DNA of 64,000 nt from Nonlabens antarcticus (GTDB lineage: Bacteria > Bacteroidota > Bacteroidia > Flavobacteriales > Flavobacteriaceae), in NCBI RefSeq assembly GCF_015356755.1, contig NZ_JADFCO010000057.1:1-64000 (forward strand), given 5' to 3'. A program made the translations under genes and the position numbers. The notes beneath the pieces were generated by a model. That model did not search any database. It had not been told where the DNA came from and was given only the letters and a program-made list of their open reading frames with translations. This document shows, piece after piece, positions 1-64,000 of this stretch (within the stretch, counting starts at the first letter, position 1; each line of letters opens with the position of its first letter).

Positions 1-79
1 CTTACCTTTCCGAACAGAGAAGTTAAGCCCATTTGCGCAGATGGTACTGCTATTGGTGGGAGAGTATGTCGCCGCCTTC
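1..79 (+). rRNA. rrf: 5S ribosomal RNA, 3' part
   Basis: The first 79 bases read as the 3' two thirds of a bacterial 5S rRNA: the CCGAACAGAGAAGTTAAGCCC segment typical of loops B/C, followed by GGTACTGC and the GGGAGAGTATGTCGCCGCC end. The 5' part lies before the window, so an rRNA operon on the plus strand ends here. A strong hairpin with a T-run follows about ten bases later. The exact 3' end is uncertain by a few bases. Confidence 0.93.
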
Positions 80-88
80 TTTAATGAT

Positions 89-118
89 CCCCCAACCTAA
101 CGGTTGGGGGATTTTTTT
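89..118 (+). terminator. Rho-independent terminator of the rRNA operon
   Basis: A 9-bp stem (CCCCCAACC pairing with GGTTGGGGG) with a 4-base loop spans 89-110 and is followed by A and seven T. It stands directly behind the 5S gene, so it most likely ends the rRNA transcript. Confidence 0.93.
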
Positions 119-1280
119 GTTAATGCCAGTTCCTAATCCATAAACCGGAACCGTTGGAACGATCATTAGCTTCTGAATCTAGCTCTTAAATCCGTGGTTA
201 CAGTGATCTTTTTGGATGGTAGTATCTTATCACATTCTTGATACAATAGGTCATTCCCTATTATCTAGCAATTTTTATTCGGATCAATTACAAAAATGAT
301 TAGGGTTTGTATTTAATGCAAACTAATAGTTAATCTCACTAATCGAAATATTGATTTGTTAGTTTACTAAATTCTCTACCTTCACATTGTACTGTTCGAA
401 TCACGTATTTGTACATTATAAGTTCAATATTTACATTGATCTTTCATAAAAAAAAACAACCGTACCAACCGTCAATGTATCTGATTTAAAGCCGGTTTAA
501 TATATTACTTAATTAGGTGTTGATTGTTGTAGACAAGAGTATCATTAGCCGGAAGCCATGACGCATCCTTCCATTAATAGAGTAGTTTGCCTGGTTCTAC
601 CTTGGCGAGCATGCCCCTGAAAAGACGGATTAATACTATTTGTTTAAACAAAAAATAATAAATCATACCGAAATGCTCGAGAGATCCGTCAAGAACTTAT
701 TGGAGTATGAGTATTGTAGTCCTGAATTTATGATAAAAGGCTTTTCGAGTTGAACTTATGTCGCGAGATAATCTATAAATAGATATGGATGGCGAAGAAG
801 TGCAATCATCGAGACTATACACAATATAAGCAGCTCTATTGGCGATTTCATCATCAGGATAGAAGATAGGAGCGTGGTAATATGGAGTAAAGCTTTTACG
901 GTACCAATAACAATCAAAGACCCAAAAGGGTTGAATACCGTTCAATAAGAGGAAATATTGAATTGAACCTGATGATGGTTGACAAGTTGATCCGATTGTC
1001 CATGATCCATAAGCTACCCGACAAGAATGCGGAAGAGGCACGTTATGGGATAAACGAGAGGTTGGGCAATTTCACCAGGGCCTGGATAATGAAGGCCATC
1101 TTTATTAATGGAAAGCAGTTTGCAAATCTTATCGGATATCACTTTAGCTGAATCAAAAGACTTAATTCACGATCGTACACGCTGATGGTAGGGAAACCAT
1201 CGAAAATATAATTGTATAATTAGAAGGTTCTTTTAAAATAATCCATAAATAGGAAAAGTCTCAAGCTAGATGATAGCCAT
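119..1280. other. Gene-poor region between the rRNA operon and an IS element
   Basis: I see no gene here that I can support. The AT-rich sequence has short open frames only (for example 963-1151 on plus, 62 codons, and 697-1041 on minus), none with a recognisable motif. The stretch 963-1151 has somewhat protein-like composition and could be the tail of a decayed gene, but nothing confirms it. Such decayed sequence next to an insertion sequence is common. Confidence 0.5.
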
Positions 1281-1301
1281 GTTCAAGTCATAAGTGCAAC
1301 T
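1281..1301 (+). repeat. Left terminal inverted repeat of the IS30 element
   Basis: Begins GTTCAAGT and ends CATAAGTGCAACT; it matches the reverse complement of 2354-2374 at 19 of 21 positions. Confidence 0.8.
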
Positions 1302-2293
1302 GGCCAAGTTGATTTTAATTTTTCTATTGGACTAATGTATCCAAATTTCCTGACTCTTCTATTATTAATCATTCTTTCGATCTCTCTGATCCTTGCCTGA
1401 CTGATTAGGTTCAGGTCAGTCCTTTTGGGCAGGAACCTTCTTATTAGTCCTATTCGGTTCTCGACGGTTCCCTTGTCCTGAGAGGTGTACGGCCTCGTAA
1501 AATAGGTCTTGACCCCATGTTTTTCAGCTATTCCCTCGTGTTTGGAGAACTCCTTTCCATTATCAAAGGTCATGGTTTTTATCCAGCTGCTTCCCATGCG
1601 CGTTATCCGATCGTTGATTATCTTTTCAACCACGGATGAGTCCTTGCAACTTAAAAAGTCAAGCGTCGTTATAAGTGTTGTCCTTTCTGTCATGACCAGA
1701 AGGGCTGACTTATGATCCTTTCCCATCATAAGGTCGACTTCCACATCTCCAAGTCTTTCACGTTTGTCGACAACCTTTGGACGGTCCTCTATCGATGTCC
1801 TGTTTTTTATCGTTCCCCTTGTGTTCCTGTAGTTCCCGCGTTTGAAGCGCCGCCTGCCATGCCTCAGGAAGGGGTACAGATCCCTGTAGGCTATGTCTTC
1901 TTTGCGGTGGCTTTTCTTGGAATCCCAGATCCATTGGTAGATGCACTCCAGCGAGACCCCCTCAACATCCATGAAACTCCATTCCACCGCGATGAGCTCT
2001 GGACTCAGCTGCTCCTTCCGCAGCCACGAGGCTGCTTGATCCTTTAGCTCTTTGGTCAGTTTGATCGCCTTTGCCTTTGAACCATGCCTGGTCTTAGTCT
2101 TTTCTACAGCTAGACGTGGTACATATATACCTGCGTGGAGGCCTCGACTACCAATGTTACGCTTGAGCTCACGACCGATTGTACTCTTGTGGACACCTAT
2201 GATCCCAGCGATCTCTCTCCTGTTCTTTCCTGCCTCCAGCAACGCACCTATTTGGTATCTTTGCTCAAGGCCTAGTTGTCTATATTTTTTCAC
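1283..2293 (-). CDS. IS30-family transposase
   Basis: 336-residue DDE transposase that would cut and join the ends of its own element. The N terminus (about residues 1-50) holds a helix-turn-helix with EIAGIIGVHKSTIGRELKRN, the classic IS30 DNA-binding motif. The catalytic triad is visible: D187 in EVDLMMG, D244 in FDNGKEF and E278 in GTVENRIG, giving the 33-residue D-E spacing expected for IS30. The length is normal for the family and the frame is uninterrupted. The gene begins with ATG at 2293 and its 3' end runs into the left inverted repeat. It is the only gene of the element. Confidence 0.95.
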   Translation of the reverse strand: MKKYRQLGLEQRYQIGALLEAGKNRREIAGIIGVHKSTIGRELKRNIGSRGLHAGIYVPRLAVEKTKTRHGSKAKAIKLTKELKDQAASWLRKEQLSPELIAVEWSFMDVEGVSLECIYQWIWDSKKSHRKEDIAYRDLYPFLRHGRRRFKRGNYRNTRGTIKNRTSIEDRPKVVDKRERLGDVEVDLMMGKDHKSALLVMTERTTLITTLDFLSCKDSSVVEKIINDRITRMGSSWIKTMTFDNGKEFSKHEGIAEKHGVKTYFTRPYTSQDKGTVENRIGLIRRFLPKRTDLNLISQARIREIERMINNRRVRKFGYISPIEKLKSTWPVALMT

Positions 2294-2315
2294 AAAACAA
2301 ATTTAGCACTTGGCC

Positions 2316-2345
2316 AATCACTTGGAGGCTAGCCTCCAAGTGATT
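2316..2345. repeat. Perfect 30-bp palindrome inside the IS30 element
   Basis: AATCACTTGGAGGCT is followed directly by its reverse complement. It lies between the start of the transposase gene and the right inverted repeat. As RNA it would form a long hairpin without a T-run. A likely role is to block transcription entering the transposase gene from outside, or to act as a transposase or host-factor site; this is inference. Confidence 0.75.
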
Positions 2346-2353
2346 TTAATTTG

Positions 2354-2374
2354 AGTTGCACTTATGTGTTGAAC
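2354..2374 (-). repeat. Right terminal inverted repeat of the IS30 element
   Basis: On the minus strand begins GTTCAACA and ends CATAAGTGCAACT, matching the left repeat at 19 of 21 positions. Confidence 0.8.
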
Positions 2375-2992
2375 TTAGAATAAACCAAATAGAAAGATTA
2401 TTGAATTAATGACAGAAAAGAAAGTTAGCTACAAAAATCCCATTGAGAATCTATAAGATAGATGTGTTTCATAAATGGATTCAACACTGTAATTTATGAA
2501 CGTTCAGTTGCACTCAGATATACTTGACAGTATAATCTTAGTGTGCTTTATAAGTACTCAAATTAGTTAGCTTTCGCGCAAGCGAAAAGACGTTATTCCT
2601 ATGCCAATAATTTTAGTTGCTATAAACTCTTATTGGTTGACTTTTTAATAGTGAGTATCTTAAGTAAAGCTCGAGAATCGACTGGCTGTGTCGACAATCC
2701 AATTTGATTGCTTTTTTTGGACTAAACGCAGTAATTGATATTTTTTTACTAATGATAAATCGTAAATCTGCATCTATCTCATTAGGAGTTTCTGCAACTA
2801 AAATTAGTTCTATTCGTTAGCTATTTTCCTCCAATTATCAATAAACCTATTTTATTCAATTAATATTGCTTCAAAGAAGTCTAGAAGAAATTGAGAACGA
2901 GAAAAAAAATAGTTCAAATCTGCATAGAGTCTTTTGATTAAATTCAACGGGTAATCTTATTTTAGGAGCTTGTAACTAACTAACAGAAACTT
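2375..2992. other. Intergenic region upstream of the MFS transporter
   Basis: About 600 AT-rich bases without a supportable gene. It holds one degenerate copy of the dispersed palindrome at 2570-2587 (GCTTTCGCGCAAGCGAAA; one changed base in the centre). No clear -7 element is seen before the downstream gene. Confidence 0.5.
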
Positions 2993-4327
2993 ATGAGCAT
3001 GAATCTAAAACCTCAAAATAATCTAATCCCGGTATTGATTATTGCTGGACTATTTTTCATTTTCGGTTTTGTAACTTGGATCAATGGGGCTCTTATCCCG
3101 TTTATGAAAACGATCAATGAACTTACGGAGACACAATCATATCTAGTAGCATCTGCTTCCTATATTTCATTTGTAGTTATGGCGTTACCCGCTTCATATA
3201 TTTTGAATAAAATAGGATATCGTAAGGGAATGTCTCTAGGGTTATTCGTCATGGCAGTGGGAGCTTTGATTTTTATTCCTGCTGCGGAAGCTAGAACATA
3301 CTGGGTGTTTTTAGCTGGAATATTCATTCAAGGAATGGGGATGACTATTTTACAAACAGCCGCTAATCCATATATTACCATACTAGGGCCTATTGAAAGT
3401 GGTGCAAAACGTATTGCAATAATGGGAATTGCAAATAAAACAGCTGGGGCGTTGGGGTCTTTAGTTTTTGGTGCCATACTTCTTTCTGGTATTGATGCTG
3501 TTCAAGAACAGCTTACAACGGCCTCAGAATCGGAAAAAACGTTGCTGTTAGATACCATGGCAGATAGTGTTTTCATACCATATATAATTATGGCATTTGT
3601 TCTGGCAATATTAGGAATACTTATCAGGAAGGCTCCTCTTCCACATGTAGAGCCTATTGCATTAGAGGAAGTTAATAATGGAACCACGACTAAAAAGTCA
3701 ATATTTCAATTCCCACATTTATGGTTGGGTGTTTTGGCTTTATTCGTTTACGTTGGTGCAGAAGTGATCGCTGGTGATACCATAATCTCCTACGGCATAT
3801 CTTTAGGAATCCCGGCTACGGAAGCAAAGTTCTTCACCACGTACACCTTGATGGCAATGGTTGCTACTTATGCTGTAGGTGTATTTTTAATACCGAAATA
3901 TGTGAAGCAAAAAACGGCATTAATTGCTAGTGCGCTTTTAGGGATTGTCTTCAGTATTTTGGTTCTTTCCACAACAGGGTTTACATCGGTATTATTTGTT
4001 GCTGCTTTGGGAATTGCAAATGCATTAGTCTGGCCAGCGATATGGCCATTGACCTTAGATGGTCTTGGTAGACATACTAAAACAGCGTCTGCGCTATTAA
4101 TCATGGCTATTTCTGGAGGAGCGATAATACCGCCATTGTATGGTAGAATAGTGGATAGTAATAGGCTCGATTTAATAAATTCCGGCGTTAACGATGCAGC
4201 ATCCGTCGGGAGTGCTTCCACAGATGGTTATTGGATTTTGATTCCATGTTATTTAATCATTCTGTTTTTTGCAGTATGGGGACACAAAATGAAAGGTACT
4301 CAAAGGAAATCTCAAGTTAATTATTAG
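2993..4327 (+). CDS. MFS sugar permease, FucP/glucose-galactose transporter type
   Basis: 444-residue inner-membrane protein with about twelve hydrophobic segments. The N-terminal LFFIFGFVTWINGALIPF and the stretch GMGMTILQTAANPYI are typical of the FucP-like branch of the major facilitator superfamily, whose members import fucose, glucose, galactose or related sugars with protons. NPY in that stretch belongs to the sugar-porter signature of this branch. The substrate cannot be read from the sequence. Start ATG at 2993 with a second ATG six bases on; neither has a good Shine-Dalgarno. It stands alone between two intergenic gaps, with a bidirectional terminator downstream at 4501. Confidence 0.85.
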   Translation: MSMNLKPQNNLIPVLIIAGLFFIFGFVTWINGALIPFMKTINELTETQSYLVASASYISFVVMALPASYILNKIGYRKGMSLGLFVMAVGALIFIPAAEARTYWVFLAGIFIQGMGMTILQTAANPYITILGPIESGAKRIAIMGIANKTAGALGSLVFGAILLSGIDAVQEQLTTASESEKTLLLDTMADSVFIPYIIMAFVLAILGILIRKAPLPHVEPIALEEVNNGTTTKKSIFQFPHLWLGVLALFVYVGAEVIAGDTIISYGISLGIPATEAKFFTTYTLMAMVATYAVGVFLIPKYVKQKTALIASALLGIVFSILVLSTTGFTSVLFVAALGIANALVWPAIWPLTLDGLGRHTKTASALLIMAISGGAIIPPLYGRIVDSNRLDLINSGVNDAASVGSASTDGYWILIPCYLIILFFAVWGHKMKGTQRKSQVNY

Positions 4328-4500
4328 AAGAGTTAACTGATAAAGAGAGTTCACGTCGTTTCGAATCCTAATGAAATTAATAGTTATCGAATGCAATTGG
4401 CCCAAACCTGGTTGGAGTAAAACTTAAAGACTCAGAAAATTTAACTTAGCTATTTTAAAATAACTCAACTTCCATACTTAACTAAAAAACTAAATAAAAA

Positions 4501-4530
4501 AAAGCTCAAGAATTCTCATTCTTGAGCTTT
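4501..4530. terminator. Bidirectional terminator between MFS gene and glyA
   Basis: A 13-bp stem AAAGCTCAAGAAT/ATTCTTGAGCTTT with a 4-base loop, with A-run before and T-run after, so it can end both the plus-strand transporter transcript and the minus-strand glyA transcript. Confidence 0.85.
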
Positions 4531-4670
4531 TTTAGATAGTTAACTAAACTAAATTAGTTGACGTGTTTTCTCAGTTTCATAAGTGAGCTAACGATTTAGA
4601 CCGACGTTTAAATTACTGTTTTTTAAAATAATCTCAAGGTTAAATCGCAGCGTTCTCGTATTAATTGTCA

Positions 4671-5945
4671 CTACGCAAATATGGGATATCCAGAAGTAAA
4701 CGCTGAAACCTCTTCACCGATTTTCTCCAGCTTATCTGCATCATTTGAATTCATAATTACATCATCAATCCAGCCGGCTATTTTATCCATTTTATCTGCT
4801 TCCATACCGCGAGTGGTAATGGCAGCAGTTCCTATTCTTATACCGCTGGTGACAAACGGTGATTCCGTATCAAATGGGACCATGTTTTTATTTACCGTAA
4901 TATGACTGTGACCTAAAGCAATTTCGGCATCTTTTCCAGTAATATTTTTGTTGCGCAAATCAATCAACATCATATGATTGTCTGTTCCATCAGATATGAT
5001 ATTGTAGCCTTTCGCCATGAGCGAGCTAGCTAGAGCCGCTGCATTTTTTTTAGTTTGAACAGTGTAATGTAAAAAATCATCTTGAAGCGCTTCTTCAAAG
5101 GCAACAGCTTTGGCAGCTATAATGTGCATTAATGGACCGCCTTGATTTCCAGGAAATACAGCACTATTTAACAAGCTGGACATCATTTTAAGATTCCCGT
5201 TTTTCAATTTTTGACCAAACGGATTCTCAAAATCGGTTCCCATTATAATCAAACCACCTCGTGGTCCTCGTAATGTCTTGTGGGTAGTTGTCGTACATAT
5301 ATGCGCATGTTCTACAGCATCCTGCAATAATCCTTTGGCGATGAGACCAGCTGGATGAGCAATATCTGCTAATAAAATAGCATCTACTGAGTCTGCGATA
5401 TCGCGGAATCGTTTATAATCGATTTCTCTGCTGTATGCTGATGCACCAGCGATGAGGACTTTAGGTCGCTCTTTTTCCGCTATCTCTTGTATTTTATCAT
5501 AATCCAATAAACCGGTTTCTTTTTCAACACCATAAAATGAAGTCTCGTAAAGTTTTCCAGAAAAATTCACAGGGGAGCCGTGGGTTAAATGTCCACCGTG
5601 GGAAAGATCAAAACCTAGAATTTTATCACCAGGATTTAAGCATGCATGAAAAACTGCCGTATTTGCTTGGCTTCCAGAATGTGGTTGAACATTTACATAT
5701 TCTGCATTGAATAATAATTTAGCTCTTTCAATGGCAATATTCTCCACTTGATCCACGATCTCGCAGCCACCATAATATCTTTTTCCTGGGTATCCTTCTG
5801 CATATTTATTAGTTAGAATTGAACCAGCTGCCTTCATTACATTTTCACTTACGTAATTTTCGCTTGCTATTAGTTCCAGTCCAGAAACTTGGCGTTCCCC
5901 TTCTAGTTCGATTAGATCAAATATTTCGTTATCCATTGCTGCCAT
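4671..5945 (-). CDS. glyA: Serine hydroxymethyltransferase
   Basis: 424-residue PLP enzyme that converts serine and tetrahydrofolate to glycine and methylene-tetrahydrofolate in the cytoplasm. Visible signatures: [13 protein letters not shown] near the N terminus, the [12 protein letters not shown] motif, [10 protein letters not shown], and the PLP lysine in [14 protein letters not shown]. An ATG further upstream (5966) would add seven residues, but the promoter-like TATTTTTG on the minus strand at 5971-5964 overlaps it, so I place the start at 5945 (MAAMDNEIF); 5936 is also possible. With this start the length equals the family norm. Transcribed alone and divergent from fumarylacetoacetase. 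Confidence 0.96.
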
Positions 5946-5963
5946 TTGTGATAAATTTAAATA

Positions 5964-5971
5964 CAAAAATA
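5964..5971 (-). promoter_or_regulatory. Candidate -7 promoter element of glyA
   Basis: The minus strand reads TATTTTTG, an exact match to the Bacteroidota -7 consensus TAnnTTTG, about 20 bases before the chosen glyA start. No good -33 TTG is seen at the expected distance. Confidence 0.5.
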
Positions 5972-6004
5972 CATTACAAGACCTATGTTAGTATGAAGGA
6001 ATGA

Positions 6005-6012
6005 TATATTTG
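6005..6012 (+). promoter_or_regulatory. Candidate -7 promoter element of the fumarylacetoacetase gene
   Basis: TATATTTG matches TAnnTTTG and lies 33 bases before the ATG at 6045. The -33 TTG is not obvious. Confidence 0.5.
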
Positions 6013-6044
6013 ATCATTACTTTTTAACAACCTAAAAACGACTC

Positions 6045-7349
6045 ATGCCTAAACTCACCAATCACCCAAATCGAACCTCATGGATAGGTTATAGCCAGGA
6101 TTCTCATTTTCCTATTCAAAACATTCCATTTGGAGTTTTTTTAACTAGAGAAAATGTAATTACCATAGGAACACGCATAGGAGATCATGCTATCGATTTA
6201 GGTGCTTTACAAGAGTTGGGCTATTTTGACAATGTGCCGTTGACTGACGATATGTTCATGCAAGACACGCTCAATGATTTCATTTCTGATGGAAAGAAAA
6301 CATGGAGGTTAGTGCGCAATAGAATTGGCGAGATTTTTAATAAGGAAAATGCAGAGCTGCGTGATCACAAAGAACATCGCAACCGTATTATATTTCATAT
6401 TGATGATGTAGAAATGCAATTGCCAGTTCAAATAGGAGATTATACAGACTTCTATAGCAGTAAGGAACATGCTACAAATGTGGGAACCATGTTTCGTGAT
6501 CCTGAGAATGCATTGTTGCCTAACTGGTTGCACATGCCAGTTGCATACCACGGCAGGTCCAGCTCGATAGTTCCATCAGGCATCCCTATTCACAGACCAC
6601 AGGGACAGCAGCTTCCTAAGGATTCTGATACACCCGTTTTCGGCCCCTCAAACTCTCTTGATTTTGAGTTAGAAATGGCATTCATAACCACAGATGCTAA
6701 TAATTTAGGTCAGCCTATTCCAGTTGAGAAGGCAGAGGACTTCATTTTTGGAATGGTGTTATTTAATGACTGGAGTGCGCGGGATATTCAAAAATGGGAG
6801 TATGCTCCTTTAGGTCCGTTTTTGGGAAAAAACTTTGCCAGTTCCATGAGTCCTTGGATCGTGACTATGGATGCTTTAGAGCCTTTCCGTTGTGCTGGTC
6901 CAGAACCAGAGCAACCGGTTATGGATTACCTCAAGCAAAACGGCAAGAAATCATTTGATATCCATCTAGAAGTAGATATAACACCGGAAAACGGAAAACC
7001 TACGACGGTCTCTAAATCAAATTTTAAACACTTATACTGGAGCATGTCCCAGCAACTTGCACACCACACAATCAATGGCTGCCGTGTGATTAGTGGTGAT
7101 ATGATGGGTAGTGGTACAATTTCTGGTCCTACTGCTGACAGCTATGGCTCCATGCTGGAATTGAGCTGGGGCGGCGAGAAACCTGTGAAATTGAATGATG
7201 GATCAGAACGTAAATTCATCAATGATCAAGATACGGTTACCATGAGAGGTTACTGTCACAACGGTCCTATCCGCATAGGGTTTGGTGAAGTTAAGAATAA
7301 GATTTTACCAGTTTATCAGTCTAAATCTAAGCCGAAAACTATTAAATAG
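6045..7349 (+). CDS. fahA: Fumarylacetoacetase
   Basis: 434-residue enzyme of the last step of tyrosine and phenylalanine breakdown, hydrolysing fumarylacetoacetate to fumarate and acetoacetate. The N-terminal SH3-like domain (about 1-120) begins PNRTSWIGYSQDSHFPIQNIPFG. The catalytic FAH domain shows the key sequences YTDFYSSKEHATNVG (Asp metal ligand and catalytic His), MPVAYHGRSSS, DFELEMAF, NDWSARDIQKWEY and GDMMGSGTISG. Length agrees with the bacterial family. ATG at 6045. No other tyrosine-degradation gene is in the window, so it may be separately expressed. A copy of the dispersed palindrome lies just after the stop codon. Confidence 0.95.
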   Translation: MPKLTNHPNRTSWIGYSQDSHFPIQNIPFGVFLTRENVITIGTRIGDHAIDLGALQELGYFDNVPLTDDMFMQDTLNDFISDGKKTWRLVRNRIGEIFNKENAELRDHKEHRNRIIFHIDDVEMQLPVQIGDYTDFYSSKEHATNVGTMFRDPENALLPNWLHMPVAYHGRSSSIVPSGIPIHRPQGQQLPKDSDTPVFGPSNSLDFELEMAFITTDANNLGQPIPVEKAEDFIFGMVLFNDWSARDIQKWEYAPLGPFLGKNFASSMSPWIVTMDALEPFRCAGPEPEQPVMDYLKQNGKKSFDIHLEVDITPENGKPTTVSKSNFKHLYWSMSQQLAHHTINGCRVISGDMMGSGTISGPTADSYGSMLELSWGGEKPVKLNDGSERKFINDQDTVTMRGYCHNGPIRIGFGEVKNKILPVYQSKSKPKTIK

Positions 7350-7363
7350 CTTGTTGAACGTTT

Positions 7364-7379
7364 CGCTTTCGCGAAAGCG
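7364..7379. repeat. Dispersed palindrome copy (intergenic)
   Basis: Perfect CGCTTTCGCGAAAGCG, 14 bases after the fumarylacetoacetase stop codon. Without a T-run it is not a typical terminator. Confidence 0.9.
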
Positions 7380-7422
7380 TAATATCCTCAAATAATTCTA
7401 CACCATTCACTCCATTAAATTA

Positions 7423-9015
7423 ATGAGTACCTCCAAAATTCCATACCAGCGTTTGAGATATTTTTCAAACCTAATTAAGGATTATCTGGATCAAAAAGAT
7501 TCTGTTAGTAGCCTGTATCATCGTTTCCCTAATCTTGAAAATTTCAAGGATCAGATAAATGAGAAATCTAAACAGCATAATCTATCAACCCAACGACAGG
7601 TTTTAAAAAATGCTTTAGTAGATCAATATAAAACTATAAAAGATGCAGATGCAACTCTAGAAAACATCAGTCTATTAGAGGATGAGAAGACTTTTACAAT
7701 TACTACAGGTCATCAATTAAATCTTTTTACTGGACCGCTTTACTTTTTATACAAGATAATTAGTACGATTAATTTATGTAAAACACTCTCTGAGGAATAT
7801 CCAGAAAATAACTTTGTGCCAGTGTACTGGATGGCGACGGAAGATCATGATTTTGATGAAATTAAATATTTTAATTTTGGTGAGCGCAAATTGGTTTATG
7901 ATCGCCAGAGTAGCGGTGCTGTGGGAAGACTAGAAACAAACGGCCTAGATCAAGTGCGAGAACAATTACAATTGTTACTAGGTTCTTCTAGACATGCAGC
8001 GGACTTAATCCAGCTCTTCACCGATTCTTATAAGGAGAATAATCTTGCAAATGCTACTAGATTCCTTGCACATGAATTATTCAAAAATGATGGACTGGTC
8101 ATAATTGATGCTGATGATGTAAAACTCAAGCAGCTAGCCATTCCCTTCTTTAAAACCGAATTGCAACATCAAGAATCCTACAAACAGGTTTCTAAAACCC
8201 TGGAAAACTGGAATGCTAATTATAAAGTTCAAGTCAACCCGAGAGAGATCAACCTGTTTTATTTGACGGATAATGATCGTTACCGCATTATAAAAAAAGA
8301 CGGTCAATTTTTTCTCGATGGTAATGATCAAGTTTTCTCACAAAAAGAGATTTTACAGGAGTTGAAAATGCATCCAGAGCGTTTTTCTCCTAATGTCATC
8401 ATGCGTCCTTTATACCAGGAAATTATTTTACCCAACTTATGTTACATAGGCGGTGGCGGTGAGATTGCATATTGGCTGGAGTTAAAGGATTATTTTGAGT
8501 CTCAAGAAATTCCGTTTCCGGTATTGTTGCTGCGTAATTCAGCATTATTGATCGATAGCAAACAGCTGGGAAAACTGAAAAAATTAGACCTTATTCCAGA
8601 AGATCTATTTCAAAAAAGTTTTGAGTTAGAAGTACAGATTGTTAATAAGGTTTCAGAAATAGAAATAGACTTTGCATCTCAAAAAGAATTCCTCAAAAAA
8701 CAGTTTGAAGAATTGTACACAGTAGCACAACAAACAGATCCCTCATTTAAAGGTGCCGTAGGAGCTCAAGAACGCAAACAAATTAAAGGATTAGAGCATC
8801 TAGAAAAGAGATTATTAAAAGCTCAGAAACATAAGTGGAGCGACCACACCAGCCGTGCACTTAAGATCCAGCACGAATTGTTTCCCTCTGATAGTCTTCA
8901 AGAACGACAAGCAAACTTCTCTTACTATTATAAAGATTATGGACCTGAGTTGCTTGATATTTTGAAAGATTCATTGAATCCGCTGGAGTTTGATTTTACG
9001 GTTATCGAGCTGTGA
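7423..9015 (+). CDS. bshC: Bacillithiol biosynthesis cysteine-adding enzyme
   Basis: 530-residue member of the BshC family, which adds cysteine to glucosaminyl-malate in the last step of bacillithiol synthesis. Recognisable segments are TITTGHQLNLFTGPLYFLYKI, VPVYWMATEDHDFDEIKYF, IMRPLYQEIILPNLCYIGGGGEIAYWLELK and a long helical region (about 400-480) rich in Lys and Glu that forms the family coiled coil. Length is normal. ATG at 7423. Bacillithiol is the usual low-molecular-weight thiol of many Bacteroidota, and bshC is often apart from bshA/bshB, as here. Followed by guaA after a 75-base gap. Confidence 0.95.
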   Translation: MSTSKIPYQRLRYFSNLIKDYLDQKDSVSSLYHRFPNLENFKDQINEKSKQHNLSTQRQVLKNALVDQYKTIKDADATLENISLLEDEKTFTITTGHQLNLFTGPLYFLYKIISTINLCKTLSEEYPENNFVPVYWMATEDHDFDEIKYFNFGERKLVYDRQSSGAVGRLETNGLDQVREQLQLLLGSSRHAADLIQLFTDSYKENNLANATRFLAHELFKNDGLVIIDADDVKLKQLAIPFFKTELQHQESYKQVSKTLENWNANYKVQVNPREINLFYLTDNDRYRIIKKDGQFFLDGNDQVFSQKEILQELKMHPERFSPNVIMRPLYQEIILPNLCYIGGGGEIAYWLELKDYFESQEIPFPVLLLRNSALLIDSKQLGKLKKLDLIPEDLFQKSFELEVQIVNKVSEIEIDFASQKEFLKKQFEELYTVAQQTDPSFKGAVGAQERKQIKGLEHLEKRLLKAQKHKWSDHTSRALKIQHELFPSDSLQERQANFSYYYKDYGPELLDILKDSLNPLEFDFTVIEL

Positions 9016-9079
9016 GAAGTTCATTTATGTTTTTTGATAACTGCCTGTTAAGGAAACGTCTCTTTTTTATTTATTAAAG

Positions 9080-9087
9080 TAAATTTG
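9080..9087 (+). promoter_or_regulatory. Candidate -7 promoter element of guaA
   Basis: TAAATTTG matches TAnnTTTG exactly and ends only three bases before the guaA ATG at 9091. If it is used, transcription would start at or very near the start codon. Confidence 0.5.
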
Positions 9088-9090
9088 CGC

Positions 9091-10620
9091 ATGCAAAACA
9101 GTGTCTTAATTCTAGATTTCGGATCCCAGTACACACAGCTTATCGCCAGACGTGTGAGAGAGCTCAACGTTTATTGCGAGATCCATCCATTCCATAAAGT
9201 TCCTGAAGATTTATCTCCGTTTAAAGCGGTAATCTTATCAGGAAGTCCATTTTCTGTTCGTGCAGACGATGCACCACACCCAGATTTGAGTAAAATTAAA
9301 GGAAAATTGCCCTTATTGGGAGTTTGTTATGGAGCACAATATTTAGCCCATTTTCATGGTGGTAAAGTTGCTCCATCGAGCACTAGAGAATACGGCCGTG
9401 CAAATCTTACCATTATTAAAGATGCCGAAGCACTTTTTGAAAATATTACCGAGAATTCTCAAGTCTGGATGTCGCACAGTGATACCATTAAAGACTTACC
9501 AGAAAATGCTGTAACTCTTGCGAGTACTCAAGAAGTGATCAACGCAGCATATAGAATCGATGGTGAAGAAACCTATGGAATTCAATTCCATCCAGAGGTT
9601 TATCACAGCACAGACGGGAAGCAATTACTACACAATTTCTTAATCGAGATTTCTGGTTTGAAGCCTGACTGGACTCCAGGTGCATTTGTAGATATGACCG
9701 TTTCAGAATTACAAGAGAAGATAGGTGATGATAAGGTCGTTCTAGGATTGAGTGGTGGCGTGGACTCTAGTGTTGCTGCTATTTTATTGCATAAGGCTAT
9801 AGGCAAGAACTTGTATTGCATATTTGTAAACAATGGTTTGCTGCGCAAGAATGAATTTGACGAGGTCTTGCATCAGTATAAGGACATGGGATTGAACGTG
9901 AAAGGTGTTGACGCCACGGCACGATTTATGGATGCCCTAAAAGGATTAGAAGATCCAGAGTTAAAACGCAAGGCGATAGGTCGGGTTTTTATTGAAGTTT
10001 TCGATGATGAAGCCCATGCGATTGAGAATGTTACCTTTTTGGCGCAAGGAACGATTTACCCAGACGTCATAGAAAGCATATCTGTAAACGGCCCTAGTGC
10101 AACCATTAAATCGCATCATAATGTAGGTGGTTTGCCAGATTACATGAAATTGAAAATTGTTGAACCATTGCGCATGCTATTTAAAGATGAAGTGCGCCGC
10201 GTGGGAGCAGAAATGGATATGGCACCTAATCTCTTAGGCCGTCATCCCTTCCCAGGACCAGGACTTGCGATACGAATTTTAGGCGATGTAGATCAAGAGA
10301 AAGTACGCTTGCTTCAAGAGGCAGATGCGATTTTTATCGCAAACTTAAAGAAGTGGGAATTATATGATAAAGTGTGGCAAGCCGGTGCAATATTGCTTCC
10401 TGTGAATTCAGTAGGAGTGATGGGTGATGAGCGTACTTATGAAAAATGTATTGCGTTGAGAGCAGTGGAAAGTACAGATGGTATGACCGCAGATTGGGTG
10501 GATTTACCGCATAAATTTTTGCAGGATACCAGCAACGAGATAATAAATAAAGTGAAAGGCGTTAATAGAGTGGTGTATGACATCAGCTCTAAACCGCCAG
10601 CAACCATTGAATGGGAATAA
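9091..10620 (+). CDS. guaA: GMP synthase (glutamine-hydrolysing)
   Basis: 509-residue cytoplasmic enzyme that aminates XMP to GMP. The N-terminal class I glutamine amidotransferase domain has nucleophile C79 in GVCYGAQ and the His-Glu pair in [10 protein letters not shown]. The ATP pyrophosphatase domain carries the P-loop [11 protein letters not shown], and the C-terminal dimerisation domain ends with [13 protein letters not shown], the conserved GuaA tail. The frame is open to a TTG at 9085, but ATG 9091 gives the canonical N terminus ([13 protein letters not shown]). The next gene starts two bases after the stop, suggesting co-transcription. Confidence 0.97.
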
Positions 10621-10621
10621 A

Positions 10622-12634
10622 ATGATACGATATATTGCAGTAATTCTGATAGTTTGTTTCGCTTTCGCGAAAGCGAACTCTTCCATCTTACAAAGCTATG
10701 AGCGACATAAGGTTGAACAAGGCGACACTATTTATAAGATCGTAAATAAATATAATATTACAGCAGAACAGTTGATGGAACTCAACCCAGATCTTAAAAT
10801 GGGTTTAAAGTCAGGAGCTGTTTTATTGATTCCTAAGTCTAATAAAATCCTTACAACCAGAACTGTCGAACGGTACGAAGTTCACAAAGTAAATCGTAAG
10901 GAAACTCTCTACACTCTTGCTAAAGAGTACGGTGTGACGGTTATGGATATTAAGGAGGCCAATAAAAAGCTGTATTCAGAATCCTTGCAAAAAGGAGATA
11001 AAATTCAGATTCCAGTTTTTTCACCTTCATCTTATTCTAATGTTTCAGACATAGGTTCTTCTCCTAATCAAAAGGATTTGCCACCGGGAAAATACAGAGT
11101 TGAGAAATCTGAAGGCAGGTATAGGGTAGCAAAAAAGCACAACATTTCAATCGACATATTAAATGATCTCAATCGAGATGTGGACGAGTTGAAGGAGGGA
11201 ATGGTATTAAATGTTCCTTATGAATTAGAGGAATCTATAAAACCGGTAATCATCGCACCAGTTAAAAAAGATAAGGAACCAGTTGTTAAATCTAAGGAAA
11301 CGACTAAAGAAGATAAGAATACAAATCCCGATGGGAAGTACAGGGAATATGAGGTGCCAGCCAAAATGACCATGTACAGCCTGAAAAAAATGACAGGACT
11401 TTCTAAAGATGCATTAGAGGATTTGAATCCAGAACTTAAGGAAGGTGTGCGATCAGGAATGATTTTACGTTTACCTGTAAATGTTGTGAAGGAAAATGAC
11501 AGGTATTTAGTATCGAACAAATCAGCAAAGTATGCACGACTGGTAGACAGTATACGCAACTACAAGAATCAGCGCATTGCCGTCATGTTGCCATTTTCTG
11601 CTAGGGGCGCTTCAAATGGGAATTATAGTGAATTGCTAAAAGGAAGCCGCACCGTAAGAATTGCTACTGACTTTTATAGTGGGATGATGATTGCTAGAGA
11701 CTCTGCAAGAACATTGGGGATAACTGTAGATTATGACATATACGATACAGGTAATAATGAAAATACATCTGTAGGAATAATTAAGAACAATGACTTTAAG
11801 AAATACAACAGTGTTATAGGTCCATTAATGGCAAAAAATGTAACAGCAGTCGCTAGGGAGCTGAGGGATGATGATATTCCTGTAGTGTCCCCATTGACTA
11901 ATGTATCTTTTGGCAATTCAGAAAACAGACTCTATAAGAATTTATTTCAAGCGCGTCCAGATGATAAATTTTTAATGGAGCGTCTTAAAAATTACTTGAT
12001 AGGATTTGCTAAAGGAAAAAATGTAATTATAGTAACAGATAATACGGAGCCAGGATTGAAACAACAATTTGCGCCACTGTTCCCTAATGCTAAAATTCTT
12101 TATCCAGATAAAAAAAATTATATATCTAGTAGCAAATACACGGGAGCATTAAGTAAAGAACAAAAAAACGTCGTTATTCTTGCGGCAAATCACATTACCT
12201 TTTTAACTGGTGCCGTATCTAATTATGCTGCCAAAGCAAGGTCTTATGATATCACCATGGTGGGAATGAATGATTATGATAATGTGAGTATTAATAATAT
12301 GAGCCTCGCTGCGGTAAATTACACGTTTCCTAAAATGAACCGCAATACAAGTAGTGAGAATGTTTTTGCGAGTCATTACTTTAAAAAACATGGAATCACA
12401 CCTAGTGAGTTTGCTACAAGAGGGTTTGATGTTACTATGGATGTTATCTTACGCCAGGCAAGTGCAGACAATTTATATGAAAGCGCTATGCGCAATGGTA
12501 AAACGATAATGGTTGAAAACAGTTTTGAATATAACAAGAGATTCTTTGCTGGTTTTTATAACGAAGCCAGTTATATTTTAAGATTCAAGCCAGACTTGAG
12601 TATTGAAGAAGTTGAAGACTATCAAAAAAACTAA
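10622..12634 (+). CDS. Secreted LysM-repeat protein with a periplasmic-binding-protein-like C terminus
   Basis: 670 residues. The N-terminal signal peptide MIRYIAVILIVCFAFAKANS ends in an AKA signal-peptidase I site that is written by a copy of the dispersed palindrome (10660-10675). Four LysM modules follow, near residues 20-65, 85-135, 155-200 and 235-280, each with a YxxLN/DL core and ending in an IP/VP/LP pair, so it should bind peptidoglycan. The C-terminal 330 residues resemble a type 1 periplasmic-binding (amino-acid ABC receptor, PBP1/LpoA-like) fold: IAVMLPFSARG, YDTGNN, VIGPLMAKNVTAVAREL. No transporter genes are adjacent, so it is probably a cell-wall or envelope factor and not a nutrient receptor. 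Starts two bases after guaA. Confidence 0.8.
   Translation: MIRYIAVILIVCFAFAKANSSILQSYERHKVEQGDTIYKIVNKYNITAEQLMELNPDLKMGLKSGAVLLIPKSNKILTTRTVERYEVHKVNRKETLYTLAKEYGVTVMDIKEANKKLYSESLQKGDKIQIPVFSPSSYSNVSDIGSSPNQKDLPPGKYRVEKSEGRYRVAKKHNISIDILNDLNRDVDELKEGMVLNVPYELEESIKPVIIAPVKKDKEPVVKSKETTKEDKNTNPDGKYREYEVPAKMTMYSLKKMTGLSKDALEDLNPELKEGVRSGMILRLPVNVVKENDRYLVSNKSAKYARLVDSIRNYKNQRIAVMLPFSARGASNGNYSELLKGSRTVRIATDFYSGMMIARDSARTLGITVDYDIYDTGNNENTSVGIIKNNDFKKYNSVIGPLMAKNVTAVARELRDDDIPVVSPLTNVSFGNSENRLYKNLFQARPDDKFLMERLKNYLIGFAKGKNVIIVTDNTEPGLKQQFAPLFPNAKILYPDKKNYISSSKYTGALSKEQKNVVILAANHITFLTGAVSNYAAKARSYDITMVGMNDYDNVSINNMSLAAVNYTFPKMNRNTSSENVFASHYFKKHGITPSEFATRGFDVTMDVILRQASADNLYESAMRNGKTIMVENSFEYNKRFFAGFYNEASYILRFKPDLSIEEVEDYQKN
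10660..10675. repeat. Dispersed palindrome copy (coding, signal peptide)
   Basis: Perfect CGCTTTCGCGAAAGCG inside the LysM gene, translated as FAFAKA at the end of the signal peptide. Confidence 0.9.
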
Positions 12635-12638
12635 TTCT

Positions 12639-13040
12639 ATGACCTCACAAGTAACATATTTAGGTGATCTAAGGTGCGCTTCCAAACATGTAAAAAGCGG
12701 TGACGTTTTTCATACAGATGCACCCACAGATAACAACGGTAAAGGAGAGGCGTTCTCTCCCACTGACACCATAGCTACTGGTCTGGCAAGTTGCATGCTA
12801 ACGGTTATGGGGATAAAAGCACAGGATTTAGAAATTGATATTTCTTCTAGTAGTGCAAACGTCATCAAAACTATGTCTGCAGATCCACGCCGCATATCTA
12901 AAATTGAAATAGCGTTTGATATGAAGGGAAATTGCGATAAGCGCACGCAACTTATTTTAGAACGGGTAGGTCAAACTTGTCCCGTTATGAATAGTCTACA
13001 TCCAGATATTGAAAAAAAGATCTCATTCACCTGGAATTAA
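12639..13040 (+). CDS. OsmC-family protein
   Basis: 133-residue member of the OsmC/Ohr fold, which includes thiol peroxidases that reduce organic hydroperoxides. The sequence shows GKGEAFSPTDTIATGLASCMLTVMG with the first conserved Cys, and the second conserved Cys in VGQTCPVMNSLHPDI, so both redox cysteines are present. The start is ATG 12639, five bases after the LysM gene; an earlier TTG in frame would overlap that gene. It is probably the last gene of the guaA transcript, since a strong terminator follows at 13071. Substrate is not determined. Confidence 0.88.
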   Translation: MTSQVTYLGDLRCASKHVKSGDVFHTDAPTDNNGKGEAFSPTDTIATGLASCMLTVMGIKAQDLEIDISSSSANVIKTMSADPRRISKIEIAFDMKGNCDKRTQLILERVGQTCPVMNSLHPDIEKKISFTWN

Positions 13041-13070
13041 TCTTCTAGCGGTTTGGTCGCCTATTTTTTG

Positions 13071-13110
13071 TAAGAATCCCCTAATTTAAAACCAGGTTAG
13101 GGGATTCTTA
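13071..13110. terminator. Terminator downstream of the OsmC gene
   Basis: A perfect 14-bp stem, TAAGAATCCCCTAA at 13071-13084 and its complement at 13097-13110, with a 12-base loop. T-rich sequence before and after is modest, so termination strength is uncertain. Confidence 0.75.
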
Positions 13111-13208
13111 TTTAAATAGCTCACAGATTGCGGCAAAATTAAAAATTAGCCACTGCAGAATTCTCGATTTTTAGCTCCTCATAGATTCTTAATTTACTGG
13201 TAAAATAA

Positions 13209-14864
<1,656 letters not shown>

Positions 14865-14870
14865 GGAGTT

Positions 14871-14886
14871 CGCTTTCGCGAAAGCG
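14871..14886. repeat. Dispersed palindrome copy (intergenic)
   Basis: Perfect CGCTTTCGCGAAAGCG six bases after the pyrG stop codon. Confidence 0.9.
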
Positions 14887-14961
14887 AAATTTATAAGCAC
14901 TCCGCTACATATTTTAAGTTAAGGCTCATTAGAGCATATTCACCCGAGAGTGGGTTTTATT

Positions 14962-16788
14962 ATGGAAGAAAAAAAGACAGACTGGAAAACCATACTGGGC
15001 ATGACGCTGATTTTTGCGATTTTGATGCTCACATTTGTTTACAATCAAGAGGAAGAGCCGCCGGTTGACCAGAAAGCAGAAACAGTTCAAATAGAAGATG
15101 ATGTCGCTACAGTTCCTGCCGTAGAACAGCCTGTTGATACCGTTCAAGATTCTACCACAACATTTCAAAAACAGAGTTCTGTAGGAGAGGAAATAATGCT
15201 TTCCAATCAGTTATTAGACCTGAAATTCAATACGAAAGGTGGTTACATTACAGAGGCTCACCTTAAGAAGTTTCATACTTACGATTCCCTACCAGTTTAT
15301 CTGGCAAAGAAAAACGACCATGTTTTTGACCTAATACTCACAGCAAAAGACGGTCGGAAAATTCATACAAAAGACCTAATTTTTACGCCCACGGAAACGA
15401 CAAATGGGGCTAATAAAGTCTTAACGCTTAAAGCTCCAGTGGGATCTGGTTCTATCGAGTATAGATTTGAAATGGAGCCTGATGATTATATGCTTGATTT
15501 CAATATCAAGTCAGAAGGTATTGCAAACGCCATAAACACTTCTGACAATGCGGTGATCGACTGGCAAATGAAAGCTTACAGACGTTCTCAAAGTATGTCT
15601 AATGAGAACCGTTATACAGAGATCAAGTTTGAGTACGATGGTGGTAGTGATGACTACACAGGGCAAGGAGAAAATGCTGATGAAGAAGAGGAAAATGTAA
15701 GTTATGTTGCGTATAAGCAACACTTTTTCTCTTCAATTCTATTGACTGATACTCCATTTGTGAGTGGACTGATGAAATCAAAAAACATTGAAAGTATCAA
15801 TGAAAATCAGGATACTTTTACTAAAGAGTTTGAGTCGCAGTTACAATTAGAATACACGGGTGGTGAACTGGCCTATAATATGGACTGGTATTTTGGCCCT
15901 ACAGATTTTGCTATACTGGATGAATATGGTCGCAACCTAGATGAGGTTGTGGATTTAGGATGGGGTATTTTCGGTTGGATTAACGAGTTTGCGATCCGTC
16001 CGGCTTTTACATTTTTTACCGTTGATCTAGGTATTGCATACGGTCTTGCAATTATTCTTCTTACAATCTGTGTAAGATTAGTACTATCGCCTGTGTTATA
16101 TAAGAGTTACCTGACTCAGGCTAAAATGAAGATCCTGCGCCCAGAGCTCAACCGCATTGCAGAAAAGTATAAGGATAATGCAATGAAAAAGCAGCAGGAA
16201 ACTATGAAGGTTCAAAGTGAATCTGGTGCAAGCCCGTTGTCGGGATGTTTACCAGCCTTACTTCAAATGCCCGTTTTCTTTGCGCTATTTAAGTTTTTCC
16301 CTACTGCATTTGATTTACGTCAGAAGAGTTTCTTGTGGGCAAATGACTTGTCAAGTTATGATGCTATCTACACTTTTTCTGATGGTTTTAAAATTCCATT
16401 TTACGGTGACCACATCAGTTTATTCCCAATTTTAGCTTCTATTTCCATATTCTTTTATATGCAAATGACGACGGGACAGACGATGCAAACGCCGCAGCCT
16501 GGAATGCCTAACATGAAATTTATCATGTACCTATCGCCGTTGTTCATGCTTGTGTTCTTTAACAATTATGCTAGTGGACTTTCATTGTATTACTTCATTT
16601 CTAACCTAATTACCATAGGTATTATGCTGGTTATTAAGAATTTTATTATCGATAAGGATCGAGTGCTTGCAAAAATCGAAAAAGCGAAATCAAAACCTAA
16701 GAAAAAGAAAGGCCTCTTTGCAACAAAAATGGCATCCATAATGGAGCAGGCTCAAGCGCAGCAAGAAGCACAGAAAAAAGGGAAGTAG
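14962..16788 (+). CDS. yidC: Membrane protein insertase YidC
   Basis: 608-residue inner-membrane insertase and chaperone for Sec-dependent and independent membrane proteins. Layout: N-terminal membrane segment (about 9-26), a large periplasmic beta-domain (about 30-340), then the conserved 60KD_IMP core with five membrane segments, including LVLSPVLYKSYLTQAKMK and PLSGCLPALLQMPVFFALFKFFP. The lysine-rich C-terminal tail is typical of Bacteroidota YidC. ATG 14962 (MEEKKTDWK) fits the family start better than the earlier in-frame codon at 14950. yidC after pyrG is a common gene order in Flavobacteriaceae. Confidence 0.96.
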   Translation: MEEKKTDWKTILGMTLIFAILMLTFVYNQEEEPPVDQKAETVQIEDDVATVPAVEQPVDTVQDSTTTFQKQSSVGEEIMLSNQLLDLKFNTKGGYITEAHLKKFHTYDSLPVYLAKKNDHVFDLILTAKDGRKIHTKDLIFTPTETTNGANKVLTLKAPVGSGSIEYRFEMEPDDYMLDFNIKSEGIANAINTSDNAVIDWQMKAYRRSQSMSNENRYTEIKFEYDGGSDDYTGQGENADEEEENVSYVAYKQHFFSSILLTDTPFVSGLMKSKNIESINENQDTFTKEFESQLQLEYTGGELAYNMDWYFGPTDFAILDEYGRNLDEVVDLGWGIFGWINEFAIRPAFTFFTVDLGIAYGLAIILLTICVRLVLSPVLYKSYLTQAKMKILRPELNRIAEKYKDNAMKKQQETMKVQSESGASPLSGCLPALLQMPVFFALFKFFPTAFDLRQKSFLWANDLSSYDAIYTFSDGFKIPFYGDHISLFPILASISIFFYMQMTTGQTMQTPQPGMPNMKFIMYLSPLFMLVFFNNYASGLSLYYFISNLITIGIMLVIKNFIIDKDRVLAKIEKAKSKPKKKKGLFATKMASIMEQAQAQQEAQKKGK

Positions 16789-16860
16789 CTTTAATTTGGA
16801 TTCAATACTCAAAGCAAATTAAAACCTAATAGGAAATAGTCCTTATAATGATCTTAACGA

Positions 16861-17460
16861 ATGAGTGTACTTGATAAGTATCTTCCTACTATAGCGGTCA
16901 AACCACTGACTGCTTTATTAGAAAACCATCAAGTGCATTTAAAGATTGTCAATGAGCGGCAAACACGTCATGGAGATTATCGACCATTGCCAGATGGGTC
17001 TCATAAAATCACGATCAATTCAAACCTGAATTCATACCGGTTTCTGATTACCTTAGTGCATGAAATAGCACATTTAGTGGCTTTTAAAAAATATGGATAT
17101 CGCATCAAACCACATGGAGTAGAGTGGAAGCGTACCTTTCAACAGTTGATGCTCCCCTTCTTGCGACCTGAGATTTTTCCCATGGATTTGTTACCTTTTC
17201 TAGCAAGACATTTTAGAAATCCTAAGGCTAGCAGCGATACTGATGCAGCCATGAGCGTTGCCTTAAAATCCTATGACCCGCCGACGAATAAAATCTATAT
17301 ATTTGAGTTAGAGCTAGGCGCCTACTTTCTGACTAAAGAAGGGCGCAGATTTCAGAGAGGAAAGAAGTTGCGCAAGCGCTACGAATGCATGGAAGTGGAT
17401 ACTGGTAAAATGTATGTTTTCCAACCTAATGTCCACGTTCAATTATGGAAAAATCTATGA
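16861..17460 (+). CDS. SprT-like zinc metalloprotease domain protein
   Basis: 199 residues. The zinc-binding HEIAH motif is at residues 67-71 with HGVEWKRTF downstream supplying the third ligand, as in the SprT/Spartan family. A C-terminal beta-rich part ends with KRYECMEVDTGKMYVFQP; it keeps one Cys of the usual zinc ribbon but not a full four-Cys set. Function in bacteria is unknown; Spartan in eukaryotes digests DNA-protein crosslinks. The stop codon overlaps the start of the next gene in an ATGA junction (17457-17460), so the two are translationally coupled. Confidence 0.85.
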   Translation: MSVLDKYLPTIAVKPLTALLENHQVHLKIVNERQTRHGDYRPLPDGSHKITINSNLNSYRFLITLVHEIAHLVAFKKYGYRIKPHGVEWKRTFQQLMLPFLRPEIFPMDLLPFLARHFRNPKASSDTDAAMSVALKSYDPPTNKIYIFELELGAYFLTKEGRRFQRGKKLRKRYECMEVDTGKMYVFQPNVHVQLWKNL

Positions 17461-18533
17461 ATAATAAATTTGCAGTAATTATGGCTGGCGGTGTGGGATC
17501 CCGTTTCTGGCCTGTCAGCAAACAGTCCTTCCCAAAGCAATTCCACGACATGCTGGGTCTGGGAAGTTCTTTGTTACAGATTACTTTTGACCGCTTAAAG
17601 AAACAGGTTCCTGCAGATCAAATTTTAATTCTTACAAACACAGACTACATCCACCTGGTCAAAGAACAGTTGCCTGAGGTAATGATAGAAAATATAGTGG
17701 CAGAACCAGCGATGCGCAATACCGCTCCCTGCATTTTATTAGCTGCCTTAAAAATTCAAAAAAGAATTCCTAGTGCCATTATGATTGTTGCTCCTAGCGA
17801 CACTTTTGTGGAAAATGATGATCAATTTCAGCAAGATCTCACAACGGCTTTTCAGTATTGTGAACAGCATCCAGAATCATTAATGACAATGGGTGTGGAG
17901 CCAGATTCTCCCAACACAGGTTTTGGATATATTGAATACATAGCTTCTGATAGTACGGTAAAAAAGGTAAATCAATTCCGTGAAAAGCCGGATTTTGAAA
18001 CGGCAAAAAAATATGTCGATGCGGGAAATTTCTTGTGGAATTCTGGAACTTTTATCTGGTCAGTGGATGCTGTAGTTTCTGCTTTCGCGAAAGCGGAACC
18101 AGAGTTATATAAGCTGTTTATTAACGGAGTTAAATTTTACAATGAACCTGGAGAAAAAATATTCCTAGCGGAAAATTATCCAAAAGCTAAAAATATTTCT
18201 ATTGATTATGCCATTATGGAACGCAGCACTCATGTGTATGTTTTGCCAGTAGATTTTGGGTGGAATGACGTAGGAACATGGGGTAGCCTTTATGAAAGAC
18301 TCGACAAAGATCAACAAGAGAATGCGGTAGTTAATGCAGATCTAAGTTCAGAAACTTCCAGCGGGAATATGATACGTACAGCGAAGGGAAAAAAAGTAAT
18401 CATCAAAGACTTAAACGATTATATCATCGTTGATGAAGATGATGTTTTGATGATTATACCTAAAACGGCAGATCAAGATATTAAGGATATAAGAAATGAG
18501 GCGATGAATAAATATGGTAATTTGATAGGCTAA
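17457..18533 (+). CDS. manC: Mannose-1-phosphate guanylyltransferase
   Basis: 358-residue nucleotidyltransferase that makes GDP-mannose from mannose-1-phosphate and GTP for polysaccharides or glycoproteins. It has the signature FAVIMAGGVGSRFWPVSKQSFPKQF at the N terminus, the EPAMRNTAPCI segment, FREKPD and NSGTFIW. It lacks the C-terminal isomerase domain of long ManC proteins, so it is monofunctional. The ATG at 17457 overlaps the SprT-like gene; a second ATG at 17445 is possible. A palindrome copy at 18081-18094 encodes SAFAKA between two helices. The stop TAA overlaps the next ATG (TAATG). Confidence 0.92.
   Translation: MNNKFAVIMAGGVGSRFWPVSKQSFPKQFHDMLGLGSSLLQITFDRLKKQVPADQILILTNTDYIHLVKEQLPEVMIENIVAEPAMRNTAPCILLAALKIQKRIPSAIMIVAPSDTFVENDDQFQQDLTTAFQYCEQHPESLMTMGVEPDSPNTGFGYIEYIASDSTVKKVNQFREKPDFETAKKYVDAGNFLWNSGTFIWSVDAVVSAFAKAEPELYKLFINGVKFYNEPGEKIFLAENYPKAKNISIDYAIMERSTHVYVLPVDFGWNDVGTWGSLYERLDKDQQENAVVNADLSSETSSGNMIRTAKGKKVIIKDLNDYIIVDEDDVLMIIPKTADQDIKDIRNEAMNKYGNLIG
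18081..18094. repeat. Dispersed palindrome copy (coding)
   Basis: GCTTTCGCGAAAGC inside the guanylyltransferase gene, read as AFAKA. Confidence 0.88.
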
Positions 18534-19957
18534 TGGATGAAAAGCCACACGACGATGCTCAACTAGAAGGGAATCAAAAATCCATTTTAGGTATTTGGGA
18601 TAATACAAAAGAGTTTTTACATGGACTCTTAGATATACGGGAAGATTCTGATCGCAATGAAACGATAGAATCTGTTCGCAAGGATATTTCTTTTCAAGGT
18701 CACAATGCATGGATTCTAGTTTTTTCCATATTTGTGGCATCCATAGGGCTCAATGTAGGATCTACCGCGGTTGTGATAGGTGCGATGTTAATATCACCAC
18801 TTATGGGACCGATAGTGGGAATGGGTCTAGGTGTTGCAATTAATGATGGACGTATGTTGCGCCGGTCATTAATTAACCTGGGCGTAATGGTGGTTTTATC
18901 ACTTATCACTGCCACTTTATATTTTATGCTTACTCCTATATCAGAGCTTACACCAGAGCTGGAAGCTAGAACTTATCCAACCATCCTAGATGTTCTTGTT
19001 GCCATTTTTGGGGGACTCGCTCTTATAGTTGCAAAGGCAAAAAAAGGTACGATTTCAAATGCTATTGCTGGGGTTGCGATCGCTACAGCTTTGATGCCGC
19101 CACTTTGTACGGCCGGTTATGGTATTGCTGAGGGTAATTTAGAATACTTCAGTGGCGCTATGTATTTGTTCTCCATAAACACCGTCTTTATAGGGCTTTC
19201 TACTTTTGTGGTTTGTAAAATGCTGCGCTTCCCGATGGTTAAATATGCCAACCAAAAGCAACGAAGAAAGGTTTCAATTATAGCAACAATCGTGGGTGTT
19301 CTCGTTCTGACTCCATCTGTTTATTTATTCGTACAACTCTATCAGTTACAAGTGCAGAGTACTGCTGTAAATTCATTCATGAAAGATTATGTCCAGTATG
19401 ATGGAATGAGGGCTACCAAAGAATTAGATCTTGATAAACGACAGGTAGATATAGTCCTCTTTGGAGCAGCTGTTCCCGATGATATTATAAAGCAATGGAA
19501 GGCTCATTTTGCGTCGGATGAGAAATTAGCTAATCTGACTCCGGTTTTTTATCAAGGTTCAGGACCAGCATTGGACGGGAGTTATGGCGATATAACAGCA
19601 ATTCAGGAAGATAGAATCAACGACATAAAGTTATTGCAGGACCAAGGTCAAAAGATCTATAATTTAGAGAAGGAGTTGTTGAGTATTAAACAATCAAATA
19701 AAGAGTTCAAGAATATAAGTGAAGAGGCCCTGTTGCTGTATCCAGAGCTTAAAACTATTGCTTATGCTCCTAATATTACTAGAAAATATGACAGTGATAA
19801 AATGGACACTGTTGACGTTTTTACCGTCAATTATAAGGAAGATGCAGGAGGTGCTGTGGAAAGAACCTCGATCAACAAGCGATTGGGTAAATGGCTCAAG
19901 TATAGAATCCAGTCGGATAGTGTTAGGGTACAAACCGCTCAAGCAAGCAATCCTTAA
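18533..19957 (+). CDS. DUF389-domain membrane protein
   Basis: 474 residues. After a hydrophilic N terminus (1-60) comes the DUF389 domain (about 65-240) with six hydrophobic segments, including AVVIGAMLISPLMGPIVGMGLG and GVAIATALMPPLCTAGYG, both strongly conserved in this family. A further membrane segment near residue 250 precedes a soluble C-terminal part (about 275-474) with a charged coiled-coil stretch. The family is widespread but has no agreed function; some relatives are annotated as hydrophobic-domain proteins. Overlaps the upstream guanylyltransferase by TAATG, so it is co-translated. Its stop lies two bases from the stop of the convergent ABC gene. Confidence 0.88.
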   Translation: MDEKPHDDAQLEGNQKSILGIWDNTKEFLHGLLDIREDSDRNETIESVRKDISFQGHNAWILVFSIFVASIGLNVGSTAVVIGAMLISPLMGPIVGMGLGVAINDGRMLRRSLINLGVMVVLSLITATLYFMLTPISELTPELEARTYPTILDVLVAIFGGLALIVAKAKKGTISNAIAGVAIATALMPPLCTAGYGIAEGNLEYFSGAMYLFSINTVFIGLSTFVVCKMLRFPMVKYANQKQRRKVSIIATIVGVLVLTPSVYLFVQLYQLQVQSTAVNSFMKDYVQYDGMRATKELDLDKRQVDIVLFGAAVPDDIIKQWKAHFASDEKLANLTPVFYQGSGPALDGSYGDITAIQEDRINDIKLLQDQGQKIYNLEKELLSIKQSNKEFKNISEEALLLYPELKTIAYAPNITRKYDSDKMDTVDVFTVNYKEDAGGAVERTSINKRLGKWLKYRIQSDSVRVQTAQASNP

Positions 19958-19959
19958 AT

Positions 19960-20724
19960 TTAAAGTCCCTTGTTCTGTGCAATACGCACCTTACGAAATA
20001 ATTCAGAACTGTAGACAAAATCAGTCACCGCCTCATTCTCAGTTTTGAAAATTTCTTTATTAGTTCCTTCCCAGGCAATAATACCATCTTTTAAAAAGAG
20101 GATGGTTTCACCTATTTCTAGTACAGAATTCATGTCGTGAGAGATGATGACAGTAGTAATGTCAGCCTCGTGAGTCAACTCTTGAATTAAGTTATCAATT
20201 ATCGTCGCTGTTTTAGGATCGAGACCAGAATTAGGTTCGTCACAAAAAAGAAACTTTGGTTTATTGACTACCGCTCTTGCAAGGGCAACTCTTTTTTGTT
20301 GTCCACCAGAAATTTCACTAGGCATTTTAGTATTTAAATTGACTAGGTTCACCCTTTCTAAAATGTCATTAGCACGTTCTTGTCTTTCTCTACGACGCAT
20401 CTTTGTAAACATGCGCAGCGGGAACATAACATTTTCCTCTACAGTCATCGAGTCAAATAAGGCGCTATGTTGAAAAAGCATACCCATATTTTCCCTCAAT
20501 TCTTTTTGACGGTCGCCATCCATCTCGCTCAACAGCTCGCCATCATAAATGATCTCGCCAGAGTCTGGTTTGAATAGGCCCAACATATTTTTAAGAAAAA
20601 CGGATTTTCCGGAGCCACTCGATCCTATAATCATATTCGTTTTACCGCGTATGAATTTGGCATCTATGCCATCCAGGATAGTTTCATCACCAAAACTTTT
20701 ATGTAGTCCTTTAACTTCTATCAT
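19960..20724 (-). CDS. ABC transporter ATP-binding protein, MlaF type
   Basis: 254-residue ATPase with Walker A GSSGSGKS, the signature ISGGQQKRVALARA, Walker B KFLFCDEPNSGLD and the switch His in TTVIISHD. The sequence groups with MlaF-like ATPases of retrograde phospholipid (Mla) or toluene-tolerance transporters: the DEPNSGLDP variant is characteristic. Directly coupled to the permease gene upstream (ATG of this gene overlaps the permease TAA at 20724). A MlaD-like lipid-binding subunit is not in the window, so it must be encoded elsewhere or absent. Confidence 0.9.
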   Translation of the reverse strand: MIEVKGLHKSFGDETILDGIDAKFIRGKTNMIIGSSGSGKSVFLKNMLGLFKPDSGEIIYDGELLSEMDGDRQKELRENMGMLFQHSALFDSMTVEENVMFPLRMFTKMRRRERQERANDILERVNLVNLNTKMPSEISGGQQKRVALARAVVNKPKFLFCDEPNSGLDPKTATIIDNLIQELTHEADITTVIISHDMNSVLEIGETILFLKDGIIAWEGTNKEIFKTENEAVTDFVYSSELFRKVRIAQNKGL

Positions 20725-21458
20725 TATAGCAGTATCGTTGTCAGAATATAGTTAGCGACAATTATGGTTACACAAGTCCATACAAACGATGTTGTAGAAG
20801 CTTGTCCTACCTCAAGAGCTCCACCTTTCATATAGTAGCCATGATAACTGGGAAGGGTAGCTAGAATCATACCAAATACCATTGTTTTAATGAACGCATA
20901 TAGTACTTGATAAGGAACAAAATTATCTTGTATGCCTATGATAAAGTCTTGAGCACTTACCAGATTCCCATAAACGGCAGCAAGAAAACCGCCTAGAATT
21001 CCCACAAACATTATTATCGCGATTAGAAATGGGTAGAAAAGCATTGCAATCACCTTAGGAAAAACTAGATAATTCAAGGGATTTATCCCCATAACCTTAA
21101 GGGCATCAATTTGCTCTGTGACATTCATTGATCCTATACTGGAAGTAATATAAGAACCTACTTTACCGGCCATAATTATGGATATAATAGTAGGGGCAAA
21201 TTCAAGTATAATGGATTGACGTACCGCAAAACCTATGAGTGATTTAGGTATTAATGGGTTGTCTAAATTTAGTGAGGTTTGAAGAGCAACTACCGCACCC
21301 ATAAAAAGAGCTATAAATGCCGTAATACCTAACGAGCCTATGATCAAGTCATTGATCTCTTTCAAAATGAGTTCCTTAAGAACAATACCTTTTGTAGGTC
21401 TTTTAAAAACCTCAAACAGCATTATCATGTATTTACCTAAATGGCTCAAAATCTTCAT
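20724..21458 (-). CDS. ABC transporter permease, MlaE type
   Basis: 244-residue permease with about five hydrophobic segments and the MlaE hallmarks: GAVVALQTSLNL, the EFAPTIISIIMAGKVGS stretch and TEQIDALKVMGINPLNYLVFPK. With the ATPase downstream it would form the membrane core of a lipid transporter linking inner and outer membranes. ATG at 21458. Divergent from the phosphatase gene, with about 95 bases between start codons. Confidence 0.92.
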   Translation of the reverse strand: MKILSHLGKYMIMLFEVFKRPTKGIVLKELILKEINDLIIGSLGITAFIALFMGAVVALQTSLNLDNPLIPKSLIGFAVRQSIILEFAPTIISIIMAGKVGSYITSSIGSMNVTEQIDALKVMGINPLNYLVFPKVIAMLFYPFLIAIIMFVGILGGFLAAVYGNLVSAQDFIIGIQDNFVPYQVLYAFIKTMVFGMILATLPSYHGYYMKGGALEVGQASTTSFVWTCVTIIVANYILTTILL

Positions 21459-21531
21459 TGGCGGTAAATATATAGATAAAAAAGAAGGCGGGATTTAATC
21501 CTTTCTTAAACTTCTCAGCAATTGCAATGCG

Positions 21532-21539
21532 TATTTTTG
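21532..21539 (+). promoter_or_regulatory. Candidate -7 promoter element of the phosphatase gene
   Basis: TATTTTTG matches TAnnTTTG, 15 bases before ATG 21554. It lies just inside an alternative in-frame ATG (21527), which favours the later start. Confidence 0.5.
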
Positions 21540-21553
21540 CACAAAACAATACA

Positions 21554-23245
21554 ATGAAATCATATCCTTTTCTAATTTTCTTTTTTGCACTATTAATGGG
21601 GTGTAGTTCGCTTTCGCAAAAGCGGACTCAAAATGAGTCTATTGCGACTGGTAAACCAAATAAAGCATCGAATGAGACCTCTCTCAAAACACCTAAACTG
21701 GTAGTAGGAATCGTGGTTGATCAAATGAGATATGATTACCTAACTAGGTTTTATAACCGTTATGGAAATGATGGTTTTAAGAGATTGATGAATGAGGGTT
21801 TTAATGCTACAAACAATCATTATAATTATGTTCCCACTTACACCGCACCGGGCCATGCAAGTATTTATACTGGAGCAACACCCGCAGATCATGGAATAAT
21901 CGGTAATAACTGGTATGATAAATTTATCGATAAATCTATTTATAATGCAGATGATGCATCTGCAGATCCAGTGGGTACTACCAGCGATGAAGGGAAAATG
22001 TCACCCATTAATCTATTGAGCTCAACCGTAACAGATGAGTTGGAATTGTTCACACAAGGTCGTGCTAAAGTGATAGGTGTTTCTGTAAAAGATCGTGGCG
22101 CTATTCTTCCTGCTGGGCATGCTGCAGATGCTGCTTACTGGTTTAGAGGCAGTGATGAAGGTGTTTTTATTTCCAGTACTTTCTATATGAAACAACTCCC
22201 ACAATGGGTGGCCGACTTTAATAATTCAAAACCTGCTGAAAAGTATATTAAATTGTGGGAAACTCTTTATCCTTTATCTAGTTATACGTCAAGCGGTCCA
22301 GATTTGAATGAATATGAAAAAGGAATGCGTGGTAAAGAAACAGCTACCTTTCCTTACGACTTAAAGACGCTAGCTGATAAAAATGGTGGATACAGTTTAA
22401 TAAAAGCAACACCTTATGGTAATTCCATTGTAGCAGACTTTGCCATTAAAGCGCTTCAAGAAGAAAATATGGGTGTCGATGATATTCCAGACTTCCTTGC
22501 TGTCAGTTTTTCCAGTACAGATTATGTAGGACATAATTATGGAGTTAATTCTGTAGAGGTGGAAGATACTTACCTCAGGTTAGATCAAGATATCGCGCGA
22601 TTATTAAAAGCATTAGATGCCCAAGTAGGGGAAGGAAATTATACTGTTTTCTTGACAGCAGATCATGGGGCTGTTAATGTACCAGCCTATTTACAGGAAA
22701 AAAAATTTAATGCAGGATATTTTGATGAACGTAGCTTTATTAAAGATATGGATACCCTAATTACAACAAAATATGGTGTTTCAGGAATGATCAAAAATGT
22801 AAGTAATGACCAAGTATTTTTTGACCAGAAAGCATTGTCTAAAAACGAGATATCATTTAGCGAGATTCAAGAATTTGTTGCTAATGAAATGCGCAATTAT
22901 CCTGGTGTGGCTAAAGTTTTCACCAGAGAAGCTATGGTTTCTGCCCAGTTCACCACAGGAATGGCGGCATTAGTACAAAACGGATTTCACCACAAACGCA
23001 GCGGTGATGTGATATGGGTGTTAGAGCCTGGAGTAATTGTTTATTCTAAAACCGGTTCTACACACGGTAGCGCGCAGAGTTATGATACTCACGTTCCCCT
23101 GTTGTTTTATGGTTTTGGTATCAACAATGGCCAGACAGCAGATCGCACTGAAATTACAGATATCGCTCCCACAATATCTTCCTTATTGAAAATCAGCTTT
23201 CCAAATGCTGCTAAAGGCAATCCTATTACCAAAGTTTTAAAATAA
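21554..23245 (+). CDS. Alkaline-phosphatase-family lipoprotein, PafA type
   Basis: 563 residues. A lipoprotein signal peptide (MKSYPFLIFFFALLMGC) places the lipidated Cys at residue 17. The body is an alkaline phosphatase superfamily domain: VVGIVVDQMRYDYL supplies the first metal Asp, TYTAPGHASIYTGATPADHGI the nucleophile Thr, and SSTDYVGHNYG, LTADHGAV and a late His (GSTHGSAQSYDTHVP) the other metal ligands. This arrangement matches PafA, the calcium-activated periplasmic phosphomonoesterase of Bacteroidota. A degenerate palindrome copy encodes SSLSQKR directly after the lipobox. Start at 21554 is chosen because the earlier ATG (21527) would precede the promoter element and spoil the signal peptide. 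Confidence 0.9.
   Translation: MKSYPFLIFFFALLMGCSSLSQKRTQNESIATGKPNKASNETSLKTPKLVVGIVVDQMRYDYLTRFYNRYGNDGFKRLMNEGFNATNNHYNYVPTYTAPGHASIYTGATPADHGIIGNNWYDKFIDKSIYNADDASADPVGTTSDEGKMSPINLLSSTVTDELELFTQGRAKVIGVSVKDRGAILPAGHAADAAYWFRGSDEGVFISSTFYMKQLPQWVADFNNSKPAEKYIKLWETLYPLSSYTSSGPDLNEYEKGMRGKETATFPYDLKTLADKNGGYSLIKATPYGNSIVADFAIKALQEENMGVDDIPDFLAVSFSSTDYVGHNYGVNSVEVEDTYLRLDQDIARLLKALDAQVGEGNYTVFLTADHGAVNVPAYLQEKKFNAGYFDERSFIKDMDTLITTKYGVSGMIKNVSNDQVFFDQKALSKNEISFSEIQEFVANEMRNYPGVAKVFTREAMVSAQFTTGMAALVQNGFHHKRSGDVIWVLEPGVIVYSKTGSTHGSAQSYDTHVPLLFYGFGINNGQTADRTEITDIAPTISSLLKISFPNAAKGNPITKVLK
21609..21624. repeat. Dispersed palindrome copy, one base changed (coding)
   Basis: CGCTTTCGCAAAAGCG just behind the lipobox Cys of the phosphatase gene; one G to A change breaks the symmetry. 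Confidence 0.75.
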
Positions 23246-23262
23246 TTAAATATTCATACCAC

Positions 23263-23270
23263 TATATTTG
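23263..23270 (+). promoter_or_regulatory. Candidate -7 promoter element
   Basis: TATATTTG matches TAnnTTTG, 18 bases before the ATG at 23289. Confidence 0.5.
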
Positions 23271-23288
23271 CTCCTTAAATTAATTATT

Positions 23289-23780
23289 ATGAAAATTTAT
23301 CTATTAGCAGCAGCCTTGTTTGTAACCTCACTTTCCATGGGACAAGCTTTTACCGGGAAAGGTGATCAAAAATTTCAAGTGGGATTGAGCACACAAGAAA
23401 ATGCAACTGGAATTAATGCTACCTATGATTATGGCGTAGGACAGAATATTTCCTTCGGTATTTCAACTATTTATGCTTTGGGTGTTGACGATGATTTAGA
23501 TGCTGACTTTGGAGAACGCGCAGATGTGCGTTTGCGATTTAATGCAAACATTGGAAATGTGATGAATATTGACGATATGTTTGACTTGTATCCAGGTTTA
23601 AGTTTTGGAACAAAGAACTTTGGAGGTCACTTAGGTGCTCGCTACTTTTTCTCAGACGGCTTTGGTGTATATGCTGAAGCTCAGGTTCCCTTTGCCAAAT
23701 ATGACACTGCTAACTTAACTCCAGAAGAAGAGTTGAACAATCAGTTCAATTTTAATTTTGGAATGTCTTTTAACCTTTAG
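23289..23780 (+). CDS. Small outer-membrane beta-barrel-like protein (DUF6646-like)
   Basis: 163 residues with a clear signal peptide (MKIYLLAAALFVTSLSMGQA) followed by AFTGKGDQKFQVG and alternating beta strands: GVGQNISFGIS, DVRLRFNANIG, YPGLSFGTKNFGGHLGARYFF, GFGVYAEAQVPFAKYD, ending in NFNFGMSFNL with a C-terminal aromatic/hydrophobic residue, as in outer-membrane barrels. It resembles a short family common in Flavobacteriaceae that I know as DUF6646; the function is unknown. ATG 23289 is supported by the upstream promoter element. Its stop codon overlaps the stop codon of the convergent glycosyltransferase gene (TTAG at 23777-23780). Confidence 0.75.
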   Translation: MKIYLLAAALFVTSLSMGQAFTGKGDQKFQVGLSTQENATGINATYDYGVGQNISFGISTIYALGVDDDLDADFGERADVRLRFNANIGNVMNIDDMFDLYPGLSFGTKNFGGHLGARYFFSDGFGVYAEAQVPFAKYDTANLTPEEELNNQFNFNFGMSFNL

Positions 23781-24628
23781 AAACCTAACTTAGATCGTAT
23801 CCCTTTCCAGCGATATGATCTTAAAAAACGGCCTTGATCCTTATTTAATAATGGTTCAACGCCGTTTTTTTGTGCCTTAAAATAGCCACTCAAATAATCT
23901 TTTAATAGCTGCCATTCTTTCTTTTTTGCTGCCATCTTTAACGCAGTAATAGAGGTGAGTACAATACCATAGCGCATTTTGAAAAATGCCTCGCCCTGTA
24001 ACTTCATGGAATTAGGCTTGTATGAAGCTCCAGTTGGTTTTAAATGTTTAACATGTAGATCAGGAATTGTCACCACTTTCCAACCATAATATCTTGCTAG
24101 CATTTCATCCATCGTATCCCAGCCTATACTCGATTTCAAGCCGCCTATTTCCCTAAAACAAGCGACTCGATATGCCTTTAAAGCACCACGTATGTGATCC
24201 GGATTGTTTTGATTTTCAAGTGTCCATTCACCATTTTTTTGAACGGTACAATGTCCAGCTACCATTCCTGTTTTTTCGCTTTCGCGAAAGCGAACTACTA
24301 TTGCTTCCAGATAATCAACAGGAAAAACCAAATCTGAATCATATTTACAGATGATGTCAAAGTCATTTAGGTCTAGGGTTTCTAATCCTTTTTTAAAAGC
24401 ATTGATGACTTTAGCTCCTGGAATATTTTCTGCACTAGAATCATTGTGAATTACAGAAATAGGAAGTCTATTGCTGAAGGATTGTGCCACTTGAAAAGTA
24501 GCGTCGGTGGAATTATCGTCCACAACAATAATTTGGGTGGGTTGATGCGATTGCGCACACAAGCTTTCCAGCGTCTGTGAGATTAGAGCCTCTTCATTGA
24601 ATGCGGGAATAATAATAGCAATTTGCAA
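23777..24628 (-). CDS. Glycosyltransferase family 2 protein
   Basis: 283-residue GT-A fold glycosyltransferase. N-terminal IAIIIPAFNEE and VVDDNSTDAT bind the nucleotide sugar; KYDSDLVFP is the DxD metal motif. It has no membrane segment, so it acts in the cytoplasm or at the membrane face. The only possible start is TTG at 24628, which follows the methyltransferase stop by three bases and gives the canonical N terminus. A palindrome copy at 24277-24292 encodes RFRESE. Together with the adjacent methyltransferase it may modify a polysaccharide or lipid; the acceptor is unknown. Confidence 0.88.
   Translation of the reverse strand: MQIAIIIPAFNEEALISQTLESLCAQSHQPTQIIVVDDNSTDATFQVAQSFSNRLPISVIHNDSSAENIPGAKVINAFKKGLETLDLNDFDIICKYDSDLVFPVDYLEAIVVRFRESEKTGMVAGHCTVQKNGEWTLENQNNPDHIRGALKAYRVACFREIGGLKSSIGWDTMDEMLARYYGWKVVTIPDLHVKHLKPTGASYKPNSMKLQGEAFFKMRYGIVLTSITALKMAAKKKEWQLLKDYLSGYFKAQKNGVEPLLNKDQGRFLRSYRWKGIRSKLGF
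24277..24292. repeat. Dispersed palindrome copy (coding)
   Basis: Perfect CGCTTTCGCGAAAGCG in the glycosyltransferase gene, read as RFRES on the minus strand. Confidence 0.9.
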
Positions 24629-24631
24629 AGT

Positions 24632-25159
24632 CTAAATTTTAGATCGCTCGCAATATACAAGATAGTAACGGTCTGTAAAATGACGCAGGATAGGTCGTAA
24701 CCCCAGCTTTTTTGTGGGATTGGTAAATTTGATGGAATCCTTTATTTCCCAACCGGCTTTGTTTAAAACATAATCTAGTTGCCAGTCTTCAAATTCATGA
24801 TAATGCTGGTCCCTAATGTCAGTAGGATTACGGTAAGCACTTGAAAACCATAGTTTCAATGGTACGCTTACCAGTAGTTTGTCGCAGGGAATAGCTTTTA
24901 AAACTCCATAAGGGTTTACGAGATGCTCAAAGATTTCAAATGCAGTAACCACGGCACCATCAAATTGTTTGACAAGGCTTATGTCATCATCTAGATCCTC
25001 ACCTTCAGTATTTTGAACTGCATAACCTTGAGCTACCAGTATCTCACTAAACGGGTTTGAAACACCTAGATCTAGAATGAGTTCTTCAGTATCTATATGC
25101 TTTTGCAGGAATTCAAATGTGCGTTGAAATCTTTTTGTGGGGAATGTGTTCTCGTACAA
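24632..25159 (-). CDS. SAM-dependent methyltransferase-like protein
   Basis: 175 residues. ELILDLGVSNPFSEILV is a variant of SAM motif I, and FDGAVVTAFEIFEHLVNPYGVL is the motif II/III region common in class I methyltransferases of the Methyltransf_11/23 type. The glycine-rich loop is degenerate (LGVSNPF in place of GxGxG), so activity is not certain. Only TTG at 25159 can serve as start, since a stop codon lies two codons upstream; the resulting N terminus MYENTFPTKRF fits relatives. It sits between a LURP-one-like gene and a glycosyltransferase in a tight minus-strand run. Confidence 0.75.
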   Translation of the reverse strand: MYENTFPTKRFQRTFEFLQKHIDTEELILDLGVSNPFSEILVAQGYAVQNTEGEDLDDDISLVKQFDGAVVTAFEIFEHLVNPYGVLKAIPCDKLLVSVPLKLWFSSAYRNPTDIRDQHYHEFEDWQLDYVLNKAGWEIKDSIKFTNPTKKLGLRPILRHFTDRYYLVYCERSKI

Positions 25160-25169
25160 ATCTTAATTT

Positions 25170-25766
25170 TTAACCTCGACGGCGTTCTAAAATAATCATC
25201 ATCATCAATCCCAGCATCACTCTTTCTTTATCATCTTCCTCAATGTCAGACAATTTTTCAACTTCAAACTCCTTTCCAAAAAAAGACGGTTTTTTCTTAA
25301 GTTTTACAACTATATCGCCATTCACATCAGTGACATTATAAGTAGGATGGAACATATACCCTGTAAAAAACCCTAAGACAGGGATTTCTCCTACTAAAGA
25401 ATCTGCCATACGGGTCCATACGCTTGCTTCTTGAACTCTGTATTGTAATTTCTCGTGTTGATCTATAATATTATATTCTGCTTTCCACATCGACCTCCAT
25501 CCCTTTCTTGCGATTTTACCTATTTCATTGCCGTTAGCATCCAGCATGCTGTAAGCAGCACTCCAGTCCAGCCATTTGTTAGCCTTGATGGTAAAAAGAA
25601 CTTGGTTTTTAGAGGTGTCACTGTAGACGGTAATTGCCTCTTTGAGTTTGAACATTTTCTGTCTCACGTATGCTATGGTACTTCCAGTTGCATCTGTAGC
25701 TGTGAAGTCATTGCTTAGGGTGGTTATCCTAAAAGAAAACTTAATCGGATATTGAATGTTCTTCAT
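25170..25766 (-). CDS. LURP-one/Tubby-C-like beta-barrel protein
   Basis: 198 residues with a beta-rich pattern: IKFSFRITTLSNDFTATDATG, IAYVRQKMFKLKEAITVYSD, FTIKANKWLDWSAAYSMLDANGNEIGKIARKGWRSMWKAEYNI. The alternating strand-turn repeats with DANG/DVNG turns resemble the LURP-one/phospholipid-scramblase-like fold found in bacteria and plants. No signal peptide. The C terminus (DDKERVMLGLMMMIILERRRG) is a hydrophobic helix followed by Arg residues. Function is unknown. First gene of a three-gene minus-strand run with the methyltransferase and glycosyltransferase. ATG at 25766. Confidence 0.6.
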   Translation of the reverse strand: MKNIQYPIKFSFRITTLSNDFTATDATGSTIAYVRQKMFKLKEAITVYSDTSKNQVLFTIKANKWLDWSAAYSMLDANGNEIGKIARKGWRSMWKAEYNIIDQHEKLQYRVQEASVWTRMADSLVGEIPVLGFFTGYMFHPTYNVTDVNGDIVVKLKKKPSFFGKEFEVEKLSDIEEDDKERVMLGLMMMIILERRRG

Positions 25767-25925
25767 GTTCTTGAATTAATCAATCCTGTAAATGTATGGG
25801 ATTATTTTAGGTTCTAAGATGTCAGCAACTTAGAATACCAATTGCTCATAGCATTTGTATAAAAGCACTTCTCAAAATTTATTAAAGTAAATCAACTATT
25901 TATAAGGAGAACGATAAACCAAAGC

Positions 25926-28250
25926 TTATTCTACGACATCTAGTTTTGCAAATCGCAATAACAGCTTTTTAAGACCGCCTACTTTAAAGTTGATTTCTGC
26001 TTTTTTCTCACCGCCTACACCTTCTAGATTTACCACTTCTCCACTGCCAAATCTTGCGTGTTCAACCATCATCCCAACTATAAGATCTCCTTCAAAACCA
26101 GATGGTTCTGCAGCTATCGCACTACTTGCCGGGCGCATTTTACGCAGTTTGCGTATTTGCTCTTCACTAGGTTTATTTACACTAGGCGGCGTTCCTGTTC
26201 TAGGTTTTGATTGTCTTAATTTAGATTTATCAGGTTCATCCCACAAATCTGCATCTAACAACGGCTTGTATTTGTAATCATCCATGGGAGTGGTGTACTC
26301 CACATATTGATCATCAATCTCGTTAATGAAACGACTAGGTTCTGCATCTACTAGTTTTCCCCAGCGGTAGCGGCTCAAGGTATAAGTCAGATACGCTTGA
26401 TGTTCTGCTCTAGTTAACGCCACATAAAATAAGCGGCGTTCTTCTTCTAGATCTTCGCGTGTATTCATGCTCATGCCACTGGGAAAAAGATCTTCTTCCA
26501 TTCCTACTATATATAGGTATGGAAACTCAAGTCCTTTGGAAAGATGAATAGTCATTAAGGAAACGCGATCTGAATCTCCTGTATCATTGTCCAGATCTGT
26601 GGCAAGGGCTACATCCTCTAAAAATTCTGCAAGGGAGCCACGTGTTTCTGCAACTTCTTTTTGACCTTCTACAAAGTCTCGCATGCCATTGAGTAGCTCC
26701 TCAATGTTTTCAATTCTTGAGATTCCTTCTTGTGACCCATCTTTTTTAAGCTCTGTAAGCAACGCACTTTTCTTCACTACGTATTCCGTTAGTTCAAAGA
26801 CATTCATGGTTTCATCTAATGCCTGGAAACTTTTGATCATAGTGGCAAAGTTGCGCAGCTTTGTTTTGGTAGAACCATTTATATTAATGTCAACCCTATC
26901 AATATTTTCAAGAATCTCAAAAATACTTTTATCGTATTGTTTTGCACCTACGATTAGTTTATCCATTGTGGTCTGACCTATACCACGCGCAGGATAATTG
27001 ATGACCCGTTTGATCGCTTCCTCATCTTTGGGATTGACAACCAGACGCAAATAGGAAAGTACATCCTTTACCTCTTTACGTTGGTAAAAACTTAGGCCTC
27101 CATAAATCCTATAAGGAATATCACGTTTGCGCAGCGCATCCTCCATCGCCCTTGATTGTGCATTAGTTCTATAAAGAATTGCAAACTGGTCATTCCCCAG
27201 CTGATTATTCATCTTATTTTCCCAAATACTGCTTGCCACAAAGCGACCCTCTTCTGCATCGCTCATCAATCGGTGAACAATGATTTTAGGCCCGTCGTTA
27301 TTAGCTGTCCAGACTACTTTTTCAAGTTTTGTTTTGTTGTGTTCTATGATGGAGTTGGCAGCTTCCACGATGTTTTTTGTAGACCGATAATTCTGTTCAA
27401 GTCGGTACGCCTGCACATTATCATAATCCCGTTGGAAATTCAGGATATTATTAATATTTGCACCACGGAATGCATATATGGATTGCGCATCGTCTCCTAC
27501 CACACAAATATTTTGAAACTTGTCGGATAGCGCTTTTACGATCAGGTATTGAGAATGGTTCGTATCCTGGTACTCGTCCACCAGAATGTACTGGAACCGG
27601 TTTTGATATTTTGCAAGAACTTCTGGGAACCGATTGAGTAATTCATTCGTTTTCAATAGTAAATCATCAAAATCCATCGCACCAGCCTTAAAGCAACGTT
27701 GCACATATTCAGCATAAATATCACCTAATCGAGGACGTCGCGCCATGGCATCTGCCTCTTGCAGGTCTGCATCAGCATTGTAGGCGCGCACGGTGATTAA
27801 ATTATTTTTGAGCGATGAGATCCTAGAAAAAATCTGCTTGTATTTGTAAACATCTTTGTCGAGCCCCATTTCCTTGATGATCGCGCTGGTCAGTCTCTGG
27901 GAATCTTGTGAATCATAGATTGTAAAATTAGATGGATAACCCAGTTTATCAGCTTCCATACGCAGCAATCGTGCAAAAACCGAGTGGAATGTTCCCATCC
28001 ACAGGTTCTTGGACTCGCTAGCACCCACGATATCTGCGATACGTTTTTTCATCTCGCGTGCGGCTTTATTGGTAAAGGTGAGCGAGAGAATATTAAACGG
28101 ATCTACACCTTGTTGCATCAAATATGCAATACGCAGTGTCAGTACCCGGGTTTTCCCAGATCCAGCACCTGCGATGACGATCATCGGTCCATCTTTTTGT
28201 AGCACCGGAAGGCGCTGAGCTTCATTTAATTGCGATAAATAATCTTCCAA
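25926..28250 (-). CDS. ATP-dependent DNA helicase, UvrD/PcrA type
   Basis: 774-residue superfamily 1A helicase of repair and replication restart. Motif I GAGSGKT is at residues 28-34; motif Ia SLTFTNKAAREMKKRI, motif II VDEYQDTN, motif III GDDAQSIYAFRGA, motif IV LEQNYRS, motif V MTIHLSKGLEFPYLYIVG and motif VI RLFYVALTRAE are all present. The C-terminal tail (GDLIVGMMVEHARFGSGEV) is the tudor-like domain of PcrA/UvrD. The gene must begin with TTG at 28250: an in-frame stop stands two codons upstream and the next ATG would fall at residue 23, right before the Walker motif. A palindrome copy lies about 50 bases upstream. Confidence 0.95.
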   Translation of the reverse strand: MEDYLSQLNEAQRLPVLQKDGPMIVIAGAGSGKTRVLTLRIAYLMQQGVDPFNILSLTFTNKAAREMKKRIADIVGASESKNLWMGTFHSVFARLLRMEADKLGYPSNFTIYDSQDSQRLTSAIIKEMGLDKDVYKYKQIFSRISSLKNNLITVRAYNADADLQEADAMARRPRLGDIYAEYVQRCFKAGAMDFDDLLLKTNELLNRFPEVLAKYQNRFQYILVDEYQDTNHSQYLIVKALSDKFQNICVVGDDAQSIYAFRGANINNILNFQRDYDNVQAYRLEQNYRSTKNIVEAANSIIEHNKTKLEKVVWTANNDGPKIIVHRLMSDAEEGRFVASSIWENKMNNQLGNDQFAILYRTNAQSRAMEDALRKRDIPYRIYGGLSFYQRKEVKDVLSYLRLVVNPKDEEAIKRVINYPARGIGQTTMDKLIVGAKQYDKSIFEILENIDRVDININGSTKTKLRNFATMIKSFQALDETMNVFELTEYVVKKSALLTELKKDGSQEGISRIENIEELLNGMRDFVEGQKEVAETRGSLAEFLEDVALATDLDNDTGDSDRVSLMTIHLSKGLEFPYLYIVGMEEDLFPSGMSMNTREDLEEERRLFYVALTRAEHQAYLTYTLSRYRWGKLVDAEPSRFINEIDDQYVEYTTPMDDYKYKPLLDADLWDEPDKSKLRQSKPRTGTPPSVNKPSEEQIRKLRKMRPASSAIAAEPSGFEGDLIVGMMVEHARFGSGEVVNLEGVGGEKKAEINFKVGGLKKLLLRFAKLDVVE

Positions 28251-28297
28251 AGTCTACTTCATTTTCTAGTTTTTAAAGATACGGTTTGAGAAGAGTT

Positions 28298-28313
28298 CGC
28301 TTTCGCGAAAGCG
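28298..28313. repeat. Dispersed palindrome copy (intergenic)
   Basis: Perfect CGCTTTCGCGAAAGCG upstream of the uvrD-type gene. The rest of 28251-28486 shows nothing else I can name. Confidence 0.9.
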
Positions 28314-28486
28314 GAATTATTCCCAATCATTTTTCAACATTGGAAAATAGAACTTGACAGAAAAATCCACCACATCTCAGACTGGAATTATGTGATAGCA
28401 ATCCTACTACTCAACGGAAAAGTATTCTTTTAAAATTAGTATCCATGATTTTTCTGGAGACATAGCAACTTGGTATTAAGGATGTG

Positions 28487-29458
28487 CTATGCGTTCTCCA
28501 CAACAAAATCAACGATCCTCGCGGCAAGGGTAGCCGTTTGATTATCCCTATCTAAGGACGGATTCAGCTCTGCAAGATCTACCGATTTCACCTTTGACGA
28601 TGACAACAAATAGGATAGAATCTTGAAAAAGAATGCTGGGTCAAAACCTAAGGGCGACGGAGCGCTAACTCCCGGAGCGTAGGCAGATGAGAAACCATCT
28701 AAGTCTACGGTGATGTAGAGGTAATTGTTAGAATCTATAAAAGGCTGGAGTTTAGCTTTTAGGGCTTCAACAGCTTTTTCATCTGACTCACATTCATCGT
28801 GGAGCGCATAGGGAACGTAATGCTTTTGGGCAATATCGAACAACTCCTTCGTATTTGCTTGTTGTTGAATACCGACGGCAAAGTAGGATACGCCGTCAAA
28901 CTCATTTAGGATTTGATTAAATGGAGTTCCGGAATTTGGTTTATCCTCAACAGGTCTTAAATCAAAATGCGCATCAAAATTTATAATGCCAATTTTCTTA
29001 TCGGCGTTGCGATTAAGGGCATTGTAAATTCCTTTAAAATGTCCGTAGGCAATATCATGGCCCCCACCTATGGCGATTGGGAAAATAGAATTTGAAATTA
29101 AAGCTTCTATGGTTCTGGCTAATGCATCTTGGCAAGCCTCCATATCATTCTCTTTACAAATGAGATCCCCAAAATCTGCTACCTTTTTTTGCTTAAAATG
29201 AATCGGGATTTTTGATAAACGTTCGCGCAACACCGTAGGACCTTGTTGTGCACCAGGTCTTCCTAAATTTCTGCTCACACCTTCATCACAAGCATAACCG
29301 ATCAAACCGAAATCTATTTTTTCTTGACCTATATCATCAAGATCAGATAATATGATCTCTTGATACCAATACTGATTGTCCAATTCAGGATTTGACACTC
29401 TGCCGGTCCAGTTGCTTTCTTGTGCCGGTTGGTAATTGATATGAAGTGTTTTATCCAA
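28487..29458 (-). CDS. hutG: Formimidoylglutamase
   Basis: 323-residue ureohydrolase (arginase fold) that cleaves N-formimidoyl-glutamate to glutamate and formamide, the last step of histidine breakdown. The binuclear manganese ligands are in AIGGGHDIAYGH, NFDAHFDLRP and TVDLDGFSSAYAPG. It must start with TTG at 29458, overlapping the last codons of hutI by eight bases; an AAGGAG sequence six bases upstream serves as ribosome binding site, unusual for this phylum. Last gene of the hut operon. Confidence 0.95.
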   Translation of the reverse strand: MDKTLHINYQPAQESNWTGRVSNPELDNQYWYQEIILSDLDDIGQEKIDFGLIGYACDEGVSRNLGRPGAQQGPTVLRERLSKIPIHFKQKKVADFGDLICKENDMEACQDALARTIEALISNSIFPIAIGGGHDIAYGHFKGIYNALNRNADKKIGIINFDAHFDLRPVEDKPNSGTPFNQILNEFDGVSYFAVGIQQQANTKELFDIAQKHYVPYALHDECESDEKAVEALKAKLQPFIDSNNYLYITVDLDGFSSAYAPGVSAPSPLGFDPAFFFKILSYLLSSSKVKSVDLAELNPSLDRDNQTATLAARIVDFVVENA

Positions 29459-30689
29459 TTTTTTCTCCTTTTACATATAAACTTTCAATATGATTTGTTC
29501 CAAAAGAATAAGGAATAAATCCGTAAGAATTGATGGGTTTTGTGAGGATGAGGTTTGCGAGTTTTCCCTTAGTTATCGATCCTACCTTTTTCTCCAGTCC
29601 CATCGCATATGCACCGTTAATGGTGGCTGCATTGAACGCTTCTTCTGGTGTCATTTTCATTTTGATGCAAGCCGTAGAAACTACAAAATTCATATTACCG
29701 GATGGTGTAGAACCTGGATTATAATCTGTTGCAAGAGCTAATGGCAATCCAGCATCTATCATTTTTCTAGCTGGTGTATAGGGAATGCCTAAGAAAAAGG
29801 AGCAGCTAGGAACCGCTACCGGCATGGTCTTCGTGTTCTTTAACACTTCAAAATCTTCCTCCCGCATTTCTTCCAAATGATCTACGGATAAGGCGTTGTA
29901 TTTAACACCTGCTTGAATACCGCCTATAGAAGTAAACTGATTCACATGAATTTTTGCAACCAACCCATATTTTTGCCCTGCTGCTAATATTCGTTCTGTG
30001 TCGGCAACAGAAAAATATCCTGTTTCACAGAACACATCGATGTATTCTGCTAATTTTTGTTCTGCTACTTTGGGAAGAATTTCATTGATCAGTTCATCAA
30101 CATAACCTTCTTTGTTGTCTTTATATTTTGTGGGAACAGCATGTGCTCCTAAAAATGTAGCCTTAATTTCTACAGGATAATTTTCTTTCAATCGCTTTAT
30201 TACTCGAAGCATTTTCAACTCTGCTTCTAAGGTCAAACCATAACCCGATTTGATTTCAACCGCTCCAGTTCCCAACAACATCACTTCTTCCAGTCGTACT
30301 TTACTTTGATTGTACAAATCCTCTTCAGAAGCAGATTGCAACGTTTTAGCAGAATTTAAAATGCCGCCACCGTTATTTGCAATTTCTTCATAGGACATTC
30401 CGTTGATTCTGTCTACAAACTCACCTTCCCTGTTTCCAGCGTAAACGATATGCGTGTGCGAATCACACCAGGAAGGCAAGATCATCTTTCCTGTCGCATC
30501 AACGACTTCAGAAAAATCAGATGTTGGACAATCTTGCATTGCACCGAAATCAGATATCAATCCCTTTTCTACGACTAAAAAAGCATCTTTTATGGTAGGC
30601 AGAATTTTCATCTCTTTTCCAGAAAGGAATGAAACAGGTTCTGTCCTAACTTGGATTAATTCTTTAATGTTTTTAAATAAAGTCGCCAT
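29451..30689 (-). CDS. hutI: Imidazolonepropionase
   Basis: 412-residue amidohydrolase-fold enzyme converting imidazolonepropionate to formimidoyl-glutamate. Metal ligands: H78 and H80 in WCDSHTHIVYAG, KIHVNQF (His), and LATDYNPGSTPSGN (Asp). GSGYGL-like EIKSGYGL and the FLGAHAVP motif are characteristic. The ATG at 30689 shares one base with the hutU stop (TAATG), so the two are translationally coupled. Length is normal for the family. Confidence 0.96.
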   Translation of the reverse strand: MATLFKNIKELIQVRTEPVSFLSGKEMKILPTIKDAFLVVEKGLISDFGAMQDCPTSDFSEVVDATGKMILPSWCDSHTHIVYAGNREGEFVDRINGMSYEEIANNGGGILNSAKTLQSASEEDLYNQSKVRLEEVMLLGTGAVEIKSGYGLTLEAELKMLRVIKRLKENYPVEIKATFLGAHAVPTKYKDNKEGYVDELINEILPKVAEQKLAEYIDVFCETGYFSVADTERILAAGQKYGLVAKIHVNQFTSIGGIQAGVKYNALSVDHLEEMREEDFEVLKNTKTMPVAVPSCSFFLGIPYTPARKMIDAGLPLALATDYNPGSTPSGNMNFVVSTACIKMKMTPEEAFNAATINGAYAMGLEKKVGSITKGKLANLILTKPINSYGFIPYSFGTNHIESLYVKGEKIG

Positions 30690-32686
30690 TAAAATAGATC
30701 TTTTAAAAGTTCGTCGTCAACAAGATTAGGAAGTGTTACTTTAAGATTGGGGGAACGTTCCATTTCTCTTTTGATTGCAACAATAGCCTCATCATTTCTG
30801 GCCCAACTTCTGCGGGCAATACCGTTATTGACATCGTAAAATAACATGCTTTTTAAGCGCTCTTCCGCTTCTTTGGAACCATCTAATAACATCCCGAAAC
30901 CACCATTCATTACTTCGCCCCAGCCCACGCCGCCGCCATTATGAATACTCACCCATGTGGCACCCCTAAAACTATCACCTATAACATTATGAATGGCCAT
31001 ATCTGCCGTGAATTTGCTACCGTCATAGATATTAGAAGTTTCCCGATATGGAGAATCCGTACCGCTAACATCATGGTGATCTCTACCTAATATTATGGAA
31101 CCAATTTCGCCTTGAGCTATAGCATTATTAAAAGCTTCTGCAATTTTAGTACGTCCTTCAGCATCTGCATATAAAATGCGAGCTTGCGAACCGACGACCA
31201 TTTTATTCTTCTTTGCGTCTTTGATCCAAGTAATGTTGTCCTGCATCTGCAACTGAATCTCTTCTGGAGAATTTTCCATGATTTTTTGCAAAACGGTAGC
31301 TGCAATTTCATCCGTTTTATCAAGATCTTCTGGCTTCCCAGAAGCACAAACCCATCTAAAAGGTCCAAAACCGTAGTCAAAACACATGGGTCCCAAGATG
31401 TCCTGCACATAGGATGGATATTTGAAATCGATGCCGTTTTCTGCCATGACATCAGCGCCTGCTCTGGAAGATTCCAGTAAAAATGCATTTCCATAATCAA
31501 AGAAATATGTTCCTTTTGCCGCATGTTTATTTATAGCTGCGGCATGCCTTCTCAAAGTGGCCTGAACCTTTTCCTTAAATACATCTGGTTCTTCCCGAAT
31601 CAATCGGTTGGATTCTTCATAGGAAACATCAATAGGGTAGTAGCCGCCAGTCCATGGAATATGTAAGGAAGTCTGGTCAGATCCCACGTGGATGAAAATA
31701 TCTTCTGTATCAAAACGCTCCCAGATCTCAACAATATTTCCAATGTAGGCGATAGAAACCACTTCGTTATTTTGTTGCGCTTTTTTGACTCTTTCGATCA
31801 ATTGATCCATGTCATCGATAAGCACATCTACCCAACCTTGTTCGTGTCTTTTAGTGGCAGCTTTCTGGTTAACTTCTGCAGCGATCGTTATGCAGCCAGC
31901 AATGTTACCGGCTTTAGGTTGCGCGCCACTCATACCACCTAAACCGGCGGTTAAAAATATCTTACCGGCTGGGGATTCCCCTTTCGGCAAAATCTTCCGA
32001 AACGCATTCATAACCGTGATGGTAGTTCCATGAACAATCCCCTGTGGGCCGATGTACATAAAAGAACCCGCTGTCATTTGCCCGTACTGGGTAACTCCTA
32101 AAGCATTGTATTTCTCCCAATCGTCTGGTGCCGAATAATTAGGAACCATCATTCCGTTTGTGACAATGACCCTAGGAGCATTCTTTGAAGATGGAAACAA
32201 TCCCATGGGATGACCGGAATATAAATGCAAGGTTTGCTCATCTGACATAGTCGCGAGATATTGCATTACCAGGGTATATTGCGCCCAGTTTTGAAAAACC
32301 GCTCCGTTGCCACCGTAGGTTATTAATTCTTCTGGATGTTGCGCCACCGCAGGATCTAAATTGTTCTGAATCATCAGCATAATCGCTGCCGCTTGTGAAG
32401 AAATAGCTGGATATTCTGAAATGGATCTTGAATAAATTTTATAATCTGGCTTGAATCGGTACATATAGATTCTACCGTATTCCTGTAATTCTGCGGCAAA
32501 TTCTGAAGCCAATTCTTTATGCCATTCCACTGGAAAATAACGCAATGCATTTCTAATGGCGAGCTGTTTTTCCTCTTTTGAGAGAATGTCCTTTCGTTTT
32601 GGAGCTCTGTTGGCATCCGCTGGATAGGCTTTCTTTGCTGGTAACTCTGTAGGTATTCCTTGAAGTATTTGTTCTTTAAAGTTCAT
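30689..32686 (-). CDS. hutU: Urocanate hydratase
   Basis: 665-residue NAD-dependent urocanase, second step of histidine degradation. Urocanase signatures: YGGNGAVFQNWAQY, LYSGHPMGLFPS, the nucleotide-binding AGLGGMSGAQPKAG, and the C-terminal GRDHHDVSGTDSPYRETSNI, GVGWGEVMNGGFGMLLDG. Somewhat longer than the approximately 550-residue Bacillus/Pseudomonas enzymes, as is the case for the Bacteroidota form. ATG at 32686, five bases after hutH. Confidence 0.96.
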   Translation of the reverse strand: MNFKEQILQGIPTELPAKKAYPADANRAPKRKDILSKEEKQLAIRNALRYFPVEWHKELASEFAAELQEYGRIYMYRFKPDYKIYSRSISEYPAISSQAAAIMLMIQNNLDPAVAQHPEELITYGGNGAVFQNWAQYTLVMQYLATMSDEQTLHLYSGHPMGLFPSSKNAPRVIVTNGMMVPNYSAPDDWEKYNALGVTQYGQMTAGSFMYIGPQGIVHGTTITVMNAFRKILPKGESPAGKIFLTAGLGGMSGAQPKAGNIAGCITIAAEVNQKAATKRHEQGWVDVLIDDMDQLIERVKKAQQNNEVVSIAYIGNIVEIWERFDTEDIFIHVGSDQTSLHIPWTGGYYPIDVSYEESNRLIREEPDVFKEKVQATLRRHAAAINKHAAKGTYFFDYGNAFLLESSRAGADVMAENGIDFKYPSYVQDILGPMCFDYGFGPFRWVCASGKPEDLDKTDEIAATVLQKIMENSPEEIQLQMQDNITWIKDAKKNKMVVGSQARILYADAEGRTKIAEAFNNAIAQGEIGSIILGRDHHDVSGTDSPYRETSNIYDGSKFTADMAIHNVIGDSFRGATWVSIHNGGGVGWGEVMNGGFGMLLDGSKEAEERLKSMLFYDVNNGIARRSWARNDEAIVAIKREMERSPNLKVTLPNLVDDELLKDLF

Positions 32687-32691
32687 ATTTT

Positions 32692-34182
32692 TTATTTGAC
32701 TATTAAAGATTTATTTTTTACTAATTCGATCATGGCATATATGTCGTCTTTTAAGATGCGATCATCTTCTAATTTTGCCACTTTACTTCTAATGATTTTA
32801 AAGTTTTCTTCAATAATTTTTGAAAACGTGTTGGGTCTTCTAAACTCCATGGCTTGTGCGGCGTACATTAACTCGATCGCAAGTATTTTCTCAATATTCC
32901 CCAATATCTGATTGAATTGGCGTCCAGAAATACTTCCCATGGAAACATGGTCTTCCTGTCCTAAAGAAGTCGGGATGCTGTCTGCAGATGGAGGAAAACA
33001 TAAGGATTTATTTTCAGTAACTAGGGCTGCAGTGGTGTATTGGGGGATCATAAAGCCAGAGTTCAAGCCGCCGGCGTTTGTTAGTAAACGTGGCAATCCA
33101 TATTTCCCTTCTAACAATAAGTAACATCGTCGGTCTGATATGTTTCCTAGTTCAGAGGCGGCAATGGATGCGTAATCTAAAGCCATGGCAAGCGGTTGAC
33201 CATGGAAATTTCCTCCAGAAATGGCTTCTGTGTCACTCAGGATAATAGGATTATCGGTGACAGAATTCATTTCTATTTCCGCCAGTTCCTTCAAGTGATA
33301 ATAGGTGTTTCTGGAGGCTCCATGTACTTGTGGAATACAACGCATGGAATAAGGATCTTGAACTCTAGGGCATTCAAAATGATTTTTCAAATTTTGGGAA
33401 TCTTTGAGCAGCATACGCATGCGCTTAGCTACTTTTAAGTTGCCTTTAAATGGGCGGATTTTATGCAGCTCTTTTTTGAATGGTGAAGCACCTCCCTGAA
33501 ACCCTTCTAGACTCATCGCTCCAGAAACGTCTGCGAGATCTAACAGGTACTTCATTTTGTGCAGCCCGGTAATAGCATGAGCTAGAATAAACTGGGTACC
33601 ATTGATGAGTCCTAAGCCTTCCTTTGCTTGAAGTACTAATAGCTCTAGGTTATGGTTTGCTAATCCAATTTTTGCCGGTTCTATTATACCGCCATTCCAA
33701 AATTCTCCTTCACCAAATAATGGCAAGAATAAATGCGATAATGGAGCAAGATCTCCCGACGCTCCTACAGATCCTTGTTCAGGAACTACCGGTAGTAGAT
33801 CGTTTTCGATAAAATAAATGATACGTTCTATCAATTCTAGCCGGACACCAGAAAAACCCTGACACAATGCATGAACCTTACAAATCATCATTAATTTAGA
33901 TAGTTCGCGATCAATGGGATTACCAACGCCTACGGCATGTGTAATCAATAGGTTTTCTTGTAATTTATTGGTCTGCTCTGGAGTTATCTGAACATCACAT
34001 AAAGGTCCAAAACCAGTATTGATTCCATAAACAGCAGTGGCACCGCTGGCCATAGTTTCAACCTTATGCCTACAAACATTGACCTTTTTCACAGTTTCCT
34101 CACAAACGATTGCTTTTAATTTGCCGTTTGCGATGGCCATCACTTTATCAACCGTTAATTGGTCAATCCCATATTTAAACAT
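32692..34182 (-). CDS. hutH: Histidine ammonia-lyase
   Basis: 496-residue enzyme deaminating histidine to urocanate, first step of the pathway. The A141-S142-G143 triad in GSVGASGDLAPLSH cyclises to the MIO electrophile; YGINTGFGPL carries the catalytic Tyr; FHGQPLAMALDY and QEDHVSMG are further family motifs. ATG at 34182 opens the hutHUIG operon, divergent from a LysR-type gene that probably controls it. I see no clear -7 element on the minus strand in the short spacer. Confidence 0.96.
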   Translation of the reverse strand: MFKYGIDQLTVDKVMAIANGKLKAIVCEETVKKVNVCRHKVETMASGATAVYGINTGFGPLCDVQITPEQTNKLQENLLITHAVGVGNPIDRELSKLMMICKVHALCQGFSGVRLELIERIIYFIENDLLPVVPEQGSVGASGDLAPLSHLFLPLFGEGEFWNGGIIEPAKIGLANHNLELLVLQAKEGLGLINGTQFILAHAITGLHKMKYLLDLADVSGAMSLEGFQGGASPFKKELHKIRPFKGNLKVAKRMRMLLKDSQNLKNHFECPRVQDPYSMRCIPQVHGASRNTYYHLKELAEIEMNSVTDNPIILSDTEAISGGNFHGQPLAMALDYASIAASELGNISDRRCYLLLEGKYGLPRLLTNAGGLNSGFMIPQYTTAALVTENKSLCFPPSADSIPTSLGQEDHVSMGSISGRQFNQILGNIEKILAIELMYAAQAMEFRRPNTFSKIIEENFKIIRSKVAKLEDDRILKDDIYAMIELVKNKSLIVK

Positions 34183-34184
34183 AG

Positions 34185-34229
34185 TTGCCGTTTTTTTATA
34201 AATTTAAAGATACTTTTGATACTTATCAA
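34185..34229 (+). promoter_or_regulatory. Promoter and candidate LysR-type operator between hutH and the regulator gene
   Basis: TTG at 34185-34187 and TACTTTTG at 34211-34218, 23 bases apart, match the Bacteroidota -33/-7 promoter and point toward the regulator. The perfect dyad TTGATACTTATCAA (34216-34229) overlaps the -7 element and contains the T-N11-A pattern of LysR-type binding sites. It is therefore a good candidate for autorepression and for control of the divergent hut operon. Function is inferred. Confidence 0.6.
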
Positions 34230-34256
34230 GATCAATTTAGGCGACAATCAATAACT

Positions 34257-35165
34257 ATGAGTAATCAATTAGAGTTCCGGCATTTCAAATATTTCCTGGC
34301 AGTCGCAAATGAATTGCATTTCAGAAAGGCGGCAGATCAATTATATATTTCGCAACCGGGTTTGAGCAGGCAAATCAAACAGATGGAAAAGGATTTAGAT
34401 ATAAAATTATTCGAAAGAAACAGCCGAAATGTAACCTTAACTGTAGCTGGTGAGTATCTTAAAAAAGAACTGGAAACCAACTTCAAAAAACTAAATGATA
34501 TTTTGGCTCAAGCCAAATTAGTGAATGACGGTATTGATGGAAATCTCAAAATGGGGTACATAGGATCTGCCATGCACCAATTGATTCCGGATTTTTTGTT
34601 GAAATTCCGTGATACGAACCCGAATACGTTGATCAATTTAACGGAGATGGATAATAACCGACAAATACAGGCCTTGTTGAATCAGGAAATTGAAATAGGT
34701 TTTGTGCGGTTAGAACGCGTTCCTGAAGAGCTGGAATTGCATTCCGTTTTGGAAGAAACCTTTTCGTTGGTATTGCCTAAAAATCATGTCATCAGCGCGG
34801 CTAATTTTGATGATTTATCTCAGTTTAAGGACGAGCATTTTATCCTATTTGATTCTTCCTACAGTACGTCGTATTATGAAAAAGTCATGCAGATTTTTGA
34901 CGACAGCGGTTTCTATCCCGCGATTTTACATTCTACGGTAAATGCGAGTTCGATTTATAGATTGGTCGAAAATAATTTCGGTATTTCCATTGTGCCTACA
35001 TCCCTACAAAACGGATATGACCTCGATATTAAATTCATAGAATTGACAGAAATTAAGCAACGCACCACACTTAAAATTGTGTGGAACAGCACCAATACGA
35101 ATCCCATACTAGAAAGTTTTTTGAAAGTGGTCCGTCAATTGGTAAAGTTAGATCAGGAGCGTTGA
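34257..35165 (+). CDS. LysR-family transcriptional regulator, probable hut regulator
   Basis: 302 residues. N-terminal winged helix-turn-helix: LEFRHFKYFLAVANELHFRKAADQLYISQPGLSRQIKQMEKDLDIKLFERN in pieces matches LysR closely. The effector domain (about 90-295) has the two-lobed substrate-binding fold. Start ATG 34257 gives the usual N terminus; an open frame extends further upstream, but it runs through the promoter and has no similarity. Divergent from hutH, so histidine or urocanate may be its effector; many other bacteria use HutC or HutP for this role. That link rests on position only. Confidence 0.85.
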   Translation: MSNQLEFRHFKYFLAVANELHFRKAADQLYISQPGLSRQIKQMEKDLDIKLFERNSRNVTLTVAGEYLKKELETNFKKLNDILAQAKLVNDGIDGNLKMGYIGSAMHQLIPDFLLKFRDTNPNTLINLTEMDNNRQIQALLNQEIEIGFVRLERVPEELELHSVLEETFSLVLPKNHVISAANFDDLSQFKDEHFILFDSSYSTSYYEKVMQIFDDSGFYPAILHSTVNASSIYRLVENNFGISIVPTSLQNGYDLDIKFIELTEIKQRTTLKIVWNSTNTNPILESFLKVVRQLVKLDQER

Positions 35166-35182
35166 TCCACGGCTTTGATCGA

Positions 35183-35224
35183 TCATTTCCAAAGGGCAGA
35201 ATTAATTCTGCCCTTTGGAAATGA
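35183..35224. terminator. Perfect 42-bp palindrome, probable terminator hairpin
   Basis: The arm TCATTTCCAAAGGGCAGAAT is followed at once by its complement, starting 17 bases after the LysR gene stop. An A-run follows but no long T-run. The AAAGGGCAGA/TCTGCCCTTT core recurs in a hairpin at 55076-55103. Confidence 0.65.
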
Positions 35225-35274
35225 AAAACTCTGTTTCAGAAACATTCTAAGAACTTTACAATTTAAACCAAGCT

Positions 35275-35288
35275 GCTTTCGCGAAAGC
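35275..35288. repeat. Dispersed palindrome copy (intergenic)
   Basis: GCTTTCGCGAAAGC between the LysR and acetyltransferase genes. Confidence 0.88.
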
Positions 35289-35409
35289 GACATAACAGGC
35301 AGATTTTCAACAAAAGAACCCTAAAAATTGAACTGTGTTGCGCTTTAAACTGCGAGAACAAATTGTGTTTTTAGGTATAAAATGCAGAAAACCTGAAATT
35401 ACTACAACC

Positions 35410-35964
35410 GTGCAGAACACATCTTTTCCATATTTTGAAACAGAACGATTAATCCTTAACGAATTATCTACCGAAGACATTCCGTTGATTGTAAAAAATG
35501 CGGTAAACCCCAATATTTCCCAATTCACTCAAAATATACCGCATCCTTATGAGGAAAGCGATGCGATCTACTGGATAAACAGAGCACATCAGGGATTCAA
35601 AAACGGAACCAATCACGTCTTTGCCATACGATGGAAAGAGTCGGGAGAATTCATGGGCGGTATAGGATTGACCTTAGAAAAACGATTCAATAGGGCAGAG
35701 GTGGGCTACTGGATCGCAGAGCCATTCTGGAACAAAGGAATTATGACGGAGGCAACCAAAAGAATTATCCAGTACGGCTTTGCCGATTTGAAACTCAACA
35801 AAATAACATCATCCCATCTCGTTGAAAATCCAGCGTCGGGAAAAGTTATGCGGAAAGGCGGTATGCAAAAAGAGGGAATTCTCAGACAACAGGTTTCAAA
35901 AACGGATCGATATTATGATCTTGTGGTGTATGGGATTTTGAGTAAGGAATTTAAAATGGACTAA
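35410..35964 (+). CDS. GNAT-family N-acetyltransferase, RimJ/RimL-like
   Basis: 184 residues from a GTG at 35410. ETERLILNELSTEDIP opens the domain as in RimJ/RimL-type enzymes; EVGYWIAEPFWNKGIMTEA is the acetyl-CoA binding region, followed by LVENPASGKVMRKGGMQKEGILR, the typical C-terminal part. These enzymes acetylate ribosomal protein N termini, antibiotics or small amines; the substrate here is unknown. No ATG is available before the conserved region; the frame is also open to a TTG at 35335, but the extra residues have no similarity to the family, so GTG is preferred. Confidence 0.85.
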   Translation: MQNTSFPYFETERLILNELSTEDIPLIVKNAVNPNISQFTQNIPHPYEESDAIYWINRAHQGFKNGTNHVFAIRWKESGEFMGGIGLTLEKRFNRAEVGYWIAEPFWNKGIMTEATKRIIQYGFADLKLNKITSSHLVENPASGKVMRKGGMQKEGILRQQVSKTDRYYDLVVYGILSKEFKMD

Positions 35965-36012
35965 AATGCCTAATTGTACCAAAAATGGGTATATTTATTA
36001 AAATTTATGATT

Positions 36013-36264
36013 ATGAGTCACAACACATCAATTTCATTAGGTGATTATTTCAATGAGTTTGTACAGTCCAAAATTAGGGATGGACGATATAAAAATAAAA
36101 GTGAGGTAGTTAGGGCAGGTTTGCGACTTTTAGAAGAGGAGGAAGCGAAAATCGCAGCCTTAAAAGCTGCAATTCAAAAAGGTATGGATAGTCCTTTAGT
36201 TAAAGACTTTGATTTTAAAGAAAATCTAAAAAGACTAAAAGCCAAACACTCCGTTGATGTATAG
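36013..36264 (+). CDS. Type II antitoxin, ParD/CopG-like
   Basis: 83-residue ribbon-helix-helix protein. HNTSISLGDYFNEFVQSKIRDGRYKNKSEVVRAGLRLLEEEE in its sections matches ParD antitoxins: a DNA-binding beta strand followed by two helices. The rest, with IQKGMDSP, is the toxin-binding tail. An alternative ATG is at 36007. Overlaps the toxin gene by eight bases. ParD usually represses its own operon with ParE as co-repressor. Confidence 0.9.
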   Translation: MSHNTSISLGDYFNEFVQSKIRDGRYKNKSEVVRAGLRLLEEEEAKIAALKAAIQKGMDSPLVKDFDFKENLKRLKAKHSVDV

Positions 36265-36550
36265 TCTGTATTTCAGGCAAGACGCTATTGACGATCTGAA
36301 TAATATTTGGGCGTATACCTTTGCAGAATGGTCAGAGAGTCAAGCGGATCAATATTATGACCTATTAGAAAGAGAATGCCATCTCTTATCTTTGAATGAA
36401 TCTACGGGCCGTGTTTATAAAGAAATAGCTTTCGATATTCATGGGGTGTCAATTGGTCGACATATTATTTTTTATAAAATCATCAATTCTACCGTAGAAA
36501 TATTGAGAGTACTTCATCAACAAATGGACATCAAGAAGCATTTTAAATAG
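36257..36550 (+). CDS. Type II toxin, ParE/RelE-like
   Basis: 97 residues. YFRQDAIDDLNNIWAYTFAEWSESQADQYYDLL is the N-terminal helical hairpin of the ParE/RelE superfamily, and SIGRHIIFYKIINSTVEILRVLHQQMD is the conserved beta-sheet end. ParE toxins poison DNA gyrase; RelE relatives cut mRNA. The pairing with a ParD-type antitoxin favours ParE. ATG at 36257 lies inside the antitoxin 3' end, the usual coupled arrangement. The pair appears intact. Confidence 0.9.
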   Translation: MYSLYFRQDAIDDLNNIWAYTFAEWSESQADQYYDLLERECHLLSLNESTGRVYKEIAFDIHGVSIGRHIIFYKIINSTVEILRVLHQQMDIKKHFK

Positions 36551-36573
36551 AGATTACTTTTACATTTTTTTAC

Positions 36574-37092
36574 ATGAACCCAACAACCACTCAACTTTTA
36601 ATCGCCTTCATTCCCGCACTCATAGTGGGCATTACAGCATATCTTTTAATCAAAACATTCCTAGACAATGAAGAGAAACGGCGTATGTTTTTAGCTGGAA
36701 AATCGCTCAAACCCAAAACACTTCCCATGCGCATGGCGGCATACGAGCGTCTTGCCTTATTTCTAGAGCGCATGAAACCCAACAGTTTACTAGTCAGAAC
36801 AAAAACGGGAGATCTTACAAAATCAGAATACGAAATCATGCTGGTCGCTACCATAGAACAGGAATTTGAACACAATGTGGCGCAGCAAATCTACTTTTCA
36901 GAAGAATGCTGGAATGTTATCAGAGCCGCAAAAAACACTACAATCCAGAAAATACGCCAAGTGGGAATGAGCAACAAATCACATACTGCAGACGAATTGC
37001 GATCCCAAATCATCAATGAATTCATGGACGGTTCAGCGCCCAGTGAGACCGCGCTTAGTTATGTGCGAAAGGAAGTCCGAGAGTTGTTTTAA
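36574..37092 (+). CDS. Conserved membrane-anchored protein of unknown function
   Basis: 172 residues. One N-terminal membrane helix (LLIAFIPALIVGITAYLLI, residues 8-26) followed by a charged cytoplasmic part with KPKTLPMRMAAYERLALFLERMKPNSLLVR, a pattern I recognise from short hypothetical proteins common in Flavobacteriaceae (possibly the DUF7935 family). The C-terminal half is helical and polar. No enzymatic motif. ATG at 36574, 23 bases behind the toxin gene; relation to the toxin pair is probably accidental. Confidence 0.65.
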   Translation: MNPTTTQLLIAFIPALIVGITAYLLIKTFLDNEEKRRMFLAGKSLKPKTLPMRMAAYERLALFLERMKPNSLLVRTKTGDLTKSEYEIMLVATIEQEFEHNVAQQIYFSEECWNVIRAAKNTTIQKIRQVGMSNKSHTADELRSQIINEFMDGSAPSETALSYVRKEVRELF

Positions 37093-37386
37093 ACTGTAGG
37101 ATTAGGTCTTAGGCATTAGGGATGAGATCAGTGGATGGTATTGTGCACAAAAGCGAATCGAATTGCCTTTAAAAACTCAAAACATTAAAAGCTCCCTCTC
37201 CGCTGGAGAGGGTTGGGGTGAGGTAAAAGCCTTAAAAAGTCTCGTTATACTTTAAATTATGAACCCATCCCAGCCTTCCCAAAGGGAAGGAGTTTAAAGC
37301 TATTTCGGTTAGAAAAAACTTGACCTAGTTTGATAATACTGATTTCAAACTCAAACTCAAACTCAAATTCGAGTTCAATTTCAAGA
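37093..37386. repeat. Intergenic region with short hairpins and a simple repeat
   Basis: No gene seen. It holds a hairpin CCCTCTCC/GGAGAGGG at 37194-37212, a second CCTTCCC/GGGAAGG at 37274-37290 whose surroundings (CAGCCTTCCCAAAGGGAAGG) resemble the 358-bp repeats at 59016 and 59374, and a tandem AAACTC repeat at about 37345-37370. It separates two convergent genes. Confidence 0.6.
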
Positions 37387-39483
37387 TTACAAATCCGTGA
37401 CCAGTCTCAGTTTCTCTTGTTCTGCAGGAGTTAGTAAGTCGACCACTTTATTCATCAATTCCTTTTTGCTTTCTGCCGCAAATTGGTCATTTATGATTTT
37501 GCGTGCATAGCCGTAAAAGCTATAATTGTGATGAAGGGCAGCGTGATAGAGGTCCAGTAAATTTTCATCATCCAGATAATCCAGCGCCACTAAATAGTCA
37601 AAAGCAATCTGTCTGGTCTCCGTTGAATAGACAGGCTTTGTATATTCTTGAAGTTGGCCTAAAAAACCAGTGCGTTGTTTTGCGGTATAGCCATCAGTAT
37701 TTATGGCAAGCGTCAACCAGGCAAGATCTAGCGATTCGTTAGTTTCATTCCAGGCCTTTCTGGCAGTTTCCAGCAGTCGCTTTTTATCGCCGGCCGCATT
37801 CCATAACAGGACTAGAGCTTGTTCTCTGGTCACATAAGAATCATCCGTTAACAAGCTGCTAATCAGCTCTTTGTTGTTTTCTGTCACTTCTCTTGTGGTT
37901 AGGGCAATCAACTGGCGTATTTCGATGTTGTTAGTGGCGGCAGCTTGCTCTAATAATTTATATTTCCTAGAGTCGGTATGCAGGCTTAATTGCCCCACCA
38001 TTTCTAGCACCGCTTCTTTCTGTATGGGGACGCGTAAGGTTTCTCTGTAACTAGCATATGCCTCGTCAAAGGACGAAATTCGCCTCGCCAGCAATTGCAA
38101 ATAGGCTTCCATGAACAGATCTTTACGCAACAATCTTAGCGCTTCTTCGCTCGGGAATTGGTTGCTTGTCAACCACATCGATTTATAAGAAGTTAAGTCC
38201 TTTCCAGATTGTTCTGCAACGATGTTTAATAGGTCATCGGTAGTCGCGTTTTTGAAAGCATACTTTTTTAAATACAATTTGATGCTGTTTCTAAAAGCAG
38301 CATCACCGACGAGATCCCGCAATGCATGAATCGCCCAGGCACCGTGCTGGTAAAAAGTCAGCGAACTAGCACTAGGATCCATCAGGGCTGTGGATTTCCC
38401 AGACTGATTTTGATCATTTAATAATTCTGCTTGTTCGTATAAGTTGACGTAGTAATGGACATCGCCGTACAATTCGCGTTCGGCAAGCATGGCATAATAG
38501 GTGGCAAAGCCTTCCTGCAACCAGTGATGGGTTCCAGATTCCTCAGTCACCAGATCGCCAAACCATTGATGCGCCAGTTCATGCGCATTCACATTTACGT
38601 AACTGCGATCGATCGCTCCTATGTCATCCTGTACAAATTGATCGCTAAAAATAGTTGCACTCGTATTTTCCATGCCCGCATATAAAAAATCCTTTACGGG
38701 AATCTGCTTATAATTTTGCCATGGATAGGCAATGCCTATTTCCTGCTCCATAAAATCAAAAATCTGCGTTGCATGTTGATACGTACTTTCCACTTTCAAA
38801 CTGTCCTGCGGGTAATAGTAAAAATCCAGTGGGATTCCAGAGGCAGACTCCGTGCTGGAAATTTCGTAGTTTCCTACGACAAGAGCCACTAAATAACTGG
38901 ACATAGGCGCCGTCATGTCATAATTCCAGAACATGAGATCGTCATTTGGCACTTTCAATTTCAGCGCTCCATTTGCCGCAACTCTCAAATTGCCTGGCAC
39001 CGCCACCTGTAAATCCCATTCCATTTTCTCATTCATATCGTCAATACTGGGCAACCAGTTGCTCGTATATTTTCCCTGACCCTGCGTCCACGCTTGATCC
39101 CAGCGATGATCTGCATCTGCATCAATGAAATAAAGTGCCTTGTTGGGTTGAGTTTTAAATGTTAGTTTGACGGTGGCTTTTTCGCTTTCGCGAAAGCGGG
39201 CTCGCAACAACAATCCTGCATCATCCCTAGTTGCAGCGATATCAGTGTGCGTGGTGGAACTCACAGCATATTCTAGCAGATTTTTTGCATCAATATGAAT
39301 GACATCGGTAGCTTTTAAAACGTCAATTTCAAAAGTTACGTGGCCATCCACAACCGTATTTGCTGGATCTAAAGTGACTGAAACCGTCGCTCTAGTGAAA
39401 TCTACCGCAGGCTGATCGATGTCTTGAGCGCTGGAAATCAAGGTGATAAAAAAGAATGTAAGAAATAAAGTAATCTGTTTCAT
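37387..39483 (-). CDS. M1-family aminopeptidase, secreted
   Basis: 698 residues with signal peptide MKQITLFLTFFFITLISSAQ. The N-terminal beta-sandwich (about 25-230) precedes the gluzincin domain: exopeptidase motif GAMEN appears as YAGMENTSATIF, zinc motif HELAH at residues 301-305 in NVNAHELAHQWFGDLV, with the second Glu in WLQEGFATYYA 18 residues on. A helical HEAT-like C-terminal part completes the fold. It would trim N-terminal residues from peptides in the periplasm or outside. A palindrome copy at 39183-39198 encodes RFRESE. ATG at 39483. Confidence 0.93.
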   Translation of the reverse strand: MKQITLFLTFFFITLISSAQDIDQPAVDFTRATVSVTLDPANTVVDGHVTFEIDVLKATDVIHIDAKNLLEYAVSSTTHTDIAATRDDAGLLLRARFRESEKATVKLTFKTQPNKALYFIDADADHRWDQAWTQGQGKYTSNWLPSIDDMNEKMEWDLQVAVPGNLRVAANGALKLKVPNDDLMFWNYDMTAPMSSYLVALVVGNYEISSTESASGIPLDFYYYPQDSLKVESTYQHATQIFDFMEQEIGIAYPWQNYKQIPVKDFLYAGMENTSATIFSDQFVQDDIGAIDRSYVNVNAHELAHQWFGDLVTEESGTHHWLQEGFATYYAMLAERELYGDVHYYVNLYEQAELLNDQNQSGKSTALMDPSASSLTFYQHGAWAIHALRDLVGDAAFRNSIKLYLKKYAFKNATTDDLLNIVAEQSGKDLTSYKSMWLTSNQFPSEEALRLLRKDLFMEAYLQLLARRISSFDEAYASYRETLRVPIQKEAVLEMVGQLSLHTDSRKYKLLEQAAATNNIEIRQLIALTTREVTENNKELISSLLTDDSYVTREQALVLLWNAAGDKKRLLETARKAWNETNESLDLAWLTLAINTDGYTAKQRTGFLGQLQEYTKPVYSTETRQIAFDYLVALDYLDDENLLDLYHAALHHNYSFYGYARKIINDQFAAESKKELMNKVVDLLTPAEQEKLRLVTDL
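39183..39198. repeat. Dispersed palindrome copy (coding)
   Basis: Perfect CGCTTTCGCGAAAGCG inside the M1 peptidase gene, read as RFRES. Confidence 0.9.
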
Positions 39484-39548
39484 AAGTAGGCAAAATACAA
39501 AAAGTCGTGCGCAACCTGTGACTGAAATTGGCGCTTAAAGTTTAGTGC

Positions 39549-39579
39549 TTGACTATTGAGCGCGGCAATGCTACCTTTG
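39549..39579 (+). promoter_or_regulatory. Promoter of recG
   Basis: TTG at 39549-39551, 20 bases, then TACCTTTG at 39572-39579: a good match to the Bacteroidota -33/-7 promoter. It lies 18 bases before the GTG start of recG. Confidence 0.65.
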
Positions 39580-39596
39580 GGAAATAATTCACGCGC

Positions 39597-41702
39597 GTGC
39601 CTGTAAATTTTTTAACCACTCCTATTGATTACCTGTCTGGCGTTGGGCCTTCCCGTGCCGATTTGTTGCGCAAGGAATTAGGCATTCAGACCTACGGTGA
39701 TCTGGCAAATTTTTTCCCGAATCGCTACGTGGATCGCACACAATTTCACAAAATAAATCAACTGGTTCCAGAAACTGCCCAGGTTCAGATCGTTGGGAAA
39801 TTATTATCAATAGGCACGGCTGGAGCAGGAAAAGCATCCCGATTAGTCGCCACACTGGCAGACGATACCGGTAGAATGGAACTGGTCTGGTTCAAGGGTC
39901 AGAAATACTTCAGGGAAAACTTGAAGGTGAATGAGGTTTACGTTGTTTATGGTAAGGTTTCTAAGTATGGCGCCATGTATAGCATTGCACATCCAGATGT
40001 GGAGCTGCTCAAAGATTTTCGCGGTCGTCCCTCAAACGCGATGACGCCTATTTATCCGTCCACGGAAACGTTGACAAAACGCCAACTCACCAACAAATAC
40101 TTTGTGCGTTTGATGCGCCAACTATTCTCTGAGATCAAGAGCGCTTTTGTAGAAACGCTTCCTGAGGATTTAATGCGAGACCAGCAGTTGATCACAAAAA
40201 ATGTGGCAATGCAGGAAATTCATTTCCCAACCAGCAGCACGGCATTGCAGGCGGCCTTGAAACGATTAAAATTTGAAGAACTATTTTTTATTCAGATGGA
40301 ACTCCTCCTGCAAAACCGAATCCGCAAGACCCAGATTAAGGGATATGTTTTGGAAACTGTTGGAGACCATTTTAATAATTTCTACAATTTTAACCTGCCG
40401 TTTGAATTAACCGGAGCACAAAAACGAGTGGTTAAGGAAATACGCGCAGATATGGTGACCGGCGCACACATGAACCGATTGCTACAAGGCGATGTGGGTT
40501 CTGGGAAAACGATTGTGGCGGTTTTGACGTGTTTGCTTGCCATTGATAACGGTTTTCAAGCCTGTATTATGGCGCCTACAGAAATCCTTGCTCAGCAACA
40601 TATGGCAGGTGTTTCAGAATTGCTCGCGCCCACGGGATTGAAAGTGGCGTTGCTTACAGGATCTGTTAAAACAAAAGCACGCCGAGTCATTCATGAATCA
40701 CTAGAAGACGGAAGTCTGGATATTTTAATAGGAACCCACGCGCTTATTGAGGATAAGGTAAAGTTCCTGAATTTAGGCGTTGCGATAGTGGATGAGCAAC
40801 ACCGTTTTGGCGTGGCGCAGCGCGCCAAATTGTGGAAGAAAAACAAACTACCACCGCACGTTCTTGTGATGACGGCAACGCCTATTCCACGAACGCTGGC
40901 CATGAGTTTGTACGGCGATCTGGATATATCTGTTATTGATGAATTGCCGCCGGGAAGAAAGGAAATAAAAACCGTACATAGATATGACAAGAACAGGCTG
41001 GGCGTTTTCTCGTTTATTAAAGATGAAATCAAAAAAGGCCGGCAGGTTTATATCGTGTATCCGCTGATACAGGAATCAGAGACGCTGGATTATAAAGACC
41101 TGATGGACGGCTATGAAAGTATTGTACGCGAGTTCCCGATGCCAGAATACCAAGTGAGCATCGTCCACGGACAAATGAAGCCCGCCGACAAGGATTATGA
41201 GATGCAACGATTTGTGGAGCATAAAACGCAAATCATGGTAGCGACTACCGTAATAGAAGTAGGCGTAAATGTTCCCAATGCCAGCGTGATGATTATTGAA
41301 AGTGCAGAGCGTTTTGGGTTATCACAATTACACCAGTTGCGCGGTAGGGTAGGACGTGGTGCAGACCAGAGTTTCTGCATATTGATGACCAGTCACAAAT
41401 TAAGCGCTGAAGCAAAAACCAGATTAGAAACCATGGTAGAAACCACCGACGGATTCAAGATTGCTGAGGTTGATCTTAAATTACGCGGTCCAGGAGATAT
41501 CATGGGAACCCGACAAAGCGGCGTCATGGAACTGCGCATTGCAGATATCGTCAGGGATAATGAATTGCTAGCGGTTGCAAGAAATGCAGCCATCAACTTT
41601 CTACAGGAAGATCCGTCCATAGGATTAGAGAAGAACGCCACGGTTCGCAGGGTTATGTCACATTTACAGGCTAAAAAAGGGCTGTGGAAATACATCAGCT
41701 AA
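39597..41702 (+). CDS. recG: ATP-dependent DNA helicase RecG
   Basis: 701-residue superfamily 2 helicase that remodels stalled forks and branched DNA. The N-terminal wedge/OB region contains YLSGVGPSRADLLRKELGI and VQIVGKLLSI; motif I LLQGDVGSGKT, motif Ia APTEILAQQH, motif II IVDEQHRFGVAQR, motif III MTATPIPRTLAM, motif V ATTVIEVGVNVPNAS and motif VI QLHQLRGRVGRG follow. GTG at 39597 is taken as start because it agrees with the promoter position and the family N terminus; no in-frame ATG is near. Length is normal. Confidence 0.96.
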   Translation: MPVNFLTTPIDYLSGVGPSRADLLRKELGIQTYGDLANFFPNRYVDRTQFHKINQLVPETAQVQIVGKLLSIGTAGAGKASRLVATLADDTGRMELVWFKGQKYFRENLKVNEVYVVYGKVSKYGAMYSIAHPDVELLKDFRGRPSNAMTPIYPSTETLTKRQLTNKYFVRLMRQLFSEIKSAFVETLPEDLMRDQQLITKNVAMQEIHFPTSSTALQAALKRLKFEELFFIQMELLLQNRIRKTQIKGYVLETVGDHFNNFYNFNLPFELTGAQKRVVKEIRADMVTGAHMNRLLQGDVGSGKTIVAVLTCLLAIDNGFQACIMAPTEILAQQHMAGVSELLAPTGLKVALLTGSVKTKARRVIHESLEDGSLDILIGTHALIEDKVKFLNLGVAIVDEQHRFGVAQRAKLWKKNKLPPHVLVMTATPIPRTLAMSLYGDLDISVIDELPPGRKEIKTVHRYDKNRLGVFSFIKDEIKKGRQVYIVYPLIQESETLDYKDLMDGYESIVREFPMPEYQVSIVHGQMKPADKDYEMQRFVEHKTQIMVATTVIEVGVNVPNASVMIIESAERFGLSQLHQLRGRVGRGADQSFCILMTSHKLSAEAKTRLETMVETTDGFKIAEVDLKLRGPGDIMGTRQSGVMELRIADIVRDNELLAVARNAAINFLQEDPSIGLEKNATVRRVMSHLQAKKGLWKYIS

Positions 41703-42001
41703 AGCCAGCGTAGCTGCCAAATCACAATCTCGCTTTGCTCGATAAATCCCAAATTTCAAAATTTCAAAATTGCCAATTGCCAATTGCCTATTTTCTTTTT
41801 GCTTTCGCAAAAATGTATTGCCGATTTTAAAATCAAAAATCAAAAATCACGAATCTGAATCTCAGTTCGAGCGCAGCGCAGCGCTGAGCATATCGAATTG
41901 TCGAGAACAGTTATCTAGTTCTAATTTAAGATCAGCGATCTGGGGTAAAAGAAATCGGACTAGAGCGTTACTCCATAACGTCCAACAATTGATTCCAATA
42001 A
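41703..42001. repeat. Intergenic repeats downstream of recG
   Basis: No gene seen. The segment 41727-41760 (CTCGCTTTGCTCG with flanking CAAATC/CCCAAA) resembles 58365-58410. Short tandem copies of TTTCAAAA and GCCAATT lie at 41755-41790. A damaged palindrome (GCTTTCGCAAAA) is at 41801. At 41863-41912 stands a copy of the CAGTTCGAGCGCAG...TCGAGAACAGTT repeat, with an extra GCGCAGC stretch inserted. Confidence 0.6.
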
Positions 42002-42035
42002 AAAGAGCTCCATGCAATAGCAAAAGGAGCTCTTT
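42002..42035. terminator. Bidirectional terminator between recG and ssb
   Basis: Stem AAAGAGCTCC at 42002-42011 pairs with GGAGCTCTTT at 42026-42035 around a 14-base loop. It serves ssb (minus) and probably recG (plus). Confidence 0.75.
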
Positions 42036-42056
42036 AGTATTATTCAAATATAAGAA

Positions 42057-42395
42057 TTAAGCTTTACTGCCTAACAATAGTAACTCGTTACAGACGACTT
42101 CTGTAATATACTTTTTGTTTCCTTCCTTGTCCTCATAAGACCGCGAGGTTAGTTTTCCGTCAACGCCCACTTGCTTTCCTTTGGTGACATATTTTTCAAT
42201 AATTTCTGCGGTTTTGTTCCAGGCAACGACGTTGTGCCATTGCGTGTCAGATACTAGTTCACCCTGTTTGTTTTTATAGCGATCTGTGGTGGCTATGGAA
42301 AACTTGGCGATCTTCTTTCCGTCGGTGAGATTAACGATTTCTGGGTCTGCTCCTAGGTGACCGATCAGTTGTACTTTGTTGCTTAAGTTGCTCAT
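42057..42395 (-). CDS. ssb: Single-stranded DNA-binding protein, short form
   Basis: 112-residue SSB with one OB fold: LSNKVQLIGHLGADPEI, KKIAKFSIATTDRYKN, TQWHNVVAWNKTAEIIEKYVTKGKQVGVDGKL and YITEVVCNELLLLG are all conserved. It ends at the OB fold (LLLLGSKA) and lacks the Gly/Gln-rich linker and acidic DDDIPF-like tip of standard SSB. Many Flavobacteriaceae carry such a short paralogue besides a full-length SSB. ATG at 42395. Monocistronic. Confidence 0.93.
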   Translation of the reverse strand: MSNLSNKVQLIGHLGADPEIVNLTDGKKIAKFSIATTDRYKNKQGELVSDTQWHNVVAWNKTAEIIEKYVTKGKQVGVDGKLTSRSYEDKEGNKKYITEVVCNELLLLGSKA

Positions 42396-43107
42396 AATAA
42401 ATTAGTTTGTATGGATTAAAAAAGTGTGTTGTCATCGTTTGTTTGTTGATGACATTGCAAATATGCGATCACTTCCATGGCCATAAACATTATTAAACAA
42501 TTGCTTACGTTTATTGTCGTTTGTAAACGTTTGTTTTTATGAAATTCCCACTCTTGTTGTCTTTTTGGGTCAATGTTTTTTAAATTTTAAAAATGGATTC
42601 TTTCCAAGATCTTATATAAAATGCTTTGAATCTTTATTAGAGGTTCAGTATGAATAATTTTAAAAGAAAACTGCTGAGTCAAAATGGTTTTAATTTCAGC
42701 TCTAGTTATCACGTTGTAACCCAAAATAGATACTTCAGTAACGAAGTATATCATATCCCAATAGAGGCAATGGAATAAGAAGCTCTTTTTTTATTTTGAA
42801 AGAATCATCTGAAAACTTAGTAGGTCAATCAAGTCTGTTCCAGCTTTAACTCATGATGTTCTGATCTATACTATGTATTCATAAATAAGGACCTGTAGAA
42901 CTTGAATATATACAACGCATACTTTTTGAAATTAAATAGGAATAGTTAGGTTATCAAACACTGAGGTTTGATCAAATCAACGTAACATGTTATAATTCCT
43001 AATTATATGAAGTTTGCCTCAGTAAAAAATTATAATTCTTTTGAAAACAACACCCACTCAAATATAATATGCCTTATTTTTCGGTGATTCGTTAAAAAGA
43101 GATTCTA
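42396..43107. other. Intergenic region between ssb and the YitT-type gene
   Basis: About 710 AT-rich bases; no gene that I can support. Near ssb a 7-bp inverted repeat TGTCATC/GATGACA (42430-42454) and CATATTTG on the minus strand (one mismatch to the -7 element) may belong to the ssb promoter. Before the plus-strand gene, TATTTTTC near 43075 is one base off the -7 consensus. Confidence 0.5.
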
Positions 43108-44031
43108 ATGCCAAAAAACCGTTACGCTTACTATAAACAAATTGCATCTGAGATGTTCTACATATCCGTTGGGATTATACTATCAAGTCTCGGGCTCAAA
43201 ATGTTTCTTTTACCTAATGGATTTCTAGATGGTGGTGTAACTGGGATTGCTATATTATTGAGTACCATCTTTGATATAAATATGTCCATAATTCTGCTGG
43301 TCGTTAGTATTCCATTTTTGATTCTTGCGTGGTTCAACCTTTCAAAACGTATAGTTATCAAGTCCACACTATCCATTTTGGCTCTAGCAATTGTTATTCA
43401 CTTTGAGAGTTTTGTTGCGGTAACTGATGATAAGTTACTCATCGCTATATTTGGCGGTTTATTTTTGGGTGCTGGTATAGGTCTAGCCATTAGGAATGGA
43501 GCTGTTCTTGATGGGTCTGAAATTTTGGGCGTTTTTATACATGATAGGCTAGGAATTAGCATTGGAAAAGTGGTGCTTTGTTTCAATGCAATTTTGTTTA
43601 GCACAACTGCCTTACTATTGTCTCTCGAGGTTGCTATGTATTCCATTCTGACATTTATCGTCACGGCCAAAGTGATCGATTTGATGATTGAAGGTTTTGA
43701 AGATTATGTAGGTCTAATGATTGTTTCTGAAAAACACATAGAGGTTAATGCAGAACTGCTAAAGTGGGTAGGAACAGGAACTACTTTGTATAAAGGATCT
43801 GGAGGTTTCGGTAAAAGAGGTGCTCAGACAGAAAAAGAAATTATTCATACCGTAATCAATCGGATTGATATTAAACGTACCTACCATATTATAGACGATG
43901 TCGATGAGAATGCATTTATAATAGAGTTTGATGTGAATAATATTCAAGGAGGGATTTACAACCAGTACGTTGCTAAGGATTTTCTGAAAAAGCTGACCAA
44001 TAAGAGGGCAAAGAATAAGGTAAAACAATAA
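43108..44031 (+). CDS. YitT-family membrane protein
   Basis: 307 residues. Five to six hydrophobic segments (about residues 10-175) carry the YitT family signature GLKMFLLPNGFLDGGVTGIAILLS and GAGIGLAIRNGAVLDGSEILG. The soluble C terminus (about 190-290) is a DUF2179-like domain with GTGTTLYKGSGGFGKRGAQTEKEIIHTVINR. The family is widespread and of unknown function. Single gene with ATG at 43108. Confidence 0.88.
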   Translation: MPKNRYAYYKQIASEMFYISVGIILSSLGLKMFLLPNGFLDGGVTGIAILLSTIFDINMSIILLVVSIPFLILAWFNLSKRIVIKSTLSILALAIVIHFESFVAVTDDKLLIAIFGGLFLGAGIGLAIRNGAVLDGSEILGVFIHDRLGISIGKVVLCFNAILFSTTALLLSLEVAMYSILTFIVTAKVIDLMIEGFEDYVGLMIVSEKHIEVNAELLKWVGTGTTLYKGSGGFGKRGAQTEKEIIHTVINRIDIKRTYHIIDDVDENAFIIEFDVNNIQGGIYNQYVAKDFLKKLTNKRAKNKVKQ

Positions 44032-44116
44032 TTCTTGTTTTTAAAACGCATTAAACTGAGCTGGTACTTTTAAACTCTGCATAACGTCGGTCAACTATAC
44101 TAGATAAACTCCATCC

Positions 44117-45043
44117 CTAATACTTCTTCTCTCGGGAAACTACATTCATTAACTCACTTCCGTATTCCATGCGATGATAATTCTCTACAACTTGTGGTGC
44201 TACAGATCCAGCGCTGCTCATACTTGCCACGTGCGGTGTAATAGAAATATCATTGCGCTTCCAGAACTTGTGATCTTTTGGTAACGGTTCTCTATTAAAA
44301 ACATCCAGCGCAGCCCCAGATAACAGCCCTTCTTCTAAAGCCGCAATTAAGTCGGCTTCATTGAGATGTCCGCCACGGGCGACATTGATGAGATAAGCTT
44401 TTTCAGGTAATTTTCTGAAAAGCTCTAGATTTAAAATATTCCTGGTCTGATCCGTTAGAGGTAATAGGCAAATTAAGATTTCAGATGTAGCTAGAAAGGA
44501 ATCTAACTCGGCTGTGGTATAGCTTTTAATTCCTGAAACCTCTTTTCTTGTGTGAGACCATCCTGAAACCTTGAATCCAACATTTGCTAATTTCTTTCCC
44601 ACGGCCTGACCTAAAGTGCCAAATCCTAAAATCCCTACAGAAACGTCTGCAACGCGCCGGTATTGTTTAGGGCTCCAGTCTACCTGTTGTTGCAAATGGG
44701 AGTAGTATTCCAGATCCTTGATATGATTTAAACATCGGGCTAGTACAAATTCTTGCATGTCAGAGGATAATTTTTCATCCACAACACGAGTCAAGGTTAC
44801 ATTTTGCGGCAGCGATGGATCGTCAAATAAATGATCCACACCCGCACCCATAGAGCCTATCACTTTTAGGTTTGGATAATTACTAAAGCTCCCTTTTGGT
44901 GCTTTCCAGGTGAGTGCCATCGTGATTTCAACAGGATTCTCTACCGTTTCTGGTGTGTACACTTGTACTCCAGAATTCTGATCTGTTAAAGCCTTAAGCC
45001 AAGAATCATAATTCTTATCACTCCTTATTAGTAGTAACGCCAT
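44117..45043 (-). CDS. 2-hydroxyacid dehydrogenase, glyoxylate/hydroxypyruvate reductase A-like
   Basis: 308-residue NAD(P)-dependent D-isomer-type dehydrogenase. Substrate-binding GSMGAGVDHL, the Rossmann motif VGILGFGTLGQAVGKKLANVGFKVSGWS, catalytic Arg in INVARGGHLNEADL, Glu in LDVFNREPLP and His in ITPHVASMSS are all visible. The Gly-rich and Ser/His-Thr-Arg region after the Rossmann strand suits NADPH. It most resembles GhrA, which reduces glyoxylate and hydroxypyruvate. ATG at 45043; monocistronic between two gaps. Confidence 0.88.
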   Translation of the reverse strand: MALLLIRSDKNYDSWLKALTDQNSGVQVYTPETVENPVEITMALTWKAPKGSFSNYPNLKVIGSMGAGVDHLFDDPSLPQNVTLTRVVDEKLSSDMQEFVLARCLNHIKDLEYYSHLQQQVDWSPKQYRRVADVSVGILGFGTLGQAVGKKLANVGFKVSGWSHTRKEVSGIKSYTTAELDSFLATSEILICLLPLTDQTRNILNLELFRKLPEKAYLINVARGGHLNEADLIAALEEGLLSGAALDVFNREPLPKDHKFWKRNDISITPHVASMSSAGSVAPQVVENYHRMEYGSELMNVVSREKKY

Positions 45044-45125
45044 TTCTAAATATTTTAAAGATTAAAATAGCCAAGTTCCATCAAGATCCCCCACCTTTTA
45101 ATAGCTATTTAAGCTTTTAAGAGTC

Positions 45126-45141
45126 CGCTTTCGCGAAAGCG
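45126..45141. repeat. Dispersed palindrome copy (intergenic)
   Basis: Perfect CGCTTTCGCGAAAGCG between the dehydrogenase gene and the rplT terminator. Confidence 0.9.
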
Positions 45142-45166
45142 AACTCATCTAAAACCACACCACAAA

Positions 45167-45196
45167 AAAATCCCAACCATTGCTGGTCGGGATTTT
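45167..45196 (-). terminator. Terminator downstream of rplT
   Basis: Stem AAAATCCCAACCA/TGGTCGGGATTTT with one mismatch and a 4-base loop; on the minus strand it is followed by a T-run. It ends the rpmI-rplT transcript. Confidence 0.8.
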
Positions 45197-45223
45197 CTAT
45201 AAATGCGAGAGGTTGTTACACCT

Positions 45224-45568
45224 TTATTTTACTTGATTAACTACAGCTGTAAAAGCTTCTGGGTGATTCATTGCTAAGTCTGCAAGAACTTTACGATTTA
45301 ACTCGATGTTGTTCTTTTTGACAGCTCCCATAAACGTTGAGTAGCTCATTCCATGTATTCTTGCACCAGCGTTGATACGTGTGATCCACAATGCACGGAA
45401 GGTTCTTTTTTTGTTTCTTCTATCGCGGTAGGAGTAAACCATTGCTTTCTCTACTGCATTTTTAGCAACTGTCCATACGTTCTTACGTCGTCCGTAATAA
45501 CCTTTGGCCAGTTTCATTATCTTTTTTCTGCGGGCTCTGGAAGCCACTCTATTTTTTGCTCTTGGCAT
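45224..45568 (-). CDS. rplT: 50S ribosomal protein L20
   Basis: 114-residue large-subunit protein needed early in 50S assembly; it contacts 23S rRNA and in other bacteria represses its own operon. [30 protein letters not shown] and the [10 protein letters not shown] segment are diagnostic. ATG at 45568. About 100 bases downstream of rpmI in the same direction. Confidence 0.97.
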
Positions 45569-45669
45569 AATTTAATTTTTTAGTATTAGGCGACCTATTT
45601 AGATTCTTATAATGCCTAACTACTGGGTTTGTAAATAATTAATAAACCATCAAGGTTTACAAAAATGTC

Positions 45670-45867
45670 TTATTTAAGACGTAATTGCAATTTGATATTG
45701 TTTTCGTCTGCTTTGTGTACGAGGGTATCGTGCGTCAATGCTAGTTTACGTTTTTTACTTTTCTTAGTCAGGATGTGACTTTTAAAAGCGTGCTTTCTTT
45801 TAATCTTTCCTGTACCAGTAAGCTTGAAACGCTTTTTGGCACTGGATTTTGTTTTCATTTTAGGCAT
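45670..45867 (-). CDS. rpmI: 50S ribosomal protein L35
   Basis: 65-residue, strongly basic protein: [33 protein letters not shown] in pieces matches L35. ATG at 45867, about 120 bases behind a promoter of its own. Followed by rplT in the universal infC-rpmI-rplT order. Confidence 0.97.
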
Positions 45868-45991
45868 AAGTTCCTTGTTTTTAGTTCTCGCATCCTTAAA
45901 TTATAGTTGATTGAAATCGCCATCCTTGACTTTCCCTCGAACCGGCTTTCCATACGAAAAGCTCTGTTCACAACATCAAATTTAAGGACTG

Positions 45992-46020
45992 CAAAAATAG
46001 GTTATTATTCGGTATTGCAA
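45992..46020 (-). promoter_or_regulatory. Promoter of rpmI-rplT
   Basis: On the minus strand, TTG (46020-46018), 18 bases, then TATTTTTG (45999-45992): a very good match to the Bacteroidota -33/-7 promoter. It leaves a leader of about 120 bases before rpmI, room for autoregulation by L20. Confidence 0.65.
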
Positions 46021-46099
46021 TAGGATAAACGTTCAAATAATTTAGACTTCGGTTCAAATTGGCTAGCTACTCAAAACAGAAGAATTTAGATGAAATAAA

Positions 46100-46130
46100 A
46101 AAGACTATTTCCATTAAAGAAATAGTCTTT
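46100..46130. terminator. Terminator hairpin between infC and rpmI
   Basis: A perfect 12-bp stem AAAGACTATTTC/GAAATAGTCTTT with a 7-base loop, flanked by an A-run on the left and a T-run on the right, so it can act on either strand. It lies about 90 bases after the infC stop and before the rpmI promoter. Confidence 0.8.
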
Positions 46131-46217
46131 AGTTTTTTTGTTTCACTGACCTGCAAACAATGAAGTTGAATTATGAAATCCTCTTTACGATCCAGCGAGC
46201 GGTCACTAAATGTAGTA

Positions 46218-46778
46218 TTATTTCTTTCTAGGAGCAAGAAACATATTCATACGTTTCCCTTCCATTTTTGGCATTTGCTCCACCTTTCCTAATTCTTCAA
46301 GATCTTGAGCAAGTCTTAATAAAAGAATTTCTCCTTGATCTTTATAAATGATAGAACGTCCTTTAAAGAATACATAAGCCTTTAATTTAGCTCCTTCTTT
46401 CAAGAACTTCTCGGCATGATTCTTTTTGAATTCGTAATCATGATCATCCGTGTTGGGTCCGAAACGTATTTCTTTGATCACCACTTTAGAGGCATTTGCC
46501 TTCATGACTTTCTCACGTTTCTTTTGCTCATACACAAACTTTTTGTAGTCCATGATTTTAGCTACCGGTGGATCAGCATTAGGAGAAATCTCTACGAGAT
46601 CAAGTTCCTGCTCCTGCGCTTTGGCAAGTGCATCTCTAGTGTCGATAATTTGTGGTTCGACACCATCACCTACTAAACGTAATTTGCGAGCACGTATTTT
46701 TTCATTGATTGCGTGCTTGTCTTCTTTGATAATCCGAGCCGGTCCGCGGCTTCTGCGTCTTCTTATTGCTATGGCTAT
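46218..46778 (-). CDS. infC: Translation initiation factor IF-3 with a non-canonical AUA start
   Basis: 186 residues if started at ATA 46778-46776. The reading frame upstream of the first ATG (46553) encodes the whole IF3 N domain: [21 protein letters not shown], then [22 protein letters not shown] and [22 protein letters not shown], all typical. An in-frame TAA stands two codons before the first ATA and there is no ATG, GTG or TTG in between, so the start must be one of three ATA codons (46778, 46772 or 46766). The first gives (M)[11 protein letters not shown], the family N terminus. IF3 discriminates against non-AUG starts, and infC of E. coli uses AUU for autocontrol. Ten bases after thrS. 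Confidence 0.92.
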
Positions 46779-46788
46779 ATAATTTTAA

Positions 46789-48735
46789 TTAAACTTCAAA
46801 TGTTTTAATGGAGTTTGCGACTTCTTTGTTCACCATTTCTGCAAATTGCTCTGCAGTCATTGTGCCTAAATCATCTCCACCATGTTTACGTACAGAAATA
46901 GTGCCATCCTTTTCTTCTTGTTCCCCAACAATTAACATGTAGGGTAACTTGGCCATTTCTGCTTCGCGAATTTTCTTACCCATTGTTTCGGCTCGATTGT
47001 CCACTGTTGTGCGAATTTCGTTATTTTCAAGAATATTCGCGATCTTTTTAGCATAATTTTCATATTTCTCGCTCAAAGACAGAACAGTACACTGTTCTGG
47101 CATCAACCATAATGGGAAATTCCCACCAGTATGCTCGAGTAATATAGCGATAAATCGCTCCATACTACCAAAAGGTGCTCTGTGAATCATCACCGGACGG
47201 TGTGACTCATTGTCAGCTCCTTTATAAGTCAGGTCAAATCGTTCTGGCAAATTGTAATCAACTTGAATGGTACCCAGCTGCCAGCTTCTGCCTAAGGCAT
47301 CTTTCACCATGAAATCCAGCTTAGGGCCGTAGAACGCTGCCTCGCCTTCTTCCACTACAAAATCTAATCCCTTAGCTTGTGCAGCTCTCAAAATAGCATT
47401 TTCAGCTTTATCCCAGTTCTCTAAGTCGCCTATGTATTTTTCAGGTGTTTTAGGATCCCTAATACTTACCTGAGCGGTAAAGTTCTCAAACCCTAAACTT
47501 CCAAAAACATATAAAACAAGATCAATAACATCCATAAACTCCTTATCCAGCTGGTCTGGAGTACAGAAAATATGCGCATCGTCTTGAGTGAATCCTCGCA
47601 CACGAGTCAATCCATGCAATTCACCACTTTGTTCGTAGCGGTACACCGTACCAAATTCCGCAAAACGTTTAGGTAAATCACGGTAGGACCACTGTATGCT
47701 TTTATAAATCTCACAATGGTGAGGACAATTCATCGGTTTCAATAAGAACTCCTCGTCTTCTGAGGGCGTTTTGATGGACTGGAAAGAATCGGCTCCATAT
47801 TTTTCGTAATGGCCGCTCGTTACATAAAGTTCCTTAGAACCTATATGCGGTGTAATCACCATTTCATAACCAGCTTTTTTCTGAGCAGCCTTCAAGAAAT
47901 TTTCTAAGCGCTCTCTAAGTGCCGCACCTTTAGGCAACCATAATGGCAATCCTTGACCCACACGTTGTGAAAAAGTAAATAACTGTAATTCCTTCCCTAA
48001 TTTACGGTGGTCTCTTTTCTTTGCCTCTTCCAGCAACTCTAGATATTCCGTTAAGTCTTTCTGTTTAGGGAATGAGATACCGTATAAACGGGTTAGCTGT
48101 GGATTTTTTTCATTACCGCGCCAGTAAGCGCCAGCAATACTCATTATTTTTACCGCTTTGACGATTCCAGTGTTAGGAATATGTCCACCGCGGCATAAGT
48201 CTGTAAATGTATCGTGGTCGCAAAAGGTAATCTCGCCATCGGTTAGATTTTCAATGAGCTCGACTTTGAACTCATTGCCCTCTTCCTTATATTTCTGTAA
48301 AGCGTCTGCTTTTGAAACAGAACGCATATCAAACTCATGTTTTCCACGAGCTATTTCTATCATTTTTTTCTCAATTGCCGGTATATCAGCTTCCGTTATG
48401 GAACGTCCGGCAAAATCGATATCGTAATAAAAACCATTGTCGATGGCTGGACCTATGGTCAGCTTAGCATCAGGGAATAAATCTTCTATAGCTTGCGCCA
48501 TGATGTGTGAAGAAGAGTGCCAGAATGCCTCTTTTCCTTCCTTATCGTTGAACGTAAAAAGTGTTAAACTTCCGTCCTCGTTTAGAGGTGTTTTCGTCTC
48601 GACTTTGATACCGTTGAACTTGGCACTAATGACGTTGCGAGCAAATCCTTCTGAGATGCTAATGGCAACCTCCATGGGAGTTGCGCCTTTATCAAATTCT
48701 TTAATCGTGCCGTCTGGCAGGGTGATTTTAATCAT
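46789..48735 (-). CDS. thrS: Threonyl-tRNA synthetase
   Basis: 648-residue class II synthetase. Order: TGS domain (about 1-60, IKITLPDGTIKEFDKGATPMEVA), editing domain with HSSSHIMAQA, the SAD segment HDTFTDLCRGGHIPNTG, the catalytic core with MNCPHHCEIYKS, RFAEFGTVYRYEQSGELHGLTRVRGFTQDDAHIF and IHRAPFGSMERFIAILLEHTGGNFPLW, and the anticodon-binding domain at the end. ATG at 48735. First gene of the thrS-infC unit, with a well-placed promoter directly upstream. Confidence 0.97.
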   Translation of the reverse strand: MIKITLPDGTIKEFDKGATPMEVAISISEGFARNVISAKFNGIKVETKTPLNEDGSLTLFTFNDKEGKEAFWHSSSHIMAQAIEDLFPDAKLTIGPAIDNGFYYDIDFAGRSITEADIPAIEKKMIEIARGKHEFDMRSVSKADALQKYKEEGNEFKVELIENLTDGEITFCDHDTFTDLCRGGHIPNTGIVKAVKIMSIAGAYWRGNEKNPQLTRLYGISFPKQKDLTEYLELLEEAKKRDHRKLGKELQLFTFSQRVGQGLPLWLPKGAALRERLENFLKAAQKKAGYEMVITPHIGSKELYVTSGHYEKYGADSFQSIKTPSEDEEFLLKPMNCPHHCEIYKSIQWSYRDLPKRFAEFGTVYRYEQSGELHGLTRVRGFTQDDAHIFCTPDQLDKEFMDVIDLVLYVFGSLGFENFTAQVSIRDPKTPEKYIGDLENWDKAENAILRAAQAKGLDFVVEEGEAAFYGPKLDFMVKDALGRSWQLGTIQVDYNLPERFDLTYKGADNESHRPVMIHRAPFGSMERFIAILLEHTGGNFPLWLMPEQCTVLSLSEKYENYAKKIANILENNEIRTTVDNRAETMGKKIREAEMAKLPYMLIVGEQEEKDGTISVRKHGGDDLGTMTAEQFAEMVNKEVANSIKTFEV

Positions 48736-48755
48736 AACTACAAAATATGAGCCTG

Positions 48756-48785
48756 CAAAGTTAAACGCTTTAATGGGATAGCCAA
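48756..48785 (-). promoter_or_regulatory. Promoter of thrS
   Basis: On the minus strand, TTG (48785-48783), 19 bases, then TAACTTTG (48763-48756), an ideal Bacteroidota -33/-7 spacing. The transcript would begin about 20 bases before the thrS ATG, so no long T-box-like leader is present. Confidence 0.7.
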
Positions 48786-48857
48786 CTCATTTTTCGGTCT
48801 TTACAAACGTTGTTTTGCAAGTTTAATTTGTAATATTATATACTTAAACTACTTAAA

Positions 48858-50372
48858 ATGAATGCGTTTTTAGGGAATCGCAATTCTGTCATGTTATTTA
48901 TAGCTGTGATTTTGTTCGCTTTCGCGAAAGCGAACTCTCAACAAGCTCCAGCAATACAGACAGATTCCACCTTTACAATTGATAAGCTGACAACCAGGGC
49001 TGATTTAATGAACTTGCTCAAAACTTTGAGGGAGGAATATCAACTTGAGGTAAAATTGACCGATTTCCAAAGCAGTGCAAGCCAGATCAATAGTCTAGGA
49101 CTGGAACTGAAAGGAAGTGACAATAGAACGATTGATTATCAAACGGCATCACTTAATGGGATTGATGGTATATGCATAGATCTTCTAGAACCAGGAACGG
49201 TGTCGTTTTTGGGATTATGCAGTACATCAAAAACGACAAAAAATGAATCCCAAACAGCTATAAATAAAGAAGTGAATTTTGAAGAAAAAGAAAGCCAGCA
49301 ACTGGTAAGTACTGATGATGCTGCATCAAAAAAAGATTTGGCCAGACAAGAAAGGTTATTAGAAATTACCGAATTACGTGAACAAGCTGATCAAAAAAAT
49401 ACAAAACGACTGGAAGAAATAGAAAATCAAAAAGCAGAAAAAACAACAGGTCAAATTCAAGTATTAGAGGTTCAAAAAGACCGTGTCATCAGCGATACTC
49501 AAACAATGAAAGCGCAACAAATCGCGATACGAGCAGAGTTGAAGCAACTTGAAAATGAGTCGAATCGCATCAAAAGAGAACGAAAAACACTGGATTACAA
49601 TAATTTGCGAGCCCTTGCCAAAAGAGATTCCCTAGAGCAACATCAAATAAGGCTTATAGAGATTATTGAAGAGGAAAATGCCCGTTTATTAGAAACAATC
49701 GCAGCTCAGGAAAAAGGACGGTCAGTCATAGAACGACAAAATAAAGTTATTGAAGAACAAGGTTTACGGGCAGAGACTGCCGAAGGAATTAAAGCCTATC
49801 GCACCGCAATAATGGGAGGTTCTAAAGATGAGGTGCTTAAAAAACAGGGATATCTATTTTTTGCGGCAGATCAATGTTCTTATAAGGTTTATGAGGGTTA
49901 TACCATCGTGTATAGCTTGCTGGGTAAAATGTTATTTACCATCAATAAGGAGTTGCTGGCCCCCACAGTAAATGGCACTTTAAATATCAAAGGCAAACCC
50001 TATGACTACCTATTTGCATCTAATTATTTAATCATCAAAAATGAGAAAGGTCAGATGGTGAATGAATATGGAGATTTACTCGATCGCTCATTTGAAACTA
50101 CCGCAGTCATACCGTTTGAAAAATCCCATGACTTTACCATTAAAAGTAAAACGAGCCCTAGGCAATTACTAGCGATTAAGACTGACATGAAAACCTTGGG
50201 AATTGAAATGGAAGTTTTTGAGCAATACCGCAATGAGAATGATATCATAATAGATTTAAGTTTTACTTTACAAGGAAAGGAGTACATCTTTCAGGATATC
50301 AACGGGATTTCAGATATCATTCTAGAAATTGACCAGCCCAATGATCAACTTAGGGTTTTAAGTAAAAGATAG
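48858..50372 (+). CDS. Secreted coiled-coil protein of unknown function
   Basis: 504 residues. The signal peptide (VMLFIAVILFAFAKANS) ends with an AKA site written by the dispersed palindrome (48917-48932). After a folded N-terminal piece (about 35-110) comes a long charged coiled coil (about 135-300) rich in Glu, Gln, Lys and Arg. The C-terminal 200 residues (YLFFAADQCSYKVYEGYTIVYSLLGKMLFTINKELL...) form a beta-rich region I do not recognise. Likely periplasmic. No operon partner; divergent from thrS. Confidence 0.7.
   Translation: MNAFLGNRNSVMLFIAVILFAFAKANSQQAPAIQTDSTFTIDKLTTRADLMNLLKTLREEYQLEVKLTDFQSSASQINSLGLELKGSDNRTIDYQTASLNGIDGICIDLLEPGTVSFLGLCSTSKTTKNESQTAINKEVNFEEKESQQLVSTDDAASKKDLARQERLLEITELREQADQKNTKRLEEIENQKAEKTTGQIQVLEVQKDRVISDTQTMKAQQIAIRAELKQLENESNRIKRERKTLDYNNLRALAKRDSLEQHQIRLIEIIEEENARLLETIAAQEKGRSVIERQNKVIEEQGLRAETAEGIKAYRTAIMGGSKDEVLKKQGYLFFAADQCSYKVYEGYTIVYSLLGKMLFTINKELLAPTVNGTLNIKGKPYDYLFASNYLIIKNEKGQMVNEYGDLLDRSFETTAVIPFEKSHDFTIKSKTSPRQLLAIKTDMKTLGIEMEVFEQYRNENDIIIDLSFTLQGKEYIFQDINGISDIILEIDQPNDQLRVLSKR
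48917..48932. repeat. Dispersed palindrome copy (coding, signal peptide)
   Basis: CGCTTTCGCGAAAGCG; here the symmetry extends three further bases on each side to 22 bp (48914-48935). Translated as FAFAKA. Confidence 0.92.
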
Positions 50373-50440
50373 CTGGGCTGTTATAACTGCCTAAAAGATT
50401 TAAAGTCATTAAATACTGTAATTAAATCAATCTGTTACAT

Positions 50441-50647
50441 CTAGTTCCAGTCAGAATCCTCCAAGTTAAAAATCTCCATTACTTCCACTTCAAAAACGCT
50501 AGCCAGCTTTAACGCAAGAACCGTTGATGGGACATACTTTCCCTTTTCCATCGCGTTGATGGTTTGCCGGCTCACCTGGATTTTATCGGCGAGATCTTGT
50601 TGGGTATACGAAAACTTAGCGCGCCATACTTTTAGGTTATTCGTCAT
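50441..50647 (-). CDS. XRE-family helix-turn-helix regulator
   Basis: 68-residue Cro/CI-type DNA-binding protein: NLKVWRAKFSYTQQDLADKIQVSRQTINAMEKGKYVPSTVLALKLA in its parts is a full HTH_3 domain, and VFEVEVMEIFNLED is the end typical of the YozG/XRE group. ATG at 50647 lies inside the 3' end of the membrane protein gene (overlap of 11 bases), so both are co-translated. Such small XRE regulators often pair with a membrane protein of about 150 residues, as here. Confidence 0.88.
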   Translation of the reverse strand: MTNNLKVWRAKFSYTQQDLADKIQVSRQTINAMEKGKYVPSTVLALKLASVFEVEVMEIFNLEDSDWN

Positions 50648-51107
50648 CCATGGAAGATTTAAGTTTGTTTTTATACCATTCAAAACGTACTATGAATACG
50701 ATTAACAAGGTAAATACATTCAACAACAATACATTTAGAAAGTCAAACCCGTAAACTAGTATCGTCATCAATATGTAGAATCCATAATTGACATATACTG
50801 CCCAGATTAAGGATGATTTTCTAACCTCGTTGATGAGCTCATCTTCCTGTTTTTCTTTGGAAAAAGCGATAAAAAGACCACCTATAATGGCGGTAATGCT
50901 CAAGATTTCGTCGGTCAAATTATTTTTGATCCAATGCGTGGGATTCGTTTTTGTTAGAAAATCGTCGGTAATTGGAGTCCAAATAGTGAACTCCATAAAG
51001 CTGGGGCTGTCGTAAAACTGGAATAAAATGAGCAACATGAAACAGGGAAGAAAAAGAAACAAGCCGATTTTTTTAAACGTATGAGGAAATAAATAAATTG
51101 ATTTCAT
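50637..51107 (-). CDS. Small membrane protein paired with an XRE regulator
   Basis: 156 residues with four hydrophobic segments (about 12-30, 68-86, 98-118, 122-142) and charged ends. EILSITAIIGGLFIAFSKEKQEDELINEVRKSSL is a pattern I know from membrane proteins encoded next to YozG-like regulators in Bacteroidota and Firmicutes; function unknown. First gene of the two-gene unit; ATG at 51107. It may sense something at the membrane and influence the regulator, but that is speculation. Confidence 0.65.
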   Translation of the reverse strand: MKSIYLFPHTFKKIGLFLFLPCFMLLILFQFYDSPSFMEFTIWTPITDDFLTKTNPTHWIKNNLTDEILSITAIIGGLFIAFSKEKQEDELINEVRKSSLIWAVYVNYGFYILMTILVYGFDFLNVLLLNVFTLLIVFIVRFEWYKNKLKSSMDDE

Positions 51108-51197
51108 GAGAAAAATATTAAAATGAGAGACTAAAAGTAAAACAAACTTTACAAATAGTATTGTTTATTTTACTTAAAATTTTGAAAACGACTCTTT

Positions 51198-51244
51198 TAG
51201 TTAAATAACTAAAAAAATAGTTTGATAACTATATTAATAGTTAT
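51198..51244. promoter_or_regulatory. Candidate BlaI operator: two TAGTT-N4-AACTA dyads and a third inverted repeat
   Basis: TAGTTAAATAACTA at 51198-51211 and TAGTTTGATAACTA at 51218-51231 start exactly 20 bases apart, close to two helical turns. A third repeat ATAACTAT/ATAGTTAT (51225-51244) overlaps the second. They lie 120-170 bases before the BlaI-type gene. BlaI/MecI/CopY repressors bind short dyads of this size as dimers, so autorepression is the likely role. Confidence 0.6.
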
Positions 51245-51366
51245 ATGTTTGAAATGCGTTGAGTATCTGCCAGTTATTTTTCTGGCAGGCAGTTGGAACA
51301 GCTACCTTTTAGCGGTGAAAATCCGAACGCGGTTATCAACTGCGGGAACGCCCAAAAGAACAAAAC

Positions 51367-51726
51367 ATGGAAAAACTAACCCAAAAAGAAGAAGAAGTCA
51401 TGCAGGTGCTATGGCATCTGGAAAAGGCTTTCGTTAAGGAAATCGTGCCACAATTGGACGGTTCAAATCATTACAATACCATATCAACCGTAGTGCGCAA
51501 GCTGGAGGAAAAGGGTTTTGTGGGGTATGATGCTTTTGGAAAAACGCATCAATATTTCCCGATGGTAGAGAAGGAAAGCTACCGCAACAAATTTGTAAAC
51601 AACGCGATGACGAGTTACTTCAACGATTCTTATAAAAATATGGTCTCGTTTTTTGCTCGGGAGGAAAAAATCAGCGCGACAGAATTGCGCGAAATACTTG
51701 AAATGATTGAATCTAAAGAAGACTAG
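51367..51726 (+). CDS. BlaI/MecI/CopY-family transcriptional repressor
   Basis: 119 residues. The winged helix (LTQKEEEVMQVLWHLEKAFVKEIVPQL, then YNTISTVVRKLEEKGFVGYDAFGKTHQYFP) is the Penicillinase_R fold; the C-terminal helices (about 80-119) form the dimer and are the place where the partner protease cuts in BlaI/MecI. ATG 51367. The M56 protease gene follows after two bases, the classical blaI-blaR1 order. Confidence 0.92.
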   Translation: MEKLTQKEEEVMQVLWHLEKAFVKEIVPQLDGSNHYNTISTVVRKLEEKGFVGYDAFGKTHQYFPMVEKESYRNKFVNNAMTSYFNDSYKNMVSFFAREEKISATELREILEMIESKED

Positions 51727-51728
51727 CC

Positions 51729-54700
51729 ATGGAAGAAATCCTCTCGTACCTATTGAAAAGCGCCGGCGTCCTTAGCATCTTCGCCCTTATTTATCATTTC
51801 CTACTGCGCCGTTTGACCTTTTTCAAGGCAAACCGTTGGTTTTTACTATTTGGCATGCTGGCAAGTATCGCATTTCCTTTGATTGAAATCACGCAAACCG
51901 TCTATATAGAGCGTCCAGAAACGGTCGTGTCACCACAGCAAATCCTATCGCCCATGGCTTATGTATTGCAGGAATCCATTGCAGAGCCGCTCATCAATTT
52001 TAGCCAAGTGTTGCTGTTACTTTACGTATCGATCAGCCTATTTTTTCTGGGTAAAATGGTGGTGGAATTGCTGTCTTTGCGCCGTTTGATCAACTCTGGA
52101 AAAAGAAGGAGGGAAGATGGGTTTGTGAGAATATCGCTTTCGCGAAAGGTAACTCCATTCAGTTTCTTTAATTATATCTGTTTTTATGAAAAAGAAGAGA
52201 ACACCGCTGCTACACAATTGATCTTCAAACACGAGCAAGTTCATGCTCGCGAGTGGCACAGCGTTGACTTATTACTTACTCATATTTATTGTGCGGTATT
52301 CTGGATGAATCCGATGGCGTGGTTGCTCAAACGACAGATAGGTGAGAACCTAGAATTTATAGCAGATGCGACTGCCAAAGTTGAAAACACCAGCGGCATA
52401 AGCTACGAACGTACCCTACTATCCAGCGCCGCCAGCCACATGCAACCAGCACTGGCCAATAATTTTTTCACCCCATTCATTAAAAAAAGAATCCAAATGC
52501 TTCAAAAAGAAACCTCAAAAAAGTGGAACGCCTACAAATATGCGCTCATACTACCGGTCATTGTTTTGTTCCTGTATAGTTTTAATACGGTGACTAAGAC
52601 GGAATATGTTAAGAGTAAAATAGAGCCAGAAATGTTTGTTGACTCGATGACTCTAGAAAATGCCGACTCTAGCGAGCGTTTAGAGTTTGATATAACGTCA
52701 GAAACATCAAAAGCAGAATTAGCTTCCTATACTAAACTTATTAATCGCTTTGCTAGCTATAATATAATCATCAACCGAATTGTGATAGATGGAAAACCCA
52801 TGACATCGATTAGCGTGGATTTTAAAAATGCAGATGATGACGGCTCTCAAAGCAATTACCCGCAAGAAATGGATATCAAACTGTCCGTCTCTAAGGACGA
52901 ACTTTCTATAATTGATGAAAAGAGTGGTTCCATCCAAAGTATAACTAAAGCTGGTTTATCATTAAAAGAGGTAACTAAAGAGTTTGATATTTCATCAACC
53001 ACATCAAATACAGATCTTGAAGCCTACGTCAAGCAAATCAATGATTTTGCAAATTATGAAATCAAACTTGAAAAAGTCAAGGATGAAAAAGGAGCCATAA
53101 GCCTATCTGTATCTGCAGCTTTTGACATTAATGGTTTTAATAGAACAATTAAACTGCCTATTTCAAACACAAAAAGCGCATTGATTTTATTAAAGGTTTC
53201 TAAGGATACATTAAGAATTAATGATGATACTTCTCACGATACATATCAGATGGATAAAACTTCTGGTGTGAAAATGACTAGTGAGGACTGGACTTACAAT
53301 TCTGTAAAAAAAGCAAGCACAACTGTTGACCAGGTTCGCTTTACGATCTCGCCTACAACCACACAAGAAAGCTTTGACCGTATGACAAAACAGCTAAAAG
53401 AAGACCACAATGTGGATCTAAAAATCAGCAACCTACAATACAACGACGGGAAAATTGTTAGAATTAAGATCGAATTAGACGACAATCGCGGATTTAAAAC
53501 CTCCCAAAATTTAAAAAGTAGCGAACCAATAGATCCTATTTGTATTAAAGGAATTATCGAGGAGAATAAAAAAAGTTGGAGTATGGGGAATTGTGATGAT
53601 ATACGCGTTTCTCTGAATAGTTCTGACGAGAAAATGAACGCCATTTTTGGAAGTATCCAAGATCTCGATTTGACAAAAATGAAGTTGACGATTAGCGAAA
53701 AAGAAATGAGTTCTTTGAAAAAAACGCTCCGTGATTTGCAATCCGACCTCTCAAAATTTAATAGTGATGAGATAAGTGAGGATTTAAAAGTAAGATTAGC
53801 AGAAGCCGAAAAAAAATTGAGTTCCCTAAACATGGATTCATTGCAACGTGTTTTAGGTAAGGCGACAACGAACCTACAGCTCAGTCTAAATAAGATGCAG
53901 CGGGATTCCATGATGTTCGGTAATTCTAGCGTGACTTATTCATCGGGCAATGCAACATTCACTTCAATTGATTCCATTAAATACGATTTAAATAATCTAG
54001 ATGCTTCTGAGCCTCAAGTTTTTGGTAATCGATTCTCTGATAGAACTCAACCACTCTTTATTTTAAACGGAGTAGAAACAAAACAAGGAATTGTTGAGAA
54101 ATTAAATCCAACCCATATCGAATCAGTTAGTGTCTTGAAGGATGAGTCGGCTACTTCATTATATGGTGGTAAAGGAAAAAATGGAGTGGTAATTTTAACT
54201 ACTAAAGTTAACCTTGAAACCTATCCAGATGCATTGTATGTTATTAATGGTAAGTCGGTAAACAAGGGTGTTTTTTCAAAAATGAAACCAGAAACATTGG
54301 AGTCGGTACGGATATTAAAAGGTGAAAAGGCCACCTCGCTCTGGGGGGAAAAGGGCAAAAATGGTGTTATTGTAGTGACGACTAAAGCGGATAAGTATAT
54401 TTCCAACAAGAATAAGAAGAGGGTGGAGAGTATTTATTCTCGCAGGAATAAAACGAAGGATTCTTTAATAGGAACTATAAAACAAAATGGGGATAGTCTC
54501 AAGAAGAATTATGAAGAAAGAAGAGAACAGCTTAAATCCCAAAGAGAAGAAATAAAAAATGAGAGGATGAGTGCTTATGAAGAAAGAAAGCAGGAATCAG
54601 AGTCTCAAACCTATTCTAAATCAGCTTCATCATCATTTATTTCTACAACAGTTGGTCCTTTTGCAGTTACATTGAAAGATTTTAATGAGGAGGATCTATT

Positions 54701-54905
54701 AGAACTCAAGTCAGTTCTTAAAGAAATGATGGGAGTGGATATGGACCTTAGAACCTTTCGTAAAAGCGGGAACAACATCTCAAAATTGAAATTTGATCTT
54801 GATGGCACCACCTACACATTCCAAACCAATAAAGGTATTAAATCCCTGACCATTAAAATTGAAGGTAAAGGAAGTAAACCTAAGGTTTCTACTGTAAATT
54901 ACTAG
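51729..54905 (+). CDS. M56-family (BlaR1-like) membrane metalloprotease with TonB-plug-like repeats
   Basis: 1058 residues. The N-terminal BlaR1/M56 region has four membrane segments (about 12-30, 38-56, 92-112, 275-292) and the zinc motif HEQVH at residues 168-172 in IFKHEQVHAREWHSVD. A palindrome copy encodes ISLSRK just before it. In place of a penicillin-binding domain, the periplasmic part (about 300-1058) consists of related modules of about 110 residues (FDITSETSKAEL, FDISSTTSNTDL, FTISPTTTQESF) and two plug-like repeats near 774 and 834 (LFILNGVETKQG..., LYVINGKSVNKG...), each ending with GKNGVV/IxxTTK. Such proteins are common in Flavobacteriia; the signal sensed is unknown. Confidence 0.9.
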   Translation: MEEILSYLLKSAGVLSIFALIYHFLLRRLTFFKANRWFLLFGMLASIAFPLIEITQTVYIERPETVVSPQQILSPMAYVLQESIAEPLINFSQVLLLLYVSISLFFLGKMVVELLSLRRLINSGKRRREDGFVRISLSRKVTPFSFFNYICFYEKEENTAATQLIFKHEQVHAREWHSVDLLLTHIYCAVFWMNPMAWLLKRQIGENLEFIADATAKVENTSGISYERTLLSSAASHMQPALANNFFTPFIKKRIQMLQKETSKKWNAYKYALILPVIVLFLYSFNTVTKTEYVKSKIEPEMFVDSMTLENADSSERLEFDITSETSKAELASYTKLINRFASYNIIINRIVIDGKPMTSISVDFKNADDDGSQSNYPQEMDIKLSVSKDELSIIDEKSGSIQSITKAGLSLKEVTKEFDISSTTSNTDLEAYVKQINDFANYEIKLEKVKDEKGAISLSVSAAFDINGFNRTIKLPISNTKSALILLKVSKDTLRINDDTSHDTYQMDKTSGVKMTSEDWTYNSVKKASTTVDQVRFTISPTTTQESFDRMTKQLKEDHNVDLKISNLQYNDGKIVRIKIELDDNRGFKTSQNLKSSEPIDPICIKGIIEENKKSWSMGNCDDIRVSLNSSDEKMNAIFGSIQDLDLTKMKLTISEKEMSSLKKTLRDLQSDLSKFNSDEISEDLKVRLAEAEKKLSSLNMDSLQRVLGKATTNLQLSLNKMQRDSMMFGNSSVTYSSGNATFTSIDSIKYDLNNLDASEPQVFGNRFSDRTQPLFILNGVETKQGIVEKLNPTHIESVSVLKDESATSLYGGKGKNGVVILTTKVNLETYPDALYVINGKSVNKGVFSKMKPETLESVRILKGEKATSLWGEKGKNGVIVVTTKADKYISNKNKKRVESIYSRRNKTKDSLIGTIKQNGDSLKKNYEERREQLKSQREEIKNERMSAYEERKQESESQTYSKSASSSFISTTVGPFAVTLKDFNEEDLLELKSVLKEMMGVDMDLRTFRKSGNNISKLKFDLDGTTYTFQTNKGIKSLTIKIEGKGSKPKVSTVNY
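52135..52149. repeat. Dispersed palindrome copy, last base changed (coding)
   Basis: CGCTTTCGCGAAAGG in the M56 gene, read as LSRK. Confidence 0.8.
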
Positions 54906-55458
54906 GACGACAGATTCTTAGATGATTGACAACAGACAAAAGACAACTCGTGTTTCCTTCGGAAACCCTCGTGACAGATGTACGACTAATCTCGTGGCGA
55001 CCGACTGGTCGACGGTTGACGATAGACTTTTTCTGAGGGAGAATCACAGTCGCAACATAAAACAAGATTTTTTTCTAAAGGGCAGACTTCAGTCTGCCCT
55101 TTAAGGCCAAAGTGTTTTAGTCTTACGTCTTACGTCAGCAAGGTTGGAGCGCAGCGACAACCACGCCAGTCGTATGTCAATTTTCTGCCTGTTAGCTAAG
55201 ATGAAACGCAGCGACATCAACGCCACTTCTCCGTTATCTTTTTGTCTTACGTCTTACGTCAGCAAGGTTGGGGCACAGCGACAACCACGCCCGTCTTTTG
55301 TCAATTCTTTCAGAAGTTCTAAGCCGGATGATTATCTTAAATCTGTCTGTCGTCAATCGTCAGCAAGGTTGAAGCGCAGCGACAATAGCGCTAGTCGGTC
55401 GTCAACTTTTCATTTTTCTTAGCAAATGCCTACCGCTAAATCCCTTAGATTTAGCACT
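54906..55458. repeat. Intergenic repeat block A
   Basis: No gene seen. Three copies of a unit starting CGTCAGCAAGGTTGGAGCGC at 55133, 55257 and 55358, and a half copy near 55205 (ACGCAGCGACATCAACGCCA). At 54944-54990 a sequence ACTCGTGTTTCCTTCGGAAA with CTCGTGAC behind it resembles 58918-58955 and 59278-59313 in block B. A hairpin lies at 55076-55103. The block has a composition unlike the neighbouring genes. Confidence 0.7.
55076..55103. terminator. Hairpin, possible terminator of the BlaI-M56 operon
   Basis: Stem TAAAGGGCAGACT/AGTCTGCCCTTTA (13 bp, 2-base loop), preceded by a T-rich run. The core equals that of the palindrome at 35183-35224. Confidence 0.55.
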
Positions 55459-55614
55459 ATGAAACAATTTATTTTCAAAGCCCTTTCAAAACTAAATAAG
55501 ACAATTCTTCCTAGTTACAGTAAGGACGAAGACTTTGATCTCGCCAAAGCCTCAAAGTTCCAGATGGCACTCATAGGTTACAAAACATGGGTGACTAAAA
55601 ATGCACTGGATTAA
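55459..55614 (+). CDS. Small conserved protein of unknown function
   Basis: 51 residues: MKQFIFKALSKLNKTILPSY, then KDEDFDLAKASKFQMALIGYK and TWVTKNALD. Short proteins with the pattern LxKxNKxxLPS...DLxKAxKxQxALxGxKxxVTKxxL are common in Flavobacteriaceae, sometimes mislabelled as SsrA-binding protein. The TAA stop shares a base with the ATG of the following substrate-binding protein gene (TAATG), so the two are translationally coupled. ATG at 55459. Function unknown. Confidence 0.7.
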   Translation: MKQFIFKALSKLNKTILPSYSKDEDFDLAKASKFQMALIGYKTWVTKNALD

Positions 55615-56420
55615 TGGCGGTTGAAATCACAGATCAATGCGGTAGAATCGTTCGTTTATCATCAAGTCCCCAACGTATTATCACGCTGGTTCCCTCGCAA
55701 ACCGAGCTGCTGTACGATCTAGGATTGGAAGATAAGATTGTGGGCGTTACCAGGTTTTGCGTTCATCCAGAACGGGCGGTAAAAGAAAAAAGGGTCGTGG
55801 GAGGAACAAAGAAGATTGTTGAAAAACGAATCAAAGAGCTTCAGCCTGACCTTATCATTTGCAATAAAGAGGAAAACACAAAGCAGATCGTGGATTTCTG
55901 TGAATCTATTGCGTCTACCTATGTTTCTGATATTTCAACATTAGAAGATTCACTAGAAATGATTGAGCAGGTGGGAACACTAACGCAAACCAGAAAGCAG
56001 GCGGACGAAATTACGGCGAAAATCAAATTGGCTTTTCAAGATCTTCCAAACCCAAAACTTAAAAATCGAGCATTATACCTAATCTGGAAAGATCCTTATA
56101 TGAGTGTTGGAAACGATACGTTTATTCATAATATGCTGGAAAAGGCAGGGTTTGATAACGTTTTGAAAAATCAAACTCGCTACCCTCAGCTCAATATTCA
56201 AGAGGTTCTCAATCTGGCGCCAGATGTAATATTACTATCGTCAGAGCCTTATAATTTTAAAGTTGAAGATGGGATGGAGCTCTGTTCCGCTTTCGCGAAA
56301 GCGAACAAAAAACAGCCTGTATGTACAATAGTTGATGGCGAGATTTTTTCATGGTACGGCAGCAGGTTGCTAAAAACACCAGATTATCTCATCGAGTTGA
56401 ATAAGAGAACAGGGACCTGA
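55614..56420 (+). CDS. BtuF-like helical-backbone metal/cobalamin-binding protein without signal peptide
   Basis: 268 residues with the fold of class III substrate-binding proteins: RIVRLSSSPQRIITLVPSQTELLYDLGLEDKIVGVTRFCVHP, KRIKELQPDLIICNKEENTK, and the C-terminal lobe LNLAPDVILLSSEPYNF. It resembles BtuF and other vitamin B12 or siderophore-binding proteins. There is no signal peptide or lipobox: the protein starts MAVEITDQCGR, so it appears cytoplasmic unless the true start differs; an upstream start is excluded because the preceding gene overlaps. A palindrome copy encodes SAFAKAN (56288-56303). No permease or ATPase gene is adjacent. Confidence 0.85.
   Translation: MAVEITDQCGRIVRLSSSPQRIITLVPSQTELLYDLGLEDKIVGVTRFCVHPERAVKEKRVVGGTKKIVEKRIKELQPDLIICNKEENTKQIVDFCESIASTYVSDISTLEDSLEMIEQVGTLTQTRKQADEITAKIKLAFQDLPNPKLKNRALYLIWKDPYMSVGNDTFIHNMLEKAGFDNVLKNQTRYPQLNIQEVLNLAPDVILLSSEPYNFKVEDGMELCSAFAKANKKQPVCTIVDGEIFSWYGSRLLKTPDYLIELNKRTGT
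56288..56303. repeat. Dispersed palindrome copy (coding)
   Basis: Perfect CGCTTTCGCGAAAGCG in the BtuF-like gene, read as AFAKA. Confidence 0.9.
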
Positions 56421-56496
56421 AATCTTACATAATTTGAGTGATAAATCGTAGCTTTGAGCCTTCAAAACAAATCAACTAATTAATAAAATATAAATA

Positions 56497-57123
56497 ATGA
56501 ACAACGGTAAAATTGCAGGTTTAGGTATCGGTGCTTTGGTGGGAATCGGTATTGTGGTGTTGATCATCATAGGTGTGATCTATGGGATTTCATGGAATAA
56601 CAGCACGGTAACAGAGCGTGAAACGGTTACAAAACAATGGGCAAACGTGGAGAGTAGCTATCAACGACGCTCTGACTTGATTCCCAACATTGTTTCCACT
56701 GCAAAACAGTATGCAGAGTTTGAACAGGAAACGTTAACACAAGTTATTGAAGCACGTGCAAAAGCAACAAGCATTCAAGTTGATGCCTCTAACTTAACGG
56801 CAGACCAGATACAGCAATTCAGCCAGGCGCAAGGTGCAGTTTCCAGCGGTTTAGGACGTTTGTTAGCGACTTATGAGAACTATCCAGATTTAAAGGCAAA
56901 CGAAAACTTTAAAGAATTGATTAACGAACTGGAACGTACTGAAAATCGTATTAACGTAGAACGCAACCGCTACAATGAAGATGTTCGTGTTTACAATACC
57001 CGCATCAAAAAATTCCCAGGATCTGTATTTGCCTCCATGTTAGGATTTGATGAGTCTCCTTACTTCCAGGCAGATGAAGGTGCACAGAATGCGCCTAAAG
57101 TGGGTGACTTATTTGATAATTAA
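56497..57123 (+). CDS. LemA-family protein
   Basis: 208 residues. One N-terminal membrane helix (LGIGALVGIGIVVLIIIGVIYGI, about 8-30) followed by the LemA domain: NSTVTERETVTKQWANVESSYQRRSDLIPNIVSTAK, EARAKATSIQ and ENFKELINELERTENRINVERNRYNEDVRVYN are diagnostic in sections. The C terminus (FPGSVFASMLGFDESPYFQADEGA) is conserved too. LemA proteins are envelope proteins of unknown mechanism, nearly always next to TPM-domain genes, as here. ATG at 56497; two bases before the next gene. Confidence 0.93.
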   Translation: MNNGKIAGLGIGALVGIGIVVLIIIGVIYGISWNNSTVTERETVTKQWANVESSYQRRSDLIPNIVSTAKQYAEFEQETLTQVIEARAKATSIQVDASNLTADQIQQFSQAQGAVSSGLGRLLATYENYPDLKANENFKELINELERTENRINVERNRYNEDVRVYNTRIKKFPGSVFASMLGFDESPYFQADEGAQNAPKVGDLFDN

Positions 57124-57125
57124 AT

Positions 57126-57566
57126 ATGGAAAGTAAGGTAGAACAATTTCTTACGGCTGCAGAAGAGCAGCAAGTTGTAGATAGCATTCGTGCTTCAGAA
57201 AAGCTTACCAGTGGCGAGATACGCGTTCACCTGGAGAGTGATTGTGAGGGCGATGTCTATGATCGTGCGCAAGAAATCTTTCACCTGCTTAAAATGGATA
57301 ATACAAAACAGGCTAACGGCGTTCTTTTCTATCTAGCGATCGATGCACGCAAATTTGCCGTGTTGGGCGATACGGGAATTCACGCTCACGTGGGCGATGG
57401 ATTCTGGAACAGCATTAAAGATGTTATGGAAGTCCGCTTTCGCGAAAGCGAGTTTAAAAGTGGTCTAGTTGCAGGAATACAAATGGCGGGAGAAAAACTT
57501 GCGGTACATTTTCCATGGGATAATGACGATGTAAACGAATTACCAGACCAGATAACGACCAGTTGA
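57126..57566 (+). CDS. TPM-domain protein, soluble
   Basis: 146 residues, no signal peptide. LTAAEEQQVVDSIRASEKLTSGEIRVHLE and KQANGVLFYLAIDARKFAVLGDTGIHAHVGDGFW are the TPM (TLP18.3/Psb32/MOLO-1) fold. A palindrome copy encodes VRFRESE (57435-57450). Second gene of the LemA-TPM-TPM operon; its stop TGA overlaps the TTG start of the third gene. Relatives in plants work in photosystem II repair; the bacterial role is unknown. Confidence 0.9.
   Translation: MESKVEQFLTAAEEQQVVDSIRASEKLTSGEIRVHLESDCEGDVYDRAQEIFHLLKMDNTKQANGVLFYLAIDARKFAVLGDTGIHAHVGDGFWNSIKDVMEVRFRESEFKSGLVAGIQMAGEKLAVHFPWDNDDVNELPDQITTS
57435..57450. repeat. Dispersed palindrome copy (coding)
   Basis: Perfect CGCTTTCGCGAAAGCG in the soluble TPM gene, read as RFRES. 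Confidence 0.9.
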
Positions 57567-58351
57567 AGCAAATTCAAAAATACATATTACTAGTAGTTGT
57601 GCTTATATCAAGTGCAGTAAGTGCGCAATTTGAAATTCCCAAAAAACCATCGAGTCTTAGTTCGCAAACCTCGGTTTACGATTATATTGATTTATTGGAC
57701 GCTGGACAAAAATCAGCATTGGAAGAAAAATTAGTCCGTTATGCAGACAGCACGAGCACCCAGATTGTTTTCGCAATTATTGAATCAACTAATGGTGAGG
57801 ATATAAGTCTATTAACAGCTCGCTGGGGACAGGAATGGGGTATAGGTCAGGCTGACGAGGATAATGGAATCCTAATTTTATTATCTCATGGTGATCGTCG
57901 CGTTGACATAGGTACTGGATATGGCATAGAGTATCGATTGACAGATCTCATGTCAGAGCGTATCATTAACCGCATTATAATCCCCAATTTTAAACAAGGA
58001 AACTTTTACGCCGGTCTCGATCAGGGAGCAGACGCCATTTTTGCCGCGTTAAATGGAGAGTTTAAAGAAGGAAGAGATTTCTCCAAAGGAAGCGGAATAC
58101 CTGTGCAAGCGATCATCTTTATCGGGTTCATCATTTTCGTGATTGTGATGAGCATCAGAAGAAACAAAGGTGGTGGCAAGAACGGCGGTAACGGAATAGG
58201 TTCTTCACTTCTAGACATCATTGTTTTGAGCAGTCTAGGACGCGGCGGTTTTGGAGGAGGCTCAGGCGGTGGTTTCAGCGGCGGTGGCGGTTTTGGAGGT
58301 GGCTTCGGCGGCGGCGGTTTCGGTGGCGGTGGCGCCAGCGGTGGATGGTAA
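57563..58351 (+). CDS. TPM-domain membrane protein with glycine-rich tail (YgcG type)
   Basis: 262 residues. Signal peptide (KYILLVVVLISSAVSAQ), periplasmic TPM domain (about 28-165: VYDYIDLLDAGQKSALEEKL, STQIVFAIIES, WGIGQADEDNGILILLS), one membrane helix (about 178-196) and a cytoplasmic tail of Gly, Phe and Ser repeats (FGGGSGGGFSGGGGFGGG) ending in GASGGW. This is the YgcG/DUF2207-neighbour type. The start is TTG at 57563, forming a TTGA overlap with the upstream stop. Last gene of the operon. Confidence 0.92.
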   Translation: MKQIQKYILLVVVLISSAVSAQFEIPKKPSSLSSQTSVYDYIDLLDAGQKSALEEKLVRYADSTSTQIVFAIIESTNGEDISLLTARWGQEWGIGQADEDNGILILLSHGDRRVDIGTGYGIEYRLTDLMSERIINRIIIPNFKQGNFYAGLDQGADAIFAALNGEFKEGRDFSKGSGIPVQAIIFIGFIIFVIVMSIRRNKGGGKNGGNGIGSSLLDIIVLSSLGRGGFGGGSGGGFSGGGGFGGGFGGGGFGGGGASGGW

Positions 58352-58800
58352 AGCAAGCGAAGCTTGCAAATCTCAAACTCGCTGCGCTCGTGAAATCACA
58401 AATCCCAAACTTGTGTTGTTCGTGAAGTCACAAAAATCTTGTTTGCTGTTATTTACATCTATAAATCAAATGTCAGTTCGAGCGCAGCGCTACTTTTAGC
58501 TGGTCAAAATGTCGATTATGGTTATGTGGTTTAACAGCGCCACAATTTCATAATACCATTAGGCTTAATGCGATTATCGATTTGGTTTTGCTATTTATGA
58601 TTGTTTATTCTCAACGTTATAAGTGTAATATTTGATTTTCAATGTCAGTTCGAGCGCAGTCGAGAACAGTTGTGTAGTAGAAAACCATTAAGGATACGAA
58701 ATACAAATCCGCTGATACTGACATTACTTCAAATTCTCGACAAATACCCTAATCTTATCTTTTCTCGAGAGAAGACAATACACTTTATTCTATAAGTCCG
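58352..58800. repeat. Intergenic region with flavobacterial-type short repeats
   Basis: No gene seen. 58365-58410 (CTCGCTGCGCTCG with CAAATC flanks) matches the region behind recG. Two copies of the TGTCAGTTCGAGCGCAG repeat lie at 58471-58490 and 58643-58671; the second continues TCGAGAACAGTT and is complete. Confidence 0.65.
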
Positions 58801-58804
58801 TGAA

Positions 58805-59520
58805 CCTCTCGCATCTTGTTTCCTCTGCCGGAGGAAATGTCGAAGACAAAGGAGGCTTGCGCGAGAGTAAGCTTTTTTGATGGACCGACGTATTGACGAC
58901 CGACGGTTGACAAAAGATGACTCGCGTTACCTTCGGAAACTCTCGTGACGTAAGACAAAGGACTTATTTGTTGAAGGTAGATGTTCTCGATTCCTATTGA
59001 AGACCGAAACACCCATCTCCAGTCTTCCCAAAGGAAGAGGTTTTATAATGCTTGCTTTCCAATAGTTGGATTTCTCAGTACTTATTTCTTCCCTTTGGGA
59101 AGATGCCCAACGGGCAGATGGGTTGGATCACGCTAAGGATTTTCAACCGAAAACCCAGCAAGCCTCTCGCATCTTGTTTCCTCTGCCGGAGGAAATGTCG
59201 AAGACAATGGAGGCTTGCGCGAGAGTAAGTTTTTTTGATGGACCGACGTATTGACGACCGAGGGTTGACAAAAGATGACTCGCGTTGCCTTCGGAAACTC
59301 TCGTGACGTAAGACAAATGACTTATTTGTTGAAGGTAGATGTTCCCGATTCCTGTTGAAGACCGAAACACCCATCTCCAGTCTTCCCAAAGGAAGAGGTA
59401 TTATAATGCTTGCTTTCCAATAGTTGGATTTCTCAGTACTTATTTGTTCCCTTAGGGAAGATGCCCAACGGGCAGATGGGTTGGAACATGCTAAAGGTTT
59501 TCAACCGAAAACCCGGCTAA
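58805..59520. repeat. Two tandem copies of a 358-bp repeat
   Basis: 58805-59162 and 59163-59520 are nearly identical over 358 bp with only scattered single-base changes; a third copy begins at 59521 and soon diverges. Each starts with CCTCTCGCATCTTGTTTCC and contains the small hairpin TGTC-GAA-GACA, a CTTCGG segment and CTTCCCAAAGGAAG. Short open frames appear in both copies at the same offset but only because the sequence is duplicated. No protein family is recognised. Confidence 0.9.
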
Positions 59521-59599
59521 ACTCTCACATCTTGTTTCCTCCATCGGAGGAAATGCCGAAGGCAAAGGAGGCCAGCGCGAGAGTGATTGTTTTTATTTT

Positions 59600-60158
59600 T
59601 GTCCGGAGGCAATGCCGAAGGCAATAGGGCCTGCGCAAGAGTAGCTTTTCAAAGTCCAAATTCTGCACTTTCAACCACTCCTGATCGCATCGCCGTGAAC
59701 TGCGAGACCGATCTATCCTCTCCTCTTCTGAGGTGAGGAGCCGTTTTTTAGTTTCCCTTCAATTTAAGGGTTATGATTGTAAATATTCTTGTTTCCCTTT
59801 TGGGAAATTCCCCAGGATCAGATGGGTTGGAGAAAAGTTCTAAAATCTTGAAATCAAATCTGGCTAACCTCTCGCATCTTGTTTCCTCTACCGGAGGAAA
59901 TGTCGAAGACAAAGGAGGCTTGCGCAAGAGTGAATGTTTTTCATTTTGTTATTATTTTTAATTCGGAAGAAATGCCGAAGGCAATGGGGCCTACGCAAGA
60001 TTAGCTTTTCAAAGTTCAAATCCTGCACTTTCAACCACTCCTGATCGGATCGCCGTGAACGACGAGACCGATCTGTCCTCTCCTCTTCTGAGGCGAGGAG
60101 CCGTTTTTTAGTTCCCCCTTCAATTTAAGGATTATGATTGTAAATATTCTTGTTTCCT
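59600..60158. repeat. Second pair of about 200-bp direct repeats, spaced 360 bp
   Basis: About 59600-59797 and 59959-60158 match over nearly their whole length (shared GCTTTTCAAAGT, TTTCAACCACTCCTGATC, CGCCGTGAAC and CCTCTCCTCTTCTGAGG). CTCCTC...GAGGAG forms a hairpin followed by TTTTTT in each copy (around 59720-59752 and 60080-60112). Between and after them stand further copies of the CCTCTCGCATCTTG element (59870-59932, about 60148-60205, 60346-60403). Confidence 0.8.
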
Positions 60159-60553
60159 CTACCGGAGGAAATGTCGAAGACAAAGGAGGCTTCCGCAAGA
60201 GTGAATCGCAAAACAAAAGAAATCTTGAACAAACCATTTCTCGACTTTCGCTCGATATGATTACGGGATTTGGAGTTTCCATATCTTATCTTCCTTGGAG
60301 GGAAGACGATACATTTTTCTTATTTAAGTCATTCCAGTGAACCTCTCGCATCTTGTTTCCTCTGCCGGAGGAAATGTCCAAGACAAAGCAGGCTTGCGCA
60401 AGAGTGATTGATTTTGTATTTGATTTTCATTTGTTTTTATTTTTGTTAGGAGGAAATGCCGAGGGCAATGCGACCTTCATAAGAGTAAATTCTGAAAATC
60501 AATATCAAAATCTTTAAGCTTTACCAAATAACATAGGATATATCACCACAAAA

Positions 60554-60592
60554 AAAACGCTGGAAAAACTTCATTCGTTTTTCCAGCGTTTT
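60554..60592. terminator. Terminator downstream of the sigma factor unit
   Basis: A perfect 16-bp stem AAAACGCTGGAAAAAC/GTTTTTCCAGCGTTTT with a 7-base loop and A- and T-runs at both sides. Lies 20 bases after the stop of the minus-strand membrane gene. Confidence 0.88.
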
Positions 60593-60611
60593 CTTATAGG
60601 TCTTAAAAACC

Positions 60612-61253
60612 TTAGACTTCTATCTTTTTGAGTTCTTGATAATTCTTGTTGAGCCTTCTCAGTAAAATCCCGTATATCAGACTGTAAATACCGTAAAGCA
60701 GTCCACAGAATACGGCGAAAAAAGCAATCATAATGGCAATGTAACCAGCCATAAATTTAAATTTGTGCTCGAGGAACTTATCTGAGTGAATTAAATCAGA
60801 AAGTTGTGGGTCATTAAATAGAACTAGGATTGCTGCTATAATTCCAAAAATCATCACATAGGAGAGGTTGAACCAGATGTACCACTTCATCGTGCGTCTG
60901 GTTTTTAGAATGTTTTTCATCAGCTTGCGTGCTGGTTGATCTGCAGAAATATTTTTGTAATTTCTCCAAAATTTATAAATGAAAAATATAACGATCACAT
61001 AACTAAAAACATAAGATCCAAAGTAAAGAGGTTTACCCAACATCGTGATATATTTATCATGCTGCTCGCTATCCATTAAAAATAAATTTAAAACAGTAAG
61101 AAGCGCAAACTCCCCAATCCCTATATAAAAGATCCATTTAACAATACTGCTGGAACGTCTTGCCAGTAAGCCAGTCAGTTGATCTTGCGAGTATTTAGGG
61201 AAATCGCGCTGTTGCGATTGCCATTTTGATTTGAGTATATCTAATTGATCCAT
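60612..61253 (-). CDS. Membrane protein encoded with an ECF sigma factor
   Basis: 213 residues. A short cytoplasmic N terminus (LKSKWQSQQRDFPKYSQDQLTGLLARRSSSIVKWIF) and four hydrophobic segments (about 38-56, 72-92, 118-140, 170-195). The LDxLKxxWQ...PKxSxxxLxxLL pattern is common in Flavobacteriaceae proteins following ECF sigma genes. It may act as an anti-sigma factor, the usual role of such partners, but it has no recognisable anti-sigma domain. ATG at 61253, two bases after the sigma gene. Confidence 0.7.
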   Translation of the reverse strand: MDQLDILKSKWQSQQRDFPKYSQDQLTGLLARRSSSIVKWIFYIGIGEFALLTVLNLFLMDSEQHDKYITMLGKPLYFGSYVFSYVIVIFFIYKFWRNYKNISADQPARKLMKNILKTRRTMKWYIWFNLSYVMIFGIIAAILVLFNDPQLSDLIHSDKFLEHKFKFMAGYIAIMIAFFAVFCGLLYGIYSLIYGILLRRLNKNYQELKKIEV

Positions 61254-61255
61254 AG

Positions 61256-61756
61256 TTATGGATTTATAATATTTGTTAATTTCGTTTTGATCCTGTTCAT
61301 CTTCACTCGGGCATTTACCTCGCTTATTCCTAGCGTTTCCGCTATTTCACGATAATTTTTATCTTCCAGATATAGAAAGACTAATGCCTTTTCAATATCA
61401 TTCAGCTGTTTTACGGCACCGTAAAGCAATGTGAGCTGCTCCATGGTTTCGTCATTTTCAGTAGTGTCTTCAATCTTGAATTCTACCGTTTCATAGCGCT
61501 GGGTGGGAACCCGGCGTTTAGACTTACGATATAAAGTAATTGCCGTATTTAACGCAACCCGATACATCCATGTTGAAAACTTAGAATCGCCCCTAAATTT
61601 GGGGTAAGCCTTCCACAGTTGTATGGTAACTTCTTGAAACAGATCATTGTGCGCATCTTGGTTGTCTGTATAAAGTCTACAGATCTTATGGACAATATTC
61701 TGATTTGCTTCTAGCTGTTCGACAAATTCTTTTTCGAGATTTGAACTCACTGGCAT
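61256..61756 (-). CDS. RNA polymerase ECF-type sigma factor
   Basis: 166 residues. Region 2 (about 20-85) with IVHKICRLYTDNQDAHNDLFQEVTIQLWKAYPKFRGDSKFSTWMYRVALNTAITLYRK and region 4 (about 108-160) with LNDIEKALVFLYLEDKNYREIAETLGISEVNARVKMNRIK are standard for sigma-70 ECF factors. ATG at 61756. Followed by a membrane protein gene that may control it. The regulon is unknown. On the minus strand upstream, AATTTTTG is one base from the -7 consensus. Confidence 0.92.
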   Translation of the reverse strand: MPVSSNLEKEFVEQLEANQNIVHKICRLYTDNQDAHNDLFQEVTIQLWKAYPKFRGDSKFSTWMYRVALNTAITLYRKSKRRVPTQRYETVEFKIEDTTENDETMEQLTLLYGAVKQLNDIEKALVFLYLEDKNYREIAETLGISEVNARVKMNRIKTKLTNIINP

Positions 61757-61870
61757 GGTTTGGTTAAAAGATTAGTGTCAAAAATTATCATGGCGTTACA
61801 AGGTTAAGAAAAGATTGTTAAGCCTCCGTTGATATTAGTGTACTTGCCTTAATTTTAAAAAAAAACCAAC

Positions 61871-63181
61871 ATGCAGCTTCCCGCCAGTCAGAATCCAAGA
61901 GTCGTTATTATAGGTGGTGGTTTTGGTGGAGTTTCGCTTTCGCGAAAGCTAACAGAACACAAATTTCAGGTCGTATTAATAGATCGGCACAATTATCACA
62001 CCTTCCAGCCCTTATTATATCAAGTAGCTACCAGCGGTCTTGAGCCAGATTCCATCGCATTTCCATTGCGCAGTATCGTTGATGAAACACACGATTACTT
62101 ATTCCGTCTAGCGGAAGTGGAGCGTGTCAACCTCGCAGAAAACTCAATTACTACAAGCATAGGTGATATCGATTATGATTATTTAATCGTTGCCACGGGA
62201 ACAAAAACGAACTACTTTGGGAATAAGAAAATTGAACACAACGCCTTACCCATGAAAACGGTGCCACAGTCACTGGACATACGTAGCTTGATGCTGCAAA
62301 ATCTAGAAAAGGCAACGATAACAGACGATGTCAATGAGCAGCAAAAACTCATGCGCATTGTCATTTCTGGCGCTGGCCCAACGGGAGTAGAACTCTCAGG
62401 TGCTTTTGCGGAGTTTAAAAAGGGTGTGATTAAGAACGATTATCCTGATTTAAATGCAGATTTTATGGAAATCCATTTACTGGACGGTGCAGATAGAGTA
62501 TTGCCACCATTTAGTGAAACGGCTTCTAAAAAAGCAGAAAAATATTTGAGGAAACTGGGTGTTCAGATTCATTTAAACGAACTGGTAACCGATTATGAAA
62601 ACGAAACCGTAATCACAAAAAGCGGTATGAAGCTGGAAACAGGAACCTTTATCTGGAGTGCTGGTGTGACAGGTAATTGTCCAGAAGGGTTTCATGATTT
62701 ATCAATTGCGGGAAGATCGGGACGTTTACACGTGGACGAGTTCAATAGAGTAAAGGAAACTAAAAATGTTTTTGCGATAGGTGATATTGCATTGATGAAG
62801 ACTGAGGAGTTTCCTGATGGTCACCCACAGGTGGCTCAACCGGCCATCCAACAAGGAAACCATCTCGCCAAAAACTTAATCCGCATGATTCAGGATAAGG
62901 AGATGAAACCATTTTCTTATTTTGATAAGGGTTCTATGGCCACAGTCGGCAGAAATAAAGCGGTAGCAGATATTGGCAAATTTACCTTAGGCGGTTTCCC
63001 GGCCTGGTTTGCGTGGTTAGCTGTTCATTTATATTTTCTGGTAGGAGTCCGCAATAGGATTGTAGTATTTCTTAACTGGACCTACAATTATTTCAATTTT
63101 GACCGTGCAGCGCGATTGATTATCAGACCTTACAGCAAGAAGATTGAGGTACCTGAAACGGTAAGCGAAATCCAAGAATGA
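61871..63181 (+). CDS. ndh: Type II NADH dehydrogenase
   Basis: 436-residue FAD-dependent, non-proton-pumping NADH:quinone oxidoreductase. FAD-binding VVIIGGGFGGVSLSRKL, then HNYHTFQPLLYQVATSGLEPDSIAFPLR, NAD-binding IVISGAGPTGVELSGAFAEF, the second FAD site NVFAIGDIALM and the quinone-site-like AQPAIQQGNHLAKNL are present. The C-terminal amphipathic part (FAWLAVHLYFLVGVRNRI) anchors it to the membrane. A palindrome copy (61935-61949) encodes SLSRK of the first Rossmann helix. ATG at 61871, monocistronic. Confidence 0.93.
   Translation: MQLPASQNPRVVIIGGGFGGVSLSRKLTEHKFQVVLIDRHNYHTFQPLLYQVATSGLEPDSIAFPLRSIVDETHDYLFRLAEVERVNLAENSITTSIGDIDYDYLIVATGTKTNYFGNKKIEHNALPMKTVPQSLDIRSLMLQNLEKATITDDVNEQQKLMRIVISGAGPTGVELSGAFAEFKKGVIKNDYPDLNADFMEIHLLDGADRVLPPFSETASKKAEKYLRKLGVQIHLNELVTDYENETVITKSGMKLETGTFIWSAGVTGNCPEGFHDLSIAGRSGRLHVDEFNRVKETKNVFAIGDIALMKTEEFPDGHPQVAQPAIQQGNHLAKNLIRMIQDKEMKPFSYFDKGSMATVGRNKAVADIGKFTLGGFPAWFAWLAVHLYFLVGVRNRIVVFLNWTYNYFNFDRAARLIIRPYSKKIEVPETVSEIQE
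61935..61949. repeat. Dispersed palindrome copy, 15 of 16 bases (coding)
   Basis: CGCTTTCGCGAAAGC in the NADH dehydrogenase gene, read as LSRK in the FAD-binding helix. Confidence 0.85.
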
Positions 63182-63206
63182 TTATGTCCATCTAGCTAGG
63201 CTTTGC

Positions 63207-63214
63207 TATCTTTG
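63207..63214 (+). promoter_or_regulatory. Candidate -7 promoter element of lpdA
   Basis: TATCTTTG matches TAnnTTTG, 31 bases before the ATG at 63246. Confidence 0.5.
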
Positions 63215-63245
63215 TAATCCTTTCTAACAAGCAGAAAACACACTT

Positions 63246-64000
63246 ATGAGTACATACGATGTAGCAGTAATAGGTTCTGGACCAGGTGGCTATGTAGCCG
63301 CAATACGCTGTGCACAACTAGGATTGAAAACAGCAATTATTGAAAAATACGACACACTAGGTGGGACTTGTCTCAATGTAGGTTGTATTCCTTCTAAAGC
63401 CTTGCTAGATTCCTCACACCACTATGAAGATGCGACAAAGCATTTTGAAGAACACGGTATAGAGATTCCTGGAGACATCAAGATCAATTTTGAAAAAATG
63501 ATCGCCCGTAAAGCGAGCGTCGTTAAACAAACTTGTGATGGTGTGGCTTATCTAATGAAGAAAAACGAAATCGATGTTTTTACTGGAATGGGATCTTTTG
63601 TAGACGCCACCCACATTAAAATTGATGGTGAAAAGTCAGAAACGATTGAAGCTAAAAAGATCATTATTGCAACGGGTTCTAAACCAGCAAATTTGCCTTT
63701 TATCACACTTGATAAAGAAAGAGTGATCACTTCTACAGAGGCACTTACACTTAAAGAAATCCCTAAACACATGATCGTTATAGGTGGTGGTGTGATAGGA
63801 TTAGAGTTGGGTCAGGTGTATAGAAGACTAGGAGCAGAAGTTACGGTTATTGAATATCTAGACCGCATTGCAGCCTCCATGGATAAATCACTTTCTAAAG
63901 AGTTGATGAAAGTCATGAAGAAGCAAGGTGTGAAATTCCAACTTTCTCATGCGGTTAATAAAGTAGAGCGCAATGGTGATGAAGTTACCGTTACTGCAAA
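63246..64000 (+). CDS. lpdA: Dihydrolipoyl dehydrogenase, N-terminal part (runs off the window)
   Basis: The first 251 codons of the E3 subunit of 2-oxoacid dehydrogenase complexes. YDVAVIGSGPGGYVAAIRCAQLG binds FAD; LGGTCLNVGCIPSKALL carries the redox-active Cys pair (CxxxxC); IIIATGSKPANLPF and the NAD-binding MIVIGGGVIGLELGQVYRRLGAEVTVIEYLDRI follow. The C-terminal interface domain with the catalytic His-Glu pair lies beyond position 64000. ATG at 63246, with a promoter element upstream. Confidence 0.96.
   Translation, partial: MSTYDVAVIGSGPGGYVAAIRCAQLGLKTAIIEKYDTLGGTCLNVGCIPSKALLDSSHHYEDATKHFEEHGIEIPGDIKINFEKMIARKASVVKQTCDGVAYLMKKNEIDVFTGMGSFVDATHIKIDGEKSETIEAKKIIIATGSKPANLPFITLDKERVITSTEALTLKEIPKHMIVIGGGVIGLELGQVYRRLGAEVTVIEYLDRIAASMDKSLSKELMKVMKKQGVKFQLSHAVNKVERNGDEVTVTA

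Follow-up and report, generated by a model that had tools for sequence, protein, structure and literature searches.

A palindrome placed every few kilobases along Nonlabens chromosomes, a candidate self-recognition signal

The 14-bp palindrome GCTTTCGCGAAAGC occurs 611 times in the genome of Nonlabens antarcticus and its reversed control 0 times, confirming the genome-wide excess on which the initial annotation had made its reading depend. Selection or conversion at the DNA level maintains the copies, which hold fixed positions. Their spacing, through genes and between them, points to putative cellular machinery that would read the chromosome at intervals of a few kilobases. We tentatively interpret the palindrome as a self-recognition signal that may work like DNA uptake sequences, with a chromosome-organising site as the main rival.

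The palindrome in the window

In the window, the whole 64-kb stretch of DNA analysed, exact CTTTCGCGAAAG is present at 14 places and with one mismatch at two more (2571 and 21611), while dinucleotide shuffles of the window gave a mean of 0.14 places and never reached 16. The full 14-mer occurs 13 times, the copy at 52135 being without the outer C, and no other palindromic 12-mer was found more than once in the window. The 14 intact copies of the initial annotation were thus all recovered. Of its three damaged copies (2570, 21609 and 41801), the first two are real near-copies, with 1 of 14 letters changed, where control palindromes average 0.0 such places. The third has 3 of 14 letters changed and is indistinguishable from chance, because the window has five places that divergent and control palindromes average 1.4. 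Of the 14 exact copies, ATG-started ORFs contain 8, or 9 with one TTG-started ORF included, and not the ten in-gene copies claimed. The proposed spacing of about 4 kb agrees with the window mean of 4.2 kb, and the copies are more evenly spaced than random (CV 0.345 vs 0.90, P 0.0002). The copies are listed below, with conservation counted over the alignable ones among 20 genomes compared.

7364..7379, no strand: exact 16-mer CGCTTTCGCGAAAGCG; intergenic, ahead of a bshC-like gene at 7423; exact in 5/6 aligned genomes, 14/20 not alignable
10660..10675, no strand: exact 16-mer; directly 3' of a gene that by eye looks like guaA, at the beginning of an ORF for a LysM protein with uncertain start codon; exact in 18/18 alignable, 2/20 not alignable
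14871..14886, no strand: exact 16-mer; flanked by pyrG and a gene resembling yidC by eye; exact in 14/16 alignable, 4/20 not alignable
18080..18095, no strand: exact 14-mer, outer base T; within a nucleotidyl-transferase gene, read AFAKA; exact in 10/11 alignable, the eleventh with one mismatch, 9/20 not alignable
24277..24292, no strand: exact 16-mer; within a TTG-started ORF, intergenic by ATG-started ORFs; exact in 1/1 alignable, 19/20 not alignable
28298..28313, no strand: exact 16-mer; intergenic
35274..35289, no strand: exact 14-mer; intergenic
39183..39198, no strand: exact 16-mer; within an M1-peptidase-like gene
45126..45141, no strand: exact 16-mer; intergenic
48917..48932, no strand: exact 16-mer; within a gene, in a stretch resembling a signal peptide by eye (FAFAKANSQ)
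52135..52150, no strand: exact 12-mer, outer bases changed (CGCTTTCGCGAAAGGT); within a gene
56288..56303, no strand: exact 16-mer; within a periplasmic-binding-protein gene
57435..57450, no strand: exact 16-mer; within a TPM-domain gene
61935..61950, no strand: exact 14-mer, outer base T; within an NADH-dehydrogenase-like gene (label by eye)
2569..2584, no strand: near-copy, 2/16 changed (1/14); intergenic
21609..21624, no strand: near-copy, 1/14 changed; exact in 5/10 alignable relatives, 10/20 not alignable

Abundance and distribution

All 23 Nonlabens genomes searched, including that of N. antarcticus, contained 288-857 copies of the 14-mer. Beyond the genus, only 2 of 397 genomes of the family were dense, representing two other Flavobacteriaceae genera with similar density, and no other dense genome was found among 296 of the class. 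Non-dense genomes had few copies, often clustered on mobile-looking islands. Copies with one mismatch are rare compared with exact ones; 480 kb of genome G004 hold 120 exact, 14 one-mismatch and 8 two-mismatch places.

Of 133 copies, 58 are intergenic where 11% of bases are intergenic, a four-fold excess. Gene orientation around the 57 intergenic copies with both neighbours known was 17 ++, 16 --, 13 divergent and 11 convergent. The 75 in-gene copies are distributed 45/21/9 over the reading frames. Since in-gene copies occur in all three frames and the C-poor arms described below are kept in genes on both sides of the core, selection acts on DNA and not on peptide, as the initial annotation had argued.

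On the 3.19-Mb chromosome of G004 (terminus not mapped), all 20 evenly placed 20-kb stretches hold 2-7 copies, and two more, picked from within gaps, have none. Besides the chromosome, copies are found on some integrated or temperate elements, and some phage contigs have 2-3 copies each. Nonlabens phage P12024S, 30 of the 35.7 kb of phage P12024L and a 29-kb plasmid contig contain no copy.

Structure of the site

The site is larger than the 14-mer. The fixed 14-bp palindromic core is joined by a core-adjacent C and, on the 5' side in each strand, by an arm of ~15 nt that is poor in C and rich in G/T; the whole spans about 50 bp, and the arms are present in coding DNA as well. The C fraction in the 15 nt 5' of the core is 0.085/0.089 in coding and 0.057 in intergenic DNA, compared with a local coding background of about 0.20-0.22. 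The 3' flank is A-rich and G-poor with no T-run. No left-right pairing of the arms was found beyond position 9; the arms vary independently and therefore do not form a long hairpin. Two separate dense lineages (on a tree built from one protein, PyrG, by a quick method) share the arm pattern, as do elements (r 0.76-0.80), and position 9 is clade-specific, T in Nonlabens and A in G242 and G226. Between G012 and G003, identity is 0.82-0.86 within 30 bases of the core and 0.85-0.89 further out. A mismatch comparison gave 204:23 vs 74:29 (P 7e-5), in which copies in related elements and in orthologous pyrG regions are not independent.

Spacing of the copies

Gaps between copies are mostly 3-6 kb and close pairs are avoided. 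Among 50 listed of the 611 copies of N. antarcticus, on contigs C54-C58, 0 of 45 gaps were shorter than 1 kb, compared with 7.4 expected, which 0 of 10,000 random sets matched. Such gaps numbered 0 vs 7.8 expected in G226 and 5 vs 18.2 expected in G004. The 37 copies on contigs C55, C56 and C57 had CVs of 0.19-0.40 vs 0.83-0.91 at random (P 0.0004 or less). Even spacing was also found in G012 (CV 0.374, gaps between 3.1 and 12 kb, an evenness that none of 10,000 random sets reached) and in 60 kb of G242 (CV 0.43, P 0.0004), and the values for G004 and G003 were 0.915 (P 0.25) and 0.727 (P 0.09). Pooled, the five contigs showed no excess of evenness over random by CV (1.30 vs 1.08; 0.51 leaving out the one large gap) because contig C58 has a 53-kb stretch without copies. 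Among the DNA of dense genomes, empty stretches of 20-53 kb exist.

Conservation and origin of the copies

Copies occupy the same orthologous places across the genus Nonlabens, and of 21 sites that could be aligned between two 88% identical genomes, 20 are exact. The initial annotation had proposed comparing orthologues for insertion or substitution, and two lineage-specific copies were tested in this way, that of G015 at N. antarcticus position 8332 and that of G018 at 12362, both in N. antarcticus ORFs. Relatives align gap-free in 5 of 9 and 5 of 15 cases, respectively, and the others have gaps of at most 5 bases; therefore, no insertion of 14 bp or longer is seen at either copy. Judging from these alignments, copies arise by substitution and stay in place, contrary to the small mobile palindrome included among the roles in the initial annotation. 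The rest of that list (segregation or nucleoid protein, uptake signal, HIP1-like site) still contains the live options. No steady rise in identity towards the sites, as a trace of conversion, was found in three genome pairs. Farther than 2.5 kb from a shared site, two of the three pairs were somewhat less alike (0.849 vs 0.87-0.89 and 0.837 vs 0.84-0.87), and the third showed no difference.

A possible DNA-uptake-like signal

Long genome-wide signals this strong have been described in very few bacteria (uptake sequences, HIP1, Chi and nucleoid sites). Our search of open-licence papers found none in Bacteroidota and no paper containing the 12-mer, and among the papers listed for shorter words none dealt with such a repeat. 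The palindrome resembles the DUS of Neisseriaceae and the USS of Pasteurellaceae, which are likewise long exact motifs of very high genome-wide excess, in genes and between them, and limited to certain lineages. DUS and USS have dialect letters, and USS flanks matter beyond the core, to which the dialect-like letters and the flank constraint seen here correspond. However, the present palindrome is perfect, has symmetric arms, is several times sparser and avoids close pairs, and to our knowledge known uptake sequences are not palindromic. For DUS and USS, over-representation drops steeply with mismatch load (PMC1939737), a fall also seen in G004.

Because the core is symmetric and the arms are independent, a dimeric (two-fold) protein probably reads the core in double-stranded DNA, and it may then act on, bend or open the flanks. 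As the least certain step, the site would act as an uptake sequence: a transformation system lacking a type IV pilus would have a receptor, on the surface or in the periplasm, that binds any few-kb fragment carrying one copy. Biased uptake would keep copies exact, spread them to about one per useful fragment and add them to long-resident chromosomal DNA; plasmids, lytic phages and recently acquired stretches would remain free of them.

This uptake reading, which we consider possible though not probable, is consistent with the lineage-confined, highly over-represented long motif, the dominance of exact over mismatched copies, the emergence of new copies without insertion, the four-fold intergenic excess without preferred gene orientation and the dialect-like position-9 letter on a shared arm pattern. 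The avoidance of close pairs is expected if one copy per fragment suffices, the empty 20-53 kb stretches are as for newly gained DNA, and the two phages and the plasmid contig fit as well. However, the 2-3 copies on some phage contigs are not required by a pure uptake signal, and identity does not rise steadily towards sites between species. The platform protein in the inner membrane of type IV pili and type II secretion (PF00482), which would be expected by analogy with DUS and USS, was not found in N. antarcticus (G000). Of the 6 other dense genomes searched, 5 (G012, G019, G022, G242 and G226) also lack it, and G004 has it in a stretch poor in the motif. The non-dense G080 and G364 carry it too. 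No report of competence in Nonlabens was found in print. Riemerella columbina, a flavobacterium, shows a preference for self DNA in transformation, and k-mer counting in that study yielded only low-complexity words (PMC7965970). If uptake is its role, the palindrome would serve a group of bacteria in which transformation has been seen to favour self DNA with no sequence known for it (PMC7965970).

Alternative explanations

The main rival, which we regard as somewhat unlikely, is a chromosome-organising site. A nucleoid, segregation or division-control protein that is abundant in the cell and was acquired by some lineages would bind the palindrome every few kb for bridging, looping, anchoring or nucleoid occlusion, with selection for even spacing. 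Metric spacing where sites exist (C55-C57, G012 and G242), deep positional conservation, the presence of copies in all 20 G004 stretches and two independent half-sites suggestive of a dimer are consistent with this, as are the integrated elements that carry copies and the plasmid and two phages that do not. However, the chromosome tolerates long stretches without sites (53 kb on C58), the five pooled contigs are not more even by CV, and G004 (P 0.25) and G003 (P 0.09) are not significantly so. The sites of Noc (NBS), parS, SlmA and MatP are also palindromes of 14-16 bp bound by dimeric chromosome proteins; in contrast, the copies here number hundreds chromosome-wide, and no extra ParB/Noc-type protein tracks the dense genomes. 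A search with PF02195 for a second ParB-family protein gave one match each in G004, G012, G022, G242 and G226, which are 5 of the 7 dense genomes, and in 12 of 13 non-dense ones; G000 has three matches and G019 two (the extras about 600 aa), and the non-dense G180 also has an extra. An extra ParB was therefore rejected as the putative reader. A parS/MatP reading was rejected since copies are not confined to the origin or terminus region in the sampled G004 chromosome, and occlusion of the Noc/SlmA type since the 20 stretches, with the terminus not mapped, revealed no terminus-proximal domain or gap without sites. We know of no nucleoid protein that reads a strict 14-mer with arms lacking C in 15 successive places. 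Another reading, which we find rather doubtful, is a chromosome ruler in which a horizontally gained reader would impose a near-metric lattice of ~50-bp two-fold-symmetric landing sites at 3-6 kb over most of the chromosome. Resident DNA, including temperate phages and integrated islands, would evolve sites over time, recent gains would appear as gaps, and lineages without the reader would let sites decay. A chromosome lattice would offer a case, open to testing, in which DNA itself encodes near-regular spacing, and a ruler machine, whether it served to pack, repair or license resident DNA, would have no counterpart among the described classes of genome-wide signals.

A two-way Chi-type recombination or repair signal, at which a helicase-nuclease would stop from either side and load RecA on the G/T-rich arm, is unlikely. 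The E. coli Chi density is close to one per 4-5 kb, similar to that of the palindrome, and like Chi the copies lie in genes with a G/T-rich strand adjoining the site. The C-poor tract is present on each strand in coding and intergenic DNA, and the arms are conserved between species in composition rather than letter by letter, which fits a loading tract and not a contact. However, known Chi sites are short and non-palindromic, identity does not rise steadily towards the sites, a general enzyme would not explain a 14-bp motif in only a few genera, and RecC (PF04257) was found in 0 of the 20 genomes searched, dense or not, and so does not track the motif. Even less probable is a HIP1-like methylation site, in which an orphan methyltransferase would modify a sequence within the palindrome, which contains the palindromic TCGCGA, and linked repair or conversion would keep the long form abundant. 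HIP1 (GCGATCGC) of cyanobacteria is also an abundant palindrome located in genes as well as between them. Its site is 8 bp, whereas the present one has a 14-bp core with constraint over about 50 bp and, at one per 4-5 kb, is sparser. Nor are the inner words over-used outside the motif: 544 kb of Nonlabens has 100 TCGCGA vs 105.0 expected, neither avoided nor over-used, for which a restriction-site reading was also rejected, and 776 CGCG vs 1005 expected, a word also low in other Flavobacteriaceae. HIP1 is linked to methyltransferases (PMC4390886). A mobile or hairpin element (a REP/MITE-like repeat or bidirectional terminator) is largely refuted and extremely improbable: the perfect palindrome and intergenic excess would suit it, but 75 of 133 copies are in genes, intergenic copies have no convergent preference, two lineage-specific copies show no insertion and the arms are unpaired beyond position 9. 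An intrinsic terminator was rejected on the mostly genic location, the even contexts and the A-rich, G-poor 3' flank without a T-run.

Near-copies in non-dense genomes

Places with at most two mismatches numbered 74 in G364, 86 in G180 and 92 in G352 (controls 10, 20 and 16, respectively). Decayed sites are one possible origin. This reading is weakened because C at position 8 is present in 8 of 20 half-sites (by eye) of 10 exact copies from G364 and G352, vs about 0.88 in dense genomes, and several of the G364 and G352 copies resemble coding AFAKA-type words; the G352 places are unlikely to be relics. No dense sister palindrome was found in other Flavobacteriaceae, and in 233 kb of Aquimarina, TTTGCGCAAA showed a weak excess, with 8 found vs 0.24 expected.

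Copy number and lineage range

Within the window, the 12-mer CTTTCGCGAAAG was present as 14 exact and two one-mismatch copies, and shuffled sequences gave 0.14. The 14-mer GCTTTCGCGAAAGC was found 611 times in the whole N. antarcticus genome (3.27 Mb), whereas its letter-reversed control was found 0 times, and 288 to 857 copies were present in each of the 23 Nonlabens genomes searched (N. antarcticus included). The excess that the initial annotation had noticed in the window thus holds genome-wide and extends through the genus. The same search detected no copy in any of 16 other genomes of the family and order.

Across 397 genomes of the family (N. antarcticus included), 80 carried the 14-mer, but dense populations were confined to Nonlabens and two genomes of other genera, G226 (genus g205, 408 copies) and G242 (genus g221, 857 copies); the remainder had at most 19 copies. 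In a class-wide sample of 296 genomes with completeness of at least 90%, N. antarcticus included, 16 had a copy, with no more than four each except in N. antarcticus itself. The palindrome TTTGCGCAAA, which is sparse yet resembles the Nonlabens core, occurred eight times in 233 kb of Aquimarina loci (L127-L130, L132, L133, L135-L137, L141, and L201), where 0.24 were expected.

The PyrG protein encoded in the window had N. ulvanivorans PyrG as its best named match (85% identity), and the PyrG tree placed N. antarcticus among Nonlabens. On this tree, which is based on a single gene and a quick method with SH-aLRT supports, G226 and G242 clustered with genus g159 (support 96), adjoining Aquimarina (support 85) and apart from Nonlabens, so that the dense state occurs in at least two lineages on that tree. 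It was either gained sideways or is ancient and was lost in most lineages. It should be noted that the G226 PyrG (L252, 595 aa) has an extra stretch within its open frame, and its match is interrupted near query residues 413-421.

Shape of the site

The flanks of 167 pooled copies, numbered from the palindrome centre, showed C at position 8 (0.87), T at 9-11, A at 12, T at 20, and G at 22-23, with C scarce from position 11 to about 25 and both strands alike. In 68 copies well inside genes, the share of C was 0.085 in the sense-strand 5' arm and 0.089 in the opposite arm read on its own strand, compared with 0.20-0.22 in neighbouring coding DNA; in the arms of 54 intergenic copies it was 0.057. 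Information profiles were alike in Nonlabens, in G242 and G226 together, and in the elements (r 0.76-0.80). Position 9 was clade-specific, being T in Nonlabens and A in G242 and G226, and its commonest letter was C in five of six island sets and A in the sixth. Left and right letters within a copy were independent except at position 9 (z 4.6), with a contrary value of -2.7 at position 17. This independence rules out a long hairpin and indicates that the site consists of two half-sites.

Spacing and placement

The usual gap between copies was 3-6 kb in all sets examined, and close pairs were scarce throughout. In the five listed N. antarcticus contigs none of 45 gaps was below 1 kb (7.4 expected), and among the matches listed there were five such gaps in the first 94 chromosomal copies of the Nonlabens genome G004 (18.2 expected) and none in the first 58 copies of G226 (7.8 expected). 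The sites are therefore regular where present, with long empty stretches between.

Table. Gap CV between neighbouring copies.
N. antarcticus, three contigs: 0.19-0.40; random 0.83-0.91; P 0.0004 or less
N. antarcticus, contig C54 (4 copies): 0.45; P 0.24
N. antarcticus, contig C58 (9 copies): 1.40
N. antarcticus, five listed contigs pooled: 1.30; random 1.08; 0.51 without the 53-kb gap
Nonlabens G012: 0.374; 0 of 10,000 random sets as even
Nonlabens G017: 0.624; P 0.02
Nonlabens G003: 0.727; P 0.09
Nonlabens G004 (first 94 chromosomal copies among the matches listed): 0.915; P 0.25
G242 (60 kb): 0.43; P 0.0004
G226 (first 58 copies among the matches listed): 0.717; P 0.004

The high value for C58 is due to a 53-kb stretch without an exact copy (G000:C58:45586-98869), which is possibly newly gained DNA.

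The window and 480 kb of G004 together contained 133 copies, 75 of them within ORFs and 58 intergenic, while coding sequence made up 88.8% of bases. Tandem, divergent, and convergent neighbours were alike around the intergenic copies, and this placement argued against a terminator. The in-gene copies were divided 45/21/9 among the frames, with frame 0 reading AFAKA, and by eye some AFAKA-frame copies lay in signal peptides. The copies at 48917-48932 of the window and L205:7433 read FAFAKA/SAFAKA near the N-terminus of seemingly exported proteins, and the cost of the motif seems low in such stretches. Sampled at 20 regular intervals, the complete chromosome of G004 gave 93 copies, two to seven per stretch, and the variance among stretches was below random only at P 0.06.

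Conservation and origin of copies

The 480 kb of G004 contained 120 exact, 14 one-mismatch, and eight two-mismatch copies; in 78 other named loci (1.49 Mb) the corresponding counts were 0, 0, and three. Near-copies were more plentiful in the dense genera outside Nonlabens (33, 11, and six copies in G242; 29, 13, and 12 in G226).

Around pyrG, copy 10661 was exact in all 18 alignable genomes (two of 20 could not be aligned), copy 14872 in 14 of 16, copy 18081 in 10 of 11, and copy 21610 in only five of 10. Alignable copies were exact in 20 of 21 cases between G012 and G003 (88% identity), 12 of 15 between G012 and G017, and 11 of 15 between G003 and G017. At two lineage-specific copies, in G015 (N. 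antarcticus position 8332) and G018 (position 12362), five of nine and five of 15 relatives aligned without gaps and the rest with gaps of at most five bases. Comparison of orthologues, which the initial annotation had suggested for separating insertion from substitution, thus points to small changes in place at both copies and speaks against one of its candidate roles, a small mobile palindrome.

Islands, phages, and a plasmid

Several low counts in non-dense genera were clusters. All 16 copies of G112 lay inside 78 kb of a single contig; 11 of the 19 in G322 lay inside 62 kb of one contig and seven inside 32 kb of another; the 12 of 17 in G087 that were among the matches listed shared one contig; and five of seven in G430 lay inside 10 kb. 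Scattered single copies were found instead in G364 (six), G352 (four), and most of the nine in G180. A pair of copies 933 bp apart recurred in G137, G114, G251, G123, G109, G112, and G322; in G114 both fell in a copper/heavy-metal island, inside a gene whose product resembles an outer-membrane channel (labels by eye). Damage was commoner in island copies (74 exact and 29 one-mismatch) than in Nonlabens stretches (204 and 23), although copies are not independent.

Nine phage-contig stretches (6.5-15 kb) among the matches listed in a viral scan had two to three copies each, but these contigs were picked by the motif itself, so the frequency in phages cannot be inferred from them. Ten proteins from six of these stretches belonged to terminase, portal, head, or tail families or to no named family, with one phage transposase. 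P12024S (35.7 kb) and the 30 of 35.7 kb examined of P12024L, two Nonlabens phages that we take to be lytic, had no copy; no integrase was found among the annotated names of P12024S. The 29.2-kb plasmid contig of G008, which encodes a replication initiator (42%-identical relatives are so annotated), also had no copy.

Candidate roles

The palindrome is a two-fold-symmetric recognition site with arms that acts at the DNA level, is fixed in place, and avoids close pairs. A dimeric protein acting on double-stranded DNA would be its reader. A restriction site, a mobile repeat, a parS/MatP or Noc-like distribution, and a pilus-based uptake machine were tested and did not fit. We tentatively place first an uptake-like signal of self-recognition, because its signature is the closest known match to the exact copies, the dialect letters, the density of one per few kb, the empty stretches, and the lack of copies in two phages and a plasmid, and because a published report describes a flavobacterium that favours its own DNA in transformation (PMC7965970).

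A chromosome-organising site, ranked second, is less likely. The C-poor arms of the palindrome, which conserve composition and not letters between species, also fit a two-way Chi-like site, which is ranked third and is less likely still; RecBCD-Chi itself was tested and rejected. The order of these three readings, with uptake-like self-recognition leading, is a matter of judgement. In searches of the open-licence literature, neither the 12-mer (full text), nor a Nonlabens paper on a palindrome like this one, nor uptake sequences in Bacteroidetes were found.

Gene content of selected regions

ParB-domain proteins of ~600 aa were observed besides the normal 300-aa ParB (G000:C66:20190, G000:C60:5491, G019:C1:1269093, and G180:C2:302059), and their presence does not track the motif. 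A motif-poor stretch of G004 encodes a two-domain T2SSF (PilC/GspF) protein (L321/L326, G004:C4:331387-332361); among 20 genomes searched, such proteins were found outside G004 only in G080 and G364.

By eye, and with two empty G004 stretches read, an acidic Asp/Tyr-rich protein was seemingly common to a motif-poor stretch of the G004 chromosome (L312:1046-1993) and the G112 island (L276:18860-19771), which suggests possible transfer of this element family between Nonlabens and further genera. The G112 island (L274-L278, G112:C3:20001-120000) is large and mobile-looking, with copper/heavy-metal genes (by eye). It encodes a Strawberry-notch-type helicase (1419 aa), an N6-methylase-like protein, a Zot/A32-type ATPase, and a serine recombinase whose gene is close to an ftsZ-like gene (the latter by eye). 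Four further genes of the island form a putative Wadjet (JetABCD) system, judging from their order and sizes.
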